64,000 bases of DNA from contig JAQTHY010000001.1 of NCBI GenBank assembly GCA_029433345.1, positions 1,426,001-1,490,000 on the forward strand, given 5' to 3'. Shown here in pieces: positions 1 to 64,000 of the stretch; positions within the stretch are counted from its first letter, which is position 1, and each line of letters begins with the position of its first letter. This DNA is from Orbaceae bacterium ESL0727. Its GTDB lineage: Bacteria; Pseudomonadota; Gammaproteobacteria; Enterobacterales; Orbaceae. The notes beneath the pieces are model-generated. The model ran no database searches, had not been told where the DNA came from, and saw nothing but the letters and a program-made list of their open reading frames with translations. The position numbers were made by a program, and so were the translations under genes.

Positions 1-82
1 AGAGGATCAGTTTATCTAGCGTAAACTTTCTCTTTTTCCGCATAACATCGCGACCGGTTAAACAATAAAAATCAGTTTTCAT
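1..82 (-). CDS. N-terminal fragment of a possible IS4-type transposase (runs off the left edge)
   Basis: An ATG at 82 opens a leftward frame that stays open to the window edge (27 codons). A possible SD (CAAGG) lies about 9 nt upstream. The N terminus contains MRKKRKFTLDKLIL. This resembles the basic 'R-x-RK-L-T-F' start of IS4-family DDE transposases, but the match is by eye and the catalytic part is outside the window. The gene follows a strong leftward terminator, which would suit an element that landed next to the prophage early-left region, or a terminated early-left operon. It could equally be an unrelated phage early gene. Confidence 0.35.
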   Translation of the reverse strand, partial: MKTDFYCLTGRDVMRKKRKFTLDKLIL

Positions 83-94
83 AATTAAAACCTT

Positions 95-133
95 GAAAAA
101 AAACGATTAGTAACAAGTAGTATTGCTAATCGT
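95..133 (-). terminator. Rho-independent terminator, leftward
   Basis: Read on the minus strand, ACGATTAG (133-126) pairs perfectly with CTAATCGT (110-103) around a 15-nt loop, and a run of eight T follows. It sits between the operator-like cluster at 165-216 and the leftward gene starting at 82, so any leftward transcript from that cluster would be terminated before the gene. Confidence 0.7.
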
Positions 134-164
134 GATGGTGAATTAACCGTTTTGATAGATGATA

Positions 165-216
165 GTTTAGTAAATACTTAATAATAAGTAAAGTAAATAA
201 TTTACTAAAGCTAAAC
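165..216. promoter_or_regulatory. Operator-like palindrome cluster (candidate oL)
   Basis: Nested inverted repeats: GTTTAG (165-170) with CTAAAC (211-216), TTTAGTAAAT (166-175) with ATTTACTAAA (200-209), and TACTTA (175-180) with TAAGTA (185-190). The TTTAG/CTAAA half-sites are the same as those in the repressor/cro intergenic region at 2312-2396. By analogy with lambda oL/oR, this may be a second binding region for the same CI-type repressor. No clean -35/-10 pair was found, so the promoter itself is unproven. Confidence 0.4.
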
Positions 217-317
217 TTTCTGTTGCGTTGACGTTAGTGCTTTATGAGGAAAGAGAGGGTTATGATCTGAATATTTTTTGATCGGTTGTTTTTTGAGCTA
301 AAATATTTATCAAATAT

Positions 318-360
318 AAAAAAAGCCTCCAATAATTGGTTATCTCAACTATTGAGAGGC
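318..360 (-). terminator. Rho-independent terminator for the leftward nuclease-like gene
   Basis: Leftward, an imperfect stem closed by GCCTC/GAGGC (360-356 with 329-325, plus an inner CAATA/TATTG arm with a bulge) is followed by seven T (324-318). It lies about 60 nt past the stop codon at 419 of the repressor-linked gene and ends that operon. The rest of 134-418, apart from the palindrome cluster, shows no supportable gene. Confidence 0.65.
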
Positions 361-418
361 ATTTTAGTAAGGTGTTTTGTTATCTACTATACTTAATTGA
401 AACAAAATATCTGGTTAA

Positions 419-1567
419 TTATTTCCGTTTGAAGTTTTCGTCATTTTTTGCATATTCGTAAGCATCATTAATCAAACCAGCAATTCTTAATATATTTTCT
501 GGTTTATTAATAATAATTTGTTCACCAGCGCCTAGTTCTAATCCAGCCCGTTTGATTTCATCTTGCATTTTTTCGGTTAATTCAATAGGTAATTGAATGG
601 CTGGGTGCTGTTTATTATCATAATAACGGACTATCCATCTATTTGATTTATTTTGGTAAAGTACATTGAAATAGGATTCAGTATCTTTATAAGTCAATTC
701 ATCATCGCCAATAATGGAATAGATGTGTTTAAATAGTTCTCGCTCAGTGTATGTTGTCACTATTTTATTATTTTCAGAATCAATAATATCTGCTTTTTCG
801 CCTATTTTTGTCTCTGTTTGTTCTTCAACAATAAGCTTTTCATCAAGTATTTCTTTTTTACCCGTTAAGCCAAGTACAACCATATTACTCACTGCACGTT
901 CAATGGCATTTTTAACGATCGGTGTGATTGAGTCGATAAATTTTTGATTTAATTGCCTTGAAATATTTGACTTGTTGGCAACATATTTAACAAAATCAAC
1001 GGGTAATTCTCGTAAAGTCGATGTGATTGTTTTAGTAAAAAGAGAAAAATATATACTTTCTTCTGCTAATGTACGTAGTGCTTCTGGTTTGAACTGATCA
1101 TATCTAAATTGAAATAATTGTTCATAATCATTATCTTGTAACTCTTCAATTTTTATTCTTAGAAACGGATCATTATCCATAATATTCTTTTGTTCTAAGT
1201 CGGTAAAAAATCGCCATTCACGACCATTGGTTATTGCCGCAACGGCAACTTCAGGTGTTGCATTAAAGTAGCGTGACAATTGCGGACAATGGTTGGTTAA
1301 ATTTTCTCCATAGGTTTTAGCTTCAATAAACATAACAGGTAAATTTTGACAGAATAGTGCGTAGTCAACACGTTCATTGGCTTTCGCACCAGGAAAATCT
1401 GCTTTATATTCCGCTTTAACTTTGGTTGGGTCATATGGAGAAAAACCAAGAATATCAAGTAATGGTAATATTAATGCTTGTTTTGTTGTTTCTTCCGTTG
1501 AGCAATGAGTGCCAACTTTTTTGACATGTTCTGAATGACTATTTAATCTGTCTTTAAAATTGTTCAT
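419..1567 (-). CDS. HsdR_N-like PD-(D/E)xK nuclease-domain protein, repressor-linked
   Basis: A 382-aa protein resembling the N-terminal nuclease domain of type I restriction HsdR subunits (COG4748-type stand-alone proteins). Visible motifs are the EETTKQALILPLL helix near residue 26, then D68 in ERVDYAL and E82-A-K84 in MFIEAKTYG, the expected D...ExK metal-binding set. There is no helicase domain. The C-terminal 120 residues form a separate domain that I do not recognise. The gene lies 44 bp after the repressor stop on the same strand and ends at its own terminator, so it is probably co-transcribed with the repressor in the lysogen, the position of rexAB in lambda. That position suggests a lysogeny-expressed moron, possibly anti-phage, but the function is inferred. 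Whether it cuts DNA is unknown. Confidence 0.75.
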   Translation of the reverse strand: MNNFKDRLNSHSEHVKKVGTHCSTEETTKQALILPLLDILGFSPYDPTKVKAEYKADFPGAKANERVDYALFCQNLPVMFIEAKTYGENLTNHCPQLSRYFNATPEVAVAAITNGREWRFFTDLEQKNIMDNDPFLRIKIEELQDNDYEQLFQFRYDQFKPEALRTLAEESIYFSLFTKTITSTLRELPVDFVKYVANKSNISRQLNQKFIDSITPIVKNAIERAVSNMVVLGLTGKKEILDEKLIVEEQTETKIGEKADIIDSENNKIVTTYTERELFKHIYSIIGDDELTYKDTESYFNVLYQNKSNRWIVRYYDNKQHPAIQLPIELTEKMQDEIKRAGLELGAGEQIIINKPENILRIAGLINDAYEYAKNDENFKRK

Positions 1568-1611
1568 AGTTATTTATATTCCTTATTATTTGATTTAGAA
1601 ATTAAAATAGA

Positions 1612-2286
1612 TTAATCCAATATCGACGATATCCACCATACGCGCCCTAAGATGGTGATTTCTTCTAACGGTACCACTTCATCATCATAGTTAATATTAT
1701 AACTTCTTATTTTTACTTGGTTTCCTGGCATTTTTTCGAGTAGCTTTATGCGGAGTAATCCATCATGATTGATGGCGTAGATTTTGCCGTCACGGATATT
1801 TTTATCTGCTTGATCAATACCAACGGTTGATTTGTCTCGCAAAACCGGTTCCATGCTATCGCCTTCTACTGACAAGCAAACGGCGCAATCTTTATCGATA
1901 CCGTATCGTTTCATTGTTGATTTTGATAATCGTAATTTATAGCCGTTATAATCTTCGATATCGTCAGCAAATCCATTGCCTGCTGATAATTTTATATTTT
2001 TATAAAATGGCACTTCAATCTCGTCATTAGTCAGCGGTGTTTGACTCTCCCAGTCTCCGATGTTACCAAGCATTGTCGCATTAGATTTGCTTTTTTTCTC
2101 GGTATCTAAATAAAAAGATGGCATGCCGTAATCATTTTCTAATCTACGGGCTGATTTTTCACCGAATGATGCTTTGCCATTTATTAGCTGAGAAATATAA
2201 CTTTTTTCTTTCACCGGTACGGTTTTATCGGAAAACCACTCTTTTAAATTTTTAGCTCTGATCTCTTTTAATGTGTCTTTGTTCAT
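1612..2286 (-). CDS. Prophage CI-type repressor (HTH plus S24 LexA-like peptidase)
   Basis: A 224-aa repressor. Residues 1-60 form an XRE-type helix-turn-helix domain, and residues 90-220 form a peptidase S24 domain with the autocleavage serine S144 in VEGDSMEP and the general-base lysine K181 in LLRIKLL. The probable RecA-stimulated cleavage point is A102-G103 in KLSAGNG, in the linker. This arrangement predicts SOS induction, typical of both lambdoid prophages and phage-tail bacteriocins. An AGGAG SD precedes the ATG. The promoter and operators lie in the 2287-2396 intergenic region shared with the divergent cro-like gene, and the nuclease-like gene at 419-1567 follows in the same direction. 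Confidence 0.93.
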   Translation of the reverse strand: MNKDTLKEIRAKNLKEWFSDKTVPVKEKSYISQLINGKASFGEKSARRLENDYGMPSFYLDTEKKSKSNATMLGNIGDWESQTPLTNDEIEVPFYKNIKLSAGNGFADDIEDYNGYKLRLSKSTMKRYGIDKDCAVCLSVEGDSMEPVLRDKSTVGIDQADKNIRDGKIYAINHDGLLRIKLLEKMPGNQVKIRSYNINYDDEVVPLEEITILGRVWWISSILD

Positions 2287-2305
2287 AAAAACTCCTATTT
2301 GTTCT

Positions 2306-2334
2306 ATTTTATTTAGTAATTGCTAAACAAGCAA
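2306..2334 (-). promoter_or_regulatory. Repressor promoter (pRM-like)
   Basis: On the minus strand TTGCTT (2334-2329), a 17-nt spacer and TAAAAT (2311-2306) make a sigma70 promoter pointing at the repressor. The spacer is filled by the palindrome TTTAGTAATTGCTAAA (2312-2327), so a dimer bound there would block or autoregulate this promoter. Confidence 0.7.
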
Positions 2335-2396
2335 AAGGTAAACTTACTTGACTTTTAGTTTACAAAAAAATAAACTTAGTTTAGCTTTAACTAAAC
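2312..2396. promoter_or_regulatory. Operator cluster between repressor and cro
   Basis: Three palindromes share TTTAG/CTAAA or TTTA/TAAA half-sites: 2312-2327 (inside the leftward promoter spacer), AGTTTA/TAAACT at 2357-2362 and 2371-2376 (overlapping the rightward -10), and GTTTAG/CTAAAC at 2379-2384 and 2391-2396 (over the rightward start site). The three-site layout over two divergent promoters matches a lambda-like oR switch. Confidence 0.65.
2348..2376 (+). promoter_or_regulatory. Early rightward promoter (pR-like)
   Basis: TTGACT (2348-2353), 17-nt spacer, TAAACT (2371-2376), giving a start near 2383 and a leader of about 25 nt before the ATG at 2408. Because the TTG at 2348 is the -35 box, it cannot be the start codon of the cro-like gene even though the frame is open from there. 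Confidence 0.75.
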
Positions 2397-2407
2397 AAGA
2401 AGCATTA

Positions 2408-2611
2408 ATGAAACTATCCATCTATTTAGCTCAACTCCCTTATGGCGGTAAAAGCCAATTTGCTAAAGATATTGGTATTTCTAAAGCTTTTTTGCGACAT
2501 ATCGAAATTGGTTTATCGCCAATTCCACCCAAAGTGGCAAAAAGAATTGAAGAACATACGCAAGGGCAAGTAACGAAAGCCGAATTACGACCGGATTTAT
2601 GGGCGGAATAG
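2408..2611 (+). CDS. Cro-like / YdaS-family HTH regulator
   Basis: A 67-aa DNA-binding protein with a helix-turn-helix in KSQFAKDIGISKAFLRHIE and the C-terminal signature VTKAELRPDLW. That signature is typical of the Cro/YdaS antitoxin-like family carried opposite phage repressors. I chose the ATG at 2408 rather than the upstream in-frame TTG (2348), because the latter is the promoter -35 and operators would lie inside the coding region. It is the first gene of the rightward early operon and presumably opposes the repressor. Confidence 0.85.
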   Translation: MKLSIYLAQLPYGGKSQFAKDIGISKAFLRHIEIGLSPIPPKVAKRIEEHTQGQVTKAELRPDLWAE

Positions 2612-2755
2612 TGTTAGCAAATACTTAACCGTATCACCTGATGGTTAGATAAATGAGGCGTAATCAACGCGAACGGCTAATTGAGATAGTGAAATAGCAA
2701 AGTAGCTAAATCGCGAAATTCCAAACAGCAAGACGATTAATTAACGGGGGCTAAT

Positions 2756-2959
2756 ATGACAAAGAGAAGCAGAGTAATAGCACATTTAAAAAGTGGACAA
2801 CCTTTATCTAAGTTGCAATGCATTAGAAAGTTCAAGTATTTAAATTTGGGTGATGTTATTTATCAGCTTAGATGTGAAGGGTTTGATATTCAAACCATCA
2901 TGACACCGCAAAAAAATGGTAGTGATTATGCTGTCTATAAGATGAGAATTAGCGCATGA
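2756..2959 (+). CDS. Small phage helix-turn-helix protein (HTH_39-like)
   Basis: A 67-aa basic protein of the type found in many prophages just ahead of the replication genes: MTKRSRVIAHLKSGQPLSKL followed by a winged-helix-like pattern (IYQLRCEGFDI, YAVYKM). The stop overlaps the next start by ATGA at 2956-2959, so translation is coupled. An SD-like GGGGG lies just before the ATG. The exact role (regulator or replication accessory) is not known. The 144 nt before it (2612-2755) contain no convincing gene. Confidence 0.7.
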   Translation: MTKRSRVIAHLKSGQPLSKLQCIRKFKYLNLGDVIYQLRCEGFDIQTIMTPQKNGSDYAVYKMRISA

Positions 2960-3654
2960 GTATTCGATTAATGACAAAGGCTTACGAGTCAGTGGTTGGC
3001 GATTCTGGCGCTAAATTTGTATTGGTCAAGCTGGCAGACAATGCCAACGATGAAGGGTTTTGCTATCCATCAAACCAGTATTTGGTCAAACATTGTGAAA
3101 TGAGTGAGCGAACCATTCAAAATCATACTAAAAAGCTTGAGAGACTTGGGTTAATCAAAATTACTGAAAGAAGAGGTAAATCTAATTTATACCAAATTAT
3201 GTTAAATGATGCAACCCCCGTTGAATCTGCGCCCCGTCAAATTTGCACGCCCGCCAAAAATGACAATAACCCCCGCAGAATCTGCACCACACCCCCGCAG
3301 AATTTACGGGACACTCCCGCAGAATCTGCACCCATAACCCTAAATAACCCTAAAGAATCTATTCATAATCATAAAAAAGATGATTTTAATCCTATGGATA
3401 TAAAGCCTCACAACGTCAGTGTTGAGTTATGGGGTAGTTGGATTGATTATCGGAAAAAATTAGGTAAAAAATTGCAATCGGCTTCGTGGATAAAACAAGC
3501 GCAGATGTTAGCGGCGCAGGATAATCCTGAGGAGATCATTAACCGTTCCATCATGAATGGTTGGCAAGGGTTGTTCCCGAAACAGGCCAACATAGCTGCG
3601 GTGAATCACAGCAAGACGGCCTGGATTAATCATCTTGATAAGGAGGTGTTTTGA
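2956..3654 (+). CDS. Phage replication initiator, O-like (winged HTH)
   Basis: A 232-aa protein whose residues 5-85 form an HTH_36-type winged helix (GYC..N.YL...CEMSERTIQNHTKKLERLGLI), the DNA-binding fold of lambda-O-like replication proteins. Residues 90-135 are a low-complexity linker with four copies of an 'AESAP/RQICTP'-like unit. In other O proteins the origin lies inside the gene, and here the DNA repeats at about 3215-3335 (cccccgcag-type units) are candidate iterons. The C-terminal part (from about 145) has the WG.W..YR..L.K pattern often seen before a P/DnaC-like partner. It is followed with a 1-nt overlap by the P-like gene. Confidence 0.75.
   Translation: MSIRLMTKAYESVVGDSGAKFVLVKLADNANDEGFCYPSNQYLVKHCEMSERTIQNHTKKLERLGLIKITERRGKSNLYQIMLNDATPVESAPRQICTPAKNDNNPRRICTTPPQNLRDTPAESAPITLNNPKESIHNHKKDDFNPMDIKPHNVSVELWGSWIDYRKKLGKKLQSASWIKQAQMLAAQDNPEEIINRSIMNGWQGLFPKQANIAAVNHSKTAWINHLDKEVF
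3215..3335. repeat. Iteron-like repeats inside the O-like gene
   Basis: Several copies of a C-rich unit resembling cccccgcagaatctgcac recur across the linker region of the replication gene. The position matches the lambda origin, which lies within O and consists of iterons bound by O. It is a candidate replication origin, judged by eye only. Confidence 0.4.
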
Positions 3655-4328
3655 TGAAAGCGATAACGGATTTAATGCCAACACTGAATAACGGCGATGT
3701 CGTCGGATTGACGTCAAAACAACCGCCAAAAGAACAGGCTGCTGAAGTGGTGAATAAGCTTTTTTCACAGTTAAAAGCGGCTTGCCCGGCCATGTTCCAT
3801 ACCTTGAATCAAGATGATGAAATGGCCGTTAAAAGACAGTGGATCATCGGTTTTATTGAGAATGGGATTACGTCGGCTATGATTAACGCGGGTATGCGGA
3901 TGGCTAGGCAACAGCGGAATCCATTTATGCCATCCATCGGTCAGTTTATGACCTGGTGTGAACAGGGATTAGCCCAGCAATACGGATTGTTCTCGCCTGC
4001 CGAATTAGTGAAGAAATGTGATGAATATAGCGCAAAACGGGGCTTTGATGATTTTTGCGATTTTGATTATGGCTGTGATGCGAATTATTGGTTAATTGTC
4101 GCGTTATACCAAGCGATGAGAGATGAAAATTTAACTAAAACCAAAATGTTAGAACGCGCAGATAGATTGATTGCAGATATGGCCAAAAAACTGATGAAAG
4201 GTTATATCGCACCGAATCCTCATAAATCGTTACCCAAAACAGTGAAAGGGAAGCCGTTAGCTAGAGAGCAGCAGCTATCTAAAATTCATGAATTGCGGCG
4301 CAGATTTAAGCTTGGTTGTGCATCCTAA
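3654..4328 (+). CDS. Phage replication protein P-like
   Basis: A 224-aa protein resembling lambda P, which recruits host DnaB helicase. The characteristic stretch is W-I-x-G-F-x-E-N-G-I-T near residue 65, followed by GMRMARQQRNPFMPSIGQFMTW and, near the C terminus, LRRRF. The ATG at 3654 overlaps the O-like stop (TGATG) and has a perfect SD, AAGGAGG (3640-3646), 7 nt upstream. The in-frame TTG at 3651 is therefore not the start. Its retention in an otherwise headless locus implies either a recent loss of the head genes or a continuing role for replication. Confidence 0.8.
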   Translation: MKAITDLMPTLNNGDVVGLTSKQPPKEQAAEVVNKLFSQLKAACPAMFHTLNQDDEMAVKRQWIIGFIENGITSAMINAGMRMARQQRNPFMPSIGQFMTWCEQGLAQQYGLFSPAELVKKCDEYSAKRGFDDFCDFDYGCDANYWLIVALYQAMRDENLTKTKMLERADRLIADMAKKLMKGYIAPNPHKSLPKTVKGKPLAREQQLSKIHELRRRFKLGCAS

Positions 4329-4455
4329 AAATGGGTTTAGGTAACGTTGCATGGCGAAAAAGTAAAAATACGTTTTATCAATATATGGCTAAAGCGACGC
4401 TAATAATAATAGTGAATGATAAATAAAAGTTGAAATAATTGAAGAGGAAAGTTAA

Positions 4456-4809
4456 ATGAGACCAACAAAAGATATCTTAATTGCCTGGAAAAACACGCGA
4501 GTGTTGAAACGCATTGGTACCGAATATCCGTCAAAATCATCGGGATTAGTGGGTGCACCGCGAGATTTTGATTATAGAGAATATCTTACCGAAAAAGAGG
4601 CCGACGTGGTGGATGAGGCGGTATTGATGTTAAAAGAGGATAATGTCGAATTTTGGGCTGTTTTGACATCGTTTTATTTACGTGAGATTTCATGCAGTAA
4701 ACAAGCGCGCATTTTAGGAAAACAGCCGACAGAAATCACAAAAATTTTGCTGGCGGCTGAATGTTTTGTACGCGGTAAAATTTATGACGGCTTTAAAAAT
4801 GCGGCATAG
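4456..4809 (+). CDS. Q-like late antitermination protein
   Basis: A 117-aa protein. The C-terminal half (LTSFYLREISCSKQARILGKQPTEITKILLAAECFV) has the sigma-region-4/HTH-like pattern of Q/ArpU-type late regulators, and size and position also fit. SD GAGGAAAG lies upstream of the ATG. It is the last early gene, and 280 bp downstream a strong promoter is followed almost at once by an intrinsic terminator, exactly the substrate a Q protein acts on. The assignment rests on position and fold pattern rather than clear sequence identity. Confidence 0.6.
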   Translation: MRPTKDILIAWKNTRVLKRIGTEYPSKSSGLVGAPRDFDYREYLTEKEADVVDEAVLMLKEDNVEFWAVLTSFYLREISCSKQARILGKQPTEITKILLAAECFVRGKIYDGFKNAA

Positions 4810-4992
4810 TCGGCAATAATCCGCCTCCCTCCCTTCCCCTAAAAAATTGTATAGCAAAGATTCGCCGATTTCTGAGCCAAAAAGGAACGGCGAATCTGAG
4901 TTATTCTTTACACACCTATCTATATCGAATCAGTACATGGCGATAATATAACCGACTCGCAACGGTTAGATGATAACCGGATCGCAAAAAAA

Positions 4993-5022
4993 TTTGACAT
5001 AAACGTAGGGTAGTTCTGAAAC
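4993..5022 (+). repeat. Dispersed intergenic repeat, copy A
   Basis: A 30-nt element starting TTTGACATAAACG and ending TAGTTCTGAAAC. Near-identical copies occur at 40892-40921 (same strand) and 59226-59255 (opposite strand). All three are intergenic. The GTTTCAGAACT end is shared with a second pair at 34573 and 57218. Confidence 0.7.
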
Positions 5023-5089
5023 ATTCTAAAAAATAGTGGTGCTTATTTTTAGAAATAAACTATTTATTATAAAATAAACGAGCTCCCCC

Positions 5090-5118
5090 TTGACTGTTTA
5101 AACGTTTATAGATATACT
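5090..5118 (+). promoter_or_regulatory. Late promoter (pR'-like)
   Basis: TTGACT (5090-5095), 17-nt spacer, TATACT (5113-5118): a near-consensus sigma70 promoter downstream of the Q-like gene. A second -10-like TATAGT (5124-5129) sits at the predicted start of the transcript. Such elements act as sigma-dependent pause signals in Q-controlled late promoters, though here that is inference. Confidence 0.75.
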
Positions 5119-5124
5119 ATGCCT

Positions 5125-5179
5125 ATAGTGCGGTTTCAAGCATTCAAGACAAGCCCAGTTAACAATAACTGGGCTTTTT
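5125..5179 (+). ncRNA. Terminated late-leader RNA (about 55 nt)
   Basis: Predicted from the promoter at 5090-5118 (start near 5125) and the intrinsic terminator ending near 5179. It corresponds to the short 6S-like leader of lambdoid late operons, made constitutively in the lysogen and extended only when Q is present. Exact ends are estimates. Confidence 0.5.
5151..5179 (+). terminator. Late-leader terminator (tR'-like)
   Basis: AAGCCCAGTTA (5151-5161) pairs perfectly over 11 bp with TAACTGGGCTT (5166-5176) around a 4-nt loop, followed by a T tract. It lies only about 25 nt after the predicted start, so without antitermination the late operon is off. Confidence 0.85.
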
Positions 5180-5226
5180 GTTTATAGTGTATTACCAAAT
5201 ACAAACTATCAAATACAAACAATTTG

Positions 5227-5255
5227 TTGTATTGTTTAGCTAGCTTAACTATACT
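5227..5255 (+). promoter_or_regulatory. Promoter for the moron gene pair
   Basis: TTGTAT (5227-5232), 17-nt spacer, TATACT (5250-5255), 43 nt before the ATG at 5298. It lies beyond the late-leader terminator, so the two following genes could be expressed in the lysogen independently of Q. Confidence 0.55.
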
Positions 5256-5297
5256 GTTCCTATTAACAACGTGAGTTGTCATTTTAAGGAGTAAGCC

Positions 5298-5501
5298 ATG
5301 GCTACTATTAGGCGTACGTTTGCAAGATCAGCGGGTAGTATTATCAATCTAAAGCCAAATACGGATTATAAATCATATACATCAGTTCAAGCATCAACAT
5401 ATAAAACTATGTCAAATGATATGAAGAAAGTTGGAAAAGATCTAGGATGGGTTGTGAAAAGTTATGCCGCAAACAAAAAACAAAAATCTACCTATAAATA
5501 A
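5298..5501 (+). CDS. Small basic protein of unknown function
   Basis: 67 aa, rich in Lys/Ser/Tyr, with no membrane segment or recognised motif. It has a strong SD (AAGGAG, 5286-5291) six nt before the ATG, so translation is likely. Its last 38 nt overlap the start of the DUF2335-type gene in another frame, implying coupled expression as a pair. It lies between the late regulator and the lysis genes, where lambdoid phages often carry morons. Confidence 0.6.
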   Translation: MATIRRTFARSAGSIINLKPNTDYKSYTSVQASTYKTMSNDMKKVGKDLGWVVKSYAANKKQKSTYK

Positions 5502-5955
5502 AAATAATTTGCAAAAAGATTGTCCTATTGTATTGCAAATAGAAAAAGAAATTGAGAATAATCCGAATATTCTTGAAGAGTTATTAGAGAGGCCTTCTAT
5601 ACAGAAAATGGTCTTTCATAAAAGTGAATCTTATAGTGGGCCTTTACCTCATCCTGATATATTAAAAAAGTACAATGAATTAGATCCTGATTTTTCAAAA
5701 ACGATATTTGCACATTTTAAAGAAGAACAAGAACATCGCCACAGAATTGATAATAAAGCAATAGATGGCGCAATATTAAGCGATAAACGTGCGCAATATA
5801 TGGCTTTTTTTATATGTATCATTGTGTTAGGGATTAGTTTTTATGCTGTTTACTCTGGTAAAGAAGTGGCAGGTATAATTGGGCTGGTTATGAGCCTAGG
5901 TGGGCTAATTGCTGCTTTTTTAAAGGGTAATAACAATAGTAATAACAACAATTAA
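5464..5955 (+). CDS. DUF2335-type membrane protein
   Basis: A 163-aa protein matching the pattern of DUF2335 predicted membrane proteins: the SGPLPHPDILKKYNELDP motif near residue 60, a glutamate/histidine-rich helix (EEQEHRHRI), then two closely spaced hydrophobic segments (about residues 115-135 and 138-155) and a short Asn-rich tail. The start lies inside the upstream 67-aa gene. Biochemical function of the family is unknown. As a separately promoted prophage cargo pair it could serve superinfection exclusion or membrane sensing, but that is speculation. Confidence 0.75.
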   Translation: MPQTKNKNLPINKNNLQKDCPIVLQIEKEIENNPNILEELLERPSIQKMVFHKSESYSGPLPHPDILKKYNELDPDFSKTIFAHFKEEQEHRHRIDNKAIDGAILSDKRAQYMAFFICIIVLGISFYAVYSGKEVAGIIGLVMSLGGLIAAFLKGNNNSNNNN

Positions 5956-6029
5956 AATCATTAAATCCTTTTGAATTTCACCATCACTCTTTTTAACAAA
6001 AACAGTTAATCTATTTACCAAATTTACTT

Positions 6030-6058
6030 AGCCTGAGCTTAATCGCTCGGGCTTTTTT
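6030..6058 (+). terminator. Terminator after the moron pair
   Basis: AGCCTGAGC (6030-6038) pairs with GCTCGGGCT (6045-6053, one mismatch/wobble) and is followed by a run of T to 6058. It isolates the moron pair from the lysis cassette unless the late antitermination complex reads through. Confidence 0.8.
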
Positions 6059-6176
6059 ATGTCTGCTCGCTTAAACAGTAAAGCCCTCTACTTATAATAG
6101 ATAAGTTAGTGGTTAGAATCCGCGCGGACAATCATCTCATTCCCTCGTTTTGAGGCTTTTCATAAAGACTAAAATT

Positions 6177-6500
6177 ATGGCAATAAAACCACCCGATGAA
6201 ATCGATCGATTTACGGTGCTGATTATGTTCATTGTGACATTGATTGGTGCTGTCGCAAATTACCTACATAAAGTCATTATTGGCGCTAAATTTGAAATAT
6301 TTATGCTGATTTCGCATATCACAATATCAGGATTTGGCGGCTGTTTGATGATACTGATTGCTTCACACTTTGATTGGGATTTTGAGTCAACCGGTATTGC
6401 GTGTGGCGTGGCGGGTTGGTCAGGATCGACATTAGTTAACGCGATCGAAGCGCGTTTGGTCAAAAAAATAACGGGTGAAAACAGCGGTGATAATAAATGA
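6177..6500 (+). CDS. Holin (LydA/holin III-like)
   Basis: A 107-aa protein with three hydrophobic segments (about residues 14-32, 40-65 and 70-92), a charged C terminus, and the general pattern of LydA-type class holins. It forms the inner-membrane lesion that lets the endolysin reach the wall. I use the ATG at 6177; the open frame extends upstream to a TTG without SD. The stop overlaps the endolysin start by ATGA. Confidence 0.75.
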   Translation: MAIKPPDEIDRFTVLIMFIVTLIGAVANYLHKVIIGAKFEIFMLISHITISGFGGCLMILIASHFDWDFESTGIACGVAGWSGSTLVNAIEARLVKKITGENSGDNK

Positions 6501-6925
6501 ATATTAGCAACAACGGCAAGCAATTAATTAAATCATTCGAAAGCTTACAACTAAGCGCCTACCATTGTCCGGCGGGAATATTAACCATCGGCTATGGCCA
6601 TACGGGTAACGTCAAACTGGGGCAAACCATTAGTGAACGCGAAGCAGATTGCCTTTTAATGCAAGATTTATATCAAGCTGAAAATTCAATCAACAAACTG
6701 GTCAAAGTGCCACTCAGTCAAAATCAGTATGATGCCTTGGTTAGCTTTGTGTTTAACGTTGGTACGATGGCGTTTAATAAATCAACTCTGTTATGTCAAT
6801 TAAATAATCGTGATTATGTTAGCGCGGCCAATGAATTTCTGCGATGGAATAAAGCCAATGGTGTGGTGTTAGCCGGGTTAGTGAAGCGTAGACAAGCAGA
6901 AAAAATGTTGTTTGAGCGAGTGTAA
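6497..6925 (+). CDS. Endolysin, T4-type lysozyme (GH24)
   Basis: A 142-aa muramidase that cleaves peptidoglycan. The catalytic signature E15-(8 aa)-C24-(5 aa)-T30 is intact (SFESLQLSAYHCPAGILTIGYGHT region), in the Cys variant known from P1/P21-type lysozymes. There is no signal-anchor-release segment, so export depends on the holin. The start overlaps the holin stop and the stop is one nt before the Rz start. Confidence 0.92.
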   Translation: MNISNNGKQLIKSFESLQLSAYHCPAGILTIGYGHTGNVKLGQTISEREADCLLMQDLYQAENSINKLVKVPLSQNQYDALVSFVFNVGTMAFNKSTLLCQLNNRDYVSAANEFLRWNKANGVVLAGLVKRRQAEKMLFERV

Positions 6926-6926
6926 C

Positions 6927-7274
6927 ATGAACGCAAAACAGATAATTATCATTCTTTCTTTTACTATTGCTTTAATTGTCAGTAATGGATGTTGGCTGGT
7001 TAGAATCAAAAATATCGCGCTGCAGCAAGAAACTGACAAACGCCTGCAAGCTGAAGAATATGCCAAGAAAGTAGAATATCAGCGCGAATTAACGAAAAGC
7101 TCAATTCAGACCGTTACCGAAGAGACCAATCTCTATATGCAGCTAAACGAACAGCTAGAGGCTGAAAAAAATGCGTTACAAAACAGTATTGATAACTTAT
7201 TGCATGATGATGAGTGCGCTAATAGTGATATTCCTGACATTGTGCGCAAGCGGATGTTCGCCGCGCCGCATTGA
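6927..7274 (+). CDS. i-spanin (Rz-like)
   Basis: A 115-aa type II inner-membrane protein with a single N-terminal membrane segment (about residues 4-22) and then a long charged coiled coil (about 28-95). It has the size and topology of Rz. Its 3' half contains the out-of-frame Rz1-like gene. With Rz1 it would fuse inner and outer membranes at the end of lysis. The ATG at 6927 follows the endolysin stop directly. Confidence 0.8.
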   Translation: MNAKQIIIILSFTIALIVSNGCWLVRIKNIALQQETDKRLQAEEYAKKVEYQRELTKSSIQTVTEETNLYMQLNEQLEAEKNALQNSIDNLLHDDECANSDIPDIVRKRMFAAPH

Positions 7275-7479
7275 GTATGTCACACCGACTTATGCGCCAC
7301 TTTCTGATGCGATCGCTAAAGCAAATCCCGAACCTCAAGTTACCGAGCAAAATCTAAAAAAATGGAAAGATACACTTATTTTAATGAATGATTACCAAAT
7401 CTGGGGCAGAAAAGAGAGTAATCGTGCTAACTCATGTGTAGTGATTTATCAAAAAACGGTTGAGGCTAACAATGAGTGA
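7171..7479 (+). CDS. o-spanin lipoprotein (Rz1-like)
   Basis: A 102-aa protein read in another frame, starting 103 nt before the Rz-like stop. It has an N-terminal signal peptide with lipobox L-C-A-S-G-C, predicting lipidation of the second Cys (about residue 29) and anchoring in the outer membrane. A short Pro-containing segment (VTPTYAPL) follows. Nested or overlapping Rz/Rz1 pairs are a hallmark of caudoviral lysis cassettes. Its final codons overlap an ATG (7472) of a vestigial frame that stops after nine codons. Confidence 0.75.
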   Translation: MRYKTVLITYCMMMSALIVIFLTLCASGCSPRRIEYVTPTYAPLSDAIAKANPEPQVTEQNLKKWKDTLILMNDYQIWGRKESNRANSCVVIYQKTVEANNE

Positions 7480-7935
7480 TCAATGGCAAGCCGACAAATG
7501 ATGTTGTGACGGCGATGATATGATCTAAAGGTAATCATACAAATAAGGTCGTCATACCGTGAGTTATCTTCTAACGACGTTTATGCAATAGTCAGAAGGT
7601 ATCGGCAAAATAGGTCATTGGCGCGATCACTGAGCTGATTGTATGCCAAGCAATTTAACAACAGTTAAAGAGGAGGGCTCTGATAAACCATGTATTGAGA
7701 TTAACCAGCGTAAAACAGCAATAATTCATAAAAAATAATTTATTAAAAAATAAGTTATTAAAGGCGATCACTTTAATTTAATTGTTCATGTTTTTTCCAA
7801 TGTACTTTTTTAACGTACTTTTATCAAGGCGCTTTTTTCAGCGTACTTTTCTCAACATACCTATCCAAAACGGTATTTTATTCAATTATCACAACATGCG
7901 CTTTCGTGTCATTGCGAAAGCTATCTGGAGTAACT
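7472..7935. other. Head-gene deletion scar between lysis and tail modules
   Basis: About 430 nt with no supportable gene, where a lambdoid myophage would carry terminase, portal, protease and capsid genes. It begins with a vestigial frame (ATG 7472, stop 7499-7501) overlapping the Rz1-like stop, as a true next gene would, and ends with a small hairpin GCTTTCG/CGAAAGC (7900-7906/7915-7921) just before the tail genes. Between them lies AT-rich sequence with short 'CGTACTTTT'-like repetitions (about 7797-7860). This is read as the remnant of a deletion or replacement. Confidence 0.55.
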
Positions 7936-8433
7936 ATGGCTATTACGACTGTCTCGCGACTCGATATGACGGAAGTCAGACACATGATAGCGGAGGTTTT
8001 ATCGTTAGCGGATGATATCGTGCTTGATGCTAATGATAGACAAAATGTTGCTAACCTTAATTCGTATATCACCGTACTTTGTTCGGATCAATTAGATATT
8101 GGTACCGAAGTTTGTTACGACGGTAACAATGAGTTAGAAATAGCATCAACATTAAAAGAGGTCACCCTCTCGGTCAATGCCTACGGCAAAAATGCGGATG
8201 ATTTACTTTGTAAACTGACTGAATCCATGCGATTCACATCAGTTTGGCAACGACTAAAACGGCTCAAAATGGGTTATCTACGCTGTTCACCTGTCCATAA
8301 TTTGCCTGCCGACACGGCAACAGATAATCAACAACGAGCACAAGTTGACCTAATCTTTTCGACAAATTCAATCACTCAAGCTGAAGTCAAACGGGGCGAC
8401 AGCGTCAAATTTAACTTAGAGGTTTCTAAATGA
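7936..8433 (+). CDS. Tail terminator / neck protein (gp12/LIC_12616-like)
   Basis: A 165-aa protein of the phage neck/tail terminator type found directly upstream of DUF3383 sheath genes in Bcep781- and Aaphi23-like myophages. It caps the finished tail and in complete phages joins tail to head. I prefer the ATG at 7936 (TGGAG SD eight nt upstream) over an in-frame GTG at 7906 that falls inside a hairpin. Its stop overlaps the sheath start by 4 nt (ATGA). Confidence 0.7.
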   Translation: MAITTVSRLDMTEVRHMIAEVLSLADDIVLDANDRQNVANLNSYITVLCSDQLDIGTEVCYDGNNELEIASTLKEVTLSVNAYGKNADDLLCKLTESMRFTSVWQRLKRLKMGYLRCSPVHNLPADTATDNQQRAQVDLIFSTNSITQAEVKRGDSVKFNLEVSK

Positions 8434-9944
8434 GCTTACCATTAAGCCAAGTTGTAGATGTCACACTACAACAATCACCACAAGGCACACAAAAACGTGA
8501 TTTAAGTGTTGTTGCTATCTTTACTAAAGAGATGTGCGACGAATTTAGCAATAAAGATAAACGTTACCTAGTTGTGACGGATGCAGACACCGTTGCGACA
8601 ATGTTCGGCAGTCATTCCGATGCATATAAAGCTGCCAGCGCACTCTTTTCGGCACGACCTAAACCGAAAGTCGCATTAATTGCTAAATATATGCAAAATG
8701 AAGTCACAACACCGATAAGCAACGCCAAAATAAACGGTTCGGCATTATCGGTTTCGTACATTCAGTTTAAAAGCATCACCGATGGCTATCTGTCATTTTA
8801 TTTTAATGACGTTAAACGTGATATTACTGGACTTAACTTTGCGACTGTCTCAAGTATGAACGATGTAGCGGCTATCATTAACAGCAAACTGACTGATCTA
8901 AATATTTCGTTTGTTTATGATGCGGTCGGCAGTCGTTTTATTCTGGCAAACAACACCAAAGGTAAAGGCAAAGGTGATTTTGGTTACCTGTTTGACGATA
9001 AATTAGGTGGGACTTATATCGGTGGCCTGACCAATCTGATTGACGGGAAAGGGACGTTAATTAACGGCGATGATGCGGTGACACTTAACAAAGAAACTCC
9101 AGCTGAAGCGTTAACTGCGCTACAAAATCAATATCAAAACTGGTATGGCATCTATTTTGCTAACCCAATCACTGACGCAGAGTTAATTGAAGCACATGAC
9201 TGGACTGTTGCCCAAGGCGTAGAAAATGCCAAAGTTATGGCATTTACGGAAACACGCGTTGCCAATATTGAATATAGCGATACAAATGTATTAAAAACAT
9301 TAGCAAAACGCAACAGTGGACGCCTAATGGTGCAATATAACAACAAAGGCAATACGCACGCTGCAGCTGAATTGATGGGAGTTGCGTTAACAACCGTTTG
9401 GACGGGGACTAACACAGCTAAAACAGTCAAATTTAAGCAAGAAGCGAGCGTGACGTCGGACGACAAAATCACCATCAACGAAGCAGAAAAATGTCGCAGA
9501 CTTGGCATTAACTATTACACCGATTTCGCCGGTGTCAATATGCTCGCCGAAGGCGTGATGATTGGCGGTACGTTCATTGATGAAACAGTAGGACTAGATG
9601 CGTTCGTTAATGCTGTACAAGTGCAAGCCTTTAATACTTTGCAGGGTCAAGCGACTAAAATCCCACAAACTGACCGTGGGCAAGAAATTTTAATCAGCTC
9701 AATCAAAATTATCGGTGAACAATTTATCAATAACGGTTTCCTCGGTACAGGGAAATGGACGTTAGCTGATATTGGCGATTTAACCTATGGTAATACGATT
9801 AACGGTTATTACTTTTTCTCTGACTCATTCGACACGCAAGATGCTGCAGATCGCGAAGCGCGCAAAATGATGCCAATTAACTGTGCGCTAAAATTAGCAG
9901 GCGCAGGGCATAGTGTTGATATTATTGTCCAATTTAATCGATAA
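8430..9944 (+). CDS. Contractile tail sheath protein (DUF3383)
   Basis: A 504-aa protein with the DUF3383 start pattern (MSLPLSQVVDVTLQQSPQG) and the family's conserved internal regions (DADTVATMFGS, GWxxGxGTTN-like WTGTNTAKTVKFKQ, GINYYTDFAG, GVMIGGTFIDE, NGYYFFSDSF). DUF3383 proteins form the contractile sheath of a group of myophages, so this locus encodes a contractile (R-type) rather than flexible tail. It is full length with no interruption and is followed by the tube gene 9 nt later. Confidence 0.85.
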   Translation: MSLPLSQVVDVTLQQSPQGTQKRDLSVVAIFTKEMCDEFSNKDKRYLVVTDADTVATMFGSHSDAYKAASALFSARPKPKVALIAKYMQNEVTTPISNAKINGSALSVSYIQFKSITDGYLSFYFNDVKRDITGLNFATVSSMNDVAAIINSKLTDLNISFVYDAVGSRFILANNTKGKGKGDFGYLFDDKLGGTYIGGLTNLIDGKGTLINGDDAVTLNKETPAEALTALQNQYQNWYGIYFANPITDAELIEAHDWTVAQGVENAKVMAFTETRVANIEYSDTNVLKTLAKRNSGRLMVQYNNKGNTHAAAELMGVALTTVWTGTNTAKTVKFKQEASVTSDDKITINEAEKCRRLGINYYTDFAGVNMLAEGVMIGGTFIDETVGLDAFVNAVQVQAFNTLQGQATKIPQTDRGQEILISSIKIIGEQFINNGFLGTGKWTLADIGDLTYGNTINGYYFFSDSFDTQDAADREARKMMPINCALKLAGAGHSVDIIVQFNR

Positions 9945-9953
9945 GGGATACAA

Positions 9954-10388
9954 ATGACAAATAAATTATTTTCTTTAGAAGATGCTGTACTCACTGTAGA
10001 TGGCATCGAAATTACCGGTTACGAAAATGCACAAGATGCAATTAGTATTGCGCCACTTGGTGATGATGGTGAGCTAACTTACGGTATCGGCGGCAATGGT
10101 GTGTTTATTCACTCATGCAATCATGGGGCGACAGTCACCCTTAAAACCTTGCAACATAGCGAAACTAATCAACGGCTTAATGAGTTGCGTAATCATCAAA
10201 TTAATAATCCAACCACGGCAAAAGGTCTTTTGATTACCTATAAAGATTTACGCAATGGTGATGAATTTTTGCTAACCGGATGCTGGTTTTCAACGCCACC
10301 AACGCATGCACGTGGTACGTCACATAATGGTGTGACATGGACATTTAAAGCAACCAAAGCCGAATTTAAACTTAAAGGTGGTATGTAA
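9954..10388 (+). CDS. Tail tube protein (DUF3277-like)
   Basis: A 144-aa protein immediately after the sheath, with the beta-rich pattern and size of phage inner-tube proteins (LFSLEDAVLTVDGIEITGYE start, GDEFLLTGCWF near the end). It would polymerise inside the sheath along the tape measure. The stop codon abuts the chaperone ATG at 10389. Confidence 0.8.
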   Translation: MTNKLFSLEDAVLTVDGIEITGYENAQDAISIAPLGDDGELTYGIGGNGVFIHSCNHGATVTLKTLQHSETNQRLNELRNHQINNPTTAKGLLITYKDLRNGDEFLLTGCWFSTPPTHARGTSHNGVTWTFKATKAEFKLKGGM

Positions 10389-10805
10389 ATGGAAAACCAA
10401 ATGTTAACGATTGATGATGTGCTCTACACATTCAAACAGTCAGATTTTATAAAAGCCAATAAATATCTCAAAAAATTAACAGCCCTACTAAAGGGCTGTT
10501 TTTCTGTGGAAGACAAAAAATCAGGTTTTGATATCGGGCAACTGGCTTCCAATATCGGTACCGAACAGTTCGAAGAGATAGAAAAATTCATTTTGGATTA
10601 TGTGACGGCCACAGACGAAAACGGTAAAAAAGTGATCTTCCAAAATCCCAAAGAAGTGAATGATTTTTTCAACGCACATCGCAATCACTATTATCAAGTG
10701 ATTTTTGAGGGGTTGAAATTCCATTTTTTGGCTTTTTTACCTACTGGCCTATTATCCAATATAAATACGCAGAGATTGGCAACGGCGGTGCAAGCAGCGA
10801 TGTAG
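10389..10805 (+). CDS. Tail assembly chaperone, short (G-type) product
   Basis: A 138-aa protein between tube and tape measure, the fixed position of the G/GT-type tail assembly chaperones. The middle (FDIGQLASNIGTEQFEEIEKFILDYVT) matches the putative tail assembly chaperones of DUF3383 phages. Near its 3' end are two slippery heptamers in the correct phase (10724-10730 and 10733-10739). A -1 slip there fuses it to a further 69 or so codons ending at 10945. Confidence 0.75.
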   Translation: MENQMLTIDDVLYTFKQSDFIKANKYLKKLTALLKGCFSVEDKKSGFDIGQLASNIGTEQFEEIEKFILDYVTATDENGKKVIFQNPKEVNDFFNAHRNHYYQVIFEGLKFHFLAFLPTGLLSNINTQRLATAVQAAM

Positions 10806-10945
10806 ATTGGTTCATTTGGGGTGTGATTGTCAATCGATATGCCACACTCCATGAACTTAGAACAGTTTACTCACTTGATGATGTGCTTGATATGCACCAA
10901 GTTATTGCAGAAATGAAACTGGCTGAAAAGCCAAAGGAAGGTTAA
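10709..10945 (+). CDS. Frameshift extension (T-type part) of the tail chaperone
   Basis: This -1 frame is open from 10709 to the TAA at 10943-10945, has no start codon of its own, and encodes a plausible domain (SSDVDWFIWGVIV, then TLHELRTVYSLDDVLDMHQ) ending one nt before the tape-measure start. It is reached only by -1 slippage at T-TTT-TTG (10724-10730) or T-TTT-TTA (10733-10739). This is the conserved programmed frameshift of tail chaperones (lambda G/GT). The extension would contact the tape measure. Confidence 0.75.
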   Translation, partial: GVEIPFFGFFTYWPIIQYKYAEIGNGGASSDVDWFIWGVIVNRYATLHELRTVYSLDDVLDMHQVIAEMKLAEKPKEG

Positions 10946-10946
10946 C

Positions 10947-12791
10947 GTGTCGACAGAAAATTTCATGCTTAAAATAGGCGTTGATGCATCTCAAGCGAGT
11001 AATATTGCTAAAATCACAAATATGTTGCAACTTGGCGTGAATAAGTTGTCAAATTCGGCAAATAAGATGCAACAAGATTTGAATGATGCGATTAATGCAG
11101 TATTTAAATCAACAAAAGATGCGGGTCAAGCAACAGAACAGACCGAATCTAAATTTAGCGTATTAAAAAAAGCTGTGTTAGGTATTGCCGAGGCCGGTGT
11201 CACTTATGGTCGTCGTATGGCTAATGCATTTAATAATGCGATTGATAAAGCTAGTGAACTTGCCTCGGCCAAAGATGTCCTCTTTTCCGTGTCAAAAGAT
11301 GAGCTTGAGCAAGCCAATCAATATAAAGCCGAACTCAGCAAAACAGGGCTAGCGATTGATAGTATTACAACTAAACTTGCCGTCAGTTTAGCGCCGACCA
11401 TTACGCATTTAATCAGTGAATTTCGCAATTGGTTAACCATTAATAAAGAATTAATCGCAAAGGGTATTAAAAAGACAGTTGAATTGCTAGGTAAAGCTAT
11501 CCAAGTTGGTGGGAATTTTATTAAATTTATTGATAAAGTGATTACCAATACGATTGGTTGGCAGAACACAATTATCGCGCTTGGCGTGGCATGGACGATA
11601 TTTAACCGATCGCTACTCTTTAGCCCAATGGCGATACTCATCGGCATATTTGCCGGATTATTGATATTGATTGATGATTTTATGGGGCAGTTGAAGCGCG
11701 GTAAAGGGGTGTTTGGTGCTTTTGGGCAAATCTGCATTGATGGCGTTAAAAATATAATTAGTTGGTGGAAAAATCTTGATCAAAATTTGGCAATGGTCAT
11801 TTTCGCACTGATGGGTTATATGGCACTATTGTCCGGCAAATCAGGCATAGGGTTGCTCGTTGACAATGTGCTTCGTGGTGCGTCGTTAATGGCATCAGCG
11901 TTTAAATTTGTCGGTACCGCAGCGCGCACGTTAACGATGATTATGGTAACTAATCCAATATTAGCGATTATTACCGCCATCGCATTGGCGGCATATCTTA
12001 TTTATGACAATTGGGATACGTTAGTTAATTTCTTTGCTAATTTTTGGCGCAATGTGACAGCCTTCTTCAGTAACGGCATTCAAGATATTTTAATGTATTT
12101 CGGTATGAGTGAAAAAGGTGCTGAAAATACCGTGAATGCTATCGGTGATGTATTTAATCAAATTATCGATTTTATTACTACGCCATTCAATAATGCTTGG
12201 GAACTTATAAAATCGTTATTTGCGATCTGGACAGATGATACCACCTCATTTACCGAAAAATTTTCTAAAACTTTTTCCGCCATTACTAATTTTATTACTG
12301 CACCATTTAATAATGCGTGGGAATTTGTCAAATCCTTATTTTCCAACTGGATCAATGATAGTACGTCATTCACCAAAGATTTTGATAAAACTTTTTCGGT
12401 GATTACTGATTTTATTACCGCGCCATTCAAATTGGGTAAGCAATGGATAAACGATAACTTTTTGGGCTTTATTGATACCGTAAAAGACAAACTGAACAGC
12501 GTTAAATCATTTTTTGGTATGGGGGATGATAAAAAAAATGCCGGTGATGCGATGGATTCATTCGATAAATCATCGACACAAAGTATGGTTACTCGGCTGG
12601 ATACAAATGCAGCACAAGCTGGCGGGATGATCGCATCAAGTAAAAATATTAATAACAGTAATTCGGTGATGATTAACAACACAATGCATGTACAAACTCC
12701 GCAACAAGGGGTAGATCAGCTTAATTCTTTATTCGTTAAAGAAAAATGGCAAATTGCCGCCAACACTGATACAGCAATGGGGAGTAACTGA
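10947..12791 (+). CDS. Tape measure protein
   Basis: 614 aa, starting at GTG 10947 behind AAGGAAGG. It has a helical N terminus rich in Asn/Ala/Ser (residues 1-80), hydrophobic segments across about 205-245 and 280-365, and then repeated helical units. Its length sets tail length. At the usual ratio of about 0.15 nm per residue, this would give a tail of roughly 90 nm. Residues about 405-495 contain near-identical repeats (ITDFITTPFNNAWELIKSLF-type). It overlaps the next ATG by one nt. Confidence 0.85.
   Translation: MSTENFMLKIGVDASQASNIAKITNMLQLGVNKLSNSANKMQQDLNDAINAVFKSTKDAGQATEQTESKFSVLKKAVLGIAEAGVTYGRRMANAFNNAIDKASELASAKDVLFSVSKDELEQANQYKAELSKTGLAIDSITTKLAVSLAPTITHLISEFRNWLTINKELIAKGIKKTVELLGKAIQVGGNFIKFIDKVITNTIGWQNTIIALGVAWTIFNRSLLFSPMAILIGIFAGLLILIDDFMGQLKRGKGVFGAFGQICIDGVKNIISWWKNLDQNLAMVIFALMGYMALLSGKSGIGLLVDNVLRGASLMASAFKFVGTAARTLTMIMVTNPILAIITAIALAAYLIYDNWDTLVNFFANFWRNVTAFFSNGIQDILMYFGMSEKGAENTVNAIGDVFNQIIDFITTPFNNAWELIKSLFAIWTDDTTSFTEKFSKTFSAITNFITAPFNNAWEFVKSLFSNWINDSTSFTKDFDKTFSVITDFITAPFKLGKQWINDNFLGFIDTVKDKLNSVKSFFGMGDDKKNAGDAMDSFDKSSTQSMVTRLDTNAAQAGGMIASSKNINNSNSVMINNTMHVQTPQQGVDQLNSLFVKEKWQIAANTDTAMGSN
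12160..12450 (+). repeat. Internal tandem repeats in the tape measure gene
   Basis: Three consecutive in-frame units of about 135 nt beginning at DFITTPFNNAW, NFITAPFNNAW and DFITAPFKLGK. Unit gain or loss keeps the frame, so this is an obvious route to change tail length. Confidence 0.75.
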
Positions 12792-13480
12792 TGTTTAAGA
12801 GCATATTAAATAAATCCGCATTGACGAACGGTATGATTTTAAGTGGTGCGGTTAATTTTAGTCTGGATATCAACACGGTTGAGCAACATGCGTCTAAATT
12901 ACGGCCCACAGCCAATCCCGTCCAACAAGGTGCGAATATTGCAGACCACGTATTACTCGAACCTAAAGAGATTACTATCACGGGAATTGTCGTCGGTTAT
13001 GAACCTGTCAATTTCTCAATTGAAAATTTTACCGGTTATCACTTTTCTGAGTATCCGCTGCCAATGTCGATTAAAACCGTCACTGCACAAGCGGAAAATC
13101 GGGTTAATCAGTTTGCCGCTTATTATCAAACTGGCGAAAAAGTGATGAATCAAATCATTGCCGATTTTTTGCCAACTTATCAAGCACCACGATTAAATAA
13201 CGTATCGGCTGACCGAATTGCCGATGCGTATAGTCAGTTACTGGCGATACAACGAAGTGGTGAGCCGGTCACATTGCAAACCAATTTACGACAATATAAA
13301 AATATGTTGCTGACCTCTGTTGGCTTGACGCAACAAAAAAAATCCGCTGCTGAATTTGTCTTAACCTTTGGTGAGATTTTTATTGTTCAAACCAAGACGG
13401 CGTCAGGATTAAAAGTGAAAAGTAAAAACTTGGGTAAAACGCAACCCGTAAAAGTGATGACGCGGGCGAAAAAGAAGTGA
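12791..13480 (+). CDS. Dit-like baseplate/tail protein
   Basis: A 229-aa protein following the tape measure. The segment NPVQQGANIADHVLLEPKEITITGIV matches the conserved N-terminal domain of Dit-like phage tail proteins ('...G..IADH....P..I...G.V'). It would form part of the central baseplate hub. It ends in a basic tail (KVMTRAKKK). Confidence 0.7.
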   Translation: MFKSILNKSALTNGMILSGAVNFSLDINTVEQHASKLRPTANPVQQGANIADHVLLEPKEITITGIVVGYEPVNFSIENFTGYHFSEYPLPMSIKTVTAQAENRVNQFAAYYQTGEKVMNQIIADFLPTYQAPRLNNVSADRIADAYSQLLAIQRSGEPVTLQTNLRQYKNMLLTSVGLTQQKKSAAEFVLTFGEIFIVQTKTASGLKVKSKNLGKTQPVKVMTRAKKK

Positions 13481-13501
13481 GGAAAATTTTTGGTGGCTAA
13501 C

Positions 13502-13843
13502 ATGTATCAGATACAAACAACATCCGATGACTTACTCGAACAGTCATTTTCGCTTTTTGATATGAATCTACGGTTAACACTGCGTTATAACAGTGTCGCT
13601 ATTGGTTATCAGTTTGATCTGTTTGATATCGATAACGATAGCTATATTACGCAAAATAAAGGTCTATCAGTCGGTAGCCCGGCACTGATTGAGTGCGATG
13701 TCCCTTTTGTACTGGTGCTCGATGATAAGTCTGGATTAGGTCTGAACGCCATTAGTAAAACTGATCTAAATAATCGTATGCAACTACTTATGATGAGTAA
13801 GGAAGAATACCGTGAGACAATTCGGCAGAGTTTTACAGCTTAA
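13502..13843 (+). CDS. Baseplate plug-like protein
   Basis: A 113-aa small protein between the Dit-like and hub genes, the position of the baseplate plug protein (Pam3 gp18-like) in related myophages. It has an LRLTLRYN...YQFDLFDID beta-strand pattern. The start is uncertain: ATG 13502 has GGTGG five nt upstream, but GTG 13493 in the same frame is also possible. It overlaps the next gene by 32 nt. Confidence 0.55.
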   Translation: MYQIQTTSDDLLEQSFSLFDMNLRLTLRYNSVAIGYQFDLFDIDNDSYITQNKGLSVGSPALIECDVPFVLVLDDKSGLGLNAISKTDLNNRMQLLMMSKEEYRETIRQSFTA

Positions 13844-14636
13844 TATCGGTAATCGTAAAGAAAGTATCGCTATTAATAACTTACGGGTCACGTTTTCAAT
13901 CAAAAAAACGTTAACATCTGAACCAAATACGGGCGAAATTGCGATTTATAATCTCAATGATTCTAATCGCAATCTTATTACCAGCAGAAAATATGACTTT
14001 GTCGAGCTATTTGTCTGTTATAAAGAAGATGCGCTTAGAATGATATTTTGCGGTGATATTCTAACCGTTGAAAACAAAATCGCATCACAAGATATCATTA
14101 CCACAATGCGCTGCGCGGATGGTCACCGTGCGTTTACCGAAAAAACGATGGTTAAAACGATGGAAAAAGGGCAGACAGATAGTGATTTTCTTAATGAAGC
14201 CGTGGATAGTTTTGGTATTCAAAAAAGCAATATCAATTTACCGAATGATAGAGTGCTGCCACGCGGCAAAGTATTTATGTGTGATACCCGGGAAGCGATG
14301 AACAAAATCGCGGTCAATAATCATGCCGATTGGTCAATCCAAGATGATCAATTGATTGTTATCCCGAAGGACAAGGCCATCCCCAATAACGAAGGTTTTG
14401 TCATATCACGAACCACTGGCATGATCGGCAGTCCGCAAAAAACTAACGACGGGTTAGAAGTAACCACGTTATGCAATCCACATTATCGAATCGGTGCGCT
14501 GATTCGAATTGAATCAAAATTAACCGAATACAACGGTGATTATAAAATAAAATCCATCGAACACAGCGGTGATTTGTATGGCGATAATTGGCAAAGCAAA
14601 ATAGTGTGCGTGGGCGGTAAATTTGGAACGGTCTAA
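13812..14636 (+). CDS. Baseplate hub protein
   Basis: A 274-aa protein with the N-terminal pattern of myophage hub proteins (VTFSIKKTLTSEPNTGEIAIYNLN..., a frequent signature of gp44/gpD-like hubs in DUF3383 phages) and a C-terminal IKSIEHSGDLYGDNWQSKI. It starts at GTG 13812 with AAGGAAG six nt upstream, inside the plug-like gene. It would form the trimeric base on which the spike sits. Confidence 0.75.
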   Translation: MRQFGRVLQLNIGNRKESIAINNLRVTFSIKKTLTSEPNTGEIAIYNLNDSNRNLITSRKYDFVELFVCYKEDALRMIFCGDILTVENKIASQDIITTMRCADGHRAFTEKTMVKTMEKGQTDSDFLNEAVDSFGIQKSNINLPNDRVLPRGKVFMCDTREAMNKIAVNNHADWSIQDDQLIVIPKDKAIPNNEGFVISRTTGMIGSPQKTNDGLEVTTLCNPHYRIGALIRIESKLTEYNGDYKIKSIEHSGDLYGDNWQSKIVCVGGKFGTV

Positions 14637-14675
14637 TTGATTTATTAGCGCTTAAATTATAGGTTGCTACTCACA

Positions 14676-14696
14676 ATCCGCTGAGGCGGTTTTTTG
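14676..14696 (+). terminator. Intrinsic terminator inside the tail operon
   Basis: CCGC (14678-14681), TGAG loop, GCGG (14686-14689), then six T. It lies 40 nt after the hub stop, in the middle of an otherwise tightly packed operon. The short stem may be leaky, or it may be overridden by the Q-modified polymerase. Confidence 0.6.
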
Positions 14697-14701
14697 TTGC
14701 C

Positions 14702-14820
14702 GAAAACTATCATCACAAACTATTGTCCAAAACTGCCGTCTAACGCAACAGCCCAAAACCATAATCTATAACTATAGTTTATAACCACAGTCCATAACAC
14801 AGTCTACAACTACAGGTACA
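14702..14820. repeat. Degenerate short repeats between hub and spike genes
   Basis: A run of imperfect 'AGTCTATAAC/ACTATAGTTTATAACCACAGTCC' units fills the 120 nt before the spike ATG. It is the only sizeable gap in the tail module. No gene is visible. Confidence 0.5.
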
Positions 14821-14822
14821 TT

Positions 14823-15491
14823 ATGTCAGACACACTCTATCAAGCTATCGAAGAGCAAATAAAACGCTCGCAATCCACAATATTTACTGCGCTACCGGCA
14901 ACGGTTATCGCGTTTGACGGCCATACCGTACAGTGTAAGGCGATGATTAACAAAGTATTAGCTAACGGTCAAGAGATAGCTATTCCTCCCCTAGTCGATG
15001 TGCCAGTCCAGTTTCCGCATGCGGGTGGATTTTGTATTACGGTACCGATAAAGGCCGGCGATGAAGGGTTGGTGATCTTTTCGAGTCGCTGTATTGACGG
15101 TTGGTTTGCATCAGGTCAAACCTCAAAACCGCTTGATAATCGAATTAATGATTTGAGCGACGGCTTTTTTATTCCCGGTTGCAATAGTGTTCCGCATAAA
15201 ATTCCCGTTTTTTATCACGATGGTATATCGATGCAGACTGATGATGGCTCAACGCATATTCGATTAACAAACGGCACTATTTATATTAAAGGGAATATTG
15301 AGCACCAAGGCAATACCAAACAACTGGGCAACTATAATCAAACGGGTAGCTTTAATCAAAGCGGGGGTAATACGTCCAGTAACGGTACTATCACCGCACA
15401 AGATATCAAAACGAACAAAGGTATTGACCTCAATAAGCATGTACATGCGGGCGTGCAAAGTGGTGGTAGCACAACTAAGGAGCCACAATAA
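14823..15491 (+). CDS. Membrane-puncturing spike (Gp138/gpV-like)
   Basis: A 222-aa baseplate spike. Residues 10-130 form the OB-fold Gp138-type N-terminal domain (TVIAFDGHTVQCKAMI, GDEGLVIFSSRCIDGWF). Residues 140-200 are a beta-helical repeat (IEHQGNTKQLGNYNQTGSFNQSGG), and the apex carries the metal-binding HxH pair H206/H208 in NKHVHAGVQSGGSTT. The sharp metal-capped tip pierces the outer membrane on sheath contraction. The stop overlaps the next start (TAATG). Confidence 0.85.
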   Translation: MSDTLYQAIEEQIKRSQSTIFTALPATVIAFDGHTVQCKAMINKVLANGQEIAIPPLVDVPVQFPHAGGFCITVPIKAGDEGLVIFSSRCIDGWFASGQTSKPLDNRINDLSDGFFIPGCNSVPHKIPVFYHDGISMQTDDGSTHIRLTNGTIYIKGNIEHQGNTKQLGNYNQTGSFNQSGGNTSSNGTITAQDIKTNKGIDLNKHVHAGVQSGGSTTKEPQ

Positions 15492-15856
15492 TGAAAGTAC
15501 GAGAACTGGACAATAACCATGATTGGACATTTGGGCATGGTTTAGCTAACTACCTGACCGATTCCGCTGCGATAGCGCAATGTGTAAAGACTAAATTATT
15601 AGCATTAAAAAGAGATTGGTTTCTAAATCGTGATGAAGGTATCGCATGGTTCGACTATCTCACTAAAAATCCAAATACTAAACAGTTAGAAACCGATGTC
15701 AAAACCGAAATTTTTAACGTAGATGGCGTAGTCAGTATCGATAAATTCGACATTTTACTCGATACCGACACCCGAGAATTTCTCATCCAAATCACCTACA
15801 CCGACAAATATAACAAATCAAACGAGGCGGCATTTAATGTTACAGATAACCGATAA
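15491..15856 (+). CDS. Baseplate wedge protein (gp25/gpW-like)
   Basis: A 121-aa protein between spike and J-type wedge, with the gp25-like order of motifs (ALKRDWFLNRDEGIAWFDYL, then VDGVVSIDKFDI). It initiates sheath assembly at the baseplate. It overlaps the following J gene by 20 nt. Confidence 0.75.
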   Translation: MKVRELDNNHDWTFGHGLANYLTDSAAIAQCVKTKLLALKRDWFLNRDEGIAWFDYLTKNPNTKQLETDVKTEIFNVDGVVSIDKFDILLDTDTREFLIQITYTDKYNKSNEAAFNVTDNR

Positions 15857-16958
15857 AGGTATGATTATTGATGATTTTGATACGATAAGAAACCGTTTAG
15901 TCGAATCGTTCAAATCGATTTATGGTGAAAATGTTAACCTAGATAGCGATACGCCTGACGGTCAACTATTAGGGTTGTTTTCGCAAGAACTGTTTAATAT
16001 TCATCAATCCGTTTCGTTCATTGTGCAGATGTTAGACCCGTATCAAGCAACCGGGCAATGGTTAGAACAGCGGGCAATGTATGCAGGACTAGTTAGAATC
16101 ACTGCCTCTTATTCTTATATCGATGAAGTGATTATTACAGGTAAGCCGAAAACTATCATTCCATACAATGCGATTTTTATCGATTCAAATAAAAATAGAT
16201 GGATAACTACTCACGCAGTCACATTGAACGAACTCGGTAGCGCAAGGGTAAAATGCAGGTCGCAAGAGCTTGGCAATTTTACTGTTAAACCGCTAGATGA
16301 GTTCACTGCGAGCACTATTATTATCGGTGTTGAGAAAATAACAGCAAATACTAGTAGTTATGGTGGAGTTGATGAAGAAACGGACACACAATTATTAAAA
16401 CGGTTTATGCTTTCTCATTCAATCAACAATTATGATGATAGACGAGGTATGCAATCAGCCTTGATTAATATAACTGGTGTAACTAAATGTGTTGTTTACG
16501 AAAATTATACTAATCAAACAGACGATAAAGGTGTCTCCGCTCATTCTATTAACGTTGTTCTACTCGGTGGTGATGATAAACGTATTGCCGAAGTCATCAC
16601 TAAAAAGAAAATCGGTGGCTGCGGACTATTCGGTCAAATCCAATCATCGTATTTATTAGACGGCATATCACGAACAGTCTATTTTGATAGACCTAAAAAA
16701 ATATCAGTTAATGTTTCAATGACGCTAGGACGCTACAAATCATTTAGCGATATCAATACTGATGAAATTATTACTAATTTAAAAAATATGGATTTTGATA
16801 TTGGCGAGAGTGTTTATTCATCGCGAATTATATCAAATATCAATTTAGTCGACGGATTCTATATTAAGCAACTCACAGTAAATAATTCCAATATTGCCAA
16901 TATTAACTGTCGCGAATATGCACAGATTGCGAATGTCGAGGTGCTTATTGATGATTAG
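15837..16958 (+). CDS. Baseplate J-like wedge protein
   Basis: A 373-aa protein of the Baseplate_J family: the N terminus GENVNLDSDTPDGQLLGLFSQ and GQWLEQRAMYAGLVR are typical, as is the central E-T-D-x-x-L-L-x-R-F-stretch (VDEETDTQLLKRFML). It forms the outer baseplate wedge that links to fibres. The last 8 nt overlap the DUF2612 start (ATGATTAG). Confidence 0.9.
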   Translation: MLQITDKGMIIDDFDTIRNRLVESFKSIYGENVNLDSDTPDGQLLGLFSQELFNIHQSVSFIVQMLDPYQATGQWLEQRAMYAGLVRITASYSYIDEVIITGKPKTIIPYNAIFIDSNKNRWITTHAVTLNELGSARVKCRSQELGNFTVKPLDEFTASTIIIGVEKITANTSSYGGVDEETDTQLLKRFMLSHSINNYDDRRGMQSALINITGVTKCVVYENYTNQTDDKGVSAHSINVVLLGGDDKRIAEVITKKKIGGCGLFGQIQSSYLLDGISRTVYFDRPKKISVNVSMTLGRYKSFSDINTDEIITNLKNMDFDIGESVYSSRIISNINLVDGFYIKQLTVNNSNIANINCREYAQIANVEVLIDD

Positions 16959-17607
16959 AACGGACTTCCTCATTTGGCAATATCGCAATAAGCCCAAAGC
17001 AATTGGTACTATCAAAGCTATCTACAGGGAAACCGATAATACATTTAAAAGTGTTATCAAGATTAGTGACATTCTCAATATTGAAACAGCCACTGGTTTT
17101 GCGTTAGATCTGGTCGGTCGTCACGTCGGTGTATCGCGAATATTACCCAAAGCGGTTGCTAAAGAATATTTTGGCTTTTGTGAAGATAACTCATCGCTTG
17201 CTTTTGGTATCGGTGAATTTTATCGCTATGGTGACTCTTTATCTGCAAGTGTCGTTTTAAGTGATAACGACTACCGATTCTTTATTAAAGCCAGAATTAC
17301 CAAAAATTACCAATCTGGCGAGATATCAAACATCGTCAAGTCGATTAAATTCGTCATCGGTGAAAACGGTAATGTAATCGATATCCAAGACATGACGATG
17401 AACATTATCGTAAATGGCGAATATCTAAATACATTAACACTCTACGCAATAAGCCAGTTAGATATCTTAGTACGTCCTGTTGGCGTTATGTATCGCTATC
17501 TCGTTTTAACTAATAACGAACCGTTCGGTTTTTCAAACGATAAAGGTGCATATGCATTTAATATTGGTACTTTCGTTAGACTTAAAGAAATAGGAATCAC
17601 ACAATGA
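16951..17607 (+). CDS. Baseplate wedge / fibre-network protein (DUF2612)
   Basis: 218 aa from ATG 16951 (MIRTDFLIWQYRNKPKA). The DUF2612 pattern is clear: ATGFALDLVGRHVGVSR and the C-terminal NNEPFGFSNDKGAYAFNIGTF. It occupies the position of the protein connecting the wedge to the tail fibre. Its stop overlaps the fibre ATG by 4 nt. A diverged copy of its 3' end recurs at 19644-19744. Confidence 0.8.
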   Translation: MIRTDFLIWQYRNKPKAIGTIKAIYRETDNTFKSVIKISDILNIETATGFALDLVGRHVGVSRILPKAVAKEYFGFCEDNSSLAFGIGEFYRYGDSLSASVVLSDNDYRFFIKARITKNYQSGEISNIVKSIKFVIGENGNVIDIQDMTMNIIVNGEYLNTLTLYAISQLDILVRPVGVMYRYLVLTNNEPFGFSNDKGAYAFNIGTFVRLKEIGITQ

Positions 17608-19025
17608 TTATTCAGAAAAAACCAGATTATTTACTCTTTGCAAGTGATGCAAAAAGCGGAGAATTGACATCGTTCCCAGATGTAAAAAGGGGATGGGGCG
17701 TTACAATAGACCAAACAGCGTCTAAACCGCCTATGGAATGGATGAATGGCGCATTTAATCGCATTGACGCAAATACATTGTATATGCTTCAGCAAGGTAT
17801 ACCCGAGTGGGATGCTGTTGTCCTTTACCCAGTAAATGCAATTATAAAATATAATGGTGTTTTATATATCTCAAAAATATCGAGCAACAACGTAGTACCG
17901 ACATCTGATCCCGCAAAATGGACTAAGTTAATTCAAGATGCGTCAACATCTCAAGCCGGTATTGTTAAACTTAGCTCATCAATCAATAGCACATCAGAAA
18001 CAGAAGCATCAACCCCAGCGGCAACTAAAAAAGCGTATGACTTGGCGGCTGGCGCTGTCCAAAAAAACGGCGACACGATGACGGGTGATTTAACTATTAA
18101 TAAATCAATACCGAGGGCCATACTAGCTGATAAATCAGGTGCTGGTGTTGTACTGGTAAGTAACGATGTGGGTTTTCACGTTTATGATATGAAAAATACA
18201 AATAATTCAGCTGTAACACTGAATTACGCTAGTGGAGCATTTAATTTCAAAGAAACGCCAATAATAAAAGATAAACCAGCATTAAAAAAAGGAGATGCTG
18301 GAGTAAATGCAGCAGCAGTTAACTTATCAACAAATCCGACATATATGAGCTCTGGATTTGTGAAAATTTGTGCAACTGATTTAAAAATCACGGGTATGAA
18401 TAATTATGAAGAAATTTGCGGATTTCAAAGCTCGTCTAGCGGTAACACTTTTGCTTTTCAATTTTTTGGTGTGAATACTAACGGTCGCCCGCTACGTGCT
18501 TTCTGTAGAGCCGTTTCTGGTGTATCAGATGCATCAGAAATACAAGAATTTATCACAACAGCAAATATCAATAACTACTCATTACCCGCCGGTATTCCCC
18601 AACCTTGGCCAAGCACAACTCTACCCACGGGTTGGTTTAAATGTAATGGTGCCACGTTTGATAAAAATAAATATCCACGACTCGCTGCCGCTTACCCATC
18701 CGGCATTTTACCTGATCTACGTGGCGAATTTATTCGTGGTTGGGATGATGGTAAAAAGGTGGATGATGGGCGAGCTATTTTAAGCAATCAAGGGGACGCA
18801 ATTCGGAATATAACAGGTGCACTTAATAATATTGTATCTAGCTTTTCCTCAAATACAAGCAATGATAGTGCGTTGTATTTTTCTAATAGACGTTCACCAG
18901 CATATGCCGGCAATTCTGTTGGTACTCACGTCGACTTAAATCTTGATGTGTCACGTACAGTCCCAACCGCCAACGAAAATCGTCCACGCAATGTCGCATT
19001 TTTATATATTGTTAGAGCAGAATAA
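17604..19025 (+). CDS. Tail fibre 1, with phage tail-collar domain
   Basis: A 473-aa receptor-binding fibre. The N terminus (MIIQKKPDYLLFASDAK...GWGVTIDQTASKPPMEWMNGAFNRID) is the baseplate-attachment region. Residues about 110-150 carry one Phage_fiber_2 unit (TSQAGIVKLSSSINS...AYDLA). Residues about 328-395 form a Phage Tail Collar domain (PTGWFKCNGATFDKNKYPRLA, PDLRGEFIRGWDDG), and the end ENRPRNVAFLYIVRAE is typical of such fibres. It is followed by its own chaperone at 19035. Confidence 0.88.
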   Translation: MIIQKKPDYLLFASDAKSGELTSFPDVKRGWGVTIDQTASKPPMEWMNGAFNRIDANTLYMLQQGIPEWDAVVLYPVNAIIKYNGVLYISKISSNNVVPTSDPAKWTKLIQDASTSQAGIVKLSSSINSTSETEASTPAATKKAYDLAAGAVQKNGDTMTGDLTINKSIPRAILADKSGAGVVLVSNDVGFHVYDMKNTNNSAVTLNYASGAFNFKETPIIKDKPALKKGDAGVNAAAVNLSTNPTYMSSGFVKICATDLKITGMNNYEEICGFQSSSSGNTFAFQFFGVNTNGRPLRAFCRAVSGVSDASEIQEFITTANINNYSLPAGIPQPWPSTTLPTGWFKCNGATFDKNKYPRLAAAYPSGILPDLRGEFIRGWDDGKKVDDGRAILSNQGDAIRNITGALNNIVSSFSSNTSNDSALYFSNRRSPAYAGNSVGTHVDLNLDVSRTVPTANENRPRNVAFLYIVRAE

Positions 19026-19034
19026 GGAAAAATA

Positions 19035-19643
19035 ATGAAATATCAACTACAACCAGAACAAGCCCAATTCGATAACAACGGCTTAGCTATCAAAGCAGGC
19101 TGGGTATTAATTTTTAATGTCGATTCAATCACAAACGAATACCAAGATGCCAGTTACGAATATTTACCAATCGGCGTTGGTTTGCCGGCTGGCGCTTATT
19201 TAGATGCACCAAAAGCCGTAGATGACGGTAAAGCGATTGTGCGTGATGGCAAAAAATGGATATACCTAAATGATTATCGTGGCCAAACAATCTACTCAAC
19301 CGAAACGGGGAAAGAGTCAACGCAAAATAATATAGGCGATATTCCCGCTAACTACACATTGCTAGCACCGACCAGTGAATTTGATTCGTGGGATGGCGAG
19401 AAGTGGCTATTAGATACCGCAAAACAGCATCAGCATGAGGTTGATATTGCGGCGCAACAAAAAAACGAACTGATTAGCGAAGCAACAGATAAAATTAGCT
19501 ATTTGCAAGATGCCGTTGATGCCGACATTGCTACCAGCGAAGAAGTGGCAGCGCTAGCAAATTGGAAAAAATATCGCGTGTTACTCAATCGCATTAATGT
19601 TGATAATGCACCCGATATCACGTGGACAGAAAAACCGGAATAG
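19035..19643 (+). CDS. Tail fibre assembly chaperone 1 (Tfa)
   Basis: A 202-aa Caudo_TAP-type protein. The N-terminal half is a beta domain (AGWVLIFNVDSITNEYQDASYEYLPIGVGLP), followed by FDSWDGEKW and the C-terminal helical region ISYLQDAVDADIATSEEVAAL ending in W-x-x-Y-R-V-L-L-x-R-I and a tryptophan-proline end. Tfa proteins assist folding of the cognate fibre tip. Confidence 0.88.
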   Translation: MKYQLQPEQAQFDNNGLAIKAGWVLIFNVDSITNEYQDASYEYLPIGVGLPAGAYLDAPKAVDDGKAIVRDGKKWIYLNDYRGQTIYSTETGKESTQNNIGDIPANYTLLAPTSEFDSWDGEKWLLDTAKQHQHEVDIAAQQKNELISEATDKISYLQDAVDADIATSEEVAALANWKKYRVLLNRINVDNAPDITWTEKPE

Positions 19644-19744
19644 TATTTTTAACAAATAATAAACCATTTGGATGTTCAAGTGATACAGCGTCTATGCTTT
19701 TCATGTTGGCGCCTTTGTTAGACGTAAAAAATAGGAATCAGACA
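19644..19744 (+). pseudogene. Relic of the DUF2612 gene 3' end
   Basis: Translated in the frame of the following fibre, this stretch reads VFLTNNKPFGCSSDTASMLF, matching the DUF2612 C terminus (VLTNNEPFGFSNDKGAYAF) encoded at 17506-17604. As at the first copy, it runs directly into a fibre start. It marks the edge of a duplication that copied the wedge 3' end together with the fibre 5' region. It has no start of its own. Confidence 0.75.
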
Positions 19745-20698
19745 ATGATTATACAGAAAAAACCGGATTATTTACTTTTCGCCAGTGACGCCAAAAATGG
19801 CGAATTAGTCAATTTCCCTGATGTGAAAAGGGGATGGGGCGTCACCATTGACCAAACTGCGTCTAAACCCCCAATGGAATGGATGAACGGTGCCTTTAAC
19901 CGTATTGATGCCAATACATTATATTTATTACAGCAAGGGGTGCCAGAATGGGATGCATTAGTACTTTACCCAACTAATGCAATTATAAAATACAATGCTG
20001 TTTTATATATCGCAAAAATACAAAATAATAATGTCACACCTACTGACACAACTAAATGGACTAAATTCATTCAAGATGCGTCAACATCTCAAGCCGGTAT
20101 TGTTAAACTTAGCTCAGCAACAGATAGCGAATCAGAAACTATCGCTGCGTCATCAAAAGCAGTAAAAATAGCATATGATTTAGCTAACGTAGCTAAAAAA
20201 ACAGCAGAGACGGACGGAACAACTACAACTAAAAATCGAGTTAAACTCAACTCATCAATTAATAGCGCATCAGAAACCGAAGCTGCAACACCAAAGGCCG
20301 TAAGCGATGCTTACAGCAAGCTATTAGACGAGATAAATATTTATGTAGCGATGAATAAAAGCACTACTTTCGTCTATACAGCTAAAGCTAGTGATAACTC
20401 AGTCAAATTACCATTCGCGCCATCCAGCATCCTCGTTTGCGTGAACGGGTTAACTCAAGCAATCGAAAAAAATTATACAGTTGAAGCTGACACGCTTTAT
20501 TTTGCAGAAAATTCACTAATTGCGGGCGATATTATTCTGTGCTTATTAAACCCACCAAAATCAGTTGTTAGAACACTGATTACAACAAATATCGTATCGA
20601 CAGATTCGGCAAATTTAATAAAAGAGGGTACAGACGGTGGGGCGCTACTTCGTAACACTGATGTACAGTTTATTAAAAGTATCAATATAGAACAATGA
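19745..20698 (+). CDS. Tail fibre 2 (paralogue of fibre 1)
   Basis: 317 aa from ATG 19745. The first 150 residues are nearly identical to fibre 1 (MIIQKKPDYLLFASDAK, TASKPPMEWMNGAFNRID), so it would use the same attachment site. It then has two Phage_fiber_2 units (QAGIVKLSSATDS, KNRVKLNSSINS) and an unrelated beta-rich C terminus (SSILVCVNGLTQAIEKNYTVE). It lacks the collar domain. The frame is open upstream to 19622 through the DUF2612 relic, but the conserved fibre start is at 19745. Confidence 0.8.
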   Translation: MIIQKKPDYLLFASDAKNGELVNFPDVKRGWGVTIDQTASKPPMEWMNGAFNRIDANTLYLLQQGVPEWDALVLYPTNAIIKYNAVLYIAKIQNNNVTPTDTTKWTKFIQDASTSQAGIVKLSSATDSESETIAASSKAVKIAYDLANVAKKTAETDGTTTTKNRVKLNSSINSASETEAATPKAVSDAYSKLLDEINIYVAMNKSTTFVYTAKASDNSVKLPFAPSSILVCVNGLTQAIEKNYTVEADTLYFAENSLIAGDIILCLLNPPKSVVRTLITTNIVSTDSANLIKEGTDGGALLRNTDVQFIKSINIEQ

Positions 20699-20711
20699 CT
20701 GGAGAGAAAAC

Positions 20712-21104
20712 ATGGCAGTAACACGCGTTACATTTAAATTTAATTTGTCGGACGGGTTAGTACAAACGCAAACTATCGACATTCCTAACGGAAAGGATGG
20801 AGCTAATGGCAAAGATGGAGAAGGTATTCACATAAAAGGTGCTGTCGCAAATAAGAATAGTTTGCCAGCAACAGGTAATGTAAATGGTGATATCTGGACA
20901 ATCACTAGCACGCTAGAAGTGGCAGTCTGGGACGGTTCAAAATGGAATTATTCATCGCTAAATGTGTTAAAGGGCGACAAAGGTGATAAAGGCGATAAAG
21001 GAGATACCGGAGCAGCTGGAGCTACCGGTGCAAAGGGAGATACTGTAGCTCAAGGAGCTAAGGGCGACAGGGGGGGATACAGGTGCAACTGGTGCAAAAG
21101 GTGA
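20712..21104 (+). CDS. Collagen-like fibre-tip protein, frameshifted at a G7 tract
   Basis: As read, 130 aa. A short beta N terminus (VTFKFNLSDGLVQTQTIDIPNGKDG) is followed by a domain with DIWTITSTLEVAVWDGSKW and a collagen-like Gly-x-y run (GDKGDKGDKGDTGAAGATGAKGD). After seven G (21070-21076) the frame changes to a nonsense tail (GGYRCNWCKR). With six G, the Gly-x-y pattern continues (DTGATGAKGDTGTRG) to a stop at 21160-21162. The gene is therefore either frameshifted (off) or phase variable. SD GGAGAG lies upstream. Confidence 0.8.
   Translation: MAVTRVTFKFNLSDGLVQTQTIDIPNGKDGANGKDGEGIHIKGAVANKNSLPATGNVNGDIWTITSTLEVAVWDGSKWNYSSLNVLKGDKGDKGDKGDTGAAGATGAKGDTVAQGAKGDRGGYRCNWCKR
21070..21076 (+). 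repeat. Homopolymeric G7 tract
   Basis: Seven consecutive G inside the collagen-like gene. Loss of one base restores the Gly-x-y frame to 21162, so this tract sets the reading frame of the protein's C terminus. Confidence 0.85.
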
Positions 21105-21172
21105 CACTGGTACAAGAGGTATAAGTATTTCAACTATCACATGCACAGCGGTTCAAGTTTGATGGAGTTACT

Positions 21173-21478
21173 ATGTCTAGCACAAAAGTAACATTAAAAA
21201 TTGGGCTGACAGACAACACAACGAAAGAAATTTCGTTTGTCGTTCCCAATGGTAAAGACGGCAAAGACGGAATTGGCGCATCTCTGCAAAACTATCACGT
21301 AACTATTACATCGAATAATCAAGCAAGTATTTCTATTCAATCAGGATTAACACCGGTTACTCTATTCGTCAATGGCGTAGCACAGAACAGCGATTTTTGG
21401 AGCTTTTCTAACAATCAAATCGAACTCGGTACCGGTTTAGTCATTAACGCTATTGTTATGTTTACAGCTTATAAATAA
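21173..21478 (+). CDS. Collagen-like tip protein paralogue (short)
   Basis: 101 aa. The N terminus (VTLKIGLTDNTTKEISFVVPNGKDGKDG) is a diverged copy of that of the preceding gene, but the Gly-x-y run is reduced to two triplets and a different C terminus follows (GLTPVTLFVNGVAQ...VINAIVMFTAYK). That C terminus resembles the final beta domain of fibre 2 (ILVCVNGLTQAIEKN), suggesting domain shuffling among the tip genes. Confidence 0.65.
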   Translation: MSSTKVTLKIGLTDNTTKEISFVVPNGKDGKDGIGASLQNYHVTITSNNQASISIQSGLTPVTLFVNGVAQNSDFWSFSNNQIELGTGLVINAIVMFTAYK

Positions 21479-21494
21479 TAAAAGGAGCAAAAAA

Positions 21495-22388
21495 ATGGCA
21501 AGACCAACAGGTGGAATTTTACGATTCCCGATAACTAATAGTCTCGGCACATCAACAACGCTAGCAGCAAGTCAAAAGTTAGTGAACGATGTCGCGAGTA
21601 CAGCGTTAAAAAAAGGCGATTATGGTATTGGTACAACAGATTTACCTTTTCTTGCTAATTTCGCTGCATTTGATATTCAAAATGGGCAATATTATGCACG
21701 CGGATCAATGTCATCGTCAGCAAGTTTAAATGCACCACCAGGCTCTGGTAATACAGTTCTTACAGTAACAGTTAAAAATTATTCACAACTTGTTGTTCAC
21801 TTTGAAGTTATTGAAACTAGCGGGCAAATGCAAAGAAAATGGATCGGTCAACACTACAAAGATGTCAATTATATTTCACCGGTTATTTGGTCAGAAATAA
21901 TCACTATTAATAGTATCGCATCAACATCACGATACGGAACCACTAAACTTAATTCGGCAACAAATAGTATATCAGAGGCAGAAGCTGCAACACCTTTTGC
22001 AATAAAAAAAGTATATGATTTTGCTAATGAAATCAAGAGTAATCTCCCGATTACTTATGTTTGGTATCCGGGAGGCTCCGAACAATCGCCCGGAATACTA
22101 TATAACAACCAGCGCATCATTTTTGATAACCCATTTCAATTAAATAGTAGAGTCCTTTGCTGGGTCGAATTTTTAGAGAATAATATTTGGTATAAACATG
22201 ATGAAATCATATATAACGGGCGTGACGGACTTGGGACTAAAACGAACAATTATGGTAATAAAATAGTGATCCAAACTGGTAGTAGCAGTGTACGCACACA
22301 ATCGTATCACGACGGTAATCCTGTTGGTGTTTTTAATTTCCCAAACAGTTTGCCGTACCGTGTAATTTTAGTTAGATTAACAAATTAA
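21495..22388 (+). CDS. Tail fibre 3
   Basis: 297 aa from ATG 21495 behind AAAGGAGC. The N terminus (RPTGGILRFPITNSLGTSTTLAASQKLVNDVAS) differs from fibres 1 and 2, but residues about 150-185 hold the same Phage_fiber_2 unit (STSRYGTTKLNSATNSISEAEAATP). The C terminus (VWYPGGSEQSPGILYNN...) is a separate, probably receptor-binding, domain. It is followed by the second Tfa-like gene 12 nt later. Confidence 0.75.
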   Translation: MARPTGGILRFPITNSLGTSTTLAASQKLVNDVASTALKKGDYGIGTTDLPFLANFAAFDIQNGQYYARGSMSSSASLNAPPGSGNTVLTVTVKNYSQLVVHFEVIETSGQMQRKWIGQHYKDVNYISPVIWSEIITINSIASTSRYGTTKLNSATNSISEAEAATPFAIKKVYDFANEIKSNLPITYVWYPGGSEQSPGILYNNQRIIFDNPFQLNSRVLCWVEFLENNIWYKHDEIIYNGRDGLGTKTNNYGNKIVIQTGSSSVRTQSYHDGNPVGVFNFPNSLPYRVILVRLTN

Positions 22389-22400
22389 AATGAGACAAAC

Positions 22401-22772
22401 ATGAATAAATATATTTTCGGTAAAATTGACGATTCTTTTTTTGAAATAATTTTAACAGATGATGAAAACGTGACAGCAAAAGAAGGATTTGTTCTAATGA
22501 AAGAAGAACGCCCTGGCATTGATTATATTGCAGATAAGCGTGGGGAATGGATCATTGATACAAAAAGACACATTAAAGATAATGAAGCTACTGTGTCACA
22601 ATTACTTAGTGAAGCAAATAATCAAATCGGAATCCTGCAAGATATTATTGATTTGGATATGCAAGAAGCTGATGAAGAACAGCAGCTAAAAGCGTGGAAA
22701 AAATATCGGATTTTATTATTACGTGTTGACGTTAGTTCAGTTAATATTGATTGGCCAACAAAGCCTATTTAA
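22401..22772 (+). CDS. Tail fibre assembly chaperone 2 (short Tfa)
   Basis: A 123-aa protein. The C-terminal 60 residues (LLSEANNQIGILQDIIDLDMQEADEEQQLKAWKKYR..LLRVDV) align by eye with the Tfa at 19035-19643. The N-terminal domain is shorter and different. Presumably it is dedicated to fibre 3. It converges with the acetyltransferase gene, overlapping by 8 nt. Confidence 0.8.
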   Translation: MNKYIFGKIDDSFFEIILTDDENVTAKEGFVLMKEERPGIDYIADKRGEWIIDTKRHIKDNEATVSQLLSEANNQIGILQDIIDLDMQEADEEQQLKAWKKYRILLLRVDVSSVNIDWPTKPI

Positions 22773-23367
22773 ACACTAGTTTATTTGTTTTTTCCGTGTA
22801 TACGGTGCAGTTGTCAGGAATGTTTTTATTAATAAACGTCATTGCACCGATTCGTACATTATCTCCGATCTTGATGTTATCACTGATAATGCAACTATTT
22901 GCTCCAATAAAGACATTATTTCCAATAGTGATCAAATAGGTATCTAGATATTTTCCACTTGGATTTGTTGGTATTGTTTTAATGCCAATTGTTGTGTTTT
23001 GTCGTATATTTAAATAATCACCAATTTTTGCATCAGAACCGATAATTACACTGCAGAAATGATCAATATGTGGACATATTCCGATTTTCGCACCCAGTTT
23101 AATATCAACATTAAATTTAAATGTTAATCGGTTATTCATTTTTACAGCTATTCTCTTTTGTTTTTTATTACCTTTTGTATACATTTCATTTAAAAGTCGC
23201 CAGATAGCCCAGAATTTGATATTTAAGTCTACGGACTCATTGTAACGTCTAAATAATCGACGCCATTTAAAAGGTTTTTTTTTGATTACTTCTAACTGCC
23301 AATATTTTTTCAATTCAGTTAAATCGTGCGTCATCAAGAAACTAATAATAGTTATATAATTAATCAT
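22765..23367 (-). CDS. Hexapeptide-repeat acetyltransferase (serine acetyltransferase-like)
   Basis: A 200-aa left-handed beta-helix acyltransferase. The C-terminal half shows hexapeptide repeats ([LIV]-G-x-x-x-x: LGAKIG, IGSDAKIGDYLNI, IGNNVFIGANSCI, IGDNVRIGAMTFI), with the acceptor-side His in CPHIDH. The N-terminal 75 residues are helical and basic, as in CysE-like and sugar O-acetyltransferases. It is monocistronic and reads towards the fibre genes. An O-acetyltransferase beside phage fibre genes may modify the surface glycan (serotype conversion or self-protection), but that is inference. It could also be a host gene at the junction. Confidence 0.75.
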   Translation of the reverse strand: MINYITIISFLMTHDLTELKKYWQLEVIKKKPFKWRRLFRRYNESVDLNIKFWAIWRLLNEMYTKGNKKQKRIAVKMNNRLTFKFNVDIKLGAKIGICPHIDHFCSVIIGSDAKIGDYLNIRQNTTIGIKTIPTNPSGKYLDTYLITIGNNVFIGANSCIISDNIKIGDNVRIGAMTFINKNIPDNCTVYTEKTNKLVFK

Positions 23368-23513
23368 AGTATTTTAATGTAAAAACCAAGTATTTTATGA
23401 TGTAGGGATTATAACAAATAACATTATGTCAGCAAAACATAATAATATTAATGACAGTATGGATGACGGTATTTTATTTAAAATTTAATAAAATATATTT
23501 ATTATTCAATCTA
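23368..23513. other. AT-rich CRISPR leader / prophage-chromosome junction
   Basis: There is no gene between the acetyltransferase start and the first CRISPR repeat. The last 60 nt are strongly AT-rich and end right at the repeat, as CRISPR leaders do. No tRNA or att-like direct repeat is recognisable, so the right end of the phage-derived region is only bracketed here. Confidence 0.5.
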
Positions 23514-23601
23514 GTTCACTGCCGTATAGATCGCTTAGAAATACTGTAAGTATTGGGTAAAAAAGCAAAAGGTGTTCCCTGCCGCACAGGTAGTCGTTGT
23601 G
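23514..23601 (+). CRISPR. Minimal type I-F CRISPR array (2 repeats, 1 spacer)
   Basis: Repeat 1 (23514-23541, 28 nt) begins GTTCACTGCCGTATAG and ends CTTAGAAA, the I-F consensus. The spacer is exactly 32 nt (23542-23573), the standard I-F length. Repeat 2 (23574-23601) begins GTTCCCTGCCGCACAGG and degenerates at its 3' end, as terminal repeats do. In repeat 1 the Csy4-type hairpin is damaged: the arm expected as GGCAG reads GATCG. Repeat 2 keeps its stem (CTGCC with GGTAG, one G-U pair). The array is oriented towards cas1, 96 nt downstream. Confidence 0.85.
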
Positions 23602-23696
23602 AATAAAATAGGTTTATTTGTCGTTAGATGCTGGTTTTTTGTGCATTGTAATGCTACTTTATTCACCTTTGCGATTAACGCGAGTGGCTATTTTTT

Positions 23697-24683
23697 ATGG
23701 ATATGATTGATTCTGCGCATCTTAAAACTATCTTACATTCTAAACGCGCTAATATTTATTATTTAGAACATTGCCGACTGCTTGTTAATGGTGGCAGAGT
23801 TGAGTATGTGACCGAACAAGGCAAAGAATCGCTGTATTGGAATATTCCGATTGCGAATACCAGCGCTATTTTACTCGGTACAGGTACATCACTGACACAA
23901 GCCGCAGTGAGGGAGCTTTCACGGGCAGGGGTGATGGTTGGATTTTGTGGCGGCGGAGGAACACCGTTATTTTCCTCTACCGAAGCGGAATTTGCCTGTC
24001 AATTTTTTTCGCCACAAAGTGAGTATCGTCCAACTGAATATCTGCAACGGTGGTGTCAGTTCTGGTTTGATGATAACCGTCGATTACAGGCCGCAAAACA
24101 GTTACAAAATCAGCGCCTGGATCTGATTATGCAATGTTGGCCGCAAGTCGATTGGGCGATTGATCAGCCACAATTGACGGAAATTATTATTGACGCAAAA
24201 AAACAGCTGGCTGATGCCGACAATAGTCAAGCGTTGCTGGCAGCAGAAGGGCGTTTTAGTAAGCGACTTTACGGCCTGGCCAATCAATTAACGTTACAAA
24301 ATGCGTCATTTTCACGAGAACATGGCACACGCGGTAAACGTTATGATCCGGCCAATCAGTTTTTAGATCATGGTAATTATTTAGCCTATGGTTTAGGCGC
24401 AACGGCTTGCTGGGTATTGGGATTGCCACATGGTTTGGCGATTTTACATGGCAAAACGCGACGTGGTGGTCTGGTTTTTGATGCTGCCGATATTATTAAA
24501 GACGCGATGATTATGCCACAAGCTTTTTTATCTGCTTTACGTGGCGATAATGAGAAGGAATTCCGGCAAGCGTGCATTGCGCAATTTGCTCAATTGGAAG
24601 CGCTGGACATCATCATCGATACCTTAAAACAGATTGCTGAACAGCAGGCATCTGATTTACATCAGCATAGTGAAGCGGTATGA
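23697..24683 (+). CDS. cas1: Type I-F Cas1 integrase
   Basis: A 328-aa protein of normal I-F length. It follows the family closely (LKTILHSKRANIYYLEHCRLLVNGGRVEYVTE, VGFCGGGGTPLF, SEYRPTEYLQRW). The expected metal-binding set is present: E184 in AAEGRFSKRLY, H251 in AILHGKT and D262 in GLVFDAADIIKD. It inserts spacers into the array as a complex with Cas2-3. The stop overlaps the cas2-3 start (ATGA at 24680-24683). The reading frame is intact in spite of the loss of the effector genes. Confidence 0.95.
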   Translation: MDMIDSAHLKTILHSKRANIYYLEHCRLLVNGGRVEYVTEQGKESLYWNIPIANTSAILLGTGTSLTQAAVRELSRAGVMVGFCGGGGTPLFSSTEAEFACQFFSPQSEYRPTEYLQRWCQFWFDDNRRLQAAKQLQNQRLDLIMQCWPQVDWAIDQPQLTEIIIDAKKQLADADNSQALLAAEGRFSKRLYGLANQLTLQNASFSREHGTRGKRYDPANQFLDHGNYLAYGLGATACWVLGLPHGLAILHGKTRRGGLVFDAADIIKDAMIMPQAFLSALRGDNEKEFRQACIAQFAQLEALDIIIDTLKQIAEQQASDLHQHSEAV

Positions 24684-27600
24684 ATATCTTATTGATTAGC
24701 CAATGCCAGAAAAAGGCCCTCACCGAAACACGGCGTATCATTGATCAATTTGCTGAGCGATGCGGCGATCGCGTTTGGCAAACGGTGATAACCGAAGCCG
24801 GATTACACACATTACATAAACTATTACGGCAGCGTGCCCGCAAAAATAGCGCGATTGCCTGTTATTGGACACATGGTAAAAACCAAACCGATCTATTATG
24901 GATTGTGGGTGATCGTTCTAAATTCAATCAACAAGGTCGTGTACCGACCAATCGAACGCAGCGTAATATTTTACGCTGCGATAGCGAAAATCATTGGCAG
25001 TATGCTACAACGATTCAGCTGGTGACCACCATTGCCGCACTTCTACATGATTTAGGCAAGGCGACCATTGGCTTTCAAACTAAATTACGGGCAGCGACGC
25101 GTACCGCAGCCGATCCATTTCGACATGAATGGATTTCATTACAACTCTTTATCTTAATGATTCGTGATTGTCAGAGTAACGAGGCGATGCTTTATCGCTT
25201 AGCAAATTTTGCCGATTATCAAAAACAGAATCCGCATTGGTATAGACAGCTATCTATAACCGAAAACAATGATCTGACGCTATTGCCAGCACTGGCGCGT
25301 TGGATCGGTTGGCTGATTGTGTCTCATCACCGCATGCCATTTTTAATGCCTGTCAAATCTAACGATATCAAACGGTTACAAAAACAGTCTTTAGATATTG
25401 CTGATTTAACCGAGCAGAGTTTTTTCCATGCCCTCAACGCAGTAGACGGTTGGGTAAAAAATAGTTTTAGTGAACATACGGCACCACACCATTTTTGGCA
25501 GCTTAAAGCCGATGTGACGCAAAGTGAAGTATGGCTAAAAAAGCTTAACCGTTATGCCACCAAAGCGTTACGTCATCCACCGCTAATGGCACTTACCACA
25601 GTCGATTCTTTCCTTTTACACACGTCACGCCTGATTTTAATGGTGGCGGATCACAACTATTCCAGTCTCCCTTTCATTAATAACACAGCCAAACAGCACG
25701 ATAAATTAATTGCCAATACCAATTCGCATAAAGAAGCAAAACAGTGTTTAGATGAACATCTACTCGGTGTGGCTAATTTAGCGGCACGTTTTGCGCGACT
25801 CCTCCCCCAGCTTTCCACTATTTTACCCACTATTCATCAACATAAAGCGTTCACTCGGCGCGTCAAAACTAAATGTTTTCAATGGCAAGATTCCGCATTT
25901 GATCTCGCCAAATGTTATCAATCACAAGCAGACGACAACGGATTTTTTGGCGTCAATATGGCCTCGACTGGATGCGGAAAAACTTTAGCCAATGGTCGGA
26001 TTATGTATGCGTTATCTCATCCTGATCGAGGGGCACGCTTCACCATTGCGCTTGGCCTGCGCGTACTGACCTTGCAAACCGGGCAAGCACTACGCGATCG
26101 CCTGCAATTATCGAATGAACAGTTAGCCATTTTAGTAGGGGGCAAAGCGACACAGACGTTGTTTGATTTAAATGATGAGGCAAAGCAGAAGGCATCATCA
26201 GCACCTCTAAATAATCAAACCCAATATGACGACTGGGGCGCGGAATCAGCCGAAAGTTTTATCGATGAATTTGTTGATGTGGCCGCAAGTGGTATCGCCG
26301 ACGAAGAGTTGGGCACGATTATCGACAATCCCAAAGCCAGGCAGCTCCTGTATGCACCTATTGTTAGCTGCACGGTGGATCATCTTATGCAAGCGAGTGA
26401 ATGTCTGCGTGGCGGTAAATATATTGCGCCAACGTTACGATTACTGTCTGCCGATCTGATTTTAGATGAACCGGATGATTTTGATCAAAATGATTTACCT
26501 GCCTTAGCGCGATTAGTCTATTTAGCCGGATTATGGGGGAGTAAAGTGCTGCTATCCTCGGCAACACTCACGCCCGATCTGATTGTTGGCTTGTTCGATG
26601 CCTATCAAGCAGGGAGACGAATTTGGCAACACAATTGCGGTTCTACTGCGGCGCCTCATACGATTATCTGTGGTTGGTTCGACGAATATGTACAATCAAT
26701 AGTACCTGTTAGCGATAGCGACCATTTTCGTCATCAACATCAAGGGTTTGTTAGCGATCGTGTGGCACATTTGGCACAATGTGCTGTCCGCCGGCAAGGG
26801 GAAATTTTAGCACTGCTTAATTATCAAACCGATAAAAAAGAAAATGATAGCCTAAATTATACGCGACTGGCCAAGCAGATAGTGACGCAAGCGCACCAAT
26901 TCCACCTGGCGCATGCCGAATCTGATCCCCTTACGCATAAAACGGTCAGTATTGGCTTAGTCCGTTTTGCCCATACTGATGATCTAATTGCCATCGCCCA
27001 ACAGATTTATCAGCAGATTCAACCCCCCGAAGAGACTGCCTTGCATATTGTGGTTTATCATGCGCGGCAACTGCTGTTATTGCGTAGCCAATTAGAAGAA
27101 AAACTCGATCGTCTTTTGAATCGTAGCGTACCCGAAAAGCTATTTACGCAACCCGAAGTGCGGGACGTGCTCGATAGCAGTCCTTATCAACAGCATATTT
27201 TTATCGTCTTAGGCACACCAGTGACCGAAGTGGGGCGTGATCATGACTATGATTGGGCGATTGTCGAGCCGTCGTCGATGCGATCAATCATTCAGCTAGT
27301 TGGGCGCGTATGGCGGCATCGCCCACAAAAAGTGGCCAGCGTGGCGAATGTGGCAATGTTAGGCAGTAATTTAAACGCGCTAAAATATGGTGCTGATTTA
27401 GGGGTGACGCAAGGGAAAAGTTGTTTTGAAAAACCGGGATTTGAAGCGGAAGATTTTTTGCTGGCGTCGCATAAAAGCCAAGATATTATTCTGCCTGAAC
27501 AGCTCAGCAATATTAATGCAATTCCCCGTATCCAATGCGACAATAAAGTGCACGAACCGTCACCGGCATTATCCGCGTCCCCACAGATAAAAAGAGCAAC

Positions 27601-28138
27601 GCCTATCTTACCTGCCAAAAAACGCACAACGCGTGTCAATCACACTTTAGCCGAGCTCGAACATCATGTCATGGCGCATCTATTTGCTATGCCTGATGGG
27701 ACGGTTACCGCAAACAAAAGTAATTATGTGACCAGTTATTGGCAAACCGGCTTGGCCCATCATTATTGTTCACATTTGCAATTAATTTCGCCTTTTCGGC
27801 AACAAAATTATCGAGAACGCGACTATGTGTGTCAGTTAGATGACGAAGATAATTATCAATTTTGCTTAGCTGATATTGCCTGGCAGACACCGGATCACGG
27901 TTGTCGGGAAAAACAAAATCATCTGATTTCGTACCAATCTTGGGGCATACCCCAGCCTGCTGTCAGCCTTTGGTTAGTTAATTCGGTAGCAAAAGCGTTA
28001 TCAGGACTGGCATCGCTAGACAAATTTAGCCATACCAATCGCTATCGATTAGCAAATGAATTTTGTACGGTCAGTTTAGATGAAAATTATCGCTGGCTGT
28101 TTAATCCGAATATCGGTTTTTATCGACATAAAAGCTGA
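24680..28138 (+). CDS. cas3: Type I-F Cas2-Cas3 fusion nuclease-helicase
   Basis: 1152 aa, normal for the I-F fusion. A Cas2 domain occupies about residues 1-95, followed by an HD nuclease (H123-D124 in ALLHDLGKA) and an SF2 helicase with Walker A ASTGCGKT (428-435), DExx box LDEPDD (D596) and motif VI QLVGRVWRHR. No frameshift or stop interrupts it. It normally degrades target DNA after recruitment by the Csy complex and joins Cas1 in adaptation. Here the expected downstream csy1-csy4 are missing: the next feature is an 11-bp inverted repeat and then htpG on the other strand. Confidence 0.95.
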   Translation: MNILLISQCQKKALTETRRIIDQFAERCGDRVWQTVITEAGLHTLHKLLRQRARKNSAIACYWTHGKNQTDLLWIVGDRSKFNQQGRVPTNRTQRNILRCDSENHWQYATTIQLVTTIAALLHDLGKATIGFQTKLRAATRTAADPFRHEWISLQLFILMIRDCQSNEAMLYRLANFADYQKQNPHWYRQLSITENNDLTLLPALARWIGWLIVSHHRMPFLMPVKSNDIKRLQKQSLDIADLTEQSFFHALNAVDGWVKNSFSEHTAPHHFWQLKADVTQSEVWLKKLNRYATKALRHPPLMALTTVDSFLLHTSRLILMVADHNYSSLPFINNTAKQHDKLIANTNSHKEAKQCLDEHLLGVANLAARFARLLPQLSTILPTIHQHKAFTRRVKTKCFQWQDSAFDLAKCYQSQADDNGFFGVNMASTGCGKTLANGRIMYALSHPDRGARFTIALGLRVLTLQTGQALRDRLQLSNEQLAILVGGKATQTLFDLNDEAKQKASSAPLNNQTQYDDWGAESAESFIDEFVDVAASGIADEELGTIIDNPKARQLLYAPIVSCTVDHLMQASECLRGGKYIAPTLRLLSADLILDEPDDFDQNDLPALARLVYLAGLWGSKVLLSSATLTPDLIVGLFDAYQAGRRIWQHNCGSTAAPHTIICGWFDEYVQSIVPVSDSDHFRHQHQGFVSDRVAHLAQCAVRRQGEILALLNYQTDKKENDSLNYTRLAKQIVTQAHQFHLAHAESDPLTHKTVSIGLVRFAHTDDLIAIAQQIYQQIQPPEETALHIVVYHARQLLLLRSQLEEKLDRLLNRSVPEKLFTQPEVRDVLDSSPYQQHIFIVLGTPVTEVGRDHDYDWAIVEPSSMRSIIQLVGRVWRHRPQKVASVANVAMLGSNLNALKYGADLGVTQGKSCFEKPGFEAEDFLLASHKSQDIILPEQLSNINAIPRIQCDNKVHEPSPALSASPQIKRATPILPAKKRTTRVNHTLAELEHHVMAHLFAMPDGTVTANKSNYVTSYWQTGLAHHYCSHLQLISPFRQQNYRERDYVCQLDDEDNYQFCLADIAWQTPDHGCREKQNHLISYQSWGIPQPAVSLWLVNSVAKALSGLASLDKFSHTNRYRLANEFCTVSLDENYRWLFNPNIGFYRHKS

Positions 28139-28149
28139 TCATAACATAA

Positions 28150-28186
28150 CGAGACGGATTATAAGGTGTCCCCCAAATCCGTCTCG
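28150..28186 (+). terminator. Inverted repeat / terminator after cas3
   Basis: CGAGACGGATT (28150-28160) pairs perfectly with AATCCGTCTCG (28176-28186) around a 15-nt loop. The following T tract is weak. It lies 12 nt after the cas3 stop and probably ends the cas transcript, so no downstream effector gene would be co-transcribed. Confidence 0.6.
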
Positions 28187-28278
28187 TCTTGGTTTGCTTC
28201 GCTTCTCTTTGCCATTCTTACGCATGATCAGTGAGAGGATAAAGCTGTTCTTTATTATAATCAATTATTAATTACTTG

Positions 28279-28306
28279 TTAATGATTAATGATTAATGAT
28301 TAATGA
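28279..28306 (+). repeat. 7-bp tandem repeat (TTAATGA x4)
   Basis: Four perfect TTAATGA units followed by a variant, between the convergent cas3 and htpG genes. The sequence to 28346 continues as degenerate TTATTGAT-type units. No gene. Confidence 0.85.
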
Positions 28307-28346
28307 TTAATCACCTATTCGTAATTTATTGATTATTAACTATTGA

Positions 28347-30224
28347 TTATTGATTGCTTAATAGTTTATTAATGGTCTGAATAAACGCACTCGGATCATT
28401 CAATGAACCTTTTTCAGCAAGCAACGCTTGATCAAGGAGTAATGACACCCAATCTTTAAACGCCGCATCATCTTTCGTATCAGCCACACGTTTGACCAAT
28501 GGATGCTCTGGGTTAAGCTCAAAGGTATATTTTATCTCTGGTGCTTTTTGCCCTGCGGCCGCAAACAATTTGGCCATTTGTGTTGTCATCTCATCAGCTG
28601 TTGTGGTGACCACTGCAGGTGTATCGGTTAAGCGGTGGGTTAGTTTGACCTCTTTCACTTTATCGCCTAACACGGTTTTCACGCGCTCAACAAACGGTTC
28701 TAACTCTTTATCCGCTTCTTTTTGCGTTTCGCTATCTTGGTCAGCCAATTTTTCGATAGATTCATCTGATTTACTGACAGATTGGAATGATTTACCGGCA
28801 AATTCAGTCAAATTACTCATCATCCATTCATCGATACGGTCTGAGAGCAATAATACTTCGATACCTTTTTTACGGAATAACTCAAGTAATGGACTATTTT
28901 TCGCCGCAGCATAGCTATCAGCGGTAATATAATAGATTTTATCTTGACCTTCTTGCATACGACTTAGGTAATCGTCGAGCGAAACGGTTTGTGCATCGCT
29001 ATCATTATGCGTTGAGGCAAATCGCAATAATTTGGCAATGGTTTCGCGATTAGTAAAATCTTCGCCAGTCCCTTCTTTTAACACCAAACCAAATTCTGTC
29101 CAGAACTGTTGATATTTTTCGTGATCATCTGTCGCCAATTTTTCGAGCAATTGCAACACCCGTTTGGTACATGCATTACGTAAACTTTGGGTCACTTTGC
29201 TATCTTGTAAAATTTCGCGTGATACGTTTAGTGGTAAGTCATTAGAATCGATCAAACCTTTTACAAAACGTAAATAGTTAGGCATAAACTGATCAGCATC
29301 ATCCATAATAAATACGCGCTGTACATAAAGTTTTAGTCCATGTTTATTATCGCGATTCCACATATCCCATGGTGCTTTGGATGGAATATAGAGCAAGCTG
29401 GTATATTCTTGTTTACCCTCAACACGATTGTGTGCCCAGGTTAACGGATCGGCAAAGTCGTGCGAAATATGTTTATAAAATTCTTTATATTCATCATCAC
29501 TAATATCCGCTTTATTACGCGTCCAAAGTGCCTGTGCCTTATTGACTTTTTCCCATTTCACTTCGTTGGTTTTTTCGTCAGTTACCTGAACTTCGACCGG
29601 TAACGAAATATGGTCAGCATATTTGCTGATAATTGAACGCAAACGCCAATCATCCAAAAATTCCTGCTCATCTTTTTTCAGATGTAAGGTGATCTCGGTA
29701 CCGCGATTCTCTTTGCTAATATCCGAAATAGTATATTCACCTTCACCTGCCGATTCCCACAATACTGCTTCATCAGCGGCCGCTGTTGCTGCACGGGTTT
29801 TCACGGTAACTTTATCAGCCACCATAAATGAAGAGTAGAATCCTACCCCAAATTGACCAATTAATTGGCTATCTTTCGCTTTATCATTGCCGATAGATTC
29901 TAAAAAAGCTTTGGTGCCCGATTTCGCAATGGTGCCAAGATTTTCGACCACTTCATCACGTGTCATCCCGATACCGTTATCGCTAATGGTGATGGTGCCG
30001 GCTTCTTTATCTGCCGCAATACGCACACCCAATTCGGTATCGCCTGCATAAAGGTTAGGGTCTTCTAATGCTTTAAAACGCAATTTATCGGCAGCATCCG
30101 ATGCGTTAGAAATTAGTTCTCTTAGAAAGATTTCTTTGTTGGAGTATAAAGAGTGAATCATCAGATGAAGAAGTTGTTTGACTTCGGATTGAAATCCACG
30201 AATTTCAGTTCCTAGTTTACTCAT
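28347..30224 (-). CDS. htpG: HtpG (Hsp90-family chaperone)
   Basis: A 625-aa cytosolic ATP-dependent chaperone. The GHKL ATPase motifs are all present: [14 protein letters not shown] (about 32-46), DNGIGM (about 80-85), [11 protein letters not shown] and GTEITLHL. Middle and C-terminal dimerisation domains are full length. It is transcribed alone, convergent with the cas genes. A sigma32-like promoter is visible about 220 nt upstream (30445-30474). In several gammaproteobacteria HtpG stabilises large proteins, including Cas3 in E. coli, but adjacency to cas3 here is probably chance. Confidence 0.97.
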
Positions 30225-30654
30225 TAGTATCTACCTCGAATTTAACGTATTTGTTTATTTGTTGATATCTATCCATGCCATTGCGCGATGCGTAAAAAAG
30301 ATGCATAAAAAGAGAACTGTCATAACGCAGCGCGTGTAAAAATCTTTCCTCATCTACCACATTTTGCCAGCCATAACGGGCGAAACATCACAATGTAAAA
30401 GAGAACGACTCCCTGCAATAGTCATGGGAATAAATCGTTACTAGTTATGTGGGCATAAAAAAACTTTTTTCAAGGGAGGGAAATAAATTAACGCATTTAT
30501 CCTATCCACTATTGCCGTTTTTATCGCCGCAACTTTTTATCGCCTCAACAGTGGCGGCGTAAAAAGTGGTGACAAATGCGTCTGTTTTAGCTTTGCCAGC
30601 AGGTTAATGCTTGGCAAATTTGATTCTTACTATTTGATTCTTAGTATGTGTTTC
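30225..30654. other. Intergenic region upstream of htpG
   Basis: 430 nt with no supportable gene. It holds the htpG heat-shock promoter and, near the zntA end (about 30616-30662), degenerate repeats of a TTTGATTCTTA/GTTTCTTAGTA type. Confidence 0.6.
30445..30474 (-). promoter_or_regulatory. Sigma32-type heat-shock promoter for htpG
   Basis: On the minus strand CTTGAAA (30474-30468) is separated by 14 nt from CCCACATAA (30453-30445), close to the sigma32 consensus CTTGAAA / CCCCATnT. It implies a 5' untranslated region of about 210 nt before the htpG ATG. Confidence 0.6.
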
Positions 30655-33111
30655 TTAGTATTTATTTCTGAGTAAGCGTAGCGCATTAGCCGTGACAATC
30701 GCGGTAGTACCTGAATCTGCCAGGACCGCGATCCAAAGGCCAGTTATGCCTAATAAGCTGGTGACCAAAAAGATCGCTTTTACCCCCAACGCAATGGTGA
30801 TATTTTGACGAATATTTCGATTCGCAAAACGTGTTAAGCGAATCAATTTCGGCAAACTTAATAAGCTATTTTTGGTTAACGCAGCATCGGCGGTTTCTAA
30901 GGCAACATCGCTACCGCTCCCCATCGCAATCCCCACGGTGGCAGTCTTCATGGCCGGTGAGTCATTAATACCATCACCGACCATCGCAATTGGCATAGTG
31001 GCACGGATTTTTTCAATTTCAGCTAATTTATCAGCCGGTAGAAGTTCGGCACGGTAATCGATATTGAGCTGCTCGGCGATAGCTTTTGCTGCGCGCGCAT
31101 TATCGCCCGTCAACATAAGGGTTTTTAGCCCTAAATGGTGCAATTGATTAATGGCGGCAACGGCATCTGATCTTAATATATCTTGTAAGGCGATCACGCC
31201 CAGTAATTGTTGCGCCGTGACAATAACCACAACAGTTTTACCGGCATTTTCCAGTTGTTGGATGCGGTTTTGATGATTTTCCGCCAAGGGTTGCGATACG
31301 GTTGTGATTTTATTAGGCGAAACAATATAAATCGTTTCCCCATTAATATCACCTTGAATACCGACGCCGGCAATCGCTTTACGATTCTCGGCTGGCACAA
31401 GCGCAATATGCTGCGCCGTTGCTGCATCGACAATCGCTTTAGCTAATGGGTGATGTGATCCCATTTCGATCGCCGCCGCCATAGTCAATAGATTTTGGCC
31501 ATTGTTAGGCGCTAAACTGTTAGGTGTTAATTCGTTAGAGAATAAGTCATTAGAGACTAATTCTTTAGAGAATAAATCATGCGTGAGCAAGTCGTTAGCA
31601 GCCGATTTGTCCGGTGATAATAAATCGGTAACCTGCGGTTTGCCTTCAGTTAAGGTGCCGGTTTTATCAAAGGCAACAACTTTAATGGCACCAATATTTT
31701 CTAAGGCGGCGCCGCCTTTAATTAACACCCCTTGCTTGGCTGCGCTGGATAAGGCCGACGTGATGACGGCAGGTGTAGAAATCACTAACGCACACGGGCA
31801 ACCAATTAATAATAAAGTTAGGCCACGGTAAATCCAGGTATACCAATCAGCGTGAAATAAAAGTGGTGGAATAATAATCACCAGCAGTGCCAATAACGCA
31901 ATAGCCGGCGTATAGTAGCGGCTAAATTTATCGATATAACGTTCAATTGGTGCTTTACGTTCTTCAGCATCTTCAATCAATTGTAAAATGCGATCCACCG
32001 CGTTTTGCCCCGCTTGCGACACCACTTTCAGTTGGATGGTGTTATCAATAACTAGTGATCCGGCCATAATTTTATCACCGGCCAAATAATTTACAGGGAT
32101 AGATTCACCGGTTAACGCGCTCTCATCAATGCTGGCTTGTTCACTGACCAAGATGACATCGGCCGGCAATCGTCCCCCCGAAGAAATTTCGATAATATCG
32201 TCAGGTTTTAAGGTATGGCTCGCGACAGTTTGGCGTTTACCATCAATGATCAGCACTGTTTCTTCTGGCATTAAGGTGACTAATGAGGAAATTCCTTGTT
32301 TGGCTTTGCTGGTGGCGACACCTTCTAGCATTTCTCCAATCATAAAGAGGAAGATCACCATAGTCGCTTCTTCGGCGGCACCAATAAACAGTGCGCCAAT
32401 GGCCGAAATACTCATTAACGATTCAATCGAAAATGGGGTACCACTGCGAATTAACACCCAGGCTTCTTTGGCGATGGGGATTAAGCCAATAATTGCCGTA
32501 ATAATAAAGGCGTATTCACCCAGCGTGTGATTAACTAGCAGGGTAAGATAACTGATGATAATCAGCGCCGCTAAAATTAACAGTGGTATAAACGCCTTTT
32601 TATCAAGACTATGTTGATGGGAATGGCCATGACTTGCCTGCTCGGGTGACGCATCGAAAATCGGCGTATAACCCAGTTCGGTTACTTTCTGTTCGATTAA
32701 TTTAATCACAGCGTTATCACGTTTAGGCAGAAAGACTACCAGTTTTTCAGTGGCAAAAATCAGTTTTACGTGTGCCCGTTGCTGTTGTGATATCGCCGGC
32801 AAGAGTTTTACGCCATTTTCAATTTTTTTAGCGCAGTGGGCACAATCCATGCCTTCTATTTTCCAACTTAATTTGATCAGATCACTTTGCCGGTCGGGAT
32901 CGTCAGTCGTATCACCGGGATCGTTTTGTGATGAATCCGATTGCAAGGTGTCTTGCACGTTTTCGTCATTAACATGAAGAGTCGGTTCACTGGTGTGACA
33001 ACAAAGATCATGTTGATGGGCGTGATTATGGGCAATATTTTGACAATGGCTATGACAGTTGTCATGCTCTTCATGATGAGGATGATTTTTAGAATTGTTA
33101 TTGTATAACAT
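30655..33111 (-). CDS. zntA: Zn2+/Cd2+/Pb2+-exporting P1B-type ATPase
   Basis: An 818-aa inner-membrane metal exporter. The first 50 residues are His-rich (HPHHEEHDNCHSHC...), followed by a heavy-metal-associated domain with GMDCAHC. The ion site CPC lies in LIGCPCALVIS, the phosphorylated Asp in DKTGTLTEG, and the hinge in MVGDGINDSPA. At 818 aa it is longer than E. coli ZntA (732). Part of the excess is the His-rich start and part is an in-frame repeated insertion after GKPQVTDLLS (NDLLTHDLFSKELVSNDLFS-type) in the nucleotide-binding domain. It diverges from the SetB-like gene. Confidence 0.93.
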   Translation of the reverse strand: MLYNNNSKNHPHHEEHDNCHSHCQNIAHNHAHQHDLCCHTSEPTLHVNDENVQDTLQSDSSQNDPGDTTDDPDRQSDLIKLSWKIEGMDCAHCAKKIENGVKLLPAISQQQRAHVKLIFATEKLVVFLPKRDNAVIKLIEQKVTELGYTPIFDASPEQASHGHSHQHSLDKKAFIPLLILAALIIISYLTLLVNHTLGEYAFIITAIIGLIPIAKEAWVLIRSGTPFSIESLMSISAIGALFIGAAEEATMVIFLFMIGEMLEGVATSKAKQGISSLVTLMPEETVLIIDGKRQTVASHTLKPDDIIEISSGGRLPADVILVSEQASIDESALTGESIPVNYLAGDKIMAGSLVIDNTIQLKVVSQAGQNAVDRILQLIEDAEERKAPIERYIDKFSRYYTPAIALLALLVIIIPPLLFHADWYTWIYRGLTLLLIGCPCALVISTPAVITSALSSAAKQGVLIKGGAALENIGAIKVVAFDKTGTLTEGKPQVTDLLSPDKSAANDLLTHDLFSKELVSNDLFSNELTPNSLAPNNGQNLLTMAAAIEMGSHHPLAKAIVDAATAQHIALVPAENRKAIAGVGIQGDINGETIYIVSPNKITTVSQPLAENHQNRIQQLENAGKTVVVIVTAQQLLGVIALQDILRSDAVAAINQLHHLGLKTLMLTGDNARAAKAIAEQLNIDYRAELLPADKLAEIEKIRATMPIAMVGDGINDSPAMKTATVGIAMGSGSDVALETADAALTKNSLLSLPKLIRLTRFANRNIRQNITIALGVKAIFLVTSLLGITGLWIAVLADSGTTAIVTANALRLLRNKY
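31500..31615 (-). repeat. In-frame degenerate repeat inside zntA
   Basis: Roughly six units of 15-18 nt (variants of TTAGAGAATAAGTCA) encode [SN]-[ND]-[DE]-L-F/L-x repeats in the nucleotide-binding domain, where other ZntA proteins have a short loop. All changes are multiples of three. Confidence 0.7.
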
Positions 33112-33219
33112 AACGTTACCTTTATTATGAATGATTTTTATTGTACACTGAAATAGTGAAAAAGACAGAGGTATTTAGTCTACACTAAATTTAACTTCCT
33201 GCTATTGTTGAGGTGCGTC

Positions 33220-34422
33220 ATGTTCAATCATCATCCTACCCCGTTTCGCCAAAAAAGAAGTGTCATTTTTGCCGCGTTTTTGATTACCACCTTTATTATT
33301 GGTGTTGCTGGTGCCTTGCAATCACCGACATTAAGCCGTTTTTTAACTTTCGAGATTAAAGCCTCGCCCATTTTTGTGGGGTTATTTTATTCGGTGAATG
33401 CGATTGCCAGTATTGTTGGCAGTTTTTTATTGGCTAAATATTCAGACATAAAAGGGGATCGACGCAATATCGTGATGTTTTGCTGTCTTATGGGAATCTG
33501 TAACAGTATTACGTTTGCCTTTACCCGTTATTATTTTGTGCTGGTCACTGTCGGTGTCTTTTTTGCAGCGTTGTCTTCGGCGGCGATGCCACAAATTTTT
33601 GCCTTAGCGCGCGAATATGCGATGAAAACAGGCCGTAATGTGGTGTCGTTTAACTCCTTAATTCGTGCACAACTGTCGTTAGCCTGGGTAATTGGGCCAC
33701 CGTTATCGTTCACACTTGTGATGCATTATGGTTTTACCAGTATGTATTTAAGTGCGGCATCTATGTTTTTGGTGTCGATTATCTTTGTCTCTATCTTTTT
33801 GCCCGCCGTTGAAAAAAATCCCCGTCCTGCCAGCAATACGCAAACCGAGATTGAGCAGGCGAATGCGCCGATTTTCAAAAATAAAAATGTGGTATTTCTA
33901 TTTATTGCGACCATTTTTATGTGGACATCCAATATGATGTATCTTATTGATATGCCACTTTATGTCGATACCACCTTACATTTACCCGATACATTACCTG
34001 GCCACCTTATGGGGATGGCAGCAGGGTTAGAAATTCCGATCATGTTAATGTCGAGCTTTTTGGTGCCACATGTGGGCAAACGTAATCTCTTTTTTATTGC
34101 TATCACGAGCGGCATCATCTTTTATAGCGGTATTTTGTTATTTAGTAATGAAGTGGCGCTGGTGGTGCTACAGATTTTCAATGCGATTTTTATTGGGATC
34201 GTCGCCAATATTGGTATTATCTATTTTCAAGACCTGTTGCCGACACGCATGGGTGTTGCCTCGACGTTATTTAATAATGGCGTGACCTGTAGTGTGATTT
34301 TAGCCGGTATGTTCCAAGGCATTGTATCCGAAAAGTATGGTCACCACGCTATCTATTGGATCGCGCTGGTTATGCTTGCGCTGTCGTTTGTGGTATGTAC
34401 ATTTGTGAAATCAGTAAAATAA
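33220..34422 (+). CDS. MFS sugar efflux transporter (SetA/SetB-like)
   Basis: A 400-aa, 12-helix major facilitator. The pattern GALQSPTLSRFL...PIFVGLFYSVNAI and the MFS motif KYSDIKGDRRN match the sugar efflux transporters SetA/SetB/SotA, as does ALAREYAMKTGRNVVSFNSLIRAQLSLAWVIGPPLSF. It probably exports sugars or sugar phosphates' analogues across the inner membrane. I use the ATG at 33220 (GAGG upstream); the frame is open from 33205. It is monocistronic and divergent from zntA. Confidence 0.85.
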   Translation: MFNHHPTPFRQKRSVIFAAFLITTFIIGVAGALQSPTLSRFLTFEIKASPIFVGLFYSVNAIASIVGSFLLAKYSDIKGDRRNIVMFCCLMGICNSITFAFTRYYFVLVTVGVFFAALSSAAMPQIFALAREYAMKTGRNVVSFNSLIRAQLSLAWVIGPPLSFTLVMHYGFTSMYLSAASMFLVSIIFVSIFLPAVEKNPRPASNTQTEIEQANAPIFKNKNVVFLFIATIFMWTSNMMYLIDMPLYVDTTLHLPDTLPGHLMGMAAGLEIPIMLMSSFLVPHVGKRNLFFIAITSGIIFYSGILLFSNEVALVVLQIFNAIFIGIVANIGIIYFQDLLPTRMGVASTLFNNGVTCSVILAGMFQGIVSEKYGHHAIYWIALVMLALSFVVCTFVKSVK

Positions 34423-34572
34423 GTATTGTGTATTGATCATTGAGTATTGGATGTCGGACATAGCACATAGCAATCGCGCAATGTCCGATACTGTTTAGAT
34501 TTTGTCAGCAAACCCTCTAAAGGGGGACACCATTTTGCGGCGCGTGGTCAGCGAAATGCGTCTGTTAAAAAG

Positions 34573-34602
34573 TTTCAGAACTGCTACCCATTTCAATCAG
34601 TT
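34573..34602 (+). repeat. Dispersed intergenic repeat, copy D
   Basis: A 30-nt sequence starting TTTCAGAACTGCTACCC and identical to 57218-57247. It shares its first 11 nt with the 30-bp repeats at 4993, 40892 and 59226. It lies in the convergent gap between the SetB-like gene and surE. Confidence 0.8.
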
Positions 34603-34632
34603 AAGAAAGCATTTTGCCTATTGCTCAAAACG

Positions 34633-35412
34633 TTATTGATCAAAGTATTGTTGCAATTGTAGATAACAGTCGTGATTGGTGCGGTCATAGCCAATTGGCG
34701 TAATCGCAATATAGCCATTATTGGCGGCATTGAGTTCTTGCACGGTTCCCGGCGTGTGGGTATTGCGTTTGGCTCTAAACCAAAAATAGTCATTATTTTC
34801 TGGATCCTTGGTCGGTGTGATGACAAATTCACTCACATCAGCCGGGCCTTGTTTGGTGATTTTGATGCCTTTGACTGCTTTAGCGTCACAGGATGGGAAA
34901 TTGATATTCATACAGATGTTTTGCGGTAAGGTGAGCGTCAATAATTGCCGAATAATCGACTTCGCATAGTGTTGTGAGGCATCCCACGTGGTAGGGGAGC
35001 CATCTTCGTGATTCAGTTGGCTTAGTGCGATAGCCGGTATGCCTAATGTGGTCGCCATCATCGCGGCGCCGACGGTTCCTGATAAAATTGTTTCGAACCC
35101 AACATTCGACCCATTATTAATGCCAGATAAGACTAAATCAGGCAGGTGATCTTTCATTGCATATTGGATGGCAAATAGTGTGCAATCAGCAGGGGTACCA
35201 TAGACGGCGAACTCTCTTTCGGACCGTTTGGTCACGCGGAATGGGGCTTTTAAGCTGACTGCGCATGAAACGCCACTTTGATCAATAATGGGCGCGACAA
35301 CCCAAACTTCATTGGCAATTTGTGCCGCAATATTTTTTAGCAGTGCGATGCCTGGGGCATCGATACCATCGTCATTAACAAGCAAGACGCGATTAACGCT
35401 TTTGGTTGACAT
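34633..35412 (-). CDS. surE: SurE 5'/3'-nucleotidase
   Basis: A 259-aa metal-dependent nucleoside monophosphate phosphatase. The N-terminal metal site is intact (N13-D14-D15-G in LLVNDDGIDAPG), as are the DQSG loop, GTPADCTLFA and LVLSGINNGSNVG. In E. coli surE sits with pcm, nlpD and rpoS. Here it stands alone, flanked by non-coding DNA of about 210 and 240 nt, neither of which shows a gene. Confidence 0.96.
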   Translation of the reverse strand: MSTKSVNRVLLVNDDGIDAPGIALLKNIAAQIANEVWVVAPIIDQSGVSCAVSLKAPFRVTKRSEREFAVYGTPADCTLFAIQYAMKDHLPDLVLSGINNGSNVGFETILSGTVGAAMMATTLGIPAIALSQLNHEDGSPTTWDASQHYAKSIIRQLLTLTLPQNICMNINFPSCDAKAVKGIKITKQGPADVSEFVITPTKDPENNDYFWFRAKRNTHTPGTVQELNAANNGYIAITPIGYDRTNHDCYLQLQQYFDQ

Positions 35413-35655
35413 AAGTTATCCTTGGTTTTATCGAGTTATTATCATGTTATTTTGCGTTGTCATTTATTTCAAAAGGGGAATGCAATGTATAGTAGCGCAT
35501 CGAATTATTTTTTTAAATGAATTATTCAGGAATTGTGATGATTGCTGTTTGATTTAGGCTCACGGTCTGTTGTTTGCATGGCAACGCCGTTGCTGACGCG
35601 CTTGGCTGCGCTAAATCGATTTTTGTGAACGCACTAAAGCAGTTTTTGCCATCAA

Positions 35656-36906
35656 CTAAATCAGTTTTTTAAATAAATAATAAGCAAAACTGCCCATAAA
35701 TAGCGTGATGGCATACAGCTTCCATAAGCTGTGCCAAATAATCGTAAAATCGGCGCCTTTTAAATAGATCTGTTTGGTGATTTCAGTAAAGTGGCGTACC
35801 GGATTGATTTCGGTCAGATATTGTAAAACGCGTGGCATATTTTCGACCGGTGAAATATAGCCAGATAATAAAACCGCCGGCACCATAAACACAATAATCG
35901 CAATAAAGGCTTGTTGTTGGGTAGAACAGAGGGCCGAGATAAACAGCCCAAAGCCAATTAACGATAATCCATAACTGATAATGCAAAGGTAATAGACAAT
36001 CAGTGATCCTTGAAACGGAATTTGATAAAACAGTATCCCTGCGATTAACACGATGGTACTTTGTAAGGTTGCCACAATGATGGCGGGAATCGCTTTGCCG
36101 ATAAAAATCTGTAGCGTGGTTAACGGGGAGACACGCAACTGATCTAAGGTGCCTTGTTCTCGCTCTCTGGCAACCGAAAGGGAAGTGACAATCATCACAC
36201 CAATAGTGGTGATCAATGCGACCAGGGAAGGCAGCACGAAGTATTGATAATCCAAATTGGCATTAAACCAATGGCGAATAACCAGCTGATTGTTGTTGGG
36301 ACTGCTGTTATAGATAGGGTTATAAAGACTGTTTTGATTACTATTTGGGGTACTGTTCTGATCACCGTTTTGGGTGTTGTTTGGCGTATTGTTCAGGTTA
36401 GGCTTTTGGTTATTGCTTTGATAATTGGGCTGTTCACGGAGAAAATCGTGTTGATATTGCGTGATCACTTGTTGGACATAATTTGCCGCAATTTGTGAAC
36501 TGTTGGATTTTCGGCCATCTAAAATAATCTGCAATTGGGGCGATTGGCCAGTGAGTAATTTGCGCGAAAAATCAGCCGGAAATTGCACGACGACGAGCGC
36601 TTTTTGTTGATTAATCGCATCTTCTACCGCTTGTTGGGAATCTAACACTAACACATGCGAAAAATTATTGACATGCGCTAAACGTGCAATAATGTCGGTG
36701 GTGGGCTGATCAACCGTTTGGCGAAAGACAGCAATAGTGGCGTTATTGACATTTAGCGTCGCCGCGAACGGGAATAGAACCACTTGGATTATCACCGGTA
36801 TGATTAAAATAATGCGCGTCTGCTTATCTTGCCATAACAGTAATAGCTCTTTTTTGATTAAGGTGAATATACGGTGAAAAGTGGTTGGATTGATAAAAGT
36901 GATCAT
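35656..36906 (-). CDS. ABC-2 type exporter permease (YbhR/YhhJ-like)
   Basis: A 416-aa inner-membrane permease. It has an N-terminal membrane helix (about 28-48), a large periplasmic domain, then five helices in the C-terminal half, with the ABC-2 signature [16 protein letters not shown]. The periplasmic domain carries an Asn-rich insertion (about residues 160-205: [20 protein letters not shown]-type) that explains the extra length over E. coli YbhR (368 aa). It is the last gene of a four-gene exporter operon. Confidence 0.85.
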
Positions 36907-36923
36907 ACGGTTTTCCTTTTACC

Positions 36924-38042
36924 TTAATCTAATTGGAGACGTGTTTTTTTGATGGTGATGGTAAGGAGTAATACCATAAAGATCACCAAAAAGAGCACGT
37001 TGATCATTAATACGGATCCAATATCACCCGCCAAAAAGAGCGTTTGCATGATATTGACGTAGTAACGAGCCGGAATGATGTAGGTGGCGAGCCGCACAAG
37101 GAGTGGCATACTGTCAACTTCAAAGACAAATCCCGATAACATGACTGACGGTAAAAAGGCGACATTGAGCGCGATCATCGCCGCGTTAAATTGATTACGG
37201 GTTAGGGTCGAGATGAGCAAGCCTAATCCTAAAACGGTAAAGAGAAATAGGCTACTGGTTAGTAACAGTAAGAGCAATGAACCGCGGAAAGGGACATGCA
37301 TAATAAAAACGGTGATGATAAAACAGATCACTAAGGCAATCAGACCCAGTAAATAATAGGGTAATAGTTTAGAGAGCAGTAATTCTAGCTTGGTCATGGG
37401 GGTCGAGAGCAGGGCTTCCATGGTGCCGGATTCCCATTCGCGGGCAATCACCAGCGAGGTTAAGATCGAGCCAATGACAGTCATAATAATGGTGATGGCG
37501 CCCGGTAAAATAAAATATTGGCTAATGGCGGCGGAATTAAACCAATAACGTAATTCAGTTTGAATGCCGGTCGGCGGCGTTGTGAGGGTGTCTTCGTTTT
37601 GCTGTTGTAACCAAATTTGCCAAATAGCACTCATATAAGCTTGCACAAAATTGGCAATGTTAGGTTCGCTGCCATCGGTAATGAGCTGTATGGTGGCGTG
37701 TTGAGTGGCGAATTGTTGCGCGAAATTGACCGGGATGACGACGATGCCGCGAATTTCGCTGCGGTTAAGTTTCTGTACCAGTTCTGCACGATGTGAACCG
37801 ATTATCGGCTCAATATAAGGTGATCCATTGAGGACGTGAAGGAACGCATTCGCCGGCTGGCTCTGCTGTTCGACTAAGACACCAATACGCAATTTATTGG
37901 AATCGAGATTAATCCCATAACCAAAAATAAAAAGTAATAGTAGCGGGATGATAACGGCAATGAGTAAGCTACTCGGATCGCGTAAGATAAGTTTGCTCTC
38001 TTTTCTGCAAAGGGTGAGGGTACGGGCAAATGAGAATGTCAT
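36924..38042 (-). CDS. ABC-2 type exporter permease (YbhS-like)
   Basis: A 372-aa permease with the same layout as its neighbour: a helix near residues 22-44, a periplasmic domain, then helices from about 175. The ABC-2 motif [18 protein letters not shown] is clear. Its start overlaps the ATPase stop (GTCAT junction at 38039-38042) and 17 nt separate it from the YbhR-like gene. The two permeases probably form a heterodimer for drug or cation export, as proposed for YbhFSR. Confidence 0.88.
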
Positions 38043-39760
38043 GCGGTCATCTTGGATTCTGAGTCGAGCACTAATTGAATGAATGTCTGTTCCATGGTTG
38101 CGTTTTCCCCCACTTTTTGTTTTAGTTCATTGGGCGATCCTAGCGCAATCAGTTTGCCACGATTTACTAAGGCAATGCGATCGCAATATTCGGCTTCATC
38201 CATAAAATGGGTGGTCACCATAACGGTTACGCCTTTGCTCACTAAACTGTTGATATGAATCCAAAATTCACGCCGTGTGATAGGATCGACCCCCGAGGTG
38301 GGCTCGTCAAGAAAGACAATTTCGGGATTATGCATTAATGCGCAAGCTAAGGCTAAACGTTGCTTAAAGCCTAACGGTAATTCGGCCGGTGTTTTATCTA
38401 AGATAGATTGGAAATTAAAGGCGCTGATCATCTCTTGGCTGCGCGCTTTTTGTTGCCGACCCATTAGGCCATAAATCCCCGAGAAAAAGGCAAGATTTTG
38501 CTGTACCGTCAATTTATCATAGAGTGAAAAACGTTGTGCCATATAACCCAGTTTTTGCCTCACTTGAGCGGCACTTTTTTTCAGATCTAAGCCAAGAACT
38601 AATGCTTGCCCAGCGCTAATAGAGAGCAGGCCACACATCATTTTAAAGGTGGTGGATTTGCCGGCACCATTTGGGCCGAGTAAGCCAAAAATTTCGCCAC
38701 GCTTAACGCTAAAATTGACATGATCGGTTGCGGTAAAGGTGCCGAAAGTGCGCGTGAGCCCTTTTGCTTCAATCACAATATCATTAGGTGAACCGTTGAA
38801 GGTCGGCATGATTTGAGTTAACACTGATTGCTTCTGTTTTATGCCACCTAATAAATCAATAAAGGCGTCTTCAAAGCGCCCTTGGGTTGGGGTGGCGGTA
38901 ATATCGTGGCTAGGTAATGCCGCGATCACCGGTTCGATCGGTTGTTCGGGTTTTAAAATAAGGCGAATATCATTGCCTTCAATAACGCCATCACTGATCG
39001 CCGGTAATTTTAGGGCATCAAGCAGTAATTGACGATGTGAATAGGTTGACTTCAGCGCATAAACGCGTCCTTCTACACGCTGGGTCAGATGAGTGGGTTT
39101 ACCGCGAAAAATTAGTTCCCCTTGGTTGAGTAATAAAATATCTTGGCACTGTTCTGCTTCATCAAGGTAAGAGGTGCTCCAAATAATTAACATGCCTTCA
39201 TTGGCTAAGCTGTGCACCATTTTCCAGAGCTCTTGCCTTGAAATAGGATCGACACCGACGCCCGGTTCATCCAGCAATAGAACTTGGGGATTACCTAATA
39301 ATGTGCAAGCTAGCCCTAATTTCTGCTTCATTCCCCCCGATAGTTTACCGGCTAAGCGATCCGTAAATCGGGCGAGATCAGTAAAGGCCAGTAGTTTGTC
39401 GAATCTATCTTGCCGTGTTTGCCCGTGAATTTGCCGTAAATCAGCAAACAGATTCAGGTTTTCGGCCACCGTCAGGTTTTCGTACAGACTAAATTTTTGT
39501 GGCATGTAACCTAAAATAGCGCGTAGCGATGCGCGATCGTCGAGAGGATTCAATCCGGCCACCGTCATGTTACCTTGGGTGGGTGAGAGCAAGCCGTCCA
39601 TCATTCTCAGCAATGTGGTTTTACCTGCACCATCGGGGCCAACTAAGCCGGTGACGCCATCGCTGTTAATGGTTAACGATAGCGGTTTGATGGCTAGGGT
39701 GTCTTGACCAAACTGTTTTTCAATATGGTGTAAAATGATTTGGTTCATGGTTGTTATCAT
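38039..39760 (-). CDS. ABC exporter ATPase with two fused nucleotide-binding domains (YbhF-like)
   Basis: 573 aa, close to E. coli YbhF (578). The first domain has Walker [12 protein letters not shown], signature [12 protein letters not shown] and Walker [13 protein letters not shown]. The second has [11 protein letters not shown], a divergent signature [12 protein letters not shown] and [14 protein letters not shown]. Energises the YbhR/YbhS-like permeases. It begins 104 nt after the membrane-fusion gene. Confidence 0.92.
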
Positions 39761-39863
39761 TCCGCGTCAATCAGTCGTGTGCGTGTCGACTCTTCAGTTC
39801 ACTATTTTAGTTTAATGCGCAGATTGCATGCGTCAGTTTAATACGTTAATTTAAAATATTGAT

Positions 39864-40853
39864 TTAAGGTTTCAGCTCAATAGTGACCGGCATACCTTGG
39901 CGTAACATATCATCGGCTTTGCCGTCACCGGTTTCGTCTATTTGGATACGCAGTCGATAGACTAAATCTGTCCGTAATGTGGTGGTTTCTACCGTTTTTG
40001 GGGTAAATTCAGCAGTTGGCGAAACAAAGCCAATTTTGCCGATGTACGGTTTATCGGGGCGGCCATCACGATAAATATAGACGGTGCTGCCGGGGATCGC
40101 TTGCGCAAGATTCACTTCATCAATATAAGCGCGTACCCAAACAGGGTGATCGAGCGAAATCGAATAAACCGGTAAGCCAGCCGGGAGGAGGGTGCCGGTT
40201 TCGATAGCGCGCGTTAAAATAGTCCCATTGCTTGGTGCATAAAGGGTGGTATCGGTCAGATTGAGCTCCGCTTGTGCCACTTGTGCGGTGGCCACTGCCA
40301 CTGCGGCTTTGGCTGAGTCGATCTCTTCTTGACGATAACCGGTTGTCAATTGCGCTAATTTATTTTGGGCAGTTTGCCAATTGGCTTTCGCTTGATTGCG
40401 CAAGGTTAAGCTGTTATCAAGAGCATCTTTTGAGATGGCGGCTGTTTTCATCAATTTTGCCATCCGTTGGTAATTGTTTTCGGCATAGTCATACGCAGCG
40501 CGATATTGTGCCACTTGTGCGGTGGCTTGGGCAATCTCTTCTTTTCGATAACCACGCGTCACTAAATCAAGCTGGGCTTGCTGTACCATTAAATTTGCTT
40601 TGGCTTGTTCTAAGGCAATGCGATAAGGCTGATCATCTAATTTGGCCAGCCGATCACCTTGTTTGACATGATCGCCTTCTTCTTTATCGAGCTGAATTAA
40701 TCGCCCCGCCACACGAAAGCTGCTGTTGACGGTGCGAATATCCACATTGCCATAGAGCAATAAAGGTGAACGATTTTCGCTATATCGCCAAATGGCGTAG
40801 CCTAGGCTGATCACGATTAGTAACAGTAAACCTAATAGGATTTTCTTTTTCAT
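39864..40853 (-). CDS. HlyD/MFP membrane-fusion protein (YbhG-like)
   Basis: A 329-aa periplasmic adaptor. It has one N-terminal membrane anchor (about 5-22), a lipoyl/barrel-sandwich half-motif (GRLIQLDKEEGDHVKQGDRLAKLD), a long coiled coil with two repeated 'GYRKEEIAQATAQVAQYRAA / GYRQEEIDSAKAAVAVATAQ' segments, and a beta domain with LYAPSNGTILTRAIETGT. First gene of the operon with the YbhF-, YbhS- and YbhR-like proteins. The TetR regulator that heads the E. coli operon is not present upstream. Confidence 0.9.
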   Translation of the reverse strand: MKKKILLGLLLLIVISLGYAIWRYSENRSPLLLYGNVDIRTVNSSFRVAGRLIQLDKEEGDHVKQGDRLAKLDDQPYRIALEQAKANLMVQQAQLDLVTRGYRKEEIAQATAQVAQYRAAYDYAENNYQRMAKLMKTAAISKDALDNSLTLRNQAKANWQTAQNKLAQLTTGYRQEEIDSAKAAVAVATAQVAQAELNLTDTTLYAPSNGTILTRAIETGTLLPAGLPVYSISLDHPVWVRAYIDEVNLAQAIPGSTVYIYRDGRPDKPYIGKIGFVSPTAEFTPKTVETTTLRTDLVYRLRIQIDETGDGKADDMLRQGMPVTIELKP

Positions 40854-40891
40854 CGCTGAGTTCCCCTAAATTGCTGTCAAACATGGCAGAT

Positions 40892-40921
40892 TTTGACATA
40901 AACGGAGTATAGTTCTGAAAC
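40892..40921 (+). repeat. Dispersed intergenic repeat, copy B
   Basis: A 30-nt element starting TTTGACATAAACG and ending TAGTTCTGAAAC. Near-identical to 4993-5022 and to the reverse complement of 59226-59255. It lies 39 nt upstream of the exporter operon's first ATG, so it could overlap its promoter. Confidence 0.75.
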
Positions 40922-40993
40922 TTCCAAATATATTCGCATAAAATAGAATAGTTTTTATTCTTTTAGATTACACGTTTAAATTATTCTTACAAG

Positions 40994-41317
40994 TTACGAT
41001 TTCTCGGCAGCAAAGTCATCTAACTGTTTTATCAAGGCTAATAAGTCGGCAACGTTTTCCGCTTCTTTCAACGCTTCAGAAAAATAGGGATGCAGTGAAA
41101 AATGGCGAGGGAGCTCCGCTTTAGCGTCGATTAAGGCGCGCATGCGCGGAATAAAAATCCATTGTAGCCATTCCTGTGCCGCTAAAGTATCAATCGCAAA
41201 GGGTTGTTCACTTAAAAAAGCGTCAGCGGGGGGCGGTAGGCTCTGCCATAATGCTATTTTTTGCATTTCTTGCTGGATAGCATCTAATTGTGCGGTAATC
41301 TTATCGTTATATGTCAT
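40994..41317 (-). CDS. yqcC: YqcC-family (DUF446) protein
   Basis: A 107-aa small helical protein: QEMQKIALWQSLPPPADAFLSEQPFAIDTLAAQEWLQWIFIPRMRALI is the conserved core. Function unknown. The start is ATG 41317 (MTYNDKI), which overlaps the ampD stop by 11 nt. The frame is open further upstream inside ampD, but the family begins here. Likely translated with ampD. Confidence 0.85.
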   Translation of the reverse strand: MTYNDKITAQLDAIQQEMQKIALWQSLPPPADAFLSEQPFAIDTLAAQEWLQWIFIPRMRALIDAKAELPRHFSLHPYFSEALKEAENVADLLALIKQLDDFAAEKS

Positions 41318-41870
41318 CGCCTTTATCTTGTTGTTTGAGTAATGAAAAATAATAACGCCAATCAAAATACGGGCCCGGATCGGTTTTTCGATTAGGTGCG
41401 ATATCACTATGGCCGGTCATATCTTTGATGGGGTAATGTTGTTGCAATAACCGTGTGATGGCGGTAAGTTGCTGATATTGGGGGTCAGTAAATGGCTCAT
41501 CATCGCATCCTTCCAGTTCGATACCGATCGAAAAATCATTACAGTTTTCACGGCCATTAAAACGAGATTTGCCGGCGTGCCAAGCCCGTTTGTCAAACGG
41601 CACAAATTGGATGATTTCGCCATCTCGACGAATAAATAGATGACTCGAAACCTCGAGTTGATAAATGGTGTGGAAATAAGGGTCAGCCTTTGGATCGAGC
41701 GTACCGGTAAACAGTTGCTCAACATAAGGGCCACCATAGTGTTTGGGTGGTAAGCTGATATTGTGCACCACCAGTAAGGTAATAGCGGTATTGGCCGGCC
41801 TTTCGTTATAAAAAGGTGACACCACTTTTTTCACATTTTGCAGCCAGCCATTGATTAATCGATTTGGCAT
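41307..41870 (-). CDS. ampD: N-acetylmuramyl-L-alanine amidase AmpD
   Basis: A 187-aa cytosolic 1,6-anhydro-muropeptide amidase of peptidoglycan recycling. The zinc ligands fall at H36 (VVHNIS), H154 (TGHSDIAP) and D164 (KTDPGPYFDW), almost the E. coli numbering, and the conserved HYGGPYVEQLFTG and AWHAGKSRF are present. It negatively controls AmpC-type induction where ampR/ampC exist, though neither is in the window. Confidence 0.96.
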   Translation of the reverse strand: MPNRLINGWLQNVKKVVSPFYNERPANTAITLLVVHNISLPPKHYGGPYVEQLFTGTLDPKADPYFHTIYQLEVSSHLFIRRDGEIIQFVPFDKRAWHAGKSRFNGRENCNDFSIGIELEGCDDEPFTDPQYQQLTAITRLLQQHYPIKDMTGHSDIAPNRKTDPGPYFDWRYYFSLLKQQDKGDDI

Positions 41871-42312
41871 CCTTCCTTTCCCCTATTGCGATATGGGCTC
41901 TGTTTGGCATTGTTGTTATTTTTGTTGCTTAGACAAAAACGTGATGATTCTTTTATGGTTATACCTTAGCAGCGTTGAATAATCCAGCAAAACCTATAAA
42001 AATAGATTATTTTCTTGCTTATGTTGATCGTTAAAACTGGCAAAGGATATGGAAGACAATATGAAAGACAAGGTTAAAAGCGCTGTGACAAACAGTGTTA
42101 TAAATAATGTGATAAATCGTGCGGCGCAACGCATAAAACCGCTATGCGATCGGCTCTCTAATGGTTATCGTCACAGGCGTTATTTTATTGGAAAATAGAT
42201 TATTTTTCGGAATAAAAATAATCGCATAGCCCTTTGTTTTGAAAGGCTTTCTTTCTTAATTTTTCAGTGCTAGAATGAAATTCCGGTTTTATCTTTTTTA
42301 TGAGGTGATCAA
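41871..42312. other. Intergenic region with a doubtful 49-aa frame
   Basis: 440 nt before the DUF305 gene. It holds one open frame at 42049-42198 (+), encoding a basic Asn/Arg-rich 49-aa peptide with a second ATG at 42061 that has a GGAAG upstream. There is no homology I recognise, and it may not be a gene. Confidence 0.35.
42268..42276 (+). promoter_or_regulatory. Extended -10 promoter for the DUF305 gene
   Basis: TGCTAGAAT, an extended -10 element 37 nt before the ATG at 42313. No convincing -35 lies upstream. SD AGGTGA precedes the ATG. Confidence 0.5.
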
Positions 42313-42669
42313 ATGAAAAAAAGTATCCTTGCTCTTTGTATGATGGGTGTTATGGGTTTGAGTGGTATGGCTGTAGCAGACGAAATGGCAAATATGAAAG
42401 CTGACGCTGTAGAAGCAAAAACTGAGATGCAAAAAGAGTTAGTTAAATCAATGGGTGCTATGCACGCCGCGATGAGCAAAAGTTTAACGTATGCTGATGC
42501 AGATAAAGCCTTTGCTGTTGGTATGACAGCACATCACGAAGGGGCTATTGAGATGGCTAAGATTGAGCTTAAATATGGTAAAGATCCAGAAATGCGTAAA
42601 TTAGCTGAACAGATTATCAAGGCGCAAGGCCCTGAAATCGATGAAATGAAAGCCTGGCTCAAAAAGTAG
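42313..42669 (+). CDS. Periplasmic DUF305-family protein
   Basis: 118 aa with a Sec signal peptide (MKKSILALCMMGVMGLSGMAVA, cleavage near residue 22). The mature protein is a DUF305 four-helix-type domain. The family signature H-x-G-A-I-x-M-A is seen in MTAHHEGAIEMAKIELKYGKDPEMRKLAEQII, with Met/His residues that could bind copper as in CopM-like members. The metal role is inferred from the family. It is followed by its own terminator. Confidence 0.85.
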   Translation: MKKSILALCMMGVMGLSGMAVADEMANMKADAVEAKTEMQKELVKSMGAMHAAMSKSLTYADADKAFAVGMTAHHEGAIEMAKIELKYGKDPEMRKLAEQIIKAQGPEIDEMKAWLKK

Positions 42670-42695
42670 TGATGATTAAATTAAGTTATTCAATC

Positions 42696-42719
42696 AAGCT
42701 CGCTTTGGTGGGCTTTTTT
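42696..42719 (+). terminator. Terminator after the DUF305 gene
   Basis: AAGCTCGC (42696-42703) pairs with GTGGGCTT (42708-42715, two G-U pairs) around TTTG, followed by six T. Confidence 0.7.
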
Positions 42720-43040
42720 ATTGCGCTTGGCAACGTAGGCACTGAAACCGAATCTACCTTAGCTGAATTTACCTATTTTTTACCTTGCCGGTGATTTGCG
42801 AATAGATTTCTAATCAATACCTCTATAACCCATTATAAGCACGCCAATTATGCCCACAAAATCGCTAGCCATAGAAATCATCAATGAGCGATAAAAAAGT
42901 TCTTTTTCACGGTTAATAAAATAGGATTTTGTAATTTGAGTTGATTCTTAATCAATAAAGCTATTCCGCAGCAATGCATTTATGTATAATCATGGTCAGT
43001 TTTTTACATGTCATGAATGATTAAATTCAATAGATAGATT
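42720..43040. other. Intergenic region upstream of the Sel1 gene
   Basis: No gene is visible. A good -10 box TATAAT lies at 42985-42990, 50 nt before the Sel1 ATG, but the -35 position (TATTCC) is poor. Confidence 0.45.
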
Positions 43041-44114
43041 ATGAAAAAATTAACCATTTTATTTAGTTTGTTGTTTTCTTTTAATATAGTTGCCCAGACG
43101 CATAATGCGTATAGTGAAGCAGATAAAACGCGTACCGACATTGAAGTGTCGGTGAAAGACCCCGAATCGTTAATTCCCGCCTTACGGCTAGCCGCTGAGC
43201 AAGGTGATGTTGAGGCGCAACTGAAGTTGGGAAATATGTATAAGCAAGGTAAAGGGGTGGAGGCGAGTGATATCCGTGCGGTTTTTTGGTATAAAAAAGC
43301 GGCGGAACAAGGATCGGTTAAGGCAGAAAATAATTTAGCCTATATGTACCAAAATGGTTTAGGTGTGACACGCGATTTAGCGCAATCGTTTGCCATTTTT
43401 AAGCTGGCGGCTGATCAAAATTACCCATTAAGTCAATATAATCTCGCGCTGATGCTGAAAAACGGTGAAGGGACCAAACAAAATATTCCTGAGGCGATTA
43501 AGTATTTTATTAAAGCGGGCGATCAAGGGGTAACCGATGCTTACCTTAATTTAGGGATTATGTATTTCTTTGGCGATGGCGTAAAAGAAGATCGTATGAC
43601 GGCGGCTGATTGGTTTAGTAAAGCGGCTAAAAATTCCAATAACGAAGCGCAATACTATTTGGGCTTGATGTCAGAACATGGTGATGGCTTAACGCAAGAC
43701 TATGTGGCGGCGATCTATTTCTATACGCAAGCTGCTGAGCAAGGCTATATTCCGGCTATGTATAATCTCGGTATTATGTACGCCACCGGTACCGGGACTA
43801 AACCGGATAATGTCAAAGCGGCGAAATGGTTTACCAAGGCAGCCGAAGCCGGGAGTCCCGATGCGCAATATAATATCGGTGTGATGTATGATGTGGGTGG
43901 CGGCGTTGAAAAGAGTCCACAAAAAGCGGTGGAATGGTATAGTAAAGCCGCCGAACAAGGCAGTATGGATGCGCAATATAATTTAGGCATCAAATATTTA
44001 CAAGGCGAAGGGGTCGAGAAAAATAAAAATCGTGCGATCTATTGGTTTACCAAAGCGGCCGATCAAGGCGATGCCGATGCCAAAGCGTATTTAGATGAGC
44101 TGCTGAAAAAATAG
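43041..44114 (+). CDS. Secreted Sel1-repeat (SLR) protein
   Basis: 357 aa. It has a Sec signal peptide (MKKLTILFSLLFSFNIVAQ) followed by seven to eight Sel1-like repeats of 36 residues (A-E-Q-G-x-x-x-A-q-x-x-L-G-x-M-Y-x-x-G-x-G-V pattern, e.g. AEQGDVEAQLKLGNMYKQGKG). These superhelical repeats mediate protein-protein contacts in the periplasm or outside the cell. The DNA of the repeats is similar enough for recombination between units. No partner gene is evident nearby. Confidence 0.88.
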   Translation: MKKLTILFSLLFSFNIVAQTHNAYSEADKTRTDIEVSVKDPESLIPALRLAAEQGDVEAQLKLGNMYKQGKGVEASDIRAVFWYKKAAEQGSVKAENNLAYMYQNGLGVTRDLAQSFAIFKLAADQNYPLSQYNLALMLKNGEGTKQNIPEAIKYFIKAGDQGVTDAYLNLGIMYFFGDGVKEDRMTAADWFSKAAKNSNNEAQYYLGLMSEHGDGLTQDYVAAIYFYTQAAEQGYIPAMYNLGIMYATGTGTKPDNVKAAKWFTKAAEAGSPDAQYNIGVMYDVGGGVEKSPQKAVEWYSKAAEQGSMDAQYNLGIKYLQGEGVEKNKNRAIYWFTKAADQGDADAKAYLDELLKK

Positions 44115-44125
44115 CTAAGATGAAG

Positions 44126-44153
44126 ATTCCGCGGCGAGATGTGAGCGGAATCC
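44126..44153. terminator. Inverted repeat after the Sel1 gene
   Basis: GATTCCGC (44126-44133) with GCGGAATC (44146-44153), 12-nt loop, no T tract on the plus strand. A possible weak terminator. Confidence 0.4.
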
Positions 44154-44194
44154 TAATCTTCAATGATTCTGGGCAAAACCGCACCCAGTTAACC

Positions 44195-44345
44195 GGTGTT
44201 GCCTTAATCGGCATGGTGTTAGCGGGTATGCTGTTAACCCGCATGATGTTAACCAAGACTAGGTTAACTGGCATTGTGTTACTCAGCAATATGTTATCTT
44301 GCATTATATTAGCCAGCAATATATTAGCCAATAATGGGTTAATAT
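44195..44345. repeat. Degenerate 17-18 bp repeats upstream of coaE
   Basis: About eight imperfect units resembling TTAACCnGCATnnTG fill the gap between the Sel1 and coaE genes. No gene is supportable in 44115-44518. Confidence 0.6.
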
Positions 44346-44518
44346 AATGCCACCATTCTATAATGGCACCTTCCCACCTGCGGCTATATCCGCAATAACT
44401 ATTAGCAGTAACTATTAACAATAATCATTAGTAACAAACAAGGTGAATATTATTCGAGAGCAGCATGAATAATATGCTACAATATTGGCCATTATTGTTA
44501 GTGGATAGTGGTTGTGTA

Positions 44519-45142
44519 ATGCCTTATATTGTTGCCTTAAGTGGTGGAATTGCCAGTGGCAAAACGACGGTCGCCAATCTCTTTGCGCAATTAGGTGTGC
44601 CGATTATTGATGCCGATGTTATTGCCCGGCAAGTGGTCGCCCCCGGTACCCTGGCGCTGGCCGAAATTGTTCGCCATTTTAGTCAAGAAATTTTGTTAGC
44701 CAATGGTCAATTAGATCGCTCGCAGTTGCGCGAACTGATTTTTCATAATGATCATGAACGATTATGGCTAAATCATCTGCTGCATCCACTGATTCAACAA
44801 GAGACCACCAAAGCGATCGCCGCGCAGCATAACGCACCTTATTTACTGTGGGTGATTCCTTTGCTAGTCGAAAATAACTTAATGCATTTTGCCAATAGCA
44901 TCTTAGTGATTGATGTGTCACCTGAGCAACAATTAGAAAGATTGATTTTGCGCGATCATATCGATGCTGATTTGGCAACCAAGATGGTTTTGTCGCAAAC
45001 GTCTAACCAAAAACGGTTAGCGTGTGCCGATCAGATTATTAAGAATGAAGGTGATCTGGCTGATTTAGCGGCGCAAGTTGATCGGTTGCACCACTATTAT
45101 TTAGCCTTGGCGCGTTCGGCGGCCGAGCGTGAGCCGCAATAG
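44519..45142 (+). CDS. coaE: Dephospho-CoA kinase
   Basis: 207 aa, catalysing the last step of coenzyme A synthesis. P-loop GGIASGKTT near residue 8, the IDADVIARQVVAPG motif, and the LIDxRV/QxxNQKRLACADQII C-terminal pattern (QTSNQKRLACADQII) are present. I take the ATG at 44519 (MPYIVALSGG), which matches other CoaE proteins; an in-frame ATG at 44465 would add 18 unconserved residues. It is followed by yacG 63 nt later. The zapD gene usual between them is absent. Confidence 0.95.
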   Translation: MPYIVALSGGIASGKTTVANLFAQLGVPIIDADVIARQVVAPGTLALAEIVRHFSQEILLANGQLDRSQLRELIFHNDHERLWLNHLLHPLIQQETTKAIAAQHNAPYLLWVIPLLVENNLMHFANSILVIDVSPEQQLERLILRDHIDADLATKMVLSQTSNQKRLACADQIIKNEGDLADLAAQVDRLHHYYLALARSAAEREPQ

Positions 45143-45205
45143 TCACCAACATGTACTAAAATTAGACATGAATAAATTAGAGATAAATAAATTAGACATA
45201 AATAG

Positions 45206-45457
45206 ATGAATAAACAAACTACGAGTACAACATTATCTGGTTTTACTGTCAAATGCCCCACTTGTCATAAAGATGTGGAATGGTCAGAAAAGAATCCATT
45301 TCGGCCATTTTGCAGTAAACGTTGTCAATTGATTGATTTAGGTGAATGGGCGGCAGAAGAACACCGTATTCCAGATGACGATGCTGCTGCAATGGAAGAA
45401 GATCGCTGGAGTGAAGATGATTTTTTATCGTCTGCTGATAAAGGTGATCGCTTATGA
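45206..45457 (+). CDS. yacG: DNA gyrase inhibitor YacG (zinc-binding)
   Basis: 83 aa with the zinc motif C-x2-C-x(15)-C-x3-C ([10 protein letters not shown]...[16 protein letters not shown]), which binds GyrB in E. coli. The acidic C terminus ([16 protein letters not shown]) is longer than usual. Its stop overlaps the tsaD start (ATGA, 45454-45457), an arrangement unlike E. coli, where tsaD lies next to rpsU. Confidence 0.93.
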
Positions 45458-46545
45458 AAATCTTAGGTATCGAAAGTTCGTGCGATGAGACAGGGATTGC
45501 CATTTATGATGATCAGCAAGGCTTAATCGCCAATCAACTCTATTCACAAATCAAATTGCATGCCGATTATGGTGGCGTGGTGCCGGAATTGGCGTCACGC
45601 GATCATATCCGCAAAACGGTGCCGTTGATAAAAGCCGCTTTGGCCGAAGCAAACGTGACCGCAAGTGACCTTAATGGGGTGGCGTATACGGCCGGTCCCG
45701 GATTAGTTGGCGCGCTGCTGGTTGGTGCGTCGATTGGGCGTGCGCTTGCTTATGCATGGAATGTGCCAGCGATTGCTGTTCATCATATGGAAGGGCATTT
45801 ATTGGCGCCAATGCTAGAAACGAATCCGCCCGAATTCCCCTTTGTAGCGTTGCTTGTGTCGGGTGGTCATACACAGTTAATTAGTGTGACCGGTATTGGC
45901 CAATATCAATTGTTGGGTGAATCGATTGATGATGCGGCTGGCGAAGCGTTTGATAAAACCGCTAAATTGCTGGGGCTGGATTATCCCGGCGGGGCAAAGT
46001 TATCTAAATTGGCTGAAATGGGTGATGCGGCGCGTTTTCATTTTCCGCGTCCCATGACCGATCGCCCGGGGCTGGATTTTAGTTTTTCCGGTTTAAAAAC
46101 ATTTGCAGCAAATACGATTTTGAAAAATCAAAATCAAAATCAAAATCAAAATCAAAATCAAAATCAAAATCAAAATCAAAATCAAAGCCAGGGTATGGTT
46201 GATGGACAACAGCTTGATCAGCAGACCAAAGCCGATATTGCCAGAGCGTTTGAGGACGCATTGGTCGATACCTTGGTGATTAAAGCACGTCGAGCCCTTG
46301 AGTTGACCGGTTTTAATCGACTTGTGATTGCGGGTGGCGTGAGTGCCAATAAAACCGTACGGCAAAAATTAGCTGAATTAATGCACAGCCGAGGCGGTCA
46401 GGTTTATTATCCGCGTCTTGATTTCTGTACCGATAATGGTGCCATGATCGCTTATGCCGGAATGATCCATCTAAAACAAGGCCAACATAGCCCACTTGCG
46501 ATCGAGGTGAAACCGCGTTGGCCACTGAATGATTTAGTCATCTAA
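45454..46545 (+). CDS. tsaD: tRNA N6-threonylcarbamoyladenosine transferase TsaD
   Basis: A 363-aa essential t6A37 enzyme (with TsaB/E). The N-terminal SSCDETG, metal-binding H-x3-H (HHMEGH) and SGGHTQL are intact, as are [10 protein letters not shown] and the C-terminal [10 protein letters not shown]. It is about 26 aa longer than E. coli TsaD. The excess is a pure (Asn-Gln)10 tract plus SQGMVDGQQ, inserted between [14 protein letters not shown] and the [12 protein letters not shown] helix, a surface loop. The tract is encoded by ten AATCAA units. Confidence 0.95.
46126..46185 (+). repeat. Hexanucleotide repeat (AATCAA x10) inside tsaD
   Basis: Ten perfect in-frame copies encode (Asn-Gln)10. 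Copy-number changes preserve the frame but alter loop length in an essential enzyme. Confidence 0.97.
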
Positions 46546-46597
46546 CGACGTGTGCATAACTGATATTTAACTGATGTTTAACCGATAAAGAGATTTT

Positions 46598-48466
46598 ATG
46601 AAAACCTATATTCCCGGCAAAGATGCCGCCCTTGAAGATTCGATTAACTATTTTCATCAGCAGCTTGCAAAATATGGACTGGAAGTGAAAGAGGCGTCCT
46701 GGCTGAATCCGGTGCCTAATGTGTGGTCAGTCCATATCCAAAACATCGAATGTCCACTCTGTTTTGCCAATGGCAAAGGGGCGAGCAAAAAAGCAGCATT
46801 GGCGTCTGCATTAGGGGAATATTTTGAGCGCTTGTCGACTAACTACTTTTTTTCTGACTTCTTCTTAGGAAAACAGCCATTAGGTAAACAGCCTTTAAGT
46901 AAACCGCTTGTCGATAAACCATCATCCAAACAAGTGGCAACGCAGGCCGAATTCATTCATTATCCTAACGAAAAATGGTTTCCGATTCCTGACGATAATT
47001 CCTTACCCAAAGGGCTGTTGTCGAAGAAATTACTTAAGTTTTATGATCCCGAGCATACCTTAACCGCCACCGATTTAGTGGATATACAATCGAGTGATCG
47101 CGAACGTGGCATTTGCGCCTTACCGTTTGTCAATCAATCTGATCATAAAACCATTTATGTGCCGGTTAATCTGATTGCGAATTTATATGCCTCTAACGGT
47201 ATGGCAGCAGGGAATACCCAGAGTGAAGCGCGGGTACAGGCGTTATCAGAAATTTTTGAGCGTTATGTCAAAAATCGGATTATTGCGGAGGCGATCAGTT
47301 TGCCGACGATTCCCCATGATGTGCTGAACCGTTATCCGAATGTGGTTGCGGCGATTGAGACACTCGAGAGTGAAGGCTTTCCTATCTTCTGTTTCGATGC
47401 TTCACTTGGCGGTCAATTTCCGGTTATCTGTGTGGTGCTGTTTAATCCTAAAAATGGTACGAGCTATGCCTCGTTTGGGGCGCATCCTAATTTTGGCGTA
47501 GCATTGGAGCGAACGGTGACGGAACTGTTGCAAGGCCGCAGTTTGAAGGATTTAGATGTCTTTTCGCCACCCAGTTTTGCTAATGATGAAATTGCCGATC
47601 TCAGCAATTTAGAAACCCATTTTATTGATTCGAGCGGATTAATTTCGTGGGATTTGTTTAAAGAACAGGCTGATTACCCGTTTGTGGATTGGAATTTTTC
47701 GATGGCGTCGTCAGCCGGTAACTCGACCAAACCGCAAAAATCGGCAGAATCAACGCAGCAAGAGTTGACTAATCTTATGGCGATCTTCCAGCAGCATAAA
47801 GTCGATGTCTTGATTATGGATTATCAACATTTAGGTGTGTATGCGTGTCGGATTTTGGCGGTTGGCATGTCTGAGATTTATCCACCCGAAGATTTAATTT
47901 ATGCCAATAATAATATGGCAATTCACTGGCGTGATCAGATATTATCGCTGCCTTATAAAAAACGTTCAGCTAAACAGTATCTTGCCATGATTGAGCAGCT
48001 TGATGATGAAGACTTTGATGATGCGGCGCGAGTGCGCGAATTGTTAGGCTTAGCCACTGGCAAAGATGGCATTAATCATGATGGCGCGTGGTGGACATTG
48101 CGAATTGGTGAACTGAAAGCGATGCTGGCGCTGGCTGGCAAAGATTTAAAACAAGCCAAGGAATGGATTGATTGGACAATTGATATGAATGAATCCGTCT
48201 TTACGCCACAACGTTACCAGGCTTATCGCTGTTTACAAACCTTGGTGGATTTTATTTTGACGCGCGGCAGTAAAAAATTACCTGAGTACCAAAACGCGTT
48301 TTATAAAATGTATGGTAAAACGTGCGTGGATACCATGTGGCAATATGCGACTGCAGCAGCGAAATTTTTTGGTTTAGCGTCACCAAATACGCAGCATGAT
48401 TTGACGCAATTTACGGCTCATCAACAATTATTAAAGGTATATGAAAAACTGCACAACGCCATGTAG
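46598..48466 (+). CDS. ycaO: YcaO (ribosomal S12 methylthiotransferase accessory factor)
   Basis: 622 aa. The N-terminal YcaO domain includes ATP-binding motifs (S-E-x-x-E-R: ALGEYFERLS and ALSEIFERYVKNR, with GMAAGNTQSEARVQAL) and a C-terminal TPR-like half. YcaO aids RimO-dependent beta-methylthiolation of S12. Longer than E. coli YcaO (586) because of a repeated insertion after NYFFSDFF (LGKQPLGKQPLSKPLVDKPS-type, about residues 88-108). It follows tsaD by 52 nt. Confidence 0.93.
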   Translation: MKTYIPGKDAALEDSINYFHQQLAKYGLEVKEASWLNPVPNVWSVHIQNIECPLCFANGKGASKKAALASALGEYFERLSTNYFFSDFFLGKQPLGKQPLSKPLVDKPSSKQVATQAEFIHYPNEKWFPIPDDNSLPKGLLSKKLLKFYDPEHTLTATDLVDIQSSDRERGICALPFVNQSDHKTIYVPVNLIANLYASNGMAAGNTQSEARVQALSEIFERYVKNRIIAEAISLPTIPHDVLNRYPNVVAAIETLESEGFPIFCFDASLGGQFPVICVVLFNPKNGTSYASFGAHPNFGVALERTVTELLQGRSLKDLDVFSPPSFANDEIADLSNLETHFIDSSGLISWDLFKEQADYPFVDWNFSMASSAGNSTKPQKSAESTQQELTNLMAIFQQHKVDVLIMDYQHLGVYACRILAVGMSEIYPPEDLIYANNNMAIHWRDQILSLPYKKRSAKQYLAMIEQLDDEDFDDAARVRELLGLATGKDGINHDGAWWTLRIGELKAMLALAGKDLKQAKEWIDWTIDMNESVFTPQRYQAYRCLQTLVDFILTRGSKKLPEYQNAFYKMYGKTCVDTMWQYATAAAKFFGLASPNTQHDLTQFTAHQQLLKVYEKLHNAM

Positions 48467-48469
48467 TTA

Positions 48470-48560
48470 TGTTGTGCTTATTCTGTAGTTATGATTTGGT
48501 TATGATTTGGTGATCGTACAGTTATTACGCAGTGATGACACAGTTATCATGTCGTGATTC
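48470..48560. repeat. Degenerate repeats downstream of ycaO
   Basis: Imperfect units of the type GTAGTTATGATTTGGTTATGA recur through the gap before the convergent shikimate-dehydrogenase-like gene. No gene. Confidence 0.5.
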
Positions 48561-48647
48561 TGTTATTATGCGTTTTTCTCGGTGACTATTTTGCCGGCGC
48601 CACTCGGCAAAATAGATCAAGTAGAGGGTCATCATCCTATAAAACGC

Positions 48648-49478
48648 TTAGCCTTGCCTTGCAAAATTTGCCGCTTGGTCGACGAGTTCTTGACTTGGGC
48701 GAACGCCGGTATATAAAACAAACTGTTCTACCGCTTGGATAACGCCGACATCAGCACCGGAAATGATTTTTTTGTTGATCTGTTTGGCATAAGTTAACAT
48801 CGGTGTTTCAACCGGTAAGGCGACCACATCGAACACAGTATCGGCATGCTCAATCATGGCTTTAGGAAAGGCGAGATGGGTGGCTTCTGCGCCGCCTAAC
48901 ATCCCAATTGGGGTGACATTGATGATCAACTTTGCCTGTTCGGTTGGAATCTGCTGCTCATCTTTTATCCATTGATAACCATATCGCTTGGCGAGTGCGC
49001 TGCCTTTTGCTTGATTGCGAGCAGCCACAATGCCGTGCTTAAATCCCGCGTCATAAAAGGCACCGATAACCGCATTGGCCATGCCACCGCTGCCTTTTAA
49101 AACAAACGGAGTGTGGGAGTCAATCTGGTTCTGTTCTATCAATTTAGCGACAGCGGTATAGTCGGTATTATACGCTTTGAGATAACCATCTGTGTTGACG
49201 ATGGTATTGACGGCATGGATAATTTTGGCAGAGGGATCGAGCTCATCCATAAATTCAATACAGGCTTCTTTAAATGGCATAGAGATGGCACAGCCACGAA
49301 TACCGAGCGCTTTGATGCCATAGATCGCATCTTTTAAATTGTGGGTGGTGAAGGCTTTATAGAGATAATTTAGATTGAGTTTTTCGTATAAATAATTGTG
49401 AAACCTTGTCCCAAAATTGCTCGGTCTAGCTGAAAGTGACATGCAGACGAGGGTATCTTTATTGATAATTCTTGCCAT
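48648..49478 (-). CDS. Shikimate 5-dehydrogenase-like protein (SdhL/HI0607 type)
   Basis: A 276-aa NADP-dependent oxidoreductase fold. The N-terminal substrate domain has SLSARPSNFGTRFHNYLY and GCAISMPFKE, and D...N pairing in NTIVN...AYNTDY. The Rossmann region has KGSGGMANAV instead of the classical GAGGA. This is the SdhL (Haemophilus HI0607) subgroup, whose activity on shikimate is low and true role uncertain, so it is not a replacement for AroE. Monocistronic. Confidence 0.85.
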   Translation of the reverse strand: MARIINKDTLVCMSLSARPSNFGTRFHNYLYEKLNLNYLYKAFTTHNLKDAIYGIKALGIRGCAISMPFKEACIEFMDELDPSAKIIHAVNTIVNTDGYLKAYNTDYTAVAKLIEQNQIDSHTPFVLKGSGGMANAVIGAFYDAGFKHGIVAARNQAKGSALAKRYGYQWIKDEQQIPTEQAKLIINVTPIGMLGGAEATHLAFPKAMIEHADTVFDVVALPVETPMLTYAKQINKKIISGADVGVIQAVEQFVLYTGVRPSQELVDQAANFARQG

Positions 49479-49618
49479 TAATCGGATTCCTTGTAATGAT
49501 AATCATACTAATTTATTCGGTATTGTATCAACCCTGCAGGCTGGTGAATAGCCATGATATCAGGATAAATCATGCATAGGCAAAATAGGATAAGTAATCA
49601 ATAGGATAATGAATACCG

Positions 49619-49993
49619 ATGATGATGAATAATGGTTCTAAAATTCAACATGAGCAAGAGACGGTCAGATTGATGATTTATCTCTATTGTCAAAAAAATC
49701 ATCATAAAACGCGTGCGCCTAAAACAGCGGCTGAGGAAGACGATCAGATAGCGACTAATGCGCTTTGTGATGAGTGCGCTGAATTATTAGACTATGCGAT
49801 GCGACGTCTTAGCTTGTGCCGTTTTGGTGAGCAGAAAACCACCTGTCAACGCTGCCCTAAACATTGTTATCGCACCGATTATAAAGTTAGGATAAAACAG
49901 GTGATGCGCTTTTCGGGGCCGCGCATGATTTTGTATCATCCGGTTAAGGCGTTGCGGCATCTTTATAAAAATCTTATCCGGACTCCGTCATAG
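49619..49993 (+). CDS. ygbA: YgbA-like nitrosative-stress protein
   Basis: 124 aa, matching the 'nitrous oxide-stimulated promoter' family. It has a C-x2-C...C-x7-C-x2-C-x3-C cysteine set (CDECAELLDYAMRRLSLC, TTCQRCPKHC) followed by the conserved VMRFSGPRMILYHPVKALRHL. In E. coli ygbA is repressed by the NO sensor NsrR and supports growth under nitrosative stress. The cysteines suggest a metal or Fe-S site. The N terminus may start at the second or third Met. Confidence 0.9.
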   Translation: MMMNNGSKIQHEQETVRLMIYLYCQKNHHKTRAPKTAAEEDDQIATNALCDECAELLDYAMRRLSLCRFGEQKTTCQRCPKHCYRTDYKVRIKQVMRFSGPRMILYHPVKALRHLYKNLIRTPS

Positions 49994-50309
49994 GCGAGTT
50001 AAGCAAATAGCATTGATCATTAATCAACTATTATTATTCCACTATCATTAACGCAATAGTGTTTACTCAATCGCGTTACTAATGGTGGAGTCTGTGTCTA
50101 ATCGTATAAACAGATCGCGATCCATCGCTCATATCCCTGATAGGAGGATGCGCTTTTTACCGTTCATCTTCAAAAATAATCAGTATATAATGTTGGATAA
50201 CGTATTTGCTAAACGATTGTTCTAAAACATTGTTCTAATACATTGCGCTGACTATTTTTTTTACTTCTATTTTACAACTCACACTGTTTTATAACTGACT
50301 TTTTTATGA
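49994..50309. other. Intergenic region upstream of trmA
   Basis: 316 nt. There is a TATAAT at 50186-50191 without a good -35, and an open frame of 47 codons at 50082-50225 lacking any SD. No convincing gene. Repetitive 'GTTCTAAAACATT/GTTCTAATACATT' lies at about 50219-50244. Confidence 0.45.
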
Positions 50310-51521
50310 ATGAATCCTATGACTGAACACTTTTCTGACGATATTTATCAACAACAATTGGCTGAAAAAACGGACCGCTTAGCCCAACTACTGGCGGAAT
50401 TTCGACGACCTCGCTGTGGGCTTACCGCATCCGAATTAACAGAATCCGAATTAACAAAACCCAACTTATCAGAACATCAGTTATCAACACATCCGCTACC
50501 GGAACAGCTGTTCCCCGAGCTTAAGGTGTACCCGTCGCCGATTAGCCATTATCGGATGCGCGCTGAGTTTCGTGTTTGGCATAATGGGGATGATCTCTAT
50601 CATGTGATGTATGATAAACAGAACAAACGCCGTGTTAGAGTTGATCACTTTCCGATTGCCTCTCAGCTGATCAATCAAGCGATGCAAGCGGTTATTCCGC
50701 TGATCCAATATAATCCGCTGTTGCGAGATTTGCTGTTTCAGATTGATTATCTGTCGACATTAAGTGGACAAATATTGGTCACCTTGCTTTATCATAAAAA
50801 GTTAGATGATAATTGGTATGCCGCCGCGCGTGAATTAAAACAGCAATTGCAAGCACAAGGGATGCAACTGAATTTGGTTGGGCGCGCGACTAATCAAAAG
50901 ATTGCTGTTGATGCCGATTATGTCGATGAACTGTTGCCTATCCATGGCAAAAAACTGATTTATCGGCAAATAGAAAATAGTTTTACCCAACCTAATGCCG
51001 AAATTAATATCGCGATGTTGACTTGGGCGCTTGACGCGACACAAGGTTTGTCGGGGGATTTATTGGAATTTTATTGCGGCAATGGTAATTTTTCGATTGC
51101 CTTAGCACAAAATTTTCGCCGCGTGCTGGCGACAGAAGTGGCGAAAACGTCGGTGGCGGTCGCGCAACATAATATCCAAGCAAATCAGATTGAGAATCTC
51201 AACATTATTCGCCTGTCTGCCGAGGAATTTACGATGGCGTTAAATAAAGAGCGACAATTTAAGCGCTTGAAAGGCATTAATCTGGATGATTATGAGTGCG
51301 ACACGGTTTTAGTGGATCCGCCGCGAGGAGGATTAGATCTGGCAACGCTTGAGCATCTAAAACGTTATTCGACGATTATTTATATTTCTTGTAATCCCAT
51401 CACGCTCAAAGAAAATTTACAGCTGTTATGTCAAACACATTATCTGGATAAATTAGCATTATTTGATCAATTCCCTTATACGCCACATATTGAGACCGGG
51501 GTGGTGTTAAAGAAATTTTAA
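50310..51521 (+). CDS. trmA: tRNA (uracil-54-C5)-methyltransferase
   Basis: 403 aa; makes m5U54 in the T-loop and also acts on tmRNA. SAM motif [24 protein letters not shown], nucleophile Cys in [10 protein letters not shown] and catalytic Glu in HIETGVVL are present. It exceeds E. coli TrmA (366) by about 37 residues, mostly a repetitive insert near residues 38-68 ([20 protein letters not shown]-type). The start may be ATG 50310 or 50319 (MTEHFSDD); the latter fits the family better. Confidence 0.95.
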
Positions 51522-51635
51522 CGCTATGTGTCGATTAATTTAATTGATTGAGGAGGATGTCTCCAAATAATTCTCCTATCTAAAAAAAGATATTTTTGTT
51601 AGTATAGCGCCAATCTGAGGTGGCTTATTTTAGGC

Positions 51636-51740
51636 AAAAAAAACCCTAGAAACTAGGGCTGCATAGATTGCAAAGAATGGATGAAAGGAAATAAAACAAT
51701 AAAACGATGAAACAATCTATCTAGTCTCACGAATTATTGC
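51636..51740 (-). ncRNA. Candidate small RNA, divergent from cusRS
   Basis: On the minus strand an extended -10 TGTTATAGT (51755-51747) is followed about 105 nt later by a compact intrinsic terminator (CCCTAG/CTAGGG, 3-nt loop, eight U at 51643-51636). No open frame of note lies between, and no minus-strand gene upstream needs this terminator. The 5' end can fold (CACG/CGTG) and the body is U-rich, as in Hfq-dependent sRNAs. No -35 is evident. Confidence 0.45.
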
Positions 51741-51783
51741 GTGACTACTATAACAGATAGAATCAAACATGTGTATGACAATT

Positions 51784-51803
51784 AAATGACAAAAAAGTCA
51801 TAT
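51784..51803. promoter_or_regulatory. CusR-box-like operator
   Basis: AAATGACAAAAAAGTCATAT contains ATGAC (51786-51790) and GTCAT (51797-51801) in inverted orientation, close to the E. coli copper box AAAATGACAANNTTGTCATTTT. A further ATGACAATT lies just upstream at 51775. It sits about 90 nt before the cusR ATG and about 45-60 nt upstream of the divergent sRNA start, so it could control both. Confidence 0.6.
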
Positions 51804-51893
51804 ATTTATCATGATTGAATTTTTGTTTATCATTTATGCTAGTACAAGTTATGAGAATAATAAGTACTAAAATAACATAGGAAAATATGCAAG

Positions 51894-52580
51894 ATGAAGC
51901 TATTAGTTGTTGAAGATGAGCTCAAAACTGGGGAGTATCTTCGCCAAGGTTTAGTTGAATCCGGTTTTATTGTTGACCTTATTGAAAATGGGCTAGATGG
52001 TTACCATCGTGCGATGACAGAAGATTATGATTTAATCATTTTAGATGTTATGCTCCCTGACATTAGTGGTTGGAAGATTTTGCAATCATTGCGTAACGCG
52101 GGTAAAGAGACACAAATCATGCTGCTAACAGCAATGGGTAATGTAGACGATAAAGTCAAAGGACTTAATTTAGGCGCAGATGATTATCTGGTCAAACCTT
52201 TTTCGTTTGCTGAATTGTTAGCACGCGTCAAATCACTCTTAAGACGAAATGTTCCGCAAGTGAATAATAATCAATTAAGTATTGCCGATCTGGTGATGGA
52301 TTTACCGAAACGGACCGTCCACCGTTCAGGTAAACGTATTGATCTAACCAATAAAGAATTCTTATTATTAGAATATTTTTTACGCTATCCAGGGGAAGTA
52401 TTGCCGCGATCGTTAATCGCTTCGCAGGTGTGGGATATGAATTTTGATAGTGATACCAATGTGATTGATGTTGCTATTCGGCGTTTACGTAATAAAATTG
52501 ATGCCACATTCGATCCTAAATTAATTCATACTGTGCGTGGTATGGGATATAAATTAGATGTTTTAGATGAAGCGAAATAG
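51894..52580 (+). CDS. cusR: CusR-like response regulator (OmpR family)
   Basis: A 228-aa regulator: receiver domain with D51 (IILDVMLPD), D9-E10 pocket and K102-type lysine (DDYLVKPF), then a winged-helix effector domain ([45 protein letters not shown]). That stretch is nearly identical to E. coli CusR. The related HprR and PcoR/CopR are alternatives. It is followed directly by the sensor gene. No cusCFBA efflux genes are in the window, so the regulon lies elsewhere. Confidence 0.88.
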
Positions 52581-53987
52581 ATGAAACAAAGTAAACGTTT
52601 TTTGATTCGTTTTCCAATTGTCGTTTGTTTATTAACGTGTGGTTTACTCTACTCGCTGAGTCATTTTATTGAGCAATCATTCGAGAAATTTTCTATTCAG
52701 CAAAATGTCAATGAACTTAATTTAGTGATTAATTCGATTGAAAGTGAACTTTCCTATTTTTATCTAATCGACAATCATAATGAATTTATCCAAAATTTAT
52801 TGCTGATTTTAGCGGGTCATCAACGATTATTTGTCTATATTATTGATGATTCTGGCAAAGTGATTTATCGAACTCGCGGCCCTAATCTTGCCATCGCGCA
52901 ATCACAAATTGACTTCGACCGTCTGGTTCGCGAACATTCGACCATGACGTGGAATATGGATAGATTTTCTTATCGTCTGGCTGCATCAAAGTTGAAAATC
53001 GATAGTAATCGTGAATTTACTACAATTGTGGCGGTGAATCGTGATTTGCAGTTGGAATTAACCAAACGTCTGCATGATGGCTTGCGGTTACTGATTGTTA
53101 TCTCGTGTATTACAGCATTAATTGCGACCTTAATTACGATCTATTTTACCCAAAAACCGATTAATCTATTGATTCGCAAAATTGAAAAGATCAACTGGAA
53201 GAATCTCAATACACGTATTCCCACTTCTGCCGTACCGCCTAAATATGTCTGTTTGGTCGAAGCCTTTAATGATATGCTCCATCGAATGGAAGACGTTTTT
53301 CATCGGCAACATAATTTTACCGCCGATATTGCTCATGAAATGCGTACGCCTATTACTAATTTGAGTACACAAACCGAAATTGCGTTAAATAGCGCCCGCA
53401 CGACCGATGAATATCGGGAAATTTTATATTCTAATTTAGAAGAATATGCGCGCTTGTCGCAAATGATTTCGGATATGTTATTTTTGGCGCAAGCGGATAA
53501 TAAACAGTTAATACCGAGCTTGATTGATATTGATTTAAGTAAATTGATGCTGGATTTAATGGATTATTTTGAGCCATTAATTGATGAAAAGCAGCTCTCT
53601 ATTGTATTAGAAGGCCATTGCTGTTCTATTCAAGGTGATAAAAATATGCTTTCGCGGGCAATCAGTAATCTTTTATCCAATGCGATTCGCCACTCTCCTG
53701 AAAATAGCCAAATTACCATCGCGTTAAGCCAACTTGATAATCATAATGTGCAGATTATGATCTCTAATTTAGGTGAAAAAGTTGAGGCGAAACATTTAGA
53801 ACATCTTTTTGATCGCTTCTATCGTGTTGATGAATCAAGGCAGCGTAATGGTTCTGCAGGCGCCGGTATTGGCTTGGCAATTGTTAAATCAATTATCGAA
53901 GCGCATCAAGGGATTATTTTTGTCGAATCCGATGAGAAGAATACCCGTTTTATTATTGAGTTACCGGTCGAGATGTCGCCTCAGTAA
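52581..53987 (+). CDS. cusS: CusS-like sensor histidine kinase
   Basis: A 468-aa inner-membrane kinase. It has membrane helices at about 9-27 and 170-190 flanking a periplasmic sensor domain of about 140 residues, then HAMP, then the dimerisation/phosphoacceptor helix with H252 (DIAHEMRTPITNL). The ATP domain has N box LLSNAIRHSP, G boxes GAGIGLAIVKSI, and F box HLFDRFYRVDESR. The start codon abuts the regulator stop. The sensor domain shows few Cys/His, so copper or silver as the ligand is assumed from the regulator. Confidence 0.88.
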   Translation: MKQSKRFLIRFPIVVCLLTCGLLYSLSHFIEQSFEKFSIQQNVNELNLVINSIESELSYFYLIDNHNEFIQNLLLILAGHQRLFVYIIDDSGKVIYRTRGPNLAIAQSQIDFDRLVREHSTMTWNMDRFSYRLAASKLKIDSNREFTTIVAVNRDLQLELTKRLHDGLRLLIVISCITALIATLITIYFTQKPINLLIRKIEKINWKNLNTRIPTSAVPPKYVCLVEAFNDMLHRMEDVFHRQHNFTADIAHEMRTPITNLSTQTEIALNSARTTDEYREILYSNLEEYARLSQMISDMLFLAQADNKQLIPSLIDIDLSKLMLDLMDYFEPLIDEKQLSIVLEGHCCSIQGDKNMLSRAISNLLSNAIRHSPENSQITIALSQLDNHNVQIMISNLGEKVEAKHLEHLFDRFYRVDESRQRNGSAGAGIGLAIVKSIIEAHQGIIFVESDEKNTRFIIELPVEMSPQ

Positions 53988-54010
53988 TAATTCCCTTATT
54001 TAGGCGCCGG

Positions 54011-54976
54011 TTATGCCAGTAACGGATGCAGTTTGGTATAGACTTGCGCGGCCGTAATGGTCTGCATATTTTTGTCGGGTGAGATGATGCTGTATTGATT
54101 CTTGCCATACCCACCGATCAATTTTGGATCGGTCTGACCAAATAAAGTGATATTCGGACGATCCAGTGCAGCGGCTAAATGGCTGAGCCCAGTATCGACC
54201 GATACCACAACTTGACTGCCGGCAATGATTGTCGCCACCTCGGATAAGGATAACTTCGGTAATACCTCAACATGAGGGAATCCTTTAGCTAATCGTAATG
54301 CTCGCTCATATTCGTGCGGGGCACCCCATGGCAATTTTATGGTGAGGCCGGTTGGCGCCATTAACGAGATTAATTCCCGCCATGCGGATTCGGTCCAATG
54401 TTTGTCGGCGCGCGTGGTGGCATGGAGAAAAACCAAATAGGGCGGATTATCCTCGGGTAAATGTGCTAAAAAGTGGCGCGCAATGGCATAGTCGCCGGTA
54501 GTGTTGGGTTGCGTATAATGTAATGATTTAGCAAACAGCATGCGCACGCGTTCAATTGCGTGCAGTTCTTTGGGCACGCTATGTTTGATATCATAGAACC
54601 AGCTAGCAATGGGCTCTTTGATACTTTTGCGATCAAAGCCGTGTTTTATCCCGTACGCTTTGCGGGTAATCAAAAAAGCACTTTTAATCAAGCCTTGTGC
54701 ATCGATGATGGCGTCATATTTTTCTTGCTGCAATGTCTGGATAAACTGTTGCCGTTCTTGCCGAGTGGGTGCGGCGAACCAGCTTTTTCGCCAGCGCCGA
54801 ATCGCCACCGGAATTACGCGCTGAACAGCAAAATGCCAGCTGGGGATTTGGGCGAAATTTTCTTCTACCACCCAATCGAAGGTGAGATTAGATAGATACG
54901 TTGCTGCATCGGTTAATGCGGGTAAGGTATGGAGCACATCCCCCATCGACGAAGTTTTAACAACCAGTACATGCAT
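54011..54976 (-). CDS. waaC: LPS heptosyltransferase I
   Basis: A 321-aa GT9 enzyme adding the first L,D-heptose to Kdo2-lipid A. It has the N-terminal VVKTSSMGDVLHTLPAL, central D-A-Q-G-L-I-K-S, and the ADP-heptose site GSQVVVSVDTGLSHLAAALDRPNITLFG. Last gene of hldD-waaF-waaC, 39 nt after waaF. Converges on cusS. Confidence 0.95.
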   Translation of the reverse strand: MHVLVVKTSSMGDVLHTLPALTDAATYLSNLTFDWVVEENFAQIPSWHFAVQRVIPVAIRRWRKSWFAAPTRQERQQFIQTLQQEKYDAIIDAQGLIKSAFLITRKAYGIKHGFDRKSIKEPIASWFYDIKHSVPKELHAIERVRMLFAKSLHYTQPNTTGDYAIARHFLAHLPEDNPPYLVFLHATTRADKHWTESAWRELISLMAPTGLTIKLPWGAPHEYERALRLAKGFPHVEVLPKLSLSEVATIIAGSQVVVSVDTGLSHLAAALDRPNITLFGQTDPKLIGGYGKNQYSIISPDKNMQTITAAQVYTKLHPLLA

Positions 54977-55015
54977 CTGTTATTTGTCCTTTCATTCTCG
55001 TGTAAGGGGTATCTC

Positions 55016-56071
55016 TCAGCTAGGCTTATCTGCATTTAGCTGCGGTAATAAATTGGTTAACATGGTAAATACTTGATTCGGATCGATATCAATTAAACTT
55101 TGATGATAACCCTGCTCGCCATCCCCTTTGCGGATTCGGTGATAACCAGTGATTAGACGGATCACTTTGGCGTGCTGTGATAATGGCGGCGTAAAATCGG
55201 GGCTGCTAGGGCCATACAGGGCCACCAGTGGACGATCGAGGGCGGCGGCCACATGCATAAGCCCGGAATCATTAGTGACAATCGCCAAGCACGCGGCAAT
55301 TAAGCAGATCGCTTGCTCTAATTGCGTGCGTCCAGCTAAGTTAATACAGTGTTGCGGTAACGTCATTTGACGTTTTATTTGCTCACCGACTGGCTGATCT
55401 TTGGCTGAGCCAAATAGCAAAATGGTGGCATTTTGGCTGGCCAATTTATCTGCCAAGGCGGCGTAATGGTAATCGGGCCAACGTTTAGCGGGACCAAATT
55501 CGGCGCCCGGGCAAAAACCAATCAATAGTTGACCGTTATGGGGAATCTGAAAAGCGGCTAATGCAGCTTGAATTTCAGCCTCAGTCACCTGTAATTTCGG
55601 GTAGAGCAGCGGTTTGGGTAAATCGGCTGCACAGTGAATCTGATCTTTCGGATAGGCGAGGGCAACATAACGCTCGACCATCAATGGGAATAGCGGTTTA
55701 TTCAGTTTTCGCCGATCATTTAATAGTCCATAACGCATTTCACCTTGCCAACCGGTTCGCTTCGGAATCTTCGCGAAAAAAGGAATCAGTGCAGATTTAA
55801 ATGAATTGGGTAGGACGATAGCCTGATCATAGTGATTAGCCCGTAATGCTTTGCCCAGTTGATAACGTTTAGCTAAGGCCAATTCACCATGTTTTAATGG
55901 CATCGGAATGGCACGATTGACTTCCGGCATTTTATTTAACAGCGCACGGCACCATTCGGGCGCCATGACATCGATCTGACAGGTCGGGTTACGCTGCTTT
56001 AAGGTGCGATATAGGCTTTGCGACATCATCATATCGCCCACCCAAGATGGGCCAATAACAAGTATTTTCAA
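55016..56071 (-). CDS. waaF: LPS heptosyltransferase II
   Basis: A 351-aa GT9 enzyme adding the second heptose. MKILVIGPSWVGDMMMSQSLYRTLK and PGAEFGPAKRWPDYHYAALA are diagnostic, as is ATNDSGLMHVAAALDRPLVALYG-type C-terminal region. Middle gene of the inner-core operon. A short stretch of degenerate TTGATTGAT-type repeats (56088-56148) separates it from hldD. Confidence 0.96.
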   Translation of the reverse strand: MKILVIGPSWVGDMMMSQSLYRTLKQRNPTCQIDVMAPEWCRALLNKMPEVNRAIPMPLKHGELALAKRYQLGKALRANHYDQAIVLPNSFKSALIPFFAKIPKRTGWQGEMRYGLLNDRRKLNKPLFPLMVERYVALAYPKDQIHCAADLPKPLLYPKLQVTEAEIQAALAAFQIPHNGQLLIGFCPGAEFGPAKRWPDYHYAALADKLASQNATILLFGSAKDQPVGEQIKRQMTLPQHCINLAGRTQLEQAICLIAACLAIVTNDSGLMHVAAALDRPLVALYGPSSPDFTPPLSQHAKVIRLITGYHRIRKGDGEQGYHQSLIDIDPNQVFTMLTNLLPQLNADKPS

Positions 56072-56129
56072 AATGTGACCTTTTGGCTACTGATTGATTT
56101 GTTGATTGTGTTATTGATTCCTGATTGAT

Positions 56130-57065
56130 TTACTGATTGGTTGGTTGATTAAGCCATTTCATATAGTCAGTGGTGCCTTCGGTAACGCTTTTAAATTTAA
56201 TCGGACAACCAGTGGCTCTAAATTTGGTTAGATCAGCTTGGGTAAAGGTTTGATAACGACCTTTAAGGTGATCAGGAAACGGAATATAGTCGATTTCGCT
56301 TTTATGATGGTATTTGAGCACCGCATCGGCTACGGTTTGGAACGATTCTGCGTGACCTGTGCCGCAGTTAAAAATGCCAGAGATGCCGTGCTGCCAAAAC
56401 CATAAATTAACAGCGACCACGTCATCAACATAGATAAAATCGCGTTTAAAATTGTCGCTGCCCATAAATAATTTCGGTTTTTCGCCTTTAATGATTGCCT
56501 GGTTAAGATGAAACGCAACGCTGGCCATGCTGCCTTTATGGGATTCACGTGGGCCGTAAACATTAAAATAACGGAAGCCACAGACGGGTGATGTTGCTTC
56601 GGGTAACAGGTTGCGGACATATTCATCAAATAAAAATTTAGAATAACCATACACATTGAGGGGTTTTTCGTATTGGCGTTCCTCAATAAAATGGTCGCTA
56701 CGGCCACCATAGGTTGCTGCCGAAGATGCATAGAGGAAGGGGATTTTTAACTCTAAGCAGTAATGGAGCAAATCTTTAGAATAATCATAATTATTTTCTA
56801 ACATAAATTTGCCATTCCATTCGGTTGTGGATGAACAGGCGCCTTGGTGGAAGATGACTTCGATATCTAAATTTTCGCCTGATAAAATGGCGGCAATAAA
56901 CTCATCCTTATCCATATAATCAGCAATAGTTAAATCAACCAAGTTGGCAAATTTTGTGCCATCGGTTAAATCATCAACTGCTAAAATATTGTTATATCCT
57001 TGATTATTTAGGCCTTTAATAATATTACTGCCAATAAAACCTGCTGCACCGGTTACGACGATCAT
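56130..57065 (-). CDS. hldD: ADP-L-glycero-D-manno-heptose-6-epimerase
   Basis: A 311-aa NADP-dependent SDR epimerase making ADP-L,D-heptose for WaaC/WaaF. Rossmann motif GAAGFIGSN at residue 6, substrate motif [12 protein letters not shown], and active-site Y-x3-K in [14 protein letters not shown] are intact, followed by [15 protein letters not shown]. First gene of the operon. Confidence 0.97.
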
Positions 57066-57217
57066 AATCTGTTCCTTTTACTCACAAAATGATGCGTCTA
57101 TCATACCGTTTTATGATGAAATTTTCGAGTGATGATTTGTCTCTGGATGGAGACAACAGAGTGGCAAATAATTAGTAGAACCATGAAAGGGATGTGGGTT
57201 AAGCAGATGTTCATATC

Positions 57218-57247
57218 TTTCAGAACTGCTACCCATTTCAATCAGTT
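57218..57247 (+). repeat. Dispersed intergenic repeat, copy E
   Basis: 30 nt identical to 34573-34602, starting TTTCAGAACTGCTACCC. It lies between plsC and hldD. Confidence 0.8.
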
Positions 57248-57265
57248 GGGGCGGAATAGAGGATG

Positions 57266-57300
57266 ATCCCAAACATAACGCGTGCGTTACCATTTGGGAT
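57266..57300. terminator. Nested hairpin downstream of plsC
   Basis: ATCCCAAA (57266-57273) with TTTGGGAT (57293-57300) encloses AACGC (57277-57281) with GCGTT (57284-57288). It lies 12 nt past the plsC stop and could terminate plsC leftward, although no long T tract follows. Confidence 0.5.
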
Positions 57301-57311
57301 AAAGAACGTGG

Positions 57312-58061
57312 CTAATTGGCTGACTGTTTATCTAAGGCGCGGGCTTCTTGATCAAGTTCGGCAATTTTGTTTGCCATTAGGTCATAACATTGTTGCATTA
57401 ATGCGTGTGTATCTTCTTTATTAAGATTTTTGGTTTCAATCGGTTCGAGCATTTCGACAATAAGATGGCCATTATTCCATTTATTTAAATGAATATTGTT
57501 AGTATTTGAGACACAAATTGGCACGATAGGAACACCTGCAGCAATAGCGGCTTTGAAGGCACCGGTTTTAAACGGCAATAAACCGCGGCCATGGCTACGG
57601 GTCCCTTCGGGGAACATCCAGATAGAGATATGGCGAGTTTTGATTTCATCCACCACTTGCGCGATGGTGTTGCGTGCTTTCGCTTTATTTTGGCGATCGA
57701 TTAAAATATTGCCAGTGAGATAATACAAAATACCAAAAAAGGGAATCCAGACCAGACTTTTTTTGCCGACTGTGACGGTATTAGGTTGCACAATTTTGGC
57801 GGCCACAATCATGTCGTAATTATTTTGATGATTAGCGATAAAGACGCAGCTCCCCACGTTTTTGATATTGGGGTATGCACGGGTCGTCACTTTCACACCC
57901 AAGGGCGGGGCTAAAAAGTAACAAAATAGATGGGCAAAGCGCGCCACGTTTTTCGGATTTCGCGGATTAAATAGGCAAAATAATGAGCCGAATACACAGA
58001 TTAAGATGCCTACCGTAAAAACGATAATAGCACGTAAAATAAGAATCATAATTGACCTCAC
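57312..58061 (-). CDS. plsC: 1-acyl-sn-glycerol-3-phosphate acyltransferase
   Basis: A 249-aa membrane acyltransferase forming phosphatidic acid. It has an N-terminal membrane helix (about 5-28), catalytic N-H-x4-D in ANHQNNYDM, and the glycerol-phosphate site FPEGTRSHGRGLLPFKTGAF followed by VPIVPICV. Monocistronic. Confidence 0.95.
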   Translation of the reverse strand: MRSIMILILRAIIVFTVGILICVFGSLFCLFNPRNPKNVARFAHLFCYFLAPPLGVKVTTRAYPNIKNVGSCVFIANHQNNYDMIVAAKIVQPNTVTVGKKSLVWIPFFGILYYLTGNILIDRQNKAKARNTIAQVVDEIKTRHISIWMFPEGTRSHGRGLLPFKTGAFKAAIAAGVPIVPICVSNTNNIHLNKWNNGHLIVEMLEPIETKNLNKEDTHALMQQCYDLMANKIAELDQEARALDKQSAN

Positions 58062-58125
58062 TAAATGGATTTAGCGTATTATATACTTTTTACCCTGCAA
58101 GGTGGTGATTTTATATTGACGTCCC

Positions 58126-58258
58126 CCTGTGTTGGCAAAATCTGAGCTGGAAATATGAATTGGAATATAGAACAGAAATCTGCACTGAAAATATAAAACA
58201 GAAATCTGAATTGAGAATCTGCACTGGAAATCTGAACTGGAGATATAGCTCAGAACAT
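58126..58258. repeat. Degenerate 12-14 bp repeats upstream of mnmD
   Basis: About nine imperfect copies of AAATCTGAACTGGA-like units lie between plsC and mnmD. Any frames through the region are by-products of the repeat. Confidence 0.65.
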
Positions 58259-58304
58259 GTAGAGCTGACTTAACCCTTAAATGACCTGTAAGAGATGTAA
58301 AAAG

Positions 58305-59204
58305 ATGGACTCGACTATTGTTTGGGATGAATCTGCTGGCGATAAAACGCCACGATCGCGTTATTTTGATGATGTCTATTTTAATAGTGATGGTGCTATT
58401 GCGGAAACAATATATGTGTTTATTGAGGGTAATCAACTGCTCAAACGCTTTATTGCGCACCCCCGCGATACTTTTGTGGTGGCCGAGACCGGATTTGGGT
58501 CGGGACTGAATTTTTTGCTGTTATGGCAAACATTTCGACATTTTAAGCGCCATTATCCCCAGCATAAATTACAGAAATTGCAGTTTTACAGTGTCGAAAA
58601 GTATCCGCTTTCAACACAAGAGATGGGTGAGATTTATGCACAACTTCACCACTGGCAAGTGACTCATCAACCGCGTTTACTGCAAGCGGCAAGGGATCAA
58701 TCCACAATGTTGCAATCAATAATGTCGCCGCCAACAGTCATCCAACCCACCTTATCTCAACAAGCAATCACGCCGCAATCGATCACACCACAACCGATCT
58801 TGTCTGATTATGTTGATGTTGATGATGATGATGAATTGATGTTATTGGCCAATCAGTTGCAGCAACATTGGGGAGCAGCATGCTATCAATTTGACAATGT
58901 CGAGGCGAAAATTTTAGTTGCTGATGTTGTCGATTTCCCTGCTTTTTTGGCTGAAAATTTAGCGCAATCTGGACTTGGGGTCGATGCGTGGTTTTTTGAC
59001 GGTTTTTCACCACAAAAAAATCCGGCTATGTGGTCAGCTGAACTTTTTGCAAACTGCTATCACTTAACGCAACCCCAAGGGACTTTTGCGACCTTTACCG
59101 CGGCCGGGTTTGTGCGTCGGAATTTGCAACATGCCGGTTTTTGTGTCAATAAACGCAAAGGCTATGGGGTAAAACGGGAAATGTTAGTCGGCATAAAAGC
59201 CTAA
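58305..59204 (+). CDS. mnmD: tRNA mnm5s2U methyltransferase, stand-alone MnmC1 domain (MnmD)
   Basis: 299 aa from ATG 58305 (MDSTIVWDESAG). It matches the methyltransferase half of E. coli MnmC: PRSRYFDDVYFNSDGAIAETIYVF, SAM motif VAETGFGSGLNFLLLW, WFFDGFSPQKNPAMW and TFTAAGFVRRNLQHAGF. The FAD-dependent MnmC2 half is missing: the frame ends at REMLVGIKA where E. coli continues. It carries an in-frame insert near residues 135-175 (QSIMSPPTVIQPTLSQQAIT-type plus an Asp run). It makes the final methylation in the wobble-uridine pathway. Confidence 0.9.
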   Translation: MDSTIVWDESAGDKTPRSRYFDDVYFNSDGAIAETIYVFIEGNQLLKRFIAHPRDTFVVAETGFGSGLNFLLLWQTFRHFKRHYPQHKLQKLQFYSVEKYPLSTQEMGEIYAQLHHWQVTHQPRLLQAARDQSTMLQSIMSPPTVIQPTLSQQAITPQSITPQPILSDYVDVDDDDELMLLANQLQQHWGAACYQFDNVEAKILVADVVDFPAFLAENLAQSGLGVDAWFFDGFSPQKNPAMWSAELFANCYHLTQPQGTFATFTAAGFVRRNLQHAGFCVNKRKGYGVKREMLVGIKA

Positions 59205-59225
59205 GTGTAACTTTTTTATTTTGAT

Positions 59226-59255
59226 GTTTCAGAGTTTATATACGTTTATGTCAAA
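59226..59255 (-). repeat. Dispersed intergenic repeat, copy C
   Basis: On the minus strand it starts TTTGACATAAACG and ends CTCTGAAAC, matching 4993-5022 and 40892-40921 apart from the middle. It lies 22 nt after the mnmD stop. The following gap (to 59469) ends in CATTAACGACAGTTCT-type degenerate repeats and holds no gene. Confidence 0.7.
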
Positions 59256-59469
59256 TTTATTTAGGAAATACCATTGAGTCAATCAGACAGCTTTTGTTTT
59301 TAAGCAAATAGTTTTCAATCAAACAGGTGCGCGGCTAAATTTGCCTACACACTGTTTGCTGTTGTTTTAAAAGAAAAAAAGTCTAGCTGACTAACACGTT
59401 GCTTAGCTACCATTCTCATTAACTACAGTTTTCATTAACGACAGTTCTCATTAACGATAGTCTCATTAG

Positions 59470-62400
59470 CTAAAACTCTAACTGATAGATAAGATCGAGG
59501 GTTTGGGCTAACCCGGATGCTGCTTCTAGATAAAGCCTTGGCATTAATCGATAGCGCAAGGTGAATGTTGCCAGTGAATCAAAAATCCCTACGCCATATT
59601 TCAGTTGTAAATTCGGTAAGAGATAACCGCTGACGACGACTTTAGAGCTGTTGCCGGCACCTTGCGTGTCTAAGGTCAGATTTTTGATGCCAAACAAACT
59701 ACCGACATCGCCAATAAATTGGCCGCTTTTGGCTGTCCCTAATCCCACTAGCATAGCTGTCATCATATCATTATCACTCTGTTCGCCACTATCAAGTCCT
59801 TGCCCACGTAATAGGTAAGAGAGTGCTTCTTGCTGCGACATGGCGGGATCAGAAAATATTTCAATTTTAGGATCATCGGCGGTACCCGTCACACGAATCC
59901 CGGCGGTGACGGTGCCATCCATCGATTCAGGATTACGAATCGCTTCAACGTCAAGCGCAGGCTGATCAGCGGGGCCTGCAAACGTGATTTCGCCTTTGCG
60001 GATAATTAAATCTTGCCCATAAGCCCGAAAACGCCCTTGCGGGACCACTATTTGGCCATGGACTTCTAACCCTTTATTTTCTTGGAGAACCTGTAAATTA
60101 CCGGTGAGTGACGCTTTTAAGCCAAACGCATCCACCAAGACTTTGTTACCAATGGTGATAATCAGATCAGTTTTGATATTCATGCCCAATTGGTCGGGCT
60201 TCACTTCTTGGTGATTTTTATCTAACATCACTTCGTCACTTGACACATCAACGGTTGATGGCGGCATCGTTTCGACAGTAATTTTCCCTTTGGGAATATC
60301 GACCTTACCTTGTAAGCTGAGTTCTTTCGGATTGGCCTCGATTTTGATATCAGGGATGACGGTCATGACAATCATCGGCGGTAACGAGACTTCCATGGCG
60401 GCACCTTTTACTGTCAGGCTAGCGCGCCAATCGTTAATTGTGCGCCAGCTCGCCTTACCATCGATATTGATATCACCGGCTTTGGTGGTTAAGATGCCTC
60501 TTAGCGTTGATGATTTACCGTGGAATTCGATAGTCATAATAGCCGATTTGATATCGGCAGGGAGTTGGCTCGCTTTGATTTCACTCTGTTTTAACTCAAT
60601 GGCGCCGGTAATGTAAGGATCGAGTAAGGTACCGGCAAATTTGACATTGCCATTTATCGAACCTTTGGCATATTCATCACTTTCTAAAAGTGGGTTGAGC
60701 AGCGCTAAGGCTAAATTATCAATGACTAACCGCCCATTTAGGCGTTTTTGCCCAGTCGGATCATCAATAATCAGATTGCCAGTGACGTTGCCTAAATCCT
60801 TCAGACTAAAATTCCAATCCAATTTCGCTTGGCGTTCATTCATATCAAAATGGATATTGAAAATATCAAACGGAATCGGCAGAGTTTGTGATGCGAGCAT
60901 CTGTTTTATATAGACATCATGACTGGTGATATTGAGTTTGATGGTGGGGATTTTGCTATCGGCCGTCGCCCGAATTGTCGCCTTGCCATCGATTTTGCCA
61001 GCTAATTTTGTTTCACCGTCATTGGGTAACGGCAAGGTGGCCAGATCAATATGATTTAAGCTGAGCGTGGTTTCATGGTTAGCTGCATCGGTAAAAGGCT
61101 GATCTAGGCAGATACTGGCATTGCTGTTAGCGGCACTGTTTAGCCAACAATGTGCGCCAATGGTGGCGGTCTGTTTGTCGAGATCATACGAGAGCGGTAA
61201 AGTTTTTGCTAATCGCCAACTATTTTGTGTCGCGGCTGTTTTTTTATCAGATGTGCTGTTAGCCGCGATAGGGTTATCAGTAAACAGAACCGTTTCGGGA
61301 ATCGCCCCTGTCCATTTTTTATGATCGTTATCCAGATGGCCAGTGAGGGTACTTTTCAATGAAACGGGTACACCATTGATATCGACGGTTAAGGTATGGC
61401 TATTTTCGTTGCCGGTTAATTCAATATTGGCGTTATTGATGGTCAGGTTAGGGACTTCCATATGTTGGCCAACAAAACTGATTTTACCGCTAAGCTGATC
61501 TTGATAATGCAAGGCGGCGATGAGGTTAGCGCGATTAATTGAGATATCTTGCCAGGTAAAATTAGTTATCGCTAAATTCGCATCAACGGTTGGTTTGGTA
61601 AGGGTGCCATTCATTTTGATTTCACCATTGATGGCACCTTGAATTTCATTGAGCAGTAAGGCTAAATTGTTCAATTTTAATTGACTGGTCAGATTGCCTT
61701 TTTCGGTTGATCCGTTGAGGTTAACTTCATTTTTGCCCCAGATAATAGCCAATTTGTTGGCCGAGATGAGATGATCAGAATTCGCCGATAATGCGCCGGT
61801 TGAGGTAAACTCCGCCCGTTTAATATTGCCTTTGAGTTGCAATTTGCTGATATCGATCTGCCATTTATCGTTGCCTGATTTATCGCTGCCGAAAGTGCCG
61901 CTGGTTTGAATATCGCCAGTCAGTTTTATCGGATAGGCTGGTAGCTCTTTGGTGAGATCGACATGGTTGATTTTGACAAGCAAATCCCATTTTAGGGCAT
62001 TAACCCAGCTCATTTGGCCATTTAGGTTGATTTCGCCTTGTGGGAATTTGGCAATCGCGTGATCAAAATGTGCCATTTCTGTGGTGCCGTTACCCAGAAC
62101 ATCAAACAGTGTATCGGGCAGGTTTTCCCCTTTGAACGCCCCTTTTAGGGTGAGTTGGTACTGTTGCACGCTACCGCTGGTTTTAATCGTAAAATCATTT
62201 AATTGGTATTGCGGTTTGCCATTTAGTGGCCATTGCAGATGTTTACCGGTGGTATCGATTTTGACCGGCATATATTTTTCAATAAAATTGATGCTGGCCT
62301 TGATATTGGCTTGGTTTATGCCAGTAATTTTGCTCTGCGTGGCTAACTCGCCGAGTAATTTACCCGAAAATTGCCCGGTTAGTTGATCTTGCGCGGTTTT

Positions 62401-63366
62401 AATGTTGACGTTAGCGGATAATGGCCAGTCATCACCTAATACCATGTCGCCGTTAACAATGACGTGTCCGGTGGCGTAAGGTGTTTGGGCATCGGTTTCT
62501 ACGCGCTCAACCATAATATGGTTATTTTCCATATTATTTTTGATGATGACATGACGAAAGTGATAATCATCACCGGCGATATGTAAAAACCAATTGTCGC
62601 CAGTTAAGCTCTCTACATTGATATCAAGCGGAATCGAAACTTGGGGCAACGTGGTAATTAACGGTTGATTAAAAATATTATTAATCAGTTGGTTAATTGG
62701 TACGTCAGGTTGCGCCACATTGCTGGAGGTTTGGGCGATATGGTTATTTGGCGCGGGGTTATCCGCAAAAATAGCACTCAGATTTTGGGCAATCGATGGA
62801 TAAACGTATAATTTTTCGGCGATCCATTTGGCGTTACCTTGGAAATCGGACAGGCCAAATTGCATATCATCTACCTGCACCTTGACGCGCGTAAGATGGG
62901 TTGCGTTAAGCTTAATCGGCAATGGCATTTTGATTAAAGAACGCTCGGCTAGCACCGATTGGGATTCGGCTTCTGGCTCGGAGGGGGATAATTGATTGGT
63001 ATTAATCATCACATTAACGCCATTGGCATTAAATTGCTCAATACACGCTTGGACTTTTAGTAAGCAGAGTCCCGATAATGATAATGCGGCATCATCGATT
63101 TTGACCGATACGCCGGGTAATTCGAGATCAAATCCTTTTAGGGTGAAATCATGCAAGGTACCGTCAAGTTGGGCTATCTTGAGTTCGGGTAGCCATTTAT
63201 TGAGGGCATAAGTGGTCACTTTCATGCCAAGGCTGGTGTAGAGTAAGGTGTATACCAGTATGGCAAGTAATAACAGGAGTGAGAAAATAGCTATGCCCAA
63301 GCGTTTCCATATAGGTCGGCGTGTTGGTTTTTTGACTTGTTCAGCTTGGGTTTGATTTTCTGTCAT
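59470..63366 (-). CDS. tamB: TamB, inner-membrane translocation and assembly module subunit
   Basis: 1298 aa. One N-terminal membrane helix (about 22-44) is followed by a very long repetitive beta domain, a lipid-bridge-like groove, and the C-terminal DUF490 domain (GQIVVPQGRFRAYGQDLIIRKGEITFAGPADQP, GLGTAKSGQFIGDVGSLFGI, YLLPNLQLKYGVGIFDS...LRYRLMPRLYLEAASG). It works with TamA in envelope biogenesis and phospholipid transport. About 200 nt separate it from tamA, where E. coli genes abut. Slightly longer than E. coli TamB (1259). Confidence 0.95.
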   Translation of the reverse strand: MTENQTQAEQVKKPTRRPIWKRLGIAIFSLLLLLAILVYTLLYTSLGMKVTTYALNKWLPELKIAQLDGTLHDFTLKGFDLELPGVSVKIDDAALSLSGLCLLKVQACIEQFNANGVNVMINTNQLSPSEPEAESQSVLAERSLIKMPLPIKLNATHLTRVKVQVDDMQFGLSDFQGNAKWIAEKLYVYPSIAQNLSAIFADNPAPNNHIAQTSSNVAQPDVPINQLINNIFNQPLITTLPQVSIPLDINVESLTGDNWFLHIAGDDYHFRHVIIKNNMENNHIMVERVETDAQTPYATGHVIVNGDMVLGDDWPLSANVNIKTAQDQLTGQFSGKLLGELATQSKITGINQANIKASINFIEKYMPVKIDTTGKHLQWPLNGKPQYQLNDFTIKTSGSVQQYQLTLKGAFKGENLPDTLFDVLGNGTTEMAHFDHAIAKFPQGEINLNGQMSWVNALKWDLLVKINHVDLTKELPAYPIKLTGDIQTSGTFGSDKSGNDKWQIDISKLQLKGNIKRAEFTSTGALSANSDHLISANKLAIIWGKNEVNLNGSTEKGNLTSQLKLNNLALLLNEIQGAINGEIKMNGTLTKPTVDANLAITNFTWQDISINRANLIAALHYQDQLSGKISFVGQHMEVPNLTINNANIELTGNENSHTLTVDINGVPVSLKSTLTGHLDNDHKKWTGAIPETVLFTDNPIAANSTSDKKTAATQNSWRLAKTLPLSYDLDKQTATIGAHCWLNSAANSNASICLDQPFTDAANHETTLSLNHIDLATLPLPNDGETKLAGKIDGKATIRATADSKIPTIKLNITSHDVYIKQMLASQTLPIPFDIFNIHFDMNERQAKLDWNFSLKDLGNVTGNLIIDDPTGQKRLNGRLVIDNLALALLNPLLESDEYAKGSINGNVKFAGTLLDPYITGAIELKQSEIKASQLPADIKSAIMTIEFHGKSSTLRGILTTKAGDINIDGKASWRTINDWRASLTVKGAAMEVSLPPMIVMTVIPDIKIEANPKELSLQGKVDIPKGKITVETMPPSTVDVSSDEVMLDKNHQEVKPDQLGMNIKTDLIITIGNKVLVDAFGLKASLTGNLQVLQENKGLEVHGQIVVPQGRFRAYGQDLIIRKGEITFAGPADQPALDVEAIRNPESMDGTVTAGIRVTGTADDPKIEIFSDPAMSQQEALSYLLRGQGLDSGEQSDNDMMTAMLVGLGTAKSGQFIGDVGSLFGIKNLTLDTQGAGNSSKVVVSGYLLPNLQLKYGVGIFDSLATFTLRYRLMPRLYLEAASGLAQTLDLIYQLEF

Positions 63367-63560
63367 TTGTTTATTCCAATCAGGGTTATCGTCGCGATCC
63401 TGTGTTATTCCTTAATACTGTAATTCAATATGATATAAACGTCATACTAAATATCATCGATATGTGATTCATATATCGATCATTATCATTCAATATGATA
63501 ACTCACTATTATTGATCATCATTATAGTCCATAATTATATCTCACCATTATATCCAGCAA
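63367..63560. other. Repetitive tamA-tamB spacer
   Basis: 194 nt of AT-rich sequence with degenerate ATCATTATAGTC/ATTCAATATGATA units. No gene. Confidence 0.5.
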
Positions 63561-64000
63561 TTATAGTTCAGTGCCTAAACCAATATAGAGGTGAATAGAG
63601 CCTTGTTTGTCCTTATTAAGCGGTGTGGCGAGGTCCACTTTAATTGGACCCACGGGTGATGCCCAACGTAATCCAACCCCTGCACCATTATGGAAGTTAG
63701 AATGTTCCACTTTATCAATCGCTTCACCAGTGTCGAAAAAGACGGCTCCCCACCAAGCACCGGTCAAATTGTATTGGTATTCAGCGGTCCCAGTTAGGAG
63801 CTTTGAGCCACCTTTTAATTTGCCATTGCTATCTTTGGGTGAAATGGAGTTATAACTAAAACCACGGATACTGCGATCGCCGCCGGCAAAGAATCGGAAT
63901 GATGGCGGCACGCGCGCAAAATCATTCGCTTGAATTATGCCAAAATTACCGCGGGCAATAAAGCGATGCGTATTATGGATAGAGCGAATCCAGCTGTGTT
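63561..64000 (-). CDS. tamA: TamA, C-terminal part (partial)
   Basis: The last 146 residues of an Omp85-family outer-membrane protein, continuing beyond the right edge. The barrel signature [27 protein letters not shown] contains the (V/I)RG(F/Y) motif of Omp85 loop 6. It is followed by [38 protein letters not shown], and the final [10 protein letters not shown] strand. Lies upstream of tamB on the same strand. Confidence 0.93.

What the first reader, a model, noticed from the sequence alone, without database searches (positions are those of the whole stretch)
1612..22772. Headless contractile prophage: candidate R-type tailocin with intact regulation and lysis
Reading rightwards, an SOS-type repressor, cro, replication genes, Q, lysis genes and then a complete contractile tail module follow each other, yet the space between Rz1 (ends 7479) and the tail terminator (starts 7936) holds no terminase, portal, protease or capsid gene. 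Known contractile phage-tail bacteriocins have exactly this content (regulator, lysis, tail, fibres, no head). What is unusual is the retention of O/P replication genes and a lambda-type Q/pR' switch, which would make this either a newly formed tailocin or an intermediate stage of domestication.
Basis: partly seen in the sequence, partly recalled or inferred. Interest (0 to 1): 0.85.

Follow-up and report, generated by a model that had tools for sequence, protein, structure and literature searches.

The report
Headless phage tails in bee-gut bacteria
A former virus in a bee-gut bacterium has lost its DNA-carrying head but kept its syringe-like tail, its damage-triggered switch and its cell-bursting genes, so it probably now works as a weapon against rival bacteria; related species carry versions cut at different places.

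Summary
The host is a Gilliamella species (2.15-Mb genome). Window 1612-22772 carries SOS-type CI, cro, O, P, Q, holin, lysozyme, Rz/Rz1 and a complete contractile tail with DUF3383 sheath (relatives: phages Aaphi23, LS-2018a). No head gene was found to the left; the genome has no cognate portal or capsid and no match to three terminase families or HK97 capsid. The gap before the tail holds a scar: the last ~56 codons of a 108-codon head gene. Of 35 Gilliamella genomes, 10 have this sheath, 2 of these have its portal and capsid, and none has those without the sheath. Differing scars, one beside a close headed sister, indicate repeated head-module deletion. Tail genes stay full-length and constrained; the head-facing terminator alone clearly diverges faster in headless loci. 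Related repressor/Q/lysis cassettes also precede a headless Mu-like tail, a siphophage tail gene and tail-less loci. Best reading: a recently formed R-type tailocin at an intermediate stage, in a genus that makes them repeatedly. Particles and killing are untested, and constraint after head loss is not measurable for this locus itself. Retained replication genes make it a variant, not a canonical tailocin.

The parts
419..1567 (-). HsdR_N-like protein (moron or left edge of the element)
   Evidence: PF04313 6e-14; 84% identical homologue beside the headless element of G034
1612..2286 (-). CI-type repressor with S24 peptidase domain (SOS switch)
   Evidence: PF00717 9e-22, phrog_4 8e-39; matches of >=68% identity, many over the C-terminal part only, in 12 of 35 Gilliamella genomes, this one included
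2348..2611 (+). cro-like repressor
   Evidence: phrog_35 7e-11
2956..3654 (+). O-like replication initiator
   Evidence: phrog_678 1.7e-29, PF13730 1.9e-15
3214..3332 (+). four 20-nt iterons inside O, putative lambda-type origin
   Evidence: direct repeat family D1; AT-rich stretch follows at about 3360
3654..4328 (+). P-like helicase loader
   Evidence: phrog_109 1.8e-52
4456..4809 (+). Q-like antiterminator
   Evidence: phrog_79 9e-6; 64% identical stretch in the same position in G020
5090..5176 (+). putative pR' promoter (5090-5118) and terminator hairpin (5151-5176)
   Evidence: consensus matches only, number of promoter sites not above shuffles
5464..5955 (+). membrane protein (moron class)
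   Evidence: phrog_3996 4e-39
6150..6500 (+). holin
   Evidence: phrog_6384 1.8e-25
6497..6925 (+). phage lysozyme (endolysin)
   Evidence: PF00959 1.6e-50
6912..7479 (+). Rz (6912-7274) and overlapping Rz1 (7171-7479) spanins
   Evidence: phrog_214 2e-6 and phrog_456 2e-5
7782..8015 (+). deletion scar: 3' remnant (about 56 of 108 codons) of a head gene
   Evidence: phrog_939 1.2e-4; 70% to residues 53-108/108; DNA similarity to G008/G025 from 7869
7936..8433 (+). tail terminator (cap of the headless tail)
   Evidence: PF23961 2e-19; AlphaFold2 model (mean pLDDT 71) matches XM1 and E217 necks (query TM 0.64, 0.62) and, more weakly, diffocin and R2-pyocin collars and a monocin cap (0.34, 0.48, 0.40)
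8430..9944 (+). tail sheath
   Evidence: phrog_205 8e-89, DUF3383 6e-102
9954..10388 (+). tail tube
   Evidence: phrog_280 2e-30 (listed as virion structural protein), PF11681 5e-7, position as in Aaphi23
10389..10805 (+). tail assembly chaperone (by position)
   Evidence: phrog_6419 8e-31, no function given; ZX7 has an annotated chaperone in this place
10947..12791 (+). tape measure protein
   Evidence: phrog_9388 1e-54 (no function given), phrog_8125 4e-38
12791..13480 (+). Dit-like tail protein
   Evidence: PF21821 9e-28
13490..13843 (+). baseplate-region structural protein
   Evidence: phrog_349 6e-10 (listed as virion structural protein)
13812..14636 (+). baseplate hub (E217 gp41-like)
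   Evidence: phrog_196 3e-77, PF22759 1e-21
14823..15491 (+). baseplate spike with Apex motif
   Evidence: PF18352 1.5e-35, PF18946 1.6e-4
15491..17607 (+). baseplate wedge: gp25-like (15491-15856), J-like (15837-16958), DUF2612 (16894-17607)
   Evidence: phrog_120 2e-27, phrog_6 5e-50, phrog_587 2e-54, PF04865, PF11041
17604..20698 (+). fibre 1 (17604-19025), tfa-like (19035-19643), fibre 2 (19622-20698) repeating the 5' end of fibre 1
   Evidence: phrog_523 1e-61; PF03406; 230-nt repeat at 80% plus flanking 81- and 97-nt repeats; tfa label recalled
20712..22772 (+). two collagen-like ORFs, fibre 3 (21453-22388), tfa-like (22401-22772)
   Evidence: ORFs; PF03406 1.6e-14 for fibre 3; matches in relatives; collagen-like and tfa labels recalled

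Best explanation
An SOS-inducible, lysis-released contractile (R-type) tailocin, formed recently by deletion of the head and packaging module of an Aaphi23-like Gilliamella prophage. Steps: DNA damage cleaves CI (inferred from the S24 domain); early transcription makes O, P and Q (inferred); Q allows late transcription through the hairpin after pR' (inferred); sheathed tails assemble and are capped by the terminator in place of a neck (inferred; the terminator is identified by Pfam and fold); holin, lysozyme and spanins burst the cell (inferred); fibres bind competitors' surfaces and contraction kills them (inferred from known tailocins). Shown here: gene content, no head genes found, deletion scar, recurrence in the genus, tail genes full-length and, between other headless loci, constrained.
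For: No cognate portal or MCP in the genome, no Terminase_6N, Terminase_3 or TerL_ATPase family match, no HK97 capsid. Scar at 7782-8015. Of 10 sheath-bearing Gilliamella genomes 8 lack portal and MCP; 0 of 35 have portal or MCP without the sheath. Different scars in G034, L047 and L053; L047 lost most of the head in at least two deletions while its nearby lysis stretch stays 90% identical to headed L045, its sister in the tail tree (100/100). All 11 tail genes compared are full-length in the window and in the headless loci whose contigs reach that far; G003 covers 4. dN/dS of tail genes mostly 0.03-0.15 in headless-headless pairs. Terminator diverges faster in headless loci, sheath does not. 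Holin and endolysin genes are kept in 6 of 6 headless genomes readable from lysis to tail, whereas incomplete prophages in general tend to lose lysis and baseplate genes (PMC7744054, abstract and passages).
Against: No particle or killing data. O/P are retained, against the review definition of tailocins. The window's own post-deletion time cannot be dated: nearest relatives are about 80% identical in sheath and dS is high or saturated (window/G034: 8 of 11 genes computable, 0.05-0.18), so constraint after head loss is shown for other headless pairs only, and assumes their common ancestor was already headless. In the close pair G012/G031 the terminator has dN/dS 0.83 and gpI 0.27 on few changes. 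The prophage survey also finds tail-fibre genes enriched in incomplete prophages, so tail retention alone is weak evidence. No LexA-box match between CI and cro. Cleavage and Q activity are inferred.
Confidence: 0.75

Rival explanations
1. A defective prophage in ordinary decay that happens to have lost its head first; tail and lysis genes are intact only because the loss is recent.
For: No integrase was recognised next to the window locus (two integrase queries without a hit); O/P still present; the window's own post-loss constraint is not measurable; a deletion scar is what decay also leaves; tail-fibre genes are enriched in incomplete prophages generally (PMC7744054).
Against: 0 of 35 genomes keep portal or MCP without the sheath; head lost repeatedly with lysis and tail left whole; tail dN/dS low between headless loci; incomplete prophages preferentially lose lysis and baseplate genes.
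Confidence: 0.18
2. A phage satellite that makes its own tail and replicates with O/P but takes heads from a helper phage.
For: Replication genes and putative origin kept without a packaging module; G034 and G027, which also carry this tail, hold capsid genes of other prophages (92% and 41% matches, the latter with a stop).
Against: No match to the three terminase families tested, to HK97 capsid or to the cognate portal and MCP in this genome; neck1 not found and the connector truncated, so head joining looks disabled.
Confidence: 0.04
3. Assembly error that dropped the head genes.
For: Only one genome of this species was available.
Against: The locus lies inside a 2.0-Mb contig; similar loci exist in several other assemblies, G029 among them with a 2.75-Mb contig.
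Confidence: 0.02

Closest known systems
Haemophilus phage Aaphi23 (and Erwinia phage LS-2018a, Proteus phage ZX7)
   Same: Aaphi23 has the order cI-cro-O-P-Q-lysis and the same tail order from sheath to first fibre; sheath identity over full length 37% (Aaphi23), 51% (LS-2018a), 43% (ZX7)
   Different: Aaphi23 has annotated terS, terL, portal, protease and neck between lysis and sheath, ZX7 has terminase and head genes there, LS-2018a has matches to portal, protease and MCP; the window has 456 bases there. P of Aaphi23 is annotated as a DnaB-like helicase, the window's as a P-like loader
Headed Gilliamella prophages G008 (strain Choc4-2) and G025 (N-G2)
   Same: Sheath about 80% identical, same tail order
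   Different: Full head module; G008 also has an integrase and a DnaB-like helicase
R-type tailocins (R-pyocins, carotovoricin)
   Same: Contractile tail with fibres, lysis, no head (PMC12090994 passages; PMC13195805 passages)
   Different: Other tail origin (P2- or Mu-related in the Pseudomonas ones); tailocins are described as lacking replication genes, whereas O/P and a Q-like gene are kept here and a scar of a head gene is still readable

Membership tests
R-type tailocin | contractile tail genes complete (sheath, tube, tape measure, baseplate, spike, fibres) | tested here: met
R-type tailocin | no head or packaging genes | tested here: met
   only a truncated 3' remnant of one head gene
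R-type tailocin | tail cap/terminator retained | tested here: met
   PF23961 2e-19; fold matches to phage necks and, more weakly, to diffocin collar, monocin cap and R2-pyocin collar (model pLDDT 71)
R-type tailocin | lysis cassette and SOS-linked regulator | tested here: met
   (sequence only; no LexA box found between CI and cro)
R-type tailocin | no nucleic-acid replication genes (definition in PMC12090994) | tested here: not met
   O- and P-like genes full-length, iterons in O
R-type tailocin | headless particles are made and kill related strains | not testable with these tools
   needs induction, electron microscopy and spot tests
Complete temperate phage | terminase, portal, capsid, integrase | tested here: not met
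   head genes; integrase: flanks read and two integrase queries without a hit
Phage satellite using helper heads | own packaging or capsid-redirecting genes and an integrase | tested here: inconclusive
   none recognised among the ORFs scanned, but unknown families cannot be excluded

The most novel reading that the evidence does not exclude
Gilliamella uses one SOS-repressor/(O-P)/Q/holin-endolysin-spanin cassette as a release platform onto which headless payloads are repeatedly fitted (DUF3383 contractile tail, Mu-like contractile tail, siphophage tail, and esterase-bearing fibre proteins with no tail at all). The retained O, P and in-gene origin amplify the locus in place on induction, raising payload yield without any phage being made.
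Probability: 0.25. Interest if true: 0.82.

Novelty: new variant of a known kind. Interest (0 to 1): 0.62.

Why it matters
How a phage becomes a tailocin is usually inferred from finished products. Here headed phages, cut loci with scars, loci still carrying replication genes and streamlined loci coexist in one genus of gut symbionts, so the order of steps (head first, replication genes later, terminator drifting once freed from the head) becomes testable. On print: searches of the held open-licence papers for 'tailocin' with 'Gilliamella' (0 papers), with 'honey bee gut' (1), with 'Orbaceae' (0), and for 'bacteriocin' + 'phage tail-like' + 'Gilliamella' (1) showed no title or abstract start about a Gilliamella tailocin; the two listed papers were not opened. 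A search for 'Gilliamella' + 'prophage' + 'tail' listed 15 papers, of which one was opened, in passages.

Tried and rejected
Head genes left of the window: none found. Head supplied by another prophage in this genome: no match for the families tested; the first terminase search (PF03237) was not the family of this phage type, so PF04466, the family of G025's terminase, and PF03354, the family of G009's, were run later. LexA-box search: no exact match in the window and four one-mismatch matches in 1501-8000, none between CI and cro, so SOS control rests on the S24 domain only. CRISPR spacers against the phages: a strict k-mer search found no array in the window. Common insertion site: among the flanks compared only G029 and G034 share several left-flank genes. 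Number of independent losses from the tree alone: deep nodes are weakly supported, so scars, not topology, carry that claim; the window and G027 scars begin at the same residue, so those two could be one event or a coincidence. G027 and G031 are counted as lacking portal and MCP but their contigs begin just upstream of the terminator; G031 is 59% complete. L053 holds an internal inverted duplicate, so its scar is given less weight. A flagged in-frame stop in G020's g12791 proved to lie at codon 226, close to the natural end of the 229-codon window gene.
Full report
WHAT IS THERE. The window is G000:C1:1426001-1490000 of a 2.15-Mb genome. Reading right from 1612: CI with S24 peptidase domain, cro, a winged-helix ORF, O, P, Q, two small ORFs, holin, lysozyme, Rz/Rz1, then terminator, sheath (DUF3383), tube, chaperone (by position), tape measure, Dit-like, a small structural protein, hub (E217 gp41-like), spike with Apex motif, gp25-like, J-like, DUF2612 and a fibre cluster. 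The 32 ORFs listed are open by construction; more telling, all 11 tail genes compared are of normal length against relatives. From sheath to first fibre the order is that of Haemophilus phage Aaphi23. Erwinia LS-2018a, Proteus ZX7 and Aaphi23 are among the closest phage records by sheath (51%, 43%, 37% identity).

NO HEAD, BUT A SCAR. In Aaphi23 terS, terL, portal, head protein, protease, a DUF2184 protein and neck genes lie between Rz1 and the sheath. In the window Rz1 and the terminator ATG are 456 bases apart; in the headed Gilliamella prophage G008 the distance is 9,549. The nearest 20 kb to the left read as ordinary chromosomal genes (two checked by Pfam), and 33 phage queries over 60 kb to the left found no head gene. 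Portal and MCP of the headed relative G025 have no match in the whole genome, nor have Terminase_6N, Terminase_3, HK97 capsid and TerL_ATPase families or the G009 capsid. The gap contains ORF 7782-8015, which matches residues 53-108 of a 108-residue head gene (70%; phrog_939 'head protein', 1.2e-4); DNA similarity to headed relatives starts at 7869 (about 80%).

THE GENUS. The sheath occurs in 10 of 35 Gilliamella genomes; portal and MCP each in 2 of 35, G008 and G025, both among the 10. No genome has portal or MCP without the sheath. Of the 8 lacking the head, 6 (window, G034, G029, G020, G012, G003) are readable from lysis genes to tail on one contig; G027 and G031 begin at a contig edge just upstream of the terminator. 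Rz-to-terminator gaps are 283-487 bases in the other five of those six. Among 18 IMG/VR loci, 10 have portal and MCP, 6 have neither but have lysis genes (L047, L053-L057), and 2 are too short to tell (L050, L062). Several look like the same loci as the genomes (L049/G008, L051/G025, L050/G027, L054/G012, L055/G029, L056/G020, L057/G034 agree in spacing and identities), so these counts are not additive.

REPEATED LOSS. Right-hand ends of the deletions, by tblastn: head-gene residue 53 in the window and also in G027, 16 in G034, neck1 residue 49 with the head gene intact in L053 (a contig with an inverted duplicate), and nothing but the terminator overlap in L047. G020 keeps only a weak trace (residues 63-108, 37%, E 1e-4); G012 and G029 show none. 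L047 is the clearest: relative to headed L045, a 660-base stretch with the end of the endolysin is 90% identical, a terS-region piece (76% DNA) and a protease piece (residues 146-234) remain, and at least two separate deletions removed the rest up to the terminator. L045 and L047 are sisters in the tail tree with 100/100 support. Deep nodes of that tree are weak, so it does not fix the number of losses.

CONSTRAINT. In headless-headless pairs (G029/G012 and G012/G031 for 11 genes, G020/G003 for four) NG86 dN/dS is mostly 0.03-0.15; exceptions are terminator 0.83 and gpI 0.27 in the very close pair G012/G031, terminator 0.24 in G029/G012, two values of zero and one gene with saturated dS. This speaks for use after head loss only if the pairs' common ancestor was already headless. 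Headed pairs lie at 0.005-0.17 with one value of 0.30 (g13490, L048/L060). The window is too distant from all relatives for a direct test (against G034, 8 of 11 genes computable at high dS, 0.05-0.18). Identity to the outgroup LS-2018a: terminator 44-48% in 10 headed loci, but 38 (window), 40 (G034), 43 (L047), 42 (L053), 30-34 (G029, G020, G012, G031, G003) and 48 (G027) in 10 loci classed headless (Mann-Whitney p = 0.0016). With ZX7 as outgroup the ranges overlap more (34-37 against 26-37; p = 0.0044). Sheath, tube, chaperone, gp25 and J-like show no significant difference; hub is weakly different with one of two outgroups (p = 0.045). Loci are related (L058 and L059 have the same terminator and sheath, G012/G031 and G020/G003 are close pairs), so the p-values are descriptive. 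Reading: the one retained protein that faced the head drifts once the head is gone.

REGULATION AND REPLICATION. O carries four 20-nt iterons at 3214-3332, like a lambda-type origin (recalled). A promoter-like site at 5090-5118 and a hairpin with T-run at 5151-5176 follow Q, fitting a Q/pR' switch, but single consensus sites are not evidence by themselves. G034 keeps an O-like gene (phrog_8540 3e-38) and a gene with a weak helicase-loader match (phrog_2289 3e-5; best family without function); G003 has ORFs in the same places, one 75% identical to that loader-like gene and one with a partial 31% match to the O-like gene. G020, G029 and G012 have no O/P match between CI and holin. So the window is one member of a graded series, not an exception.

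A RELATED RELEASE CASSETTE ELSEWHERE. CI matches of >=68% identity, many over the C-terminal part only, are in 12 of 35 genomes including this one. In G026 such a CI, two ORFs in the O/P places (the first with only a sub-threshold DnaD_N match), and Q-, holin-, endolysin- and Rz-like ORFs (by resemblance) precede a Mu-like contractile tail (sheath phrog_165 1e-191, tube, tape, hub, J-like). No terminase or capsid ORF was recognised between, and G009's capsid has no match in G026. One result against: the first ORF after the gap has its best hit to phrog_209, which PHROGs labels 'portal protein' (3.5e-27, profile of 163 residues); I take that short profile for a neck or tail-completion protein, since in G009 its homologue sits next to the sheath while a separate PF04860 portal exists, but this is not tested further. 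G009 carries the same tail (sheath 93%) with terminase, portal and HK97 capsid. In G015 a siphophage tail-tube gene (PF08813 2e-52) is the next recognised gene after the Rz-like ORF, before the contig ends. In G007, G005 and G013 the cassette is followed by proteins without known family apart from one with a SASA esterase domain in G007 and G013, in G007 also a tail-fibre PHROG; no tail machine was recognised there. The Mu-like sheath at >=86% is in 7 genomes; 4 of them (G009, G015, G025, G016) have a capsid match within 4.5 kb on the same contig, G033 and G017 are unsettled, so head loss is not the rule for that tail.

HOW IT PROBABLY WORKS. SOS cleavage of CI, early operon, Q-dependent late transcription, tail assembly capped by the terminator, lysis, fibre-guided killing. 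Only gene content and evolution are shown; each functional step is inferred from named families. The terminator model (mean pLDDT 71) matches necks of XM1 and E217 (TM 0.64 and 0.62) and, more weakly, collars or caps of diffocin, monocin and R2 pyocin (0.34-0.48).

WHAT IS KNOWN. Tailocins arose several times from different phages, in Pseudomonas from P2-, Mu- and lambda-related ones, and two divergent tailocins can share one lysis cassette in P. chlororaphis (PMC12090994, passages). Carotovoricin is a tailocin conserved and vertically transmitted in Pectobacterium (PMC13195805, passages). A survey of prophages in honey-bee gut bacteria, with 61 Gilliamella genomes, has no occurrence of 'tailocin' in its main text (PMC10259446, passages). 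Incomplete prophages in general lose replication, packaging and lysis genes and are enriched in tail-fibre, integrase and transposase genes (PMC7744054, abstract and passages); full tail plus lysis plus replication without head is not that profile. The review defines tailocins as lacking replication genes, so the window works like an R-type tailocin but fails that point of membership. Score: ordinary kind of machine, unusually informative stage and recurrence.

Noticed in passing
L096 (G026:C1:1176000-1195900): Mu-like contractile tail without recognised terminase or capsid behind a related CI/Q/lysis cassette; headed homologue in G009 (L098). Its first tail-side ORF hits a PHROG labelled portal protein (short profile).
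   Followed up: partly
L095 (G015:C15:156000-164452): Siphophage tail-tube gene is the next recognised gene after the Rz-like ORF: possible F-type tailocin; contig ends.
   Followed up: partly
L099, L100, L103 (G007, G005, G013): Related CI, Q, holin, lysozyme and Rz-like ORFs followed by mostly unknown proteins (one with a SASA esterase domain in G007 and G013) and no recognised tail: a lysis cassette with unknown cargo.
   Followed up: partly
L023:8330-10888: Tyrosine recombinase (PF00589) beside a fibre gene, tfa-like gene and an oppositely oriented fibre-tip-like ORF, with a 66-nt inverted repeat (77%): possible invertible fibre switch in the headless locus of G029.
   Followed up: partly
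window 22765-23367 (-): Hexapeptide-repeat transferase-like gene (PF00132) at the end of the fibre cluster; 45% homologues in the same place in G034 and G020. Could alter the producer's surface for self-protection (speculation).
   Followed up: no
window 20712-21478: Two short collagen-like ORFs between fibres; the first ends soon after its repeat tract.
   Followed up: no
window 419-1567 (-): Stand-alone HsdR_N-like protein beside the element in the window and in G034.
   Followed up: no
window 23697-28138: Cas1 and type I-F Cas2/3 genes (Pfam) right of the element; no repeat array found in the window by a strict k-mer search.
   Followed up: partly
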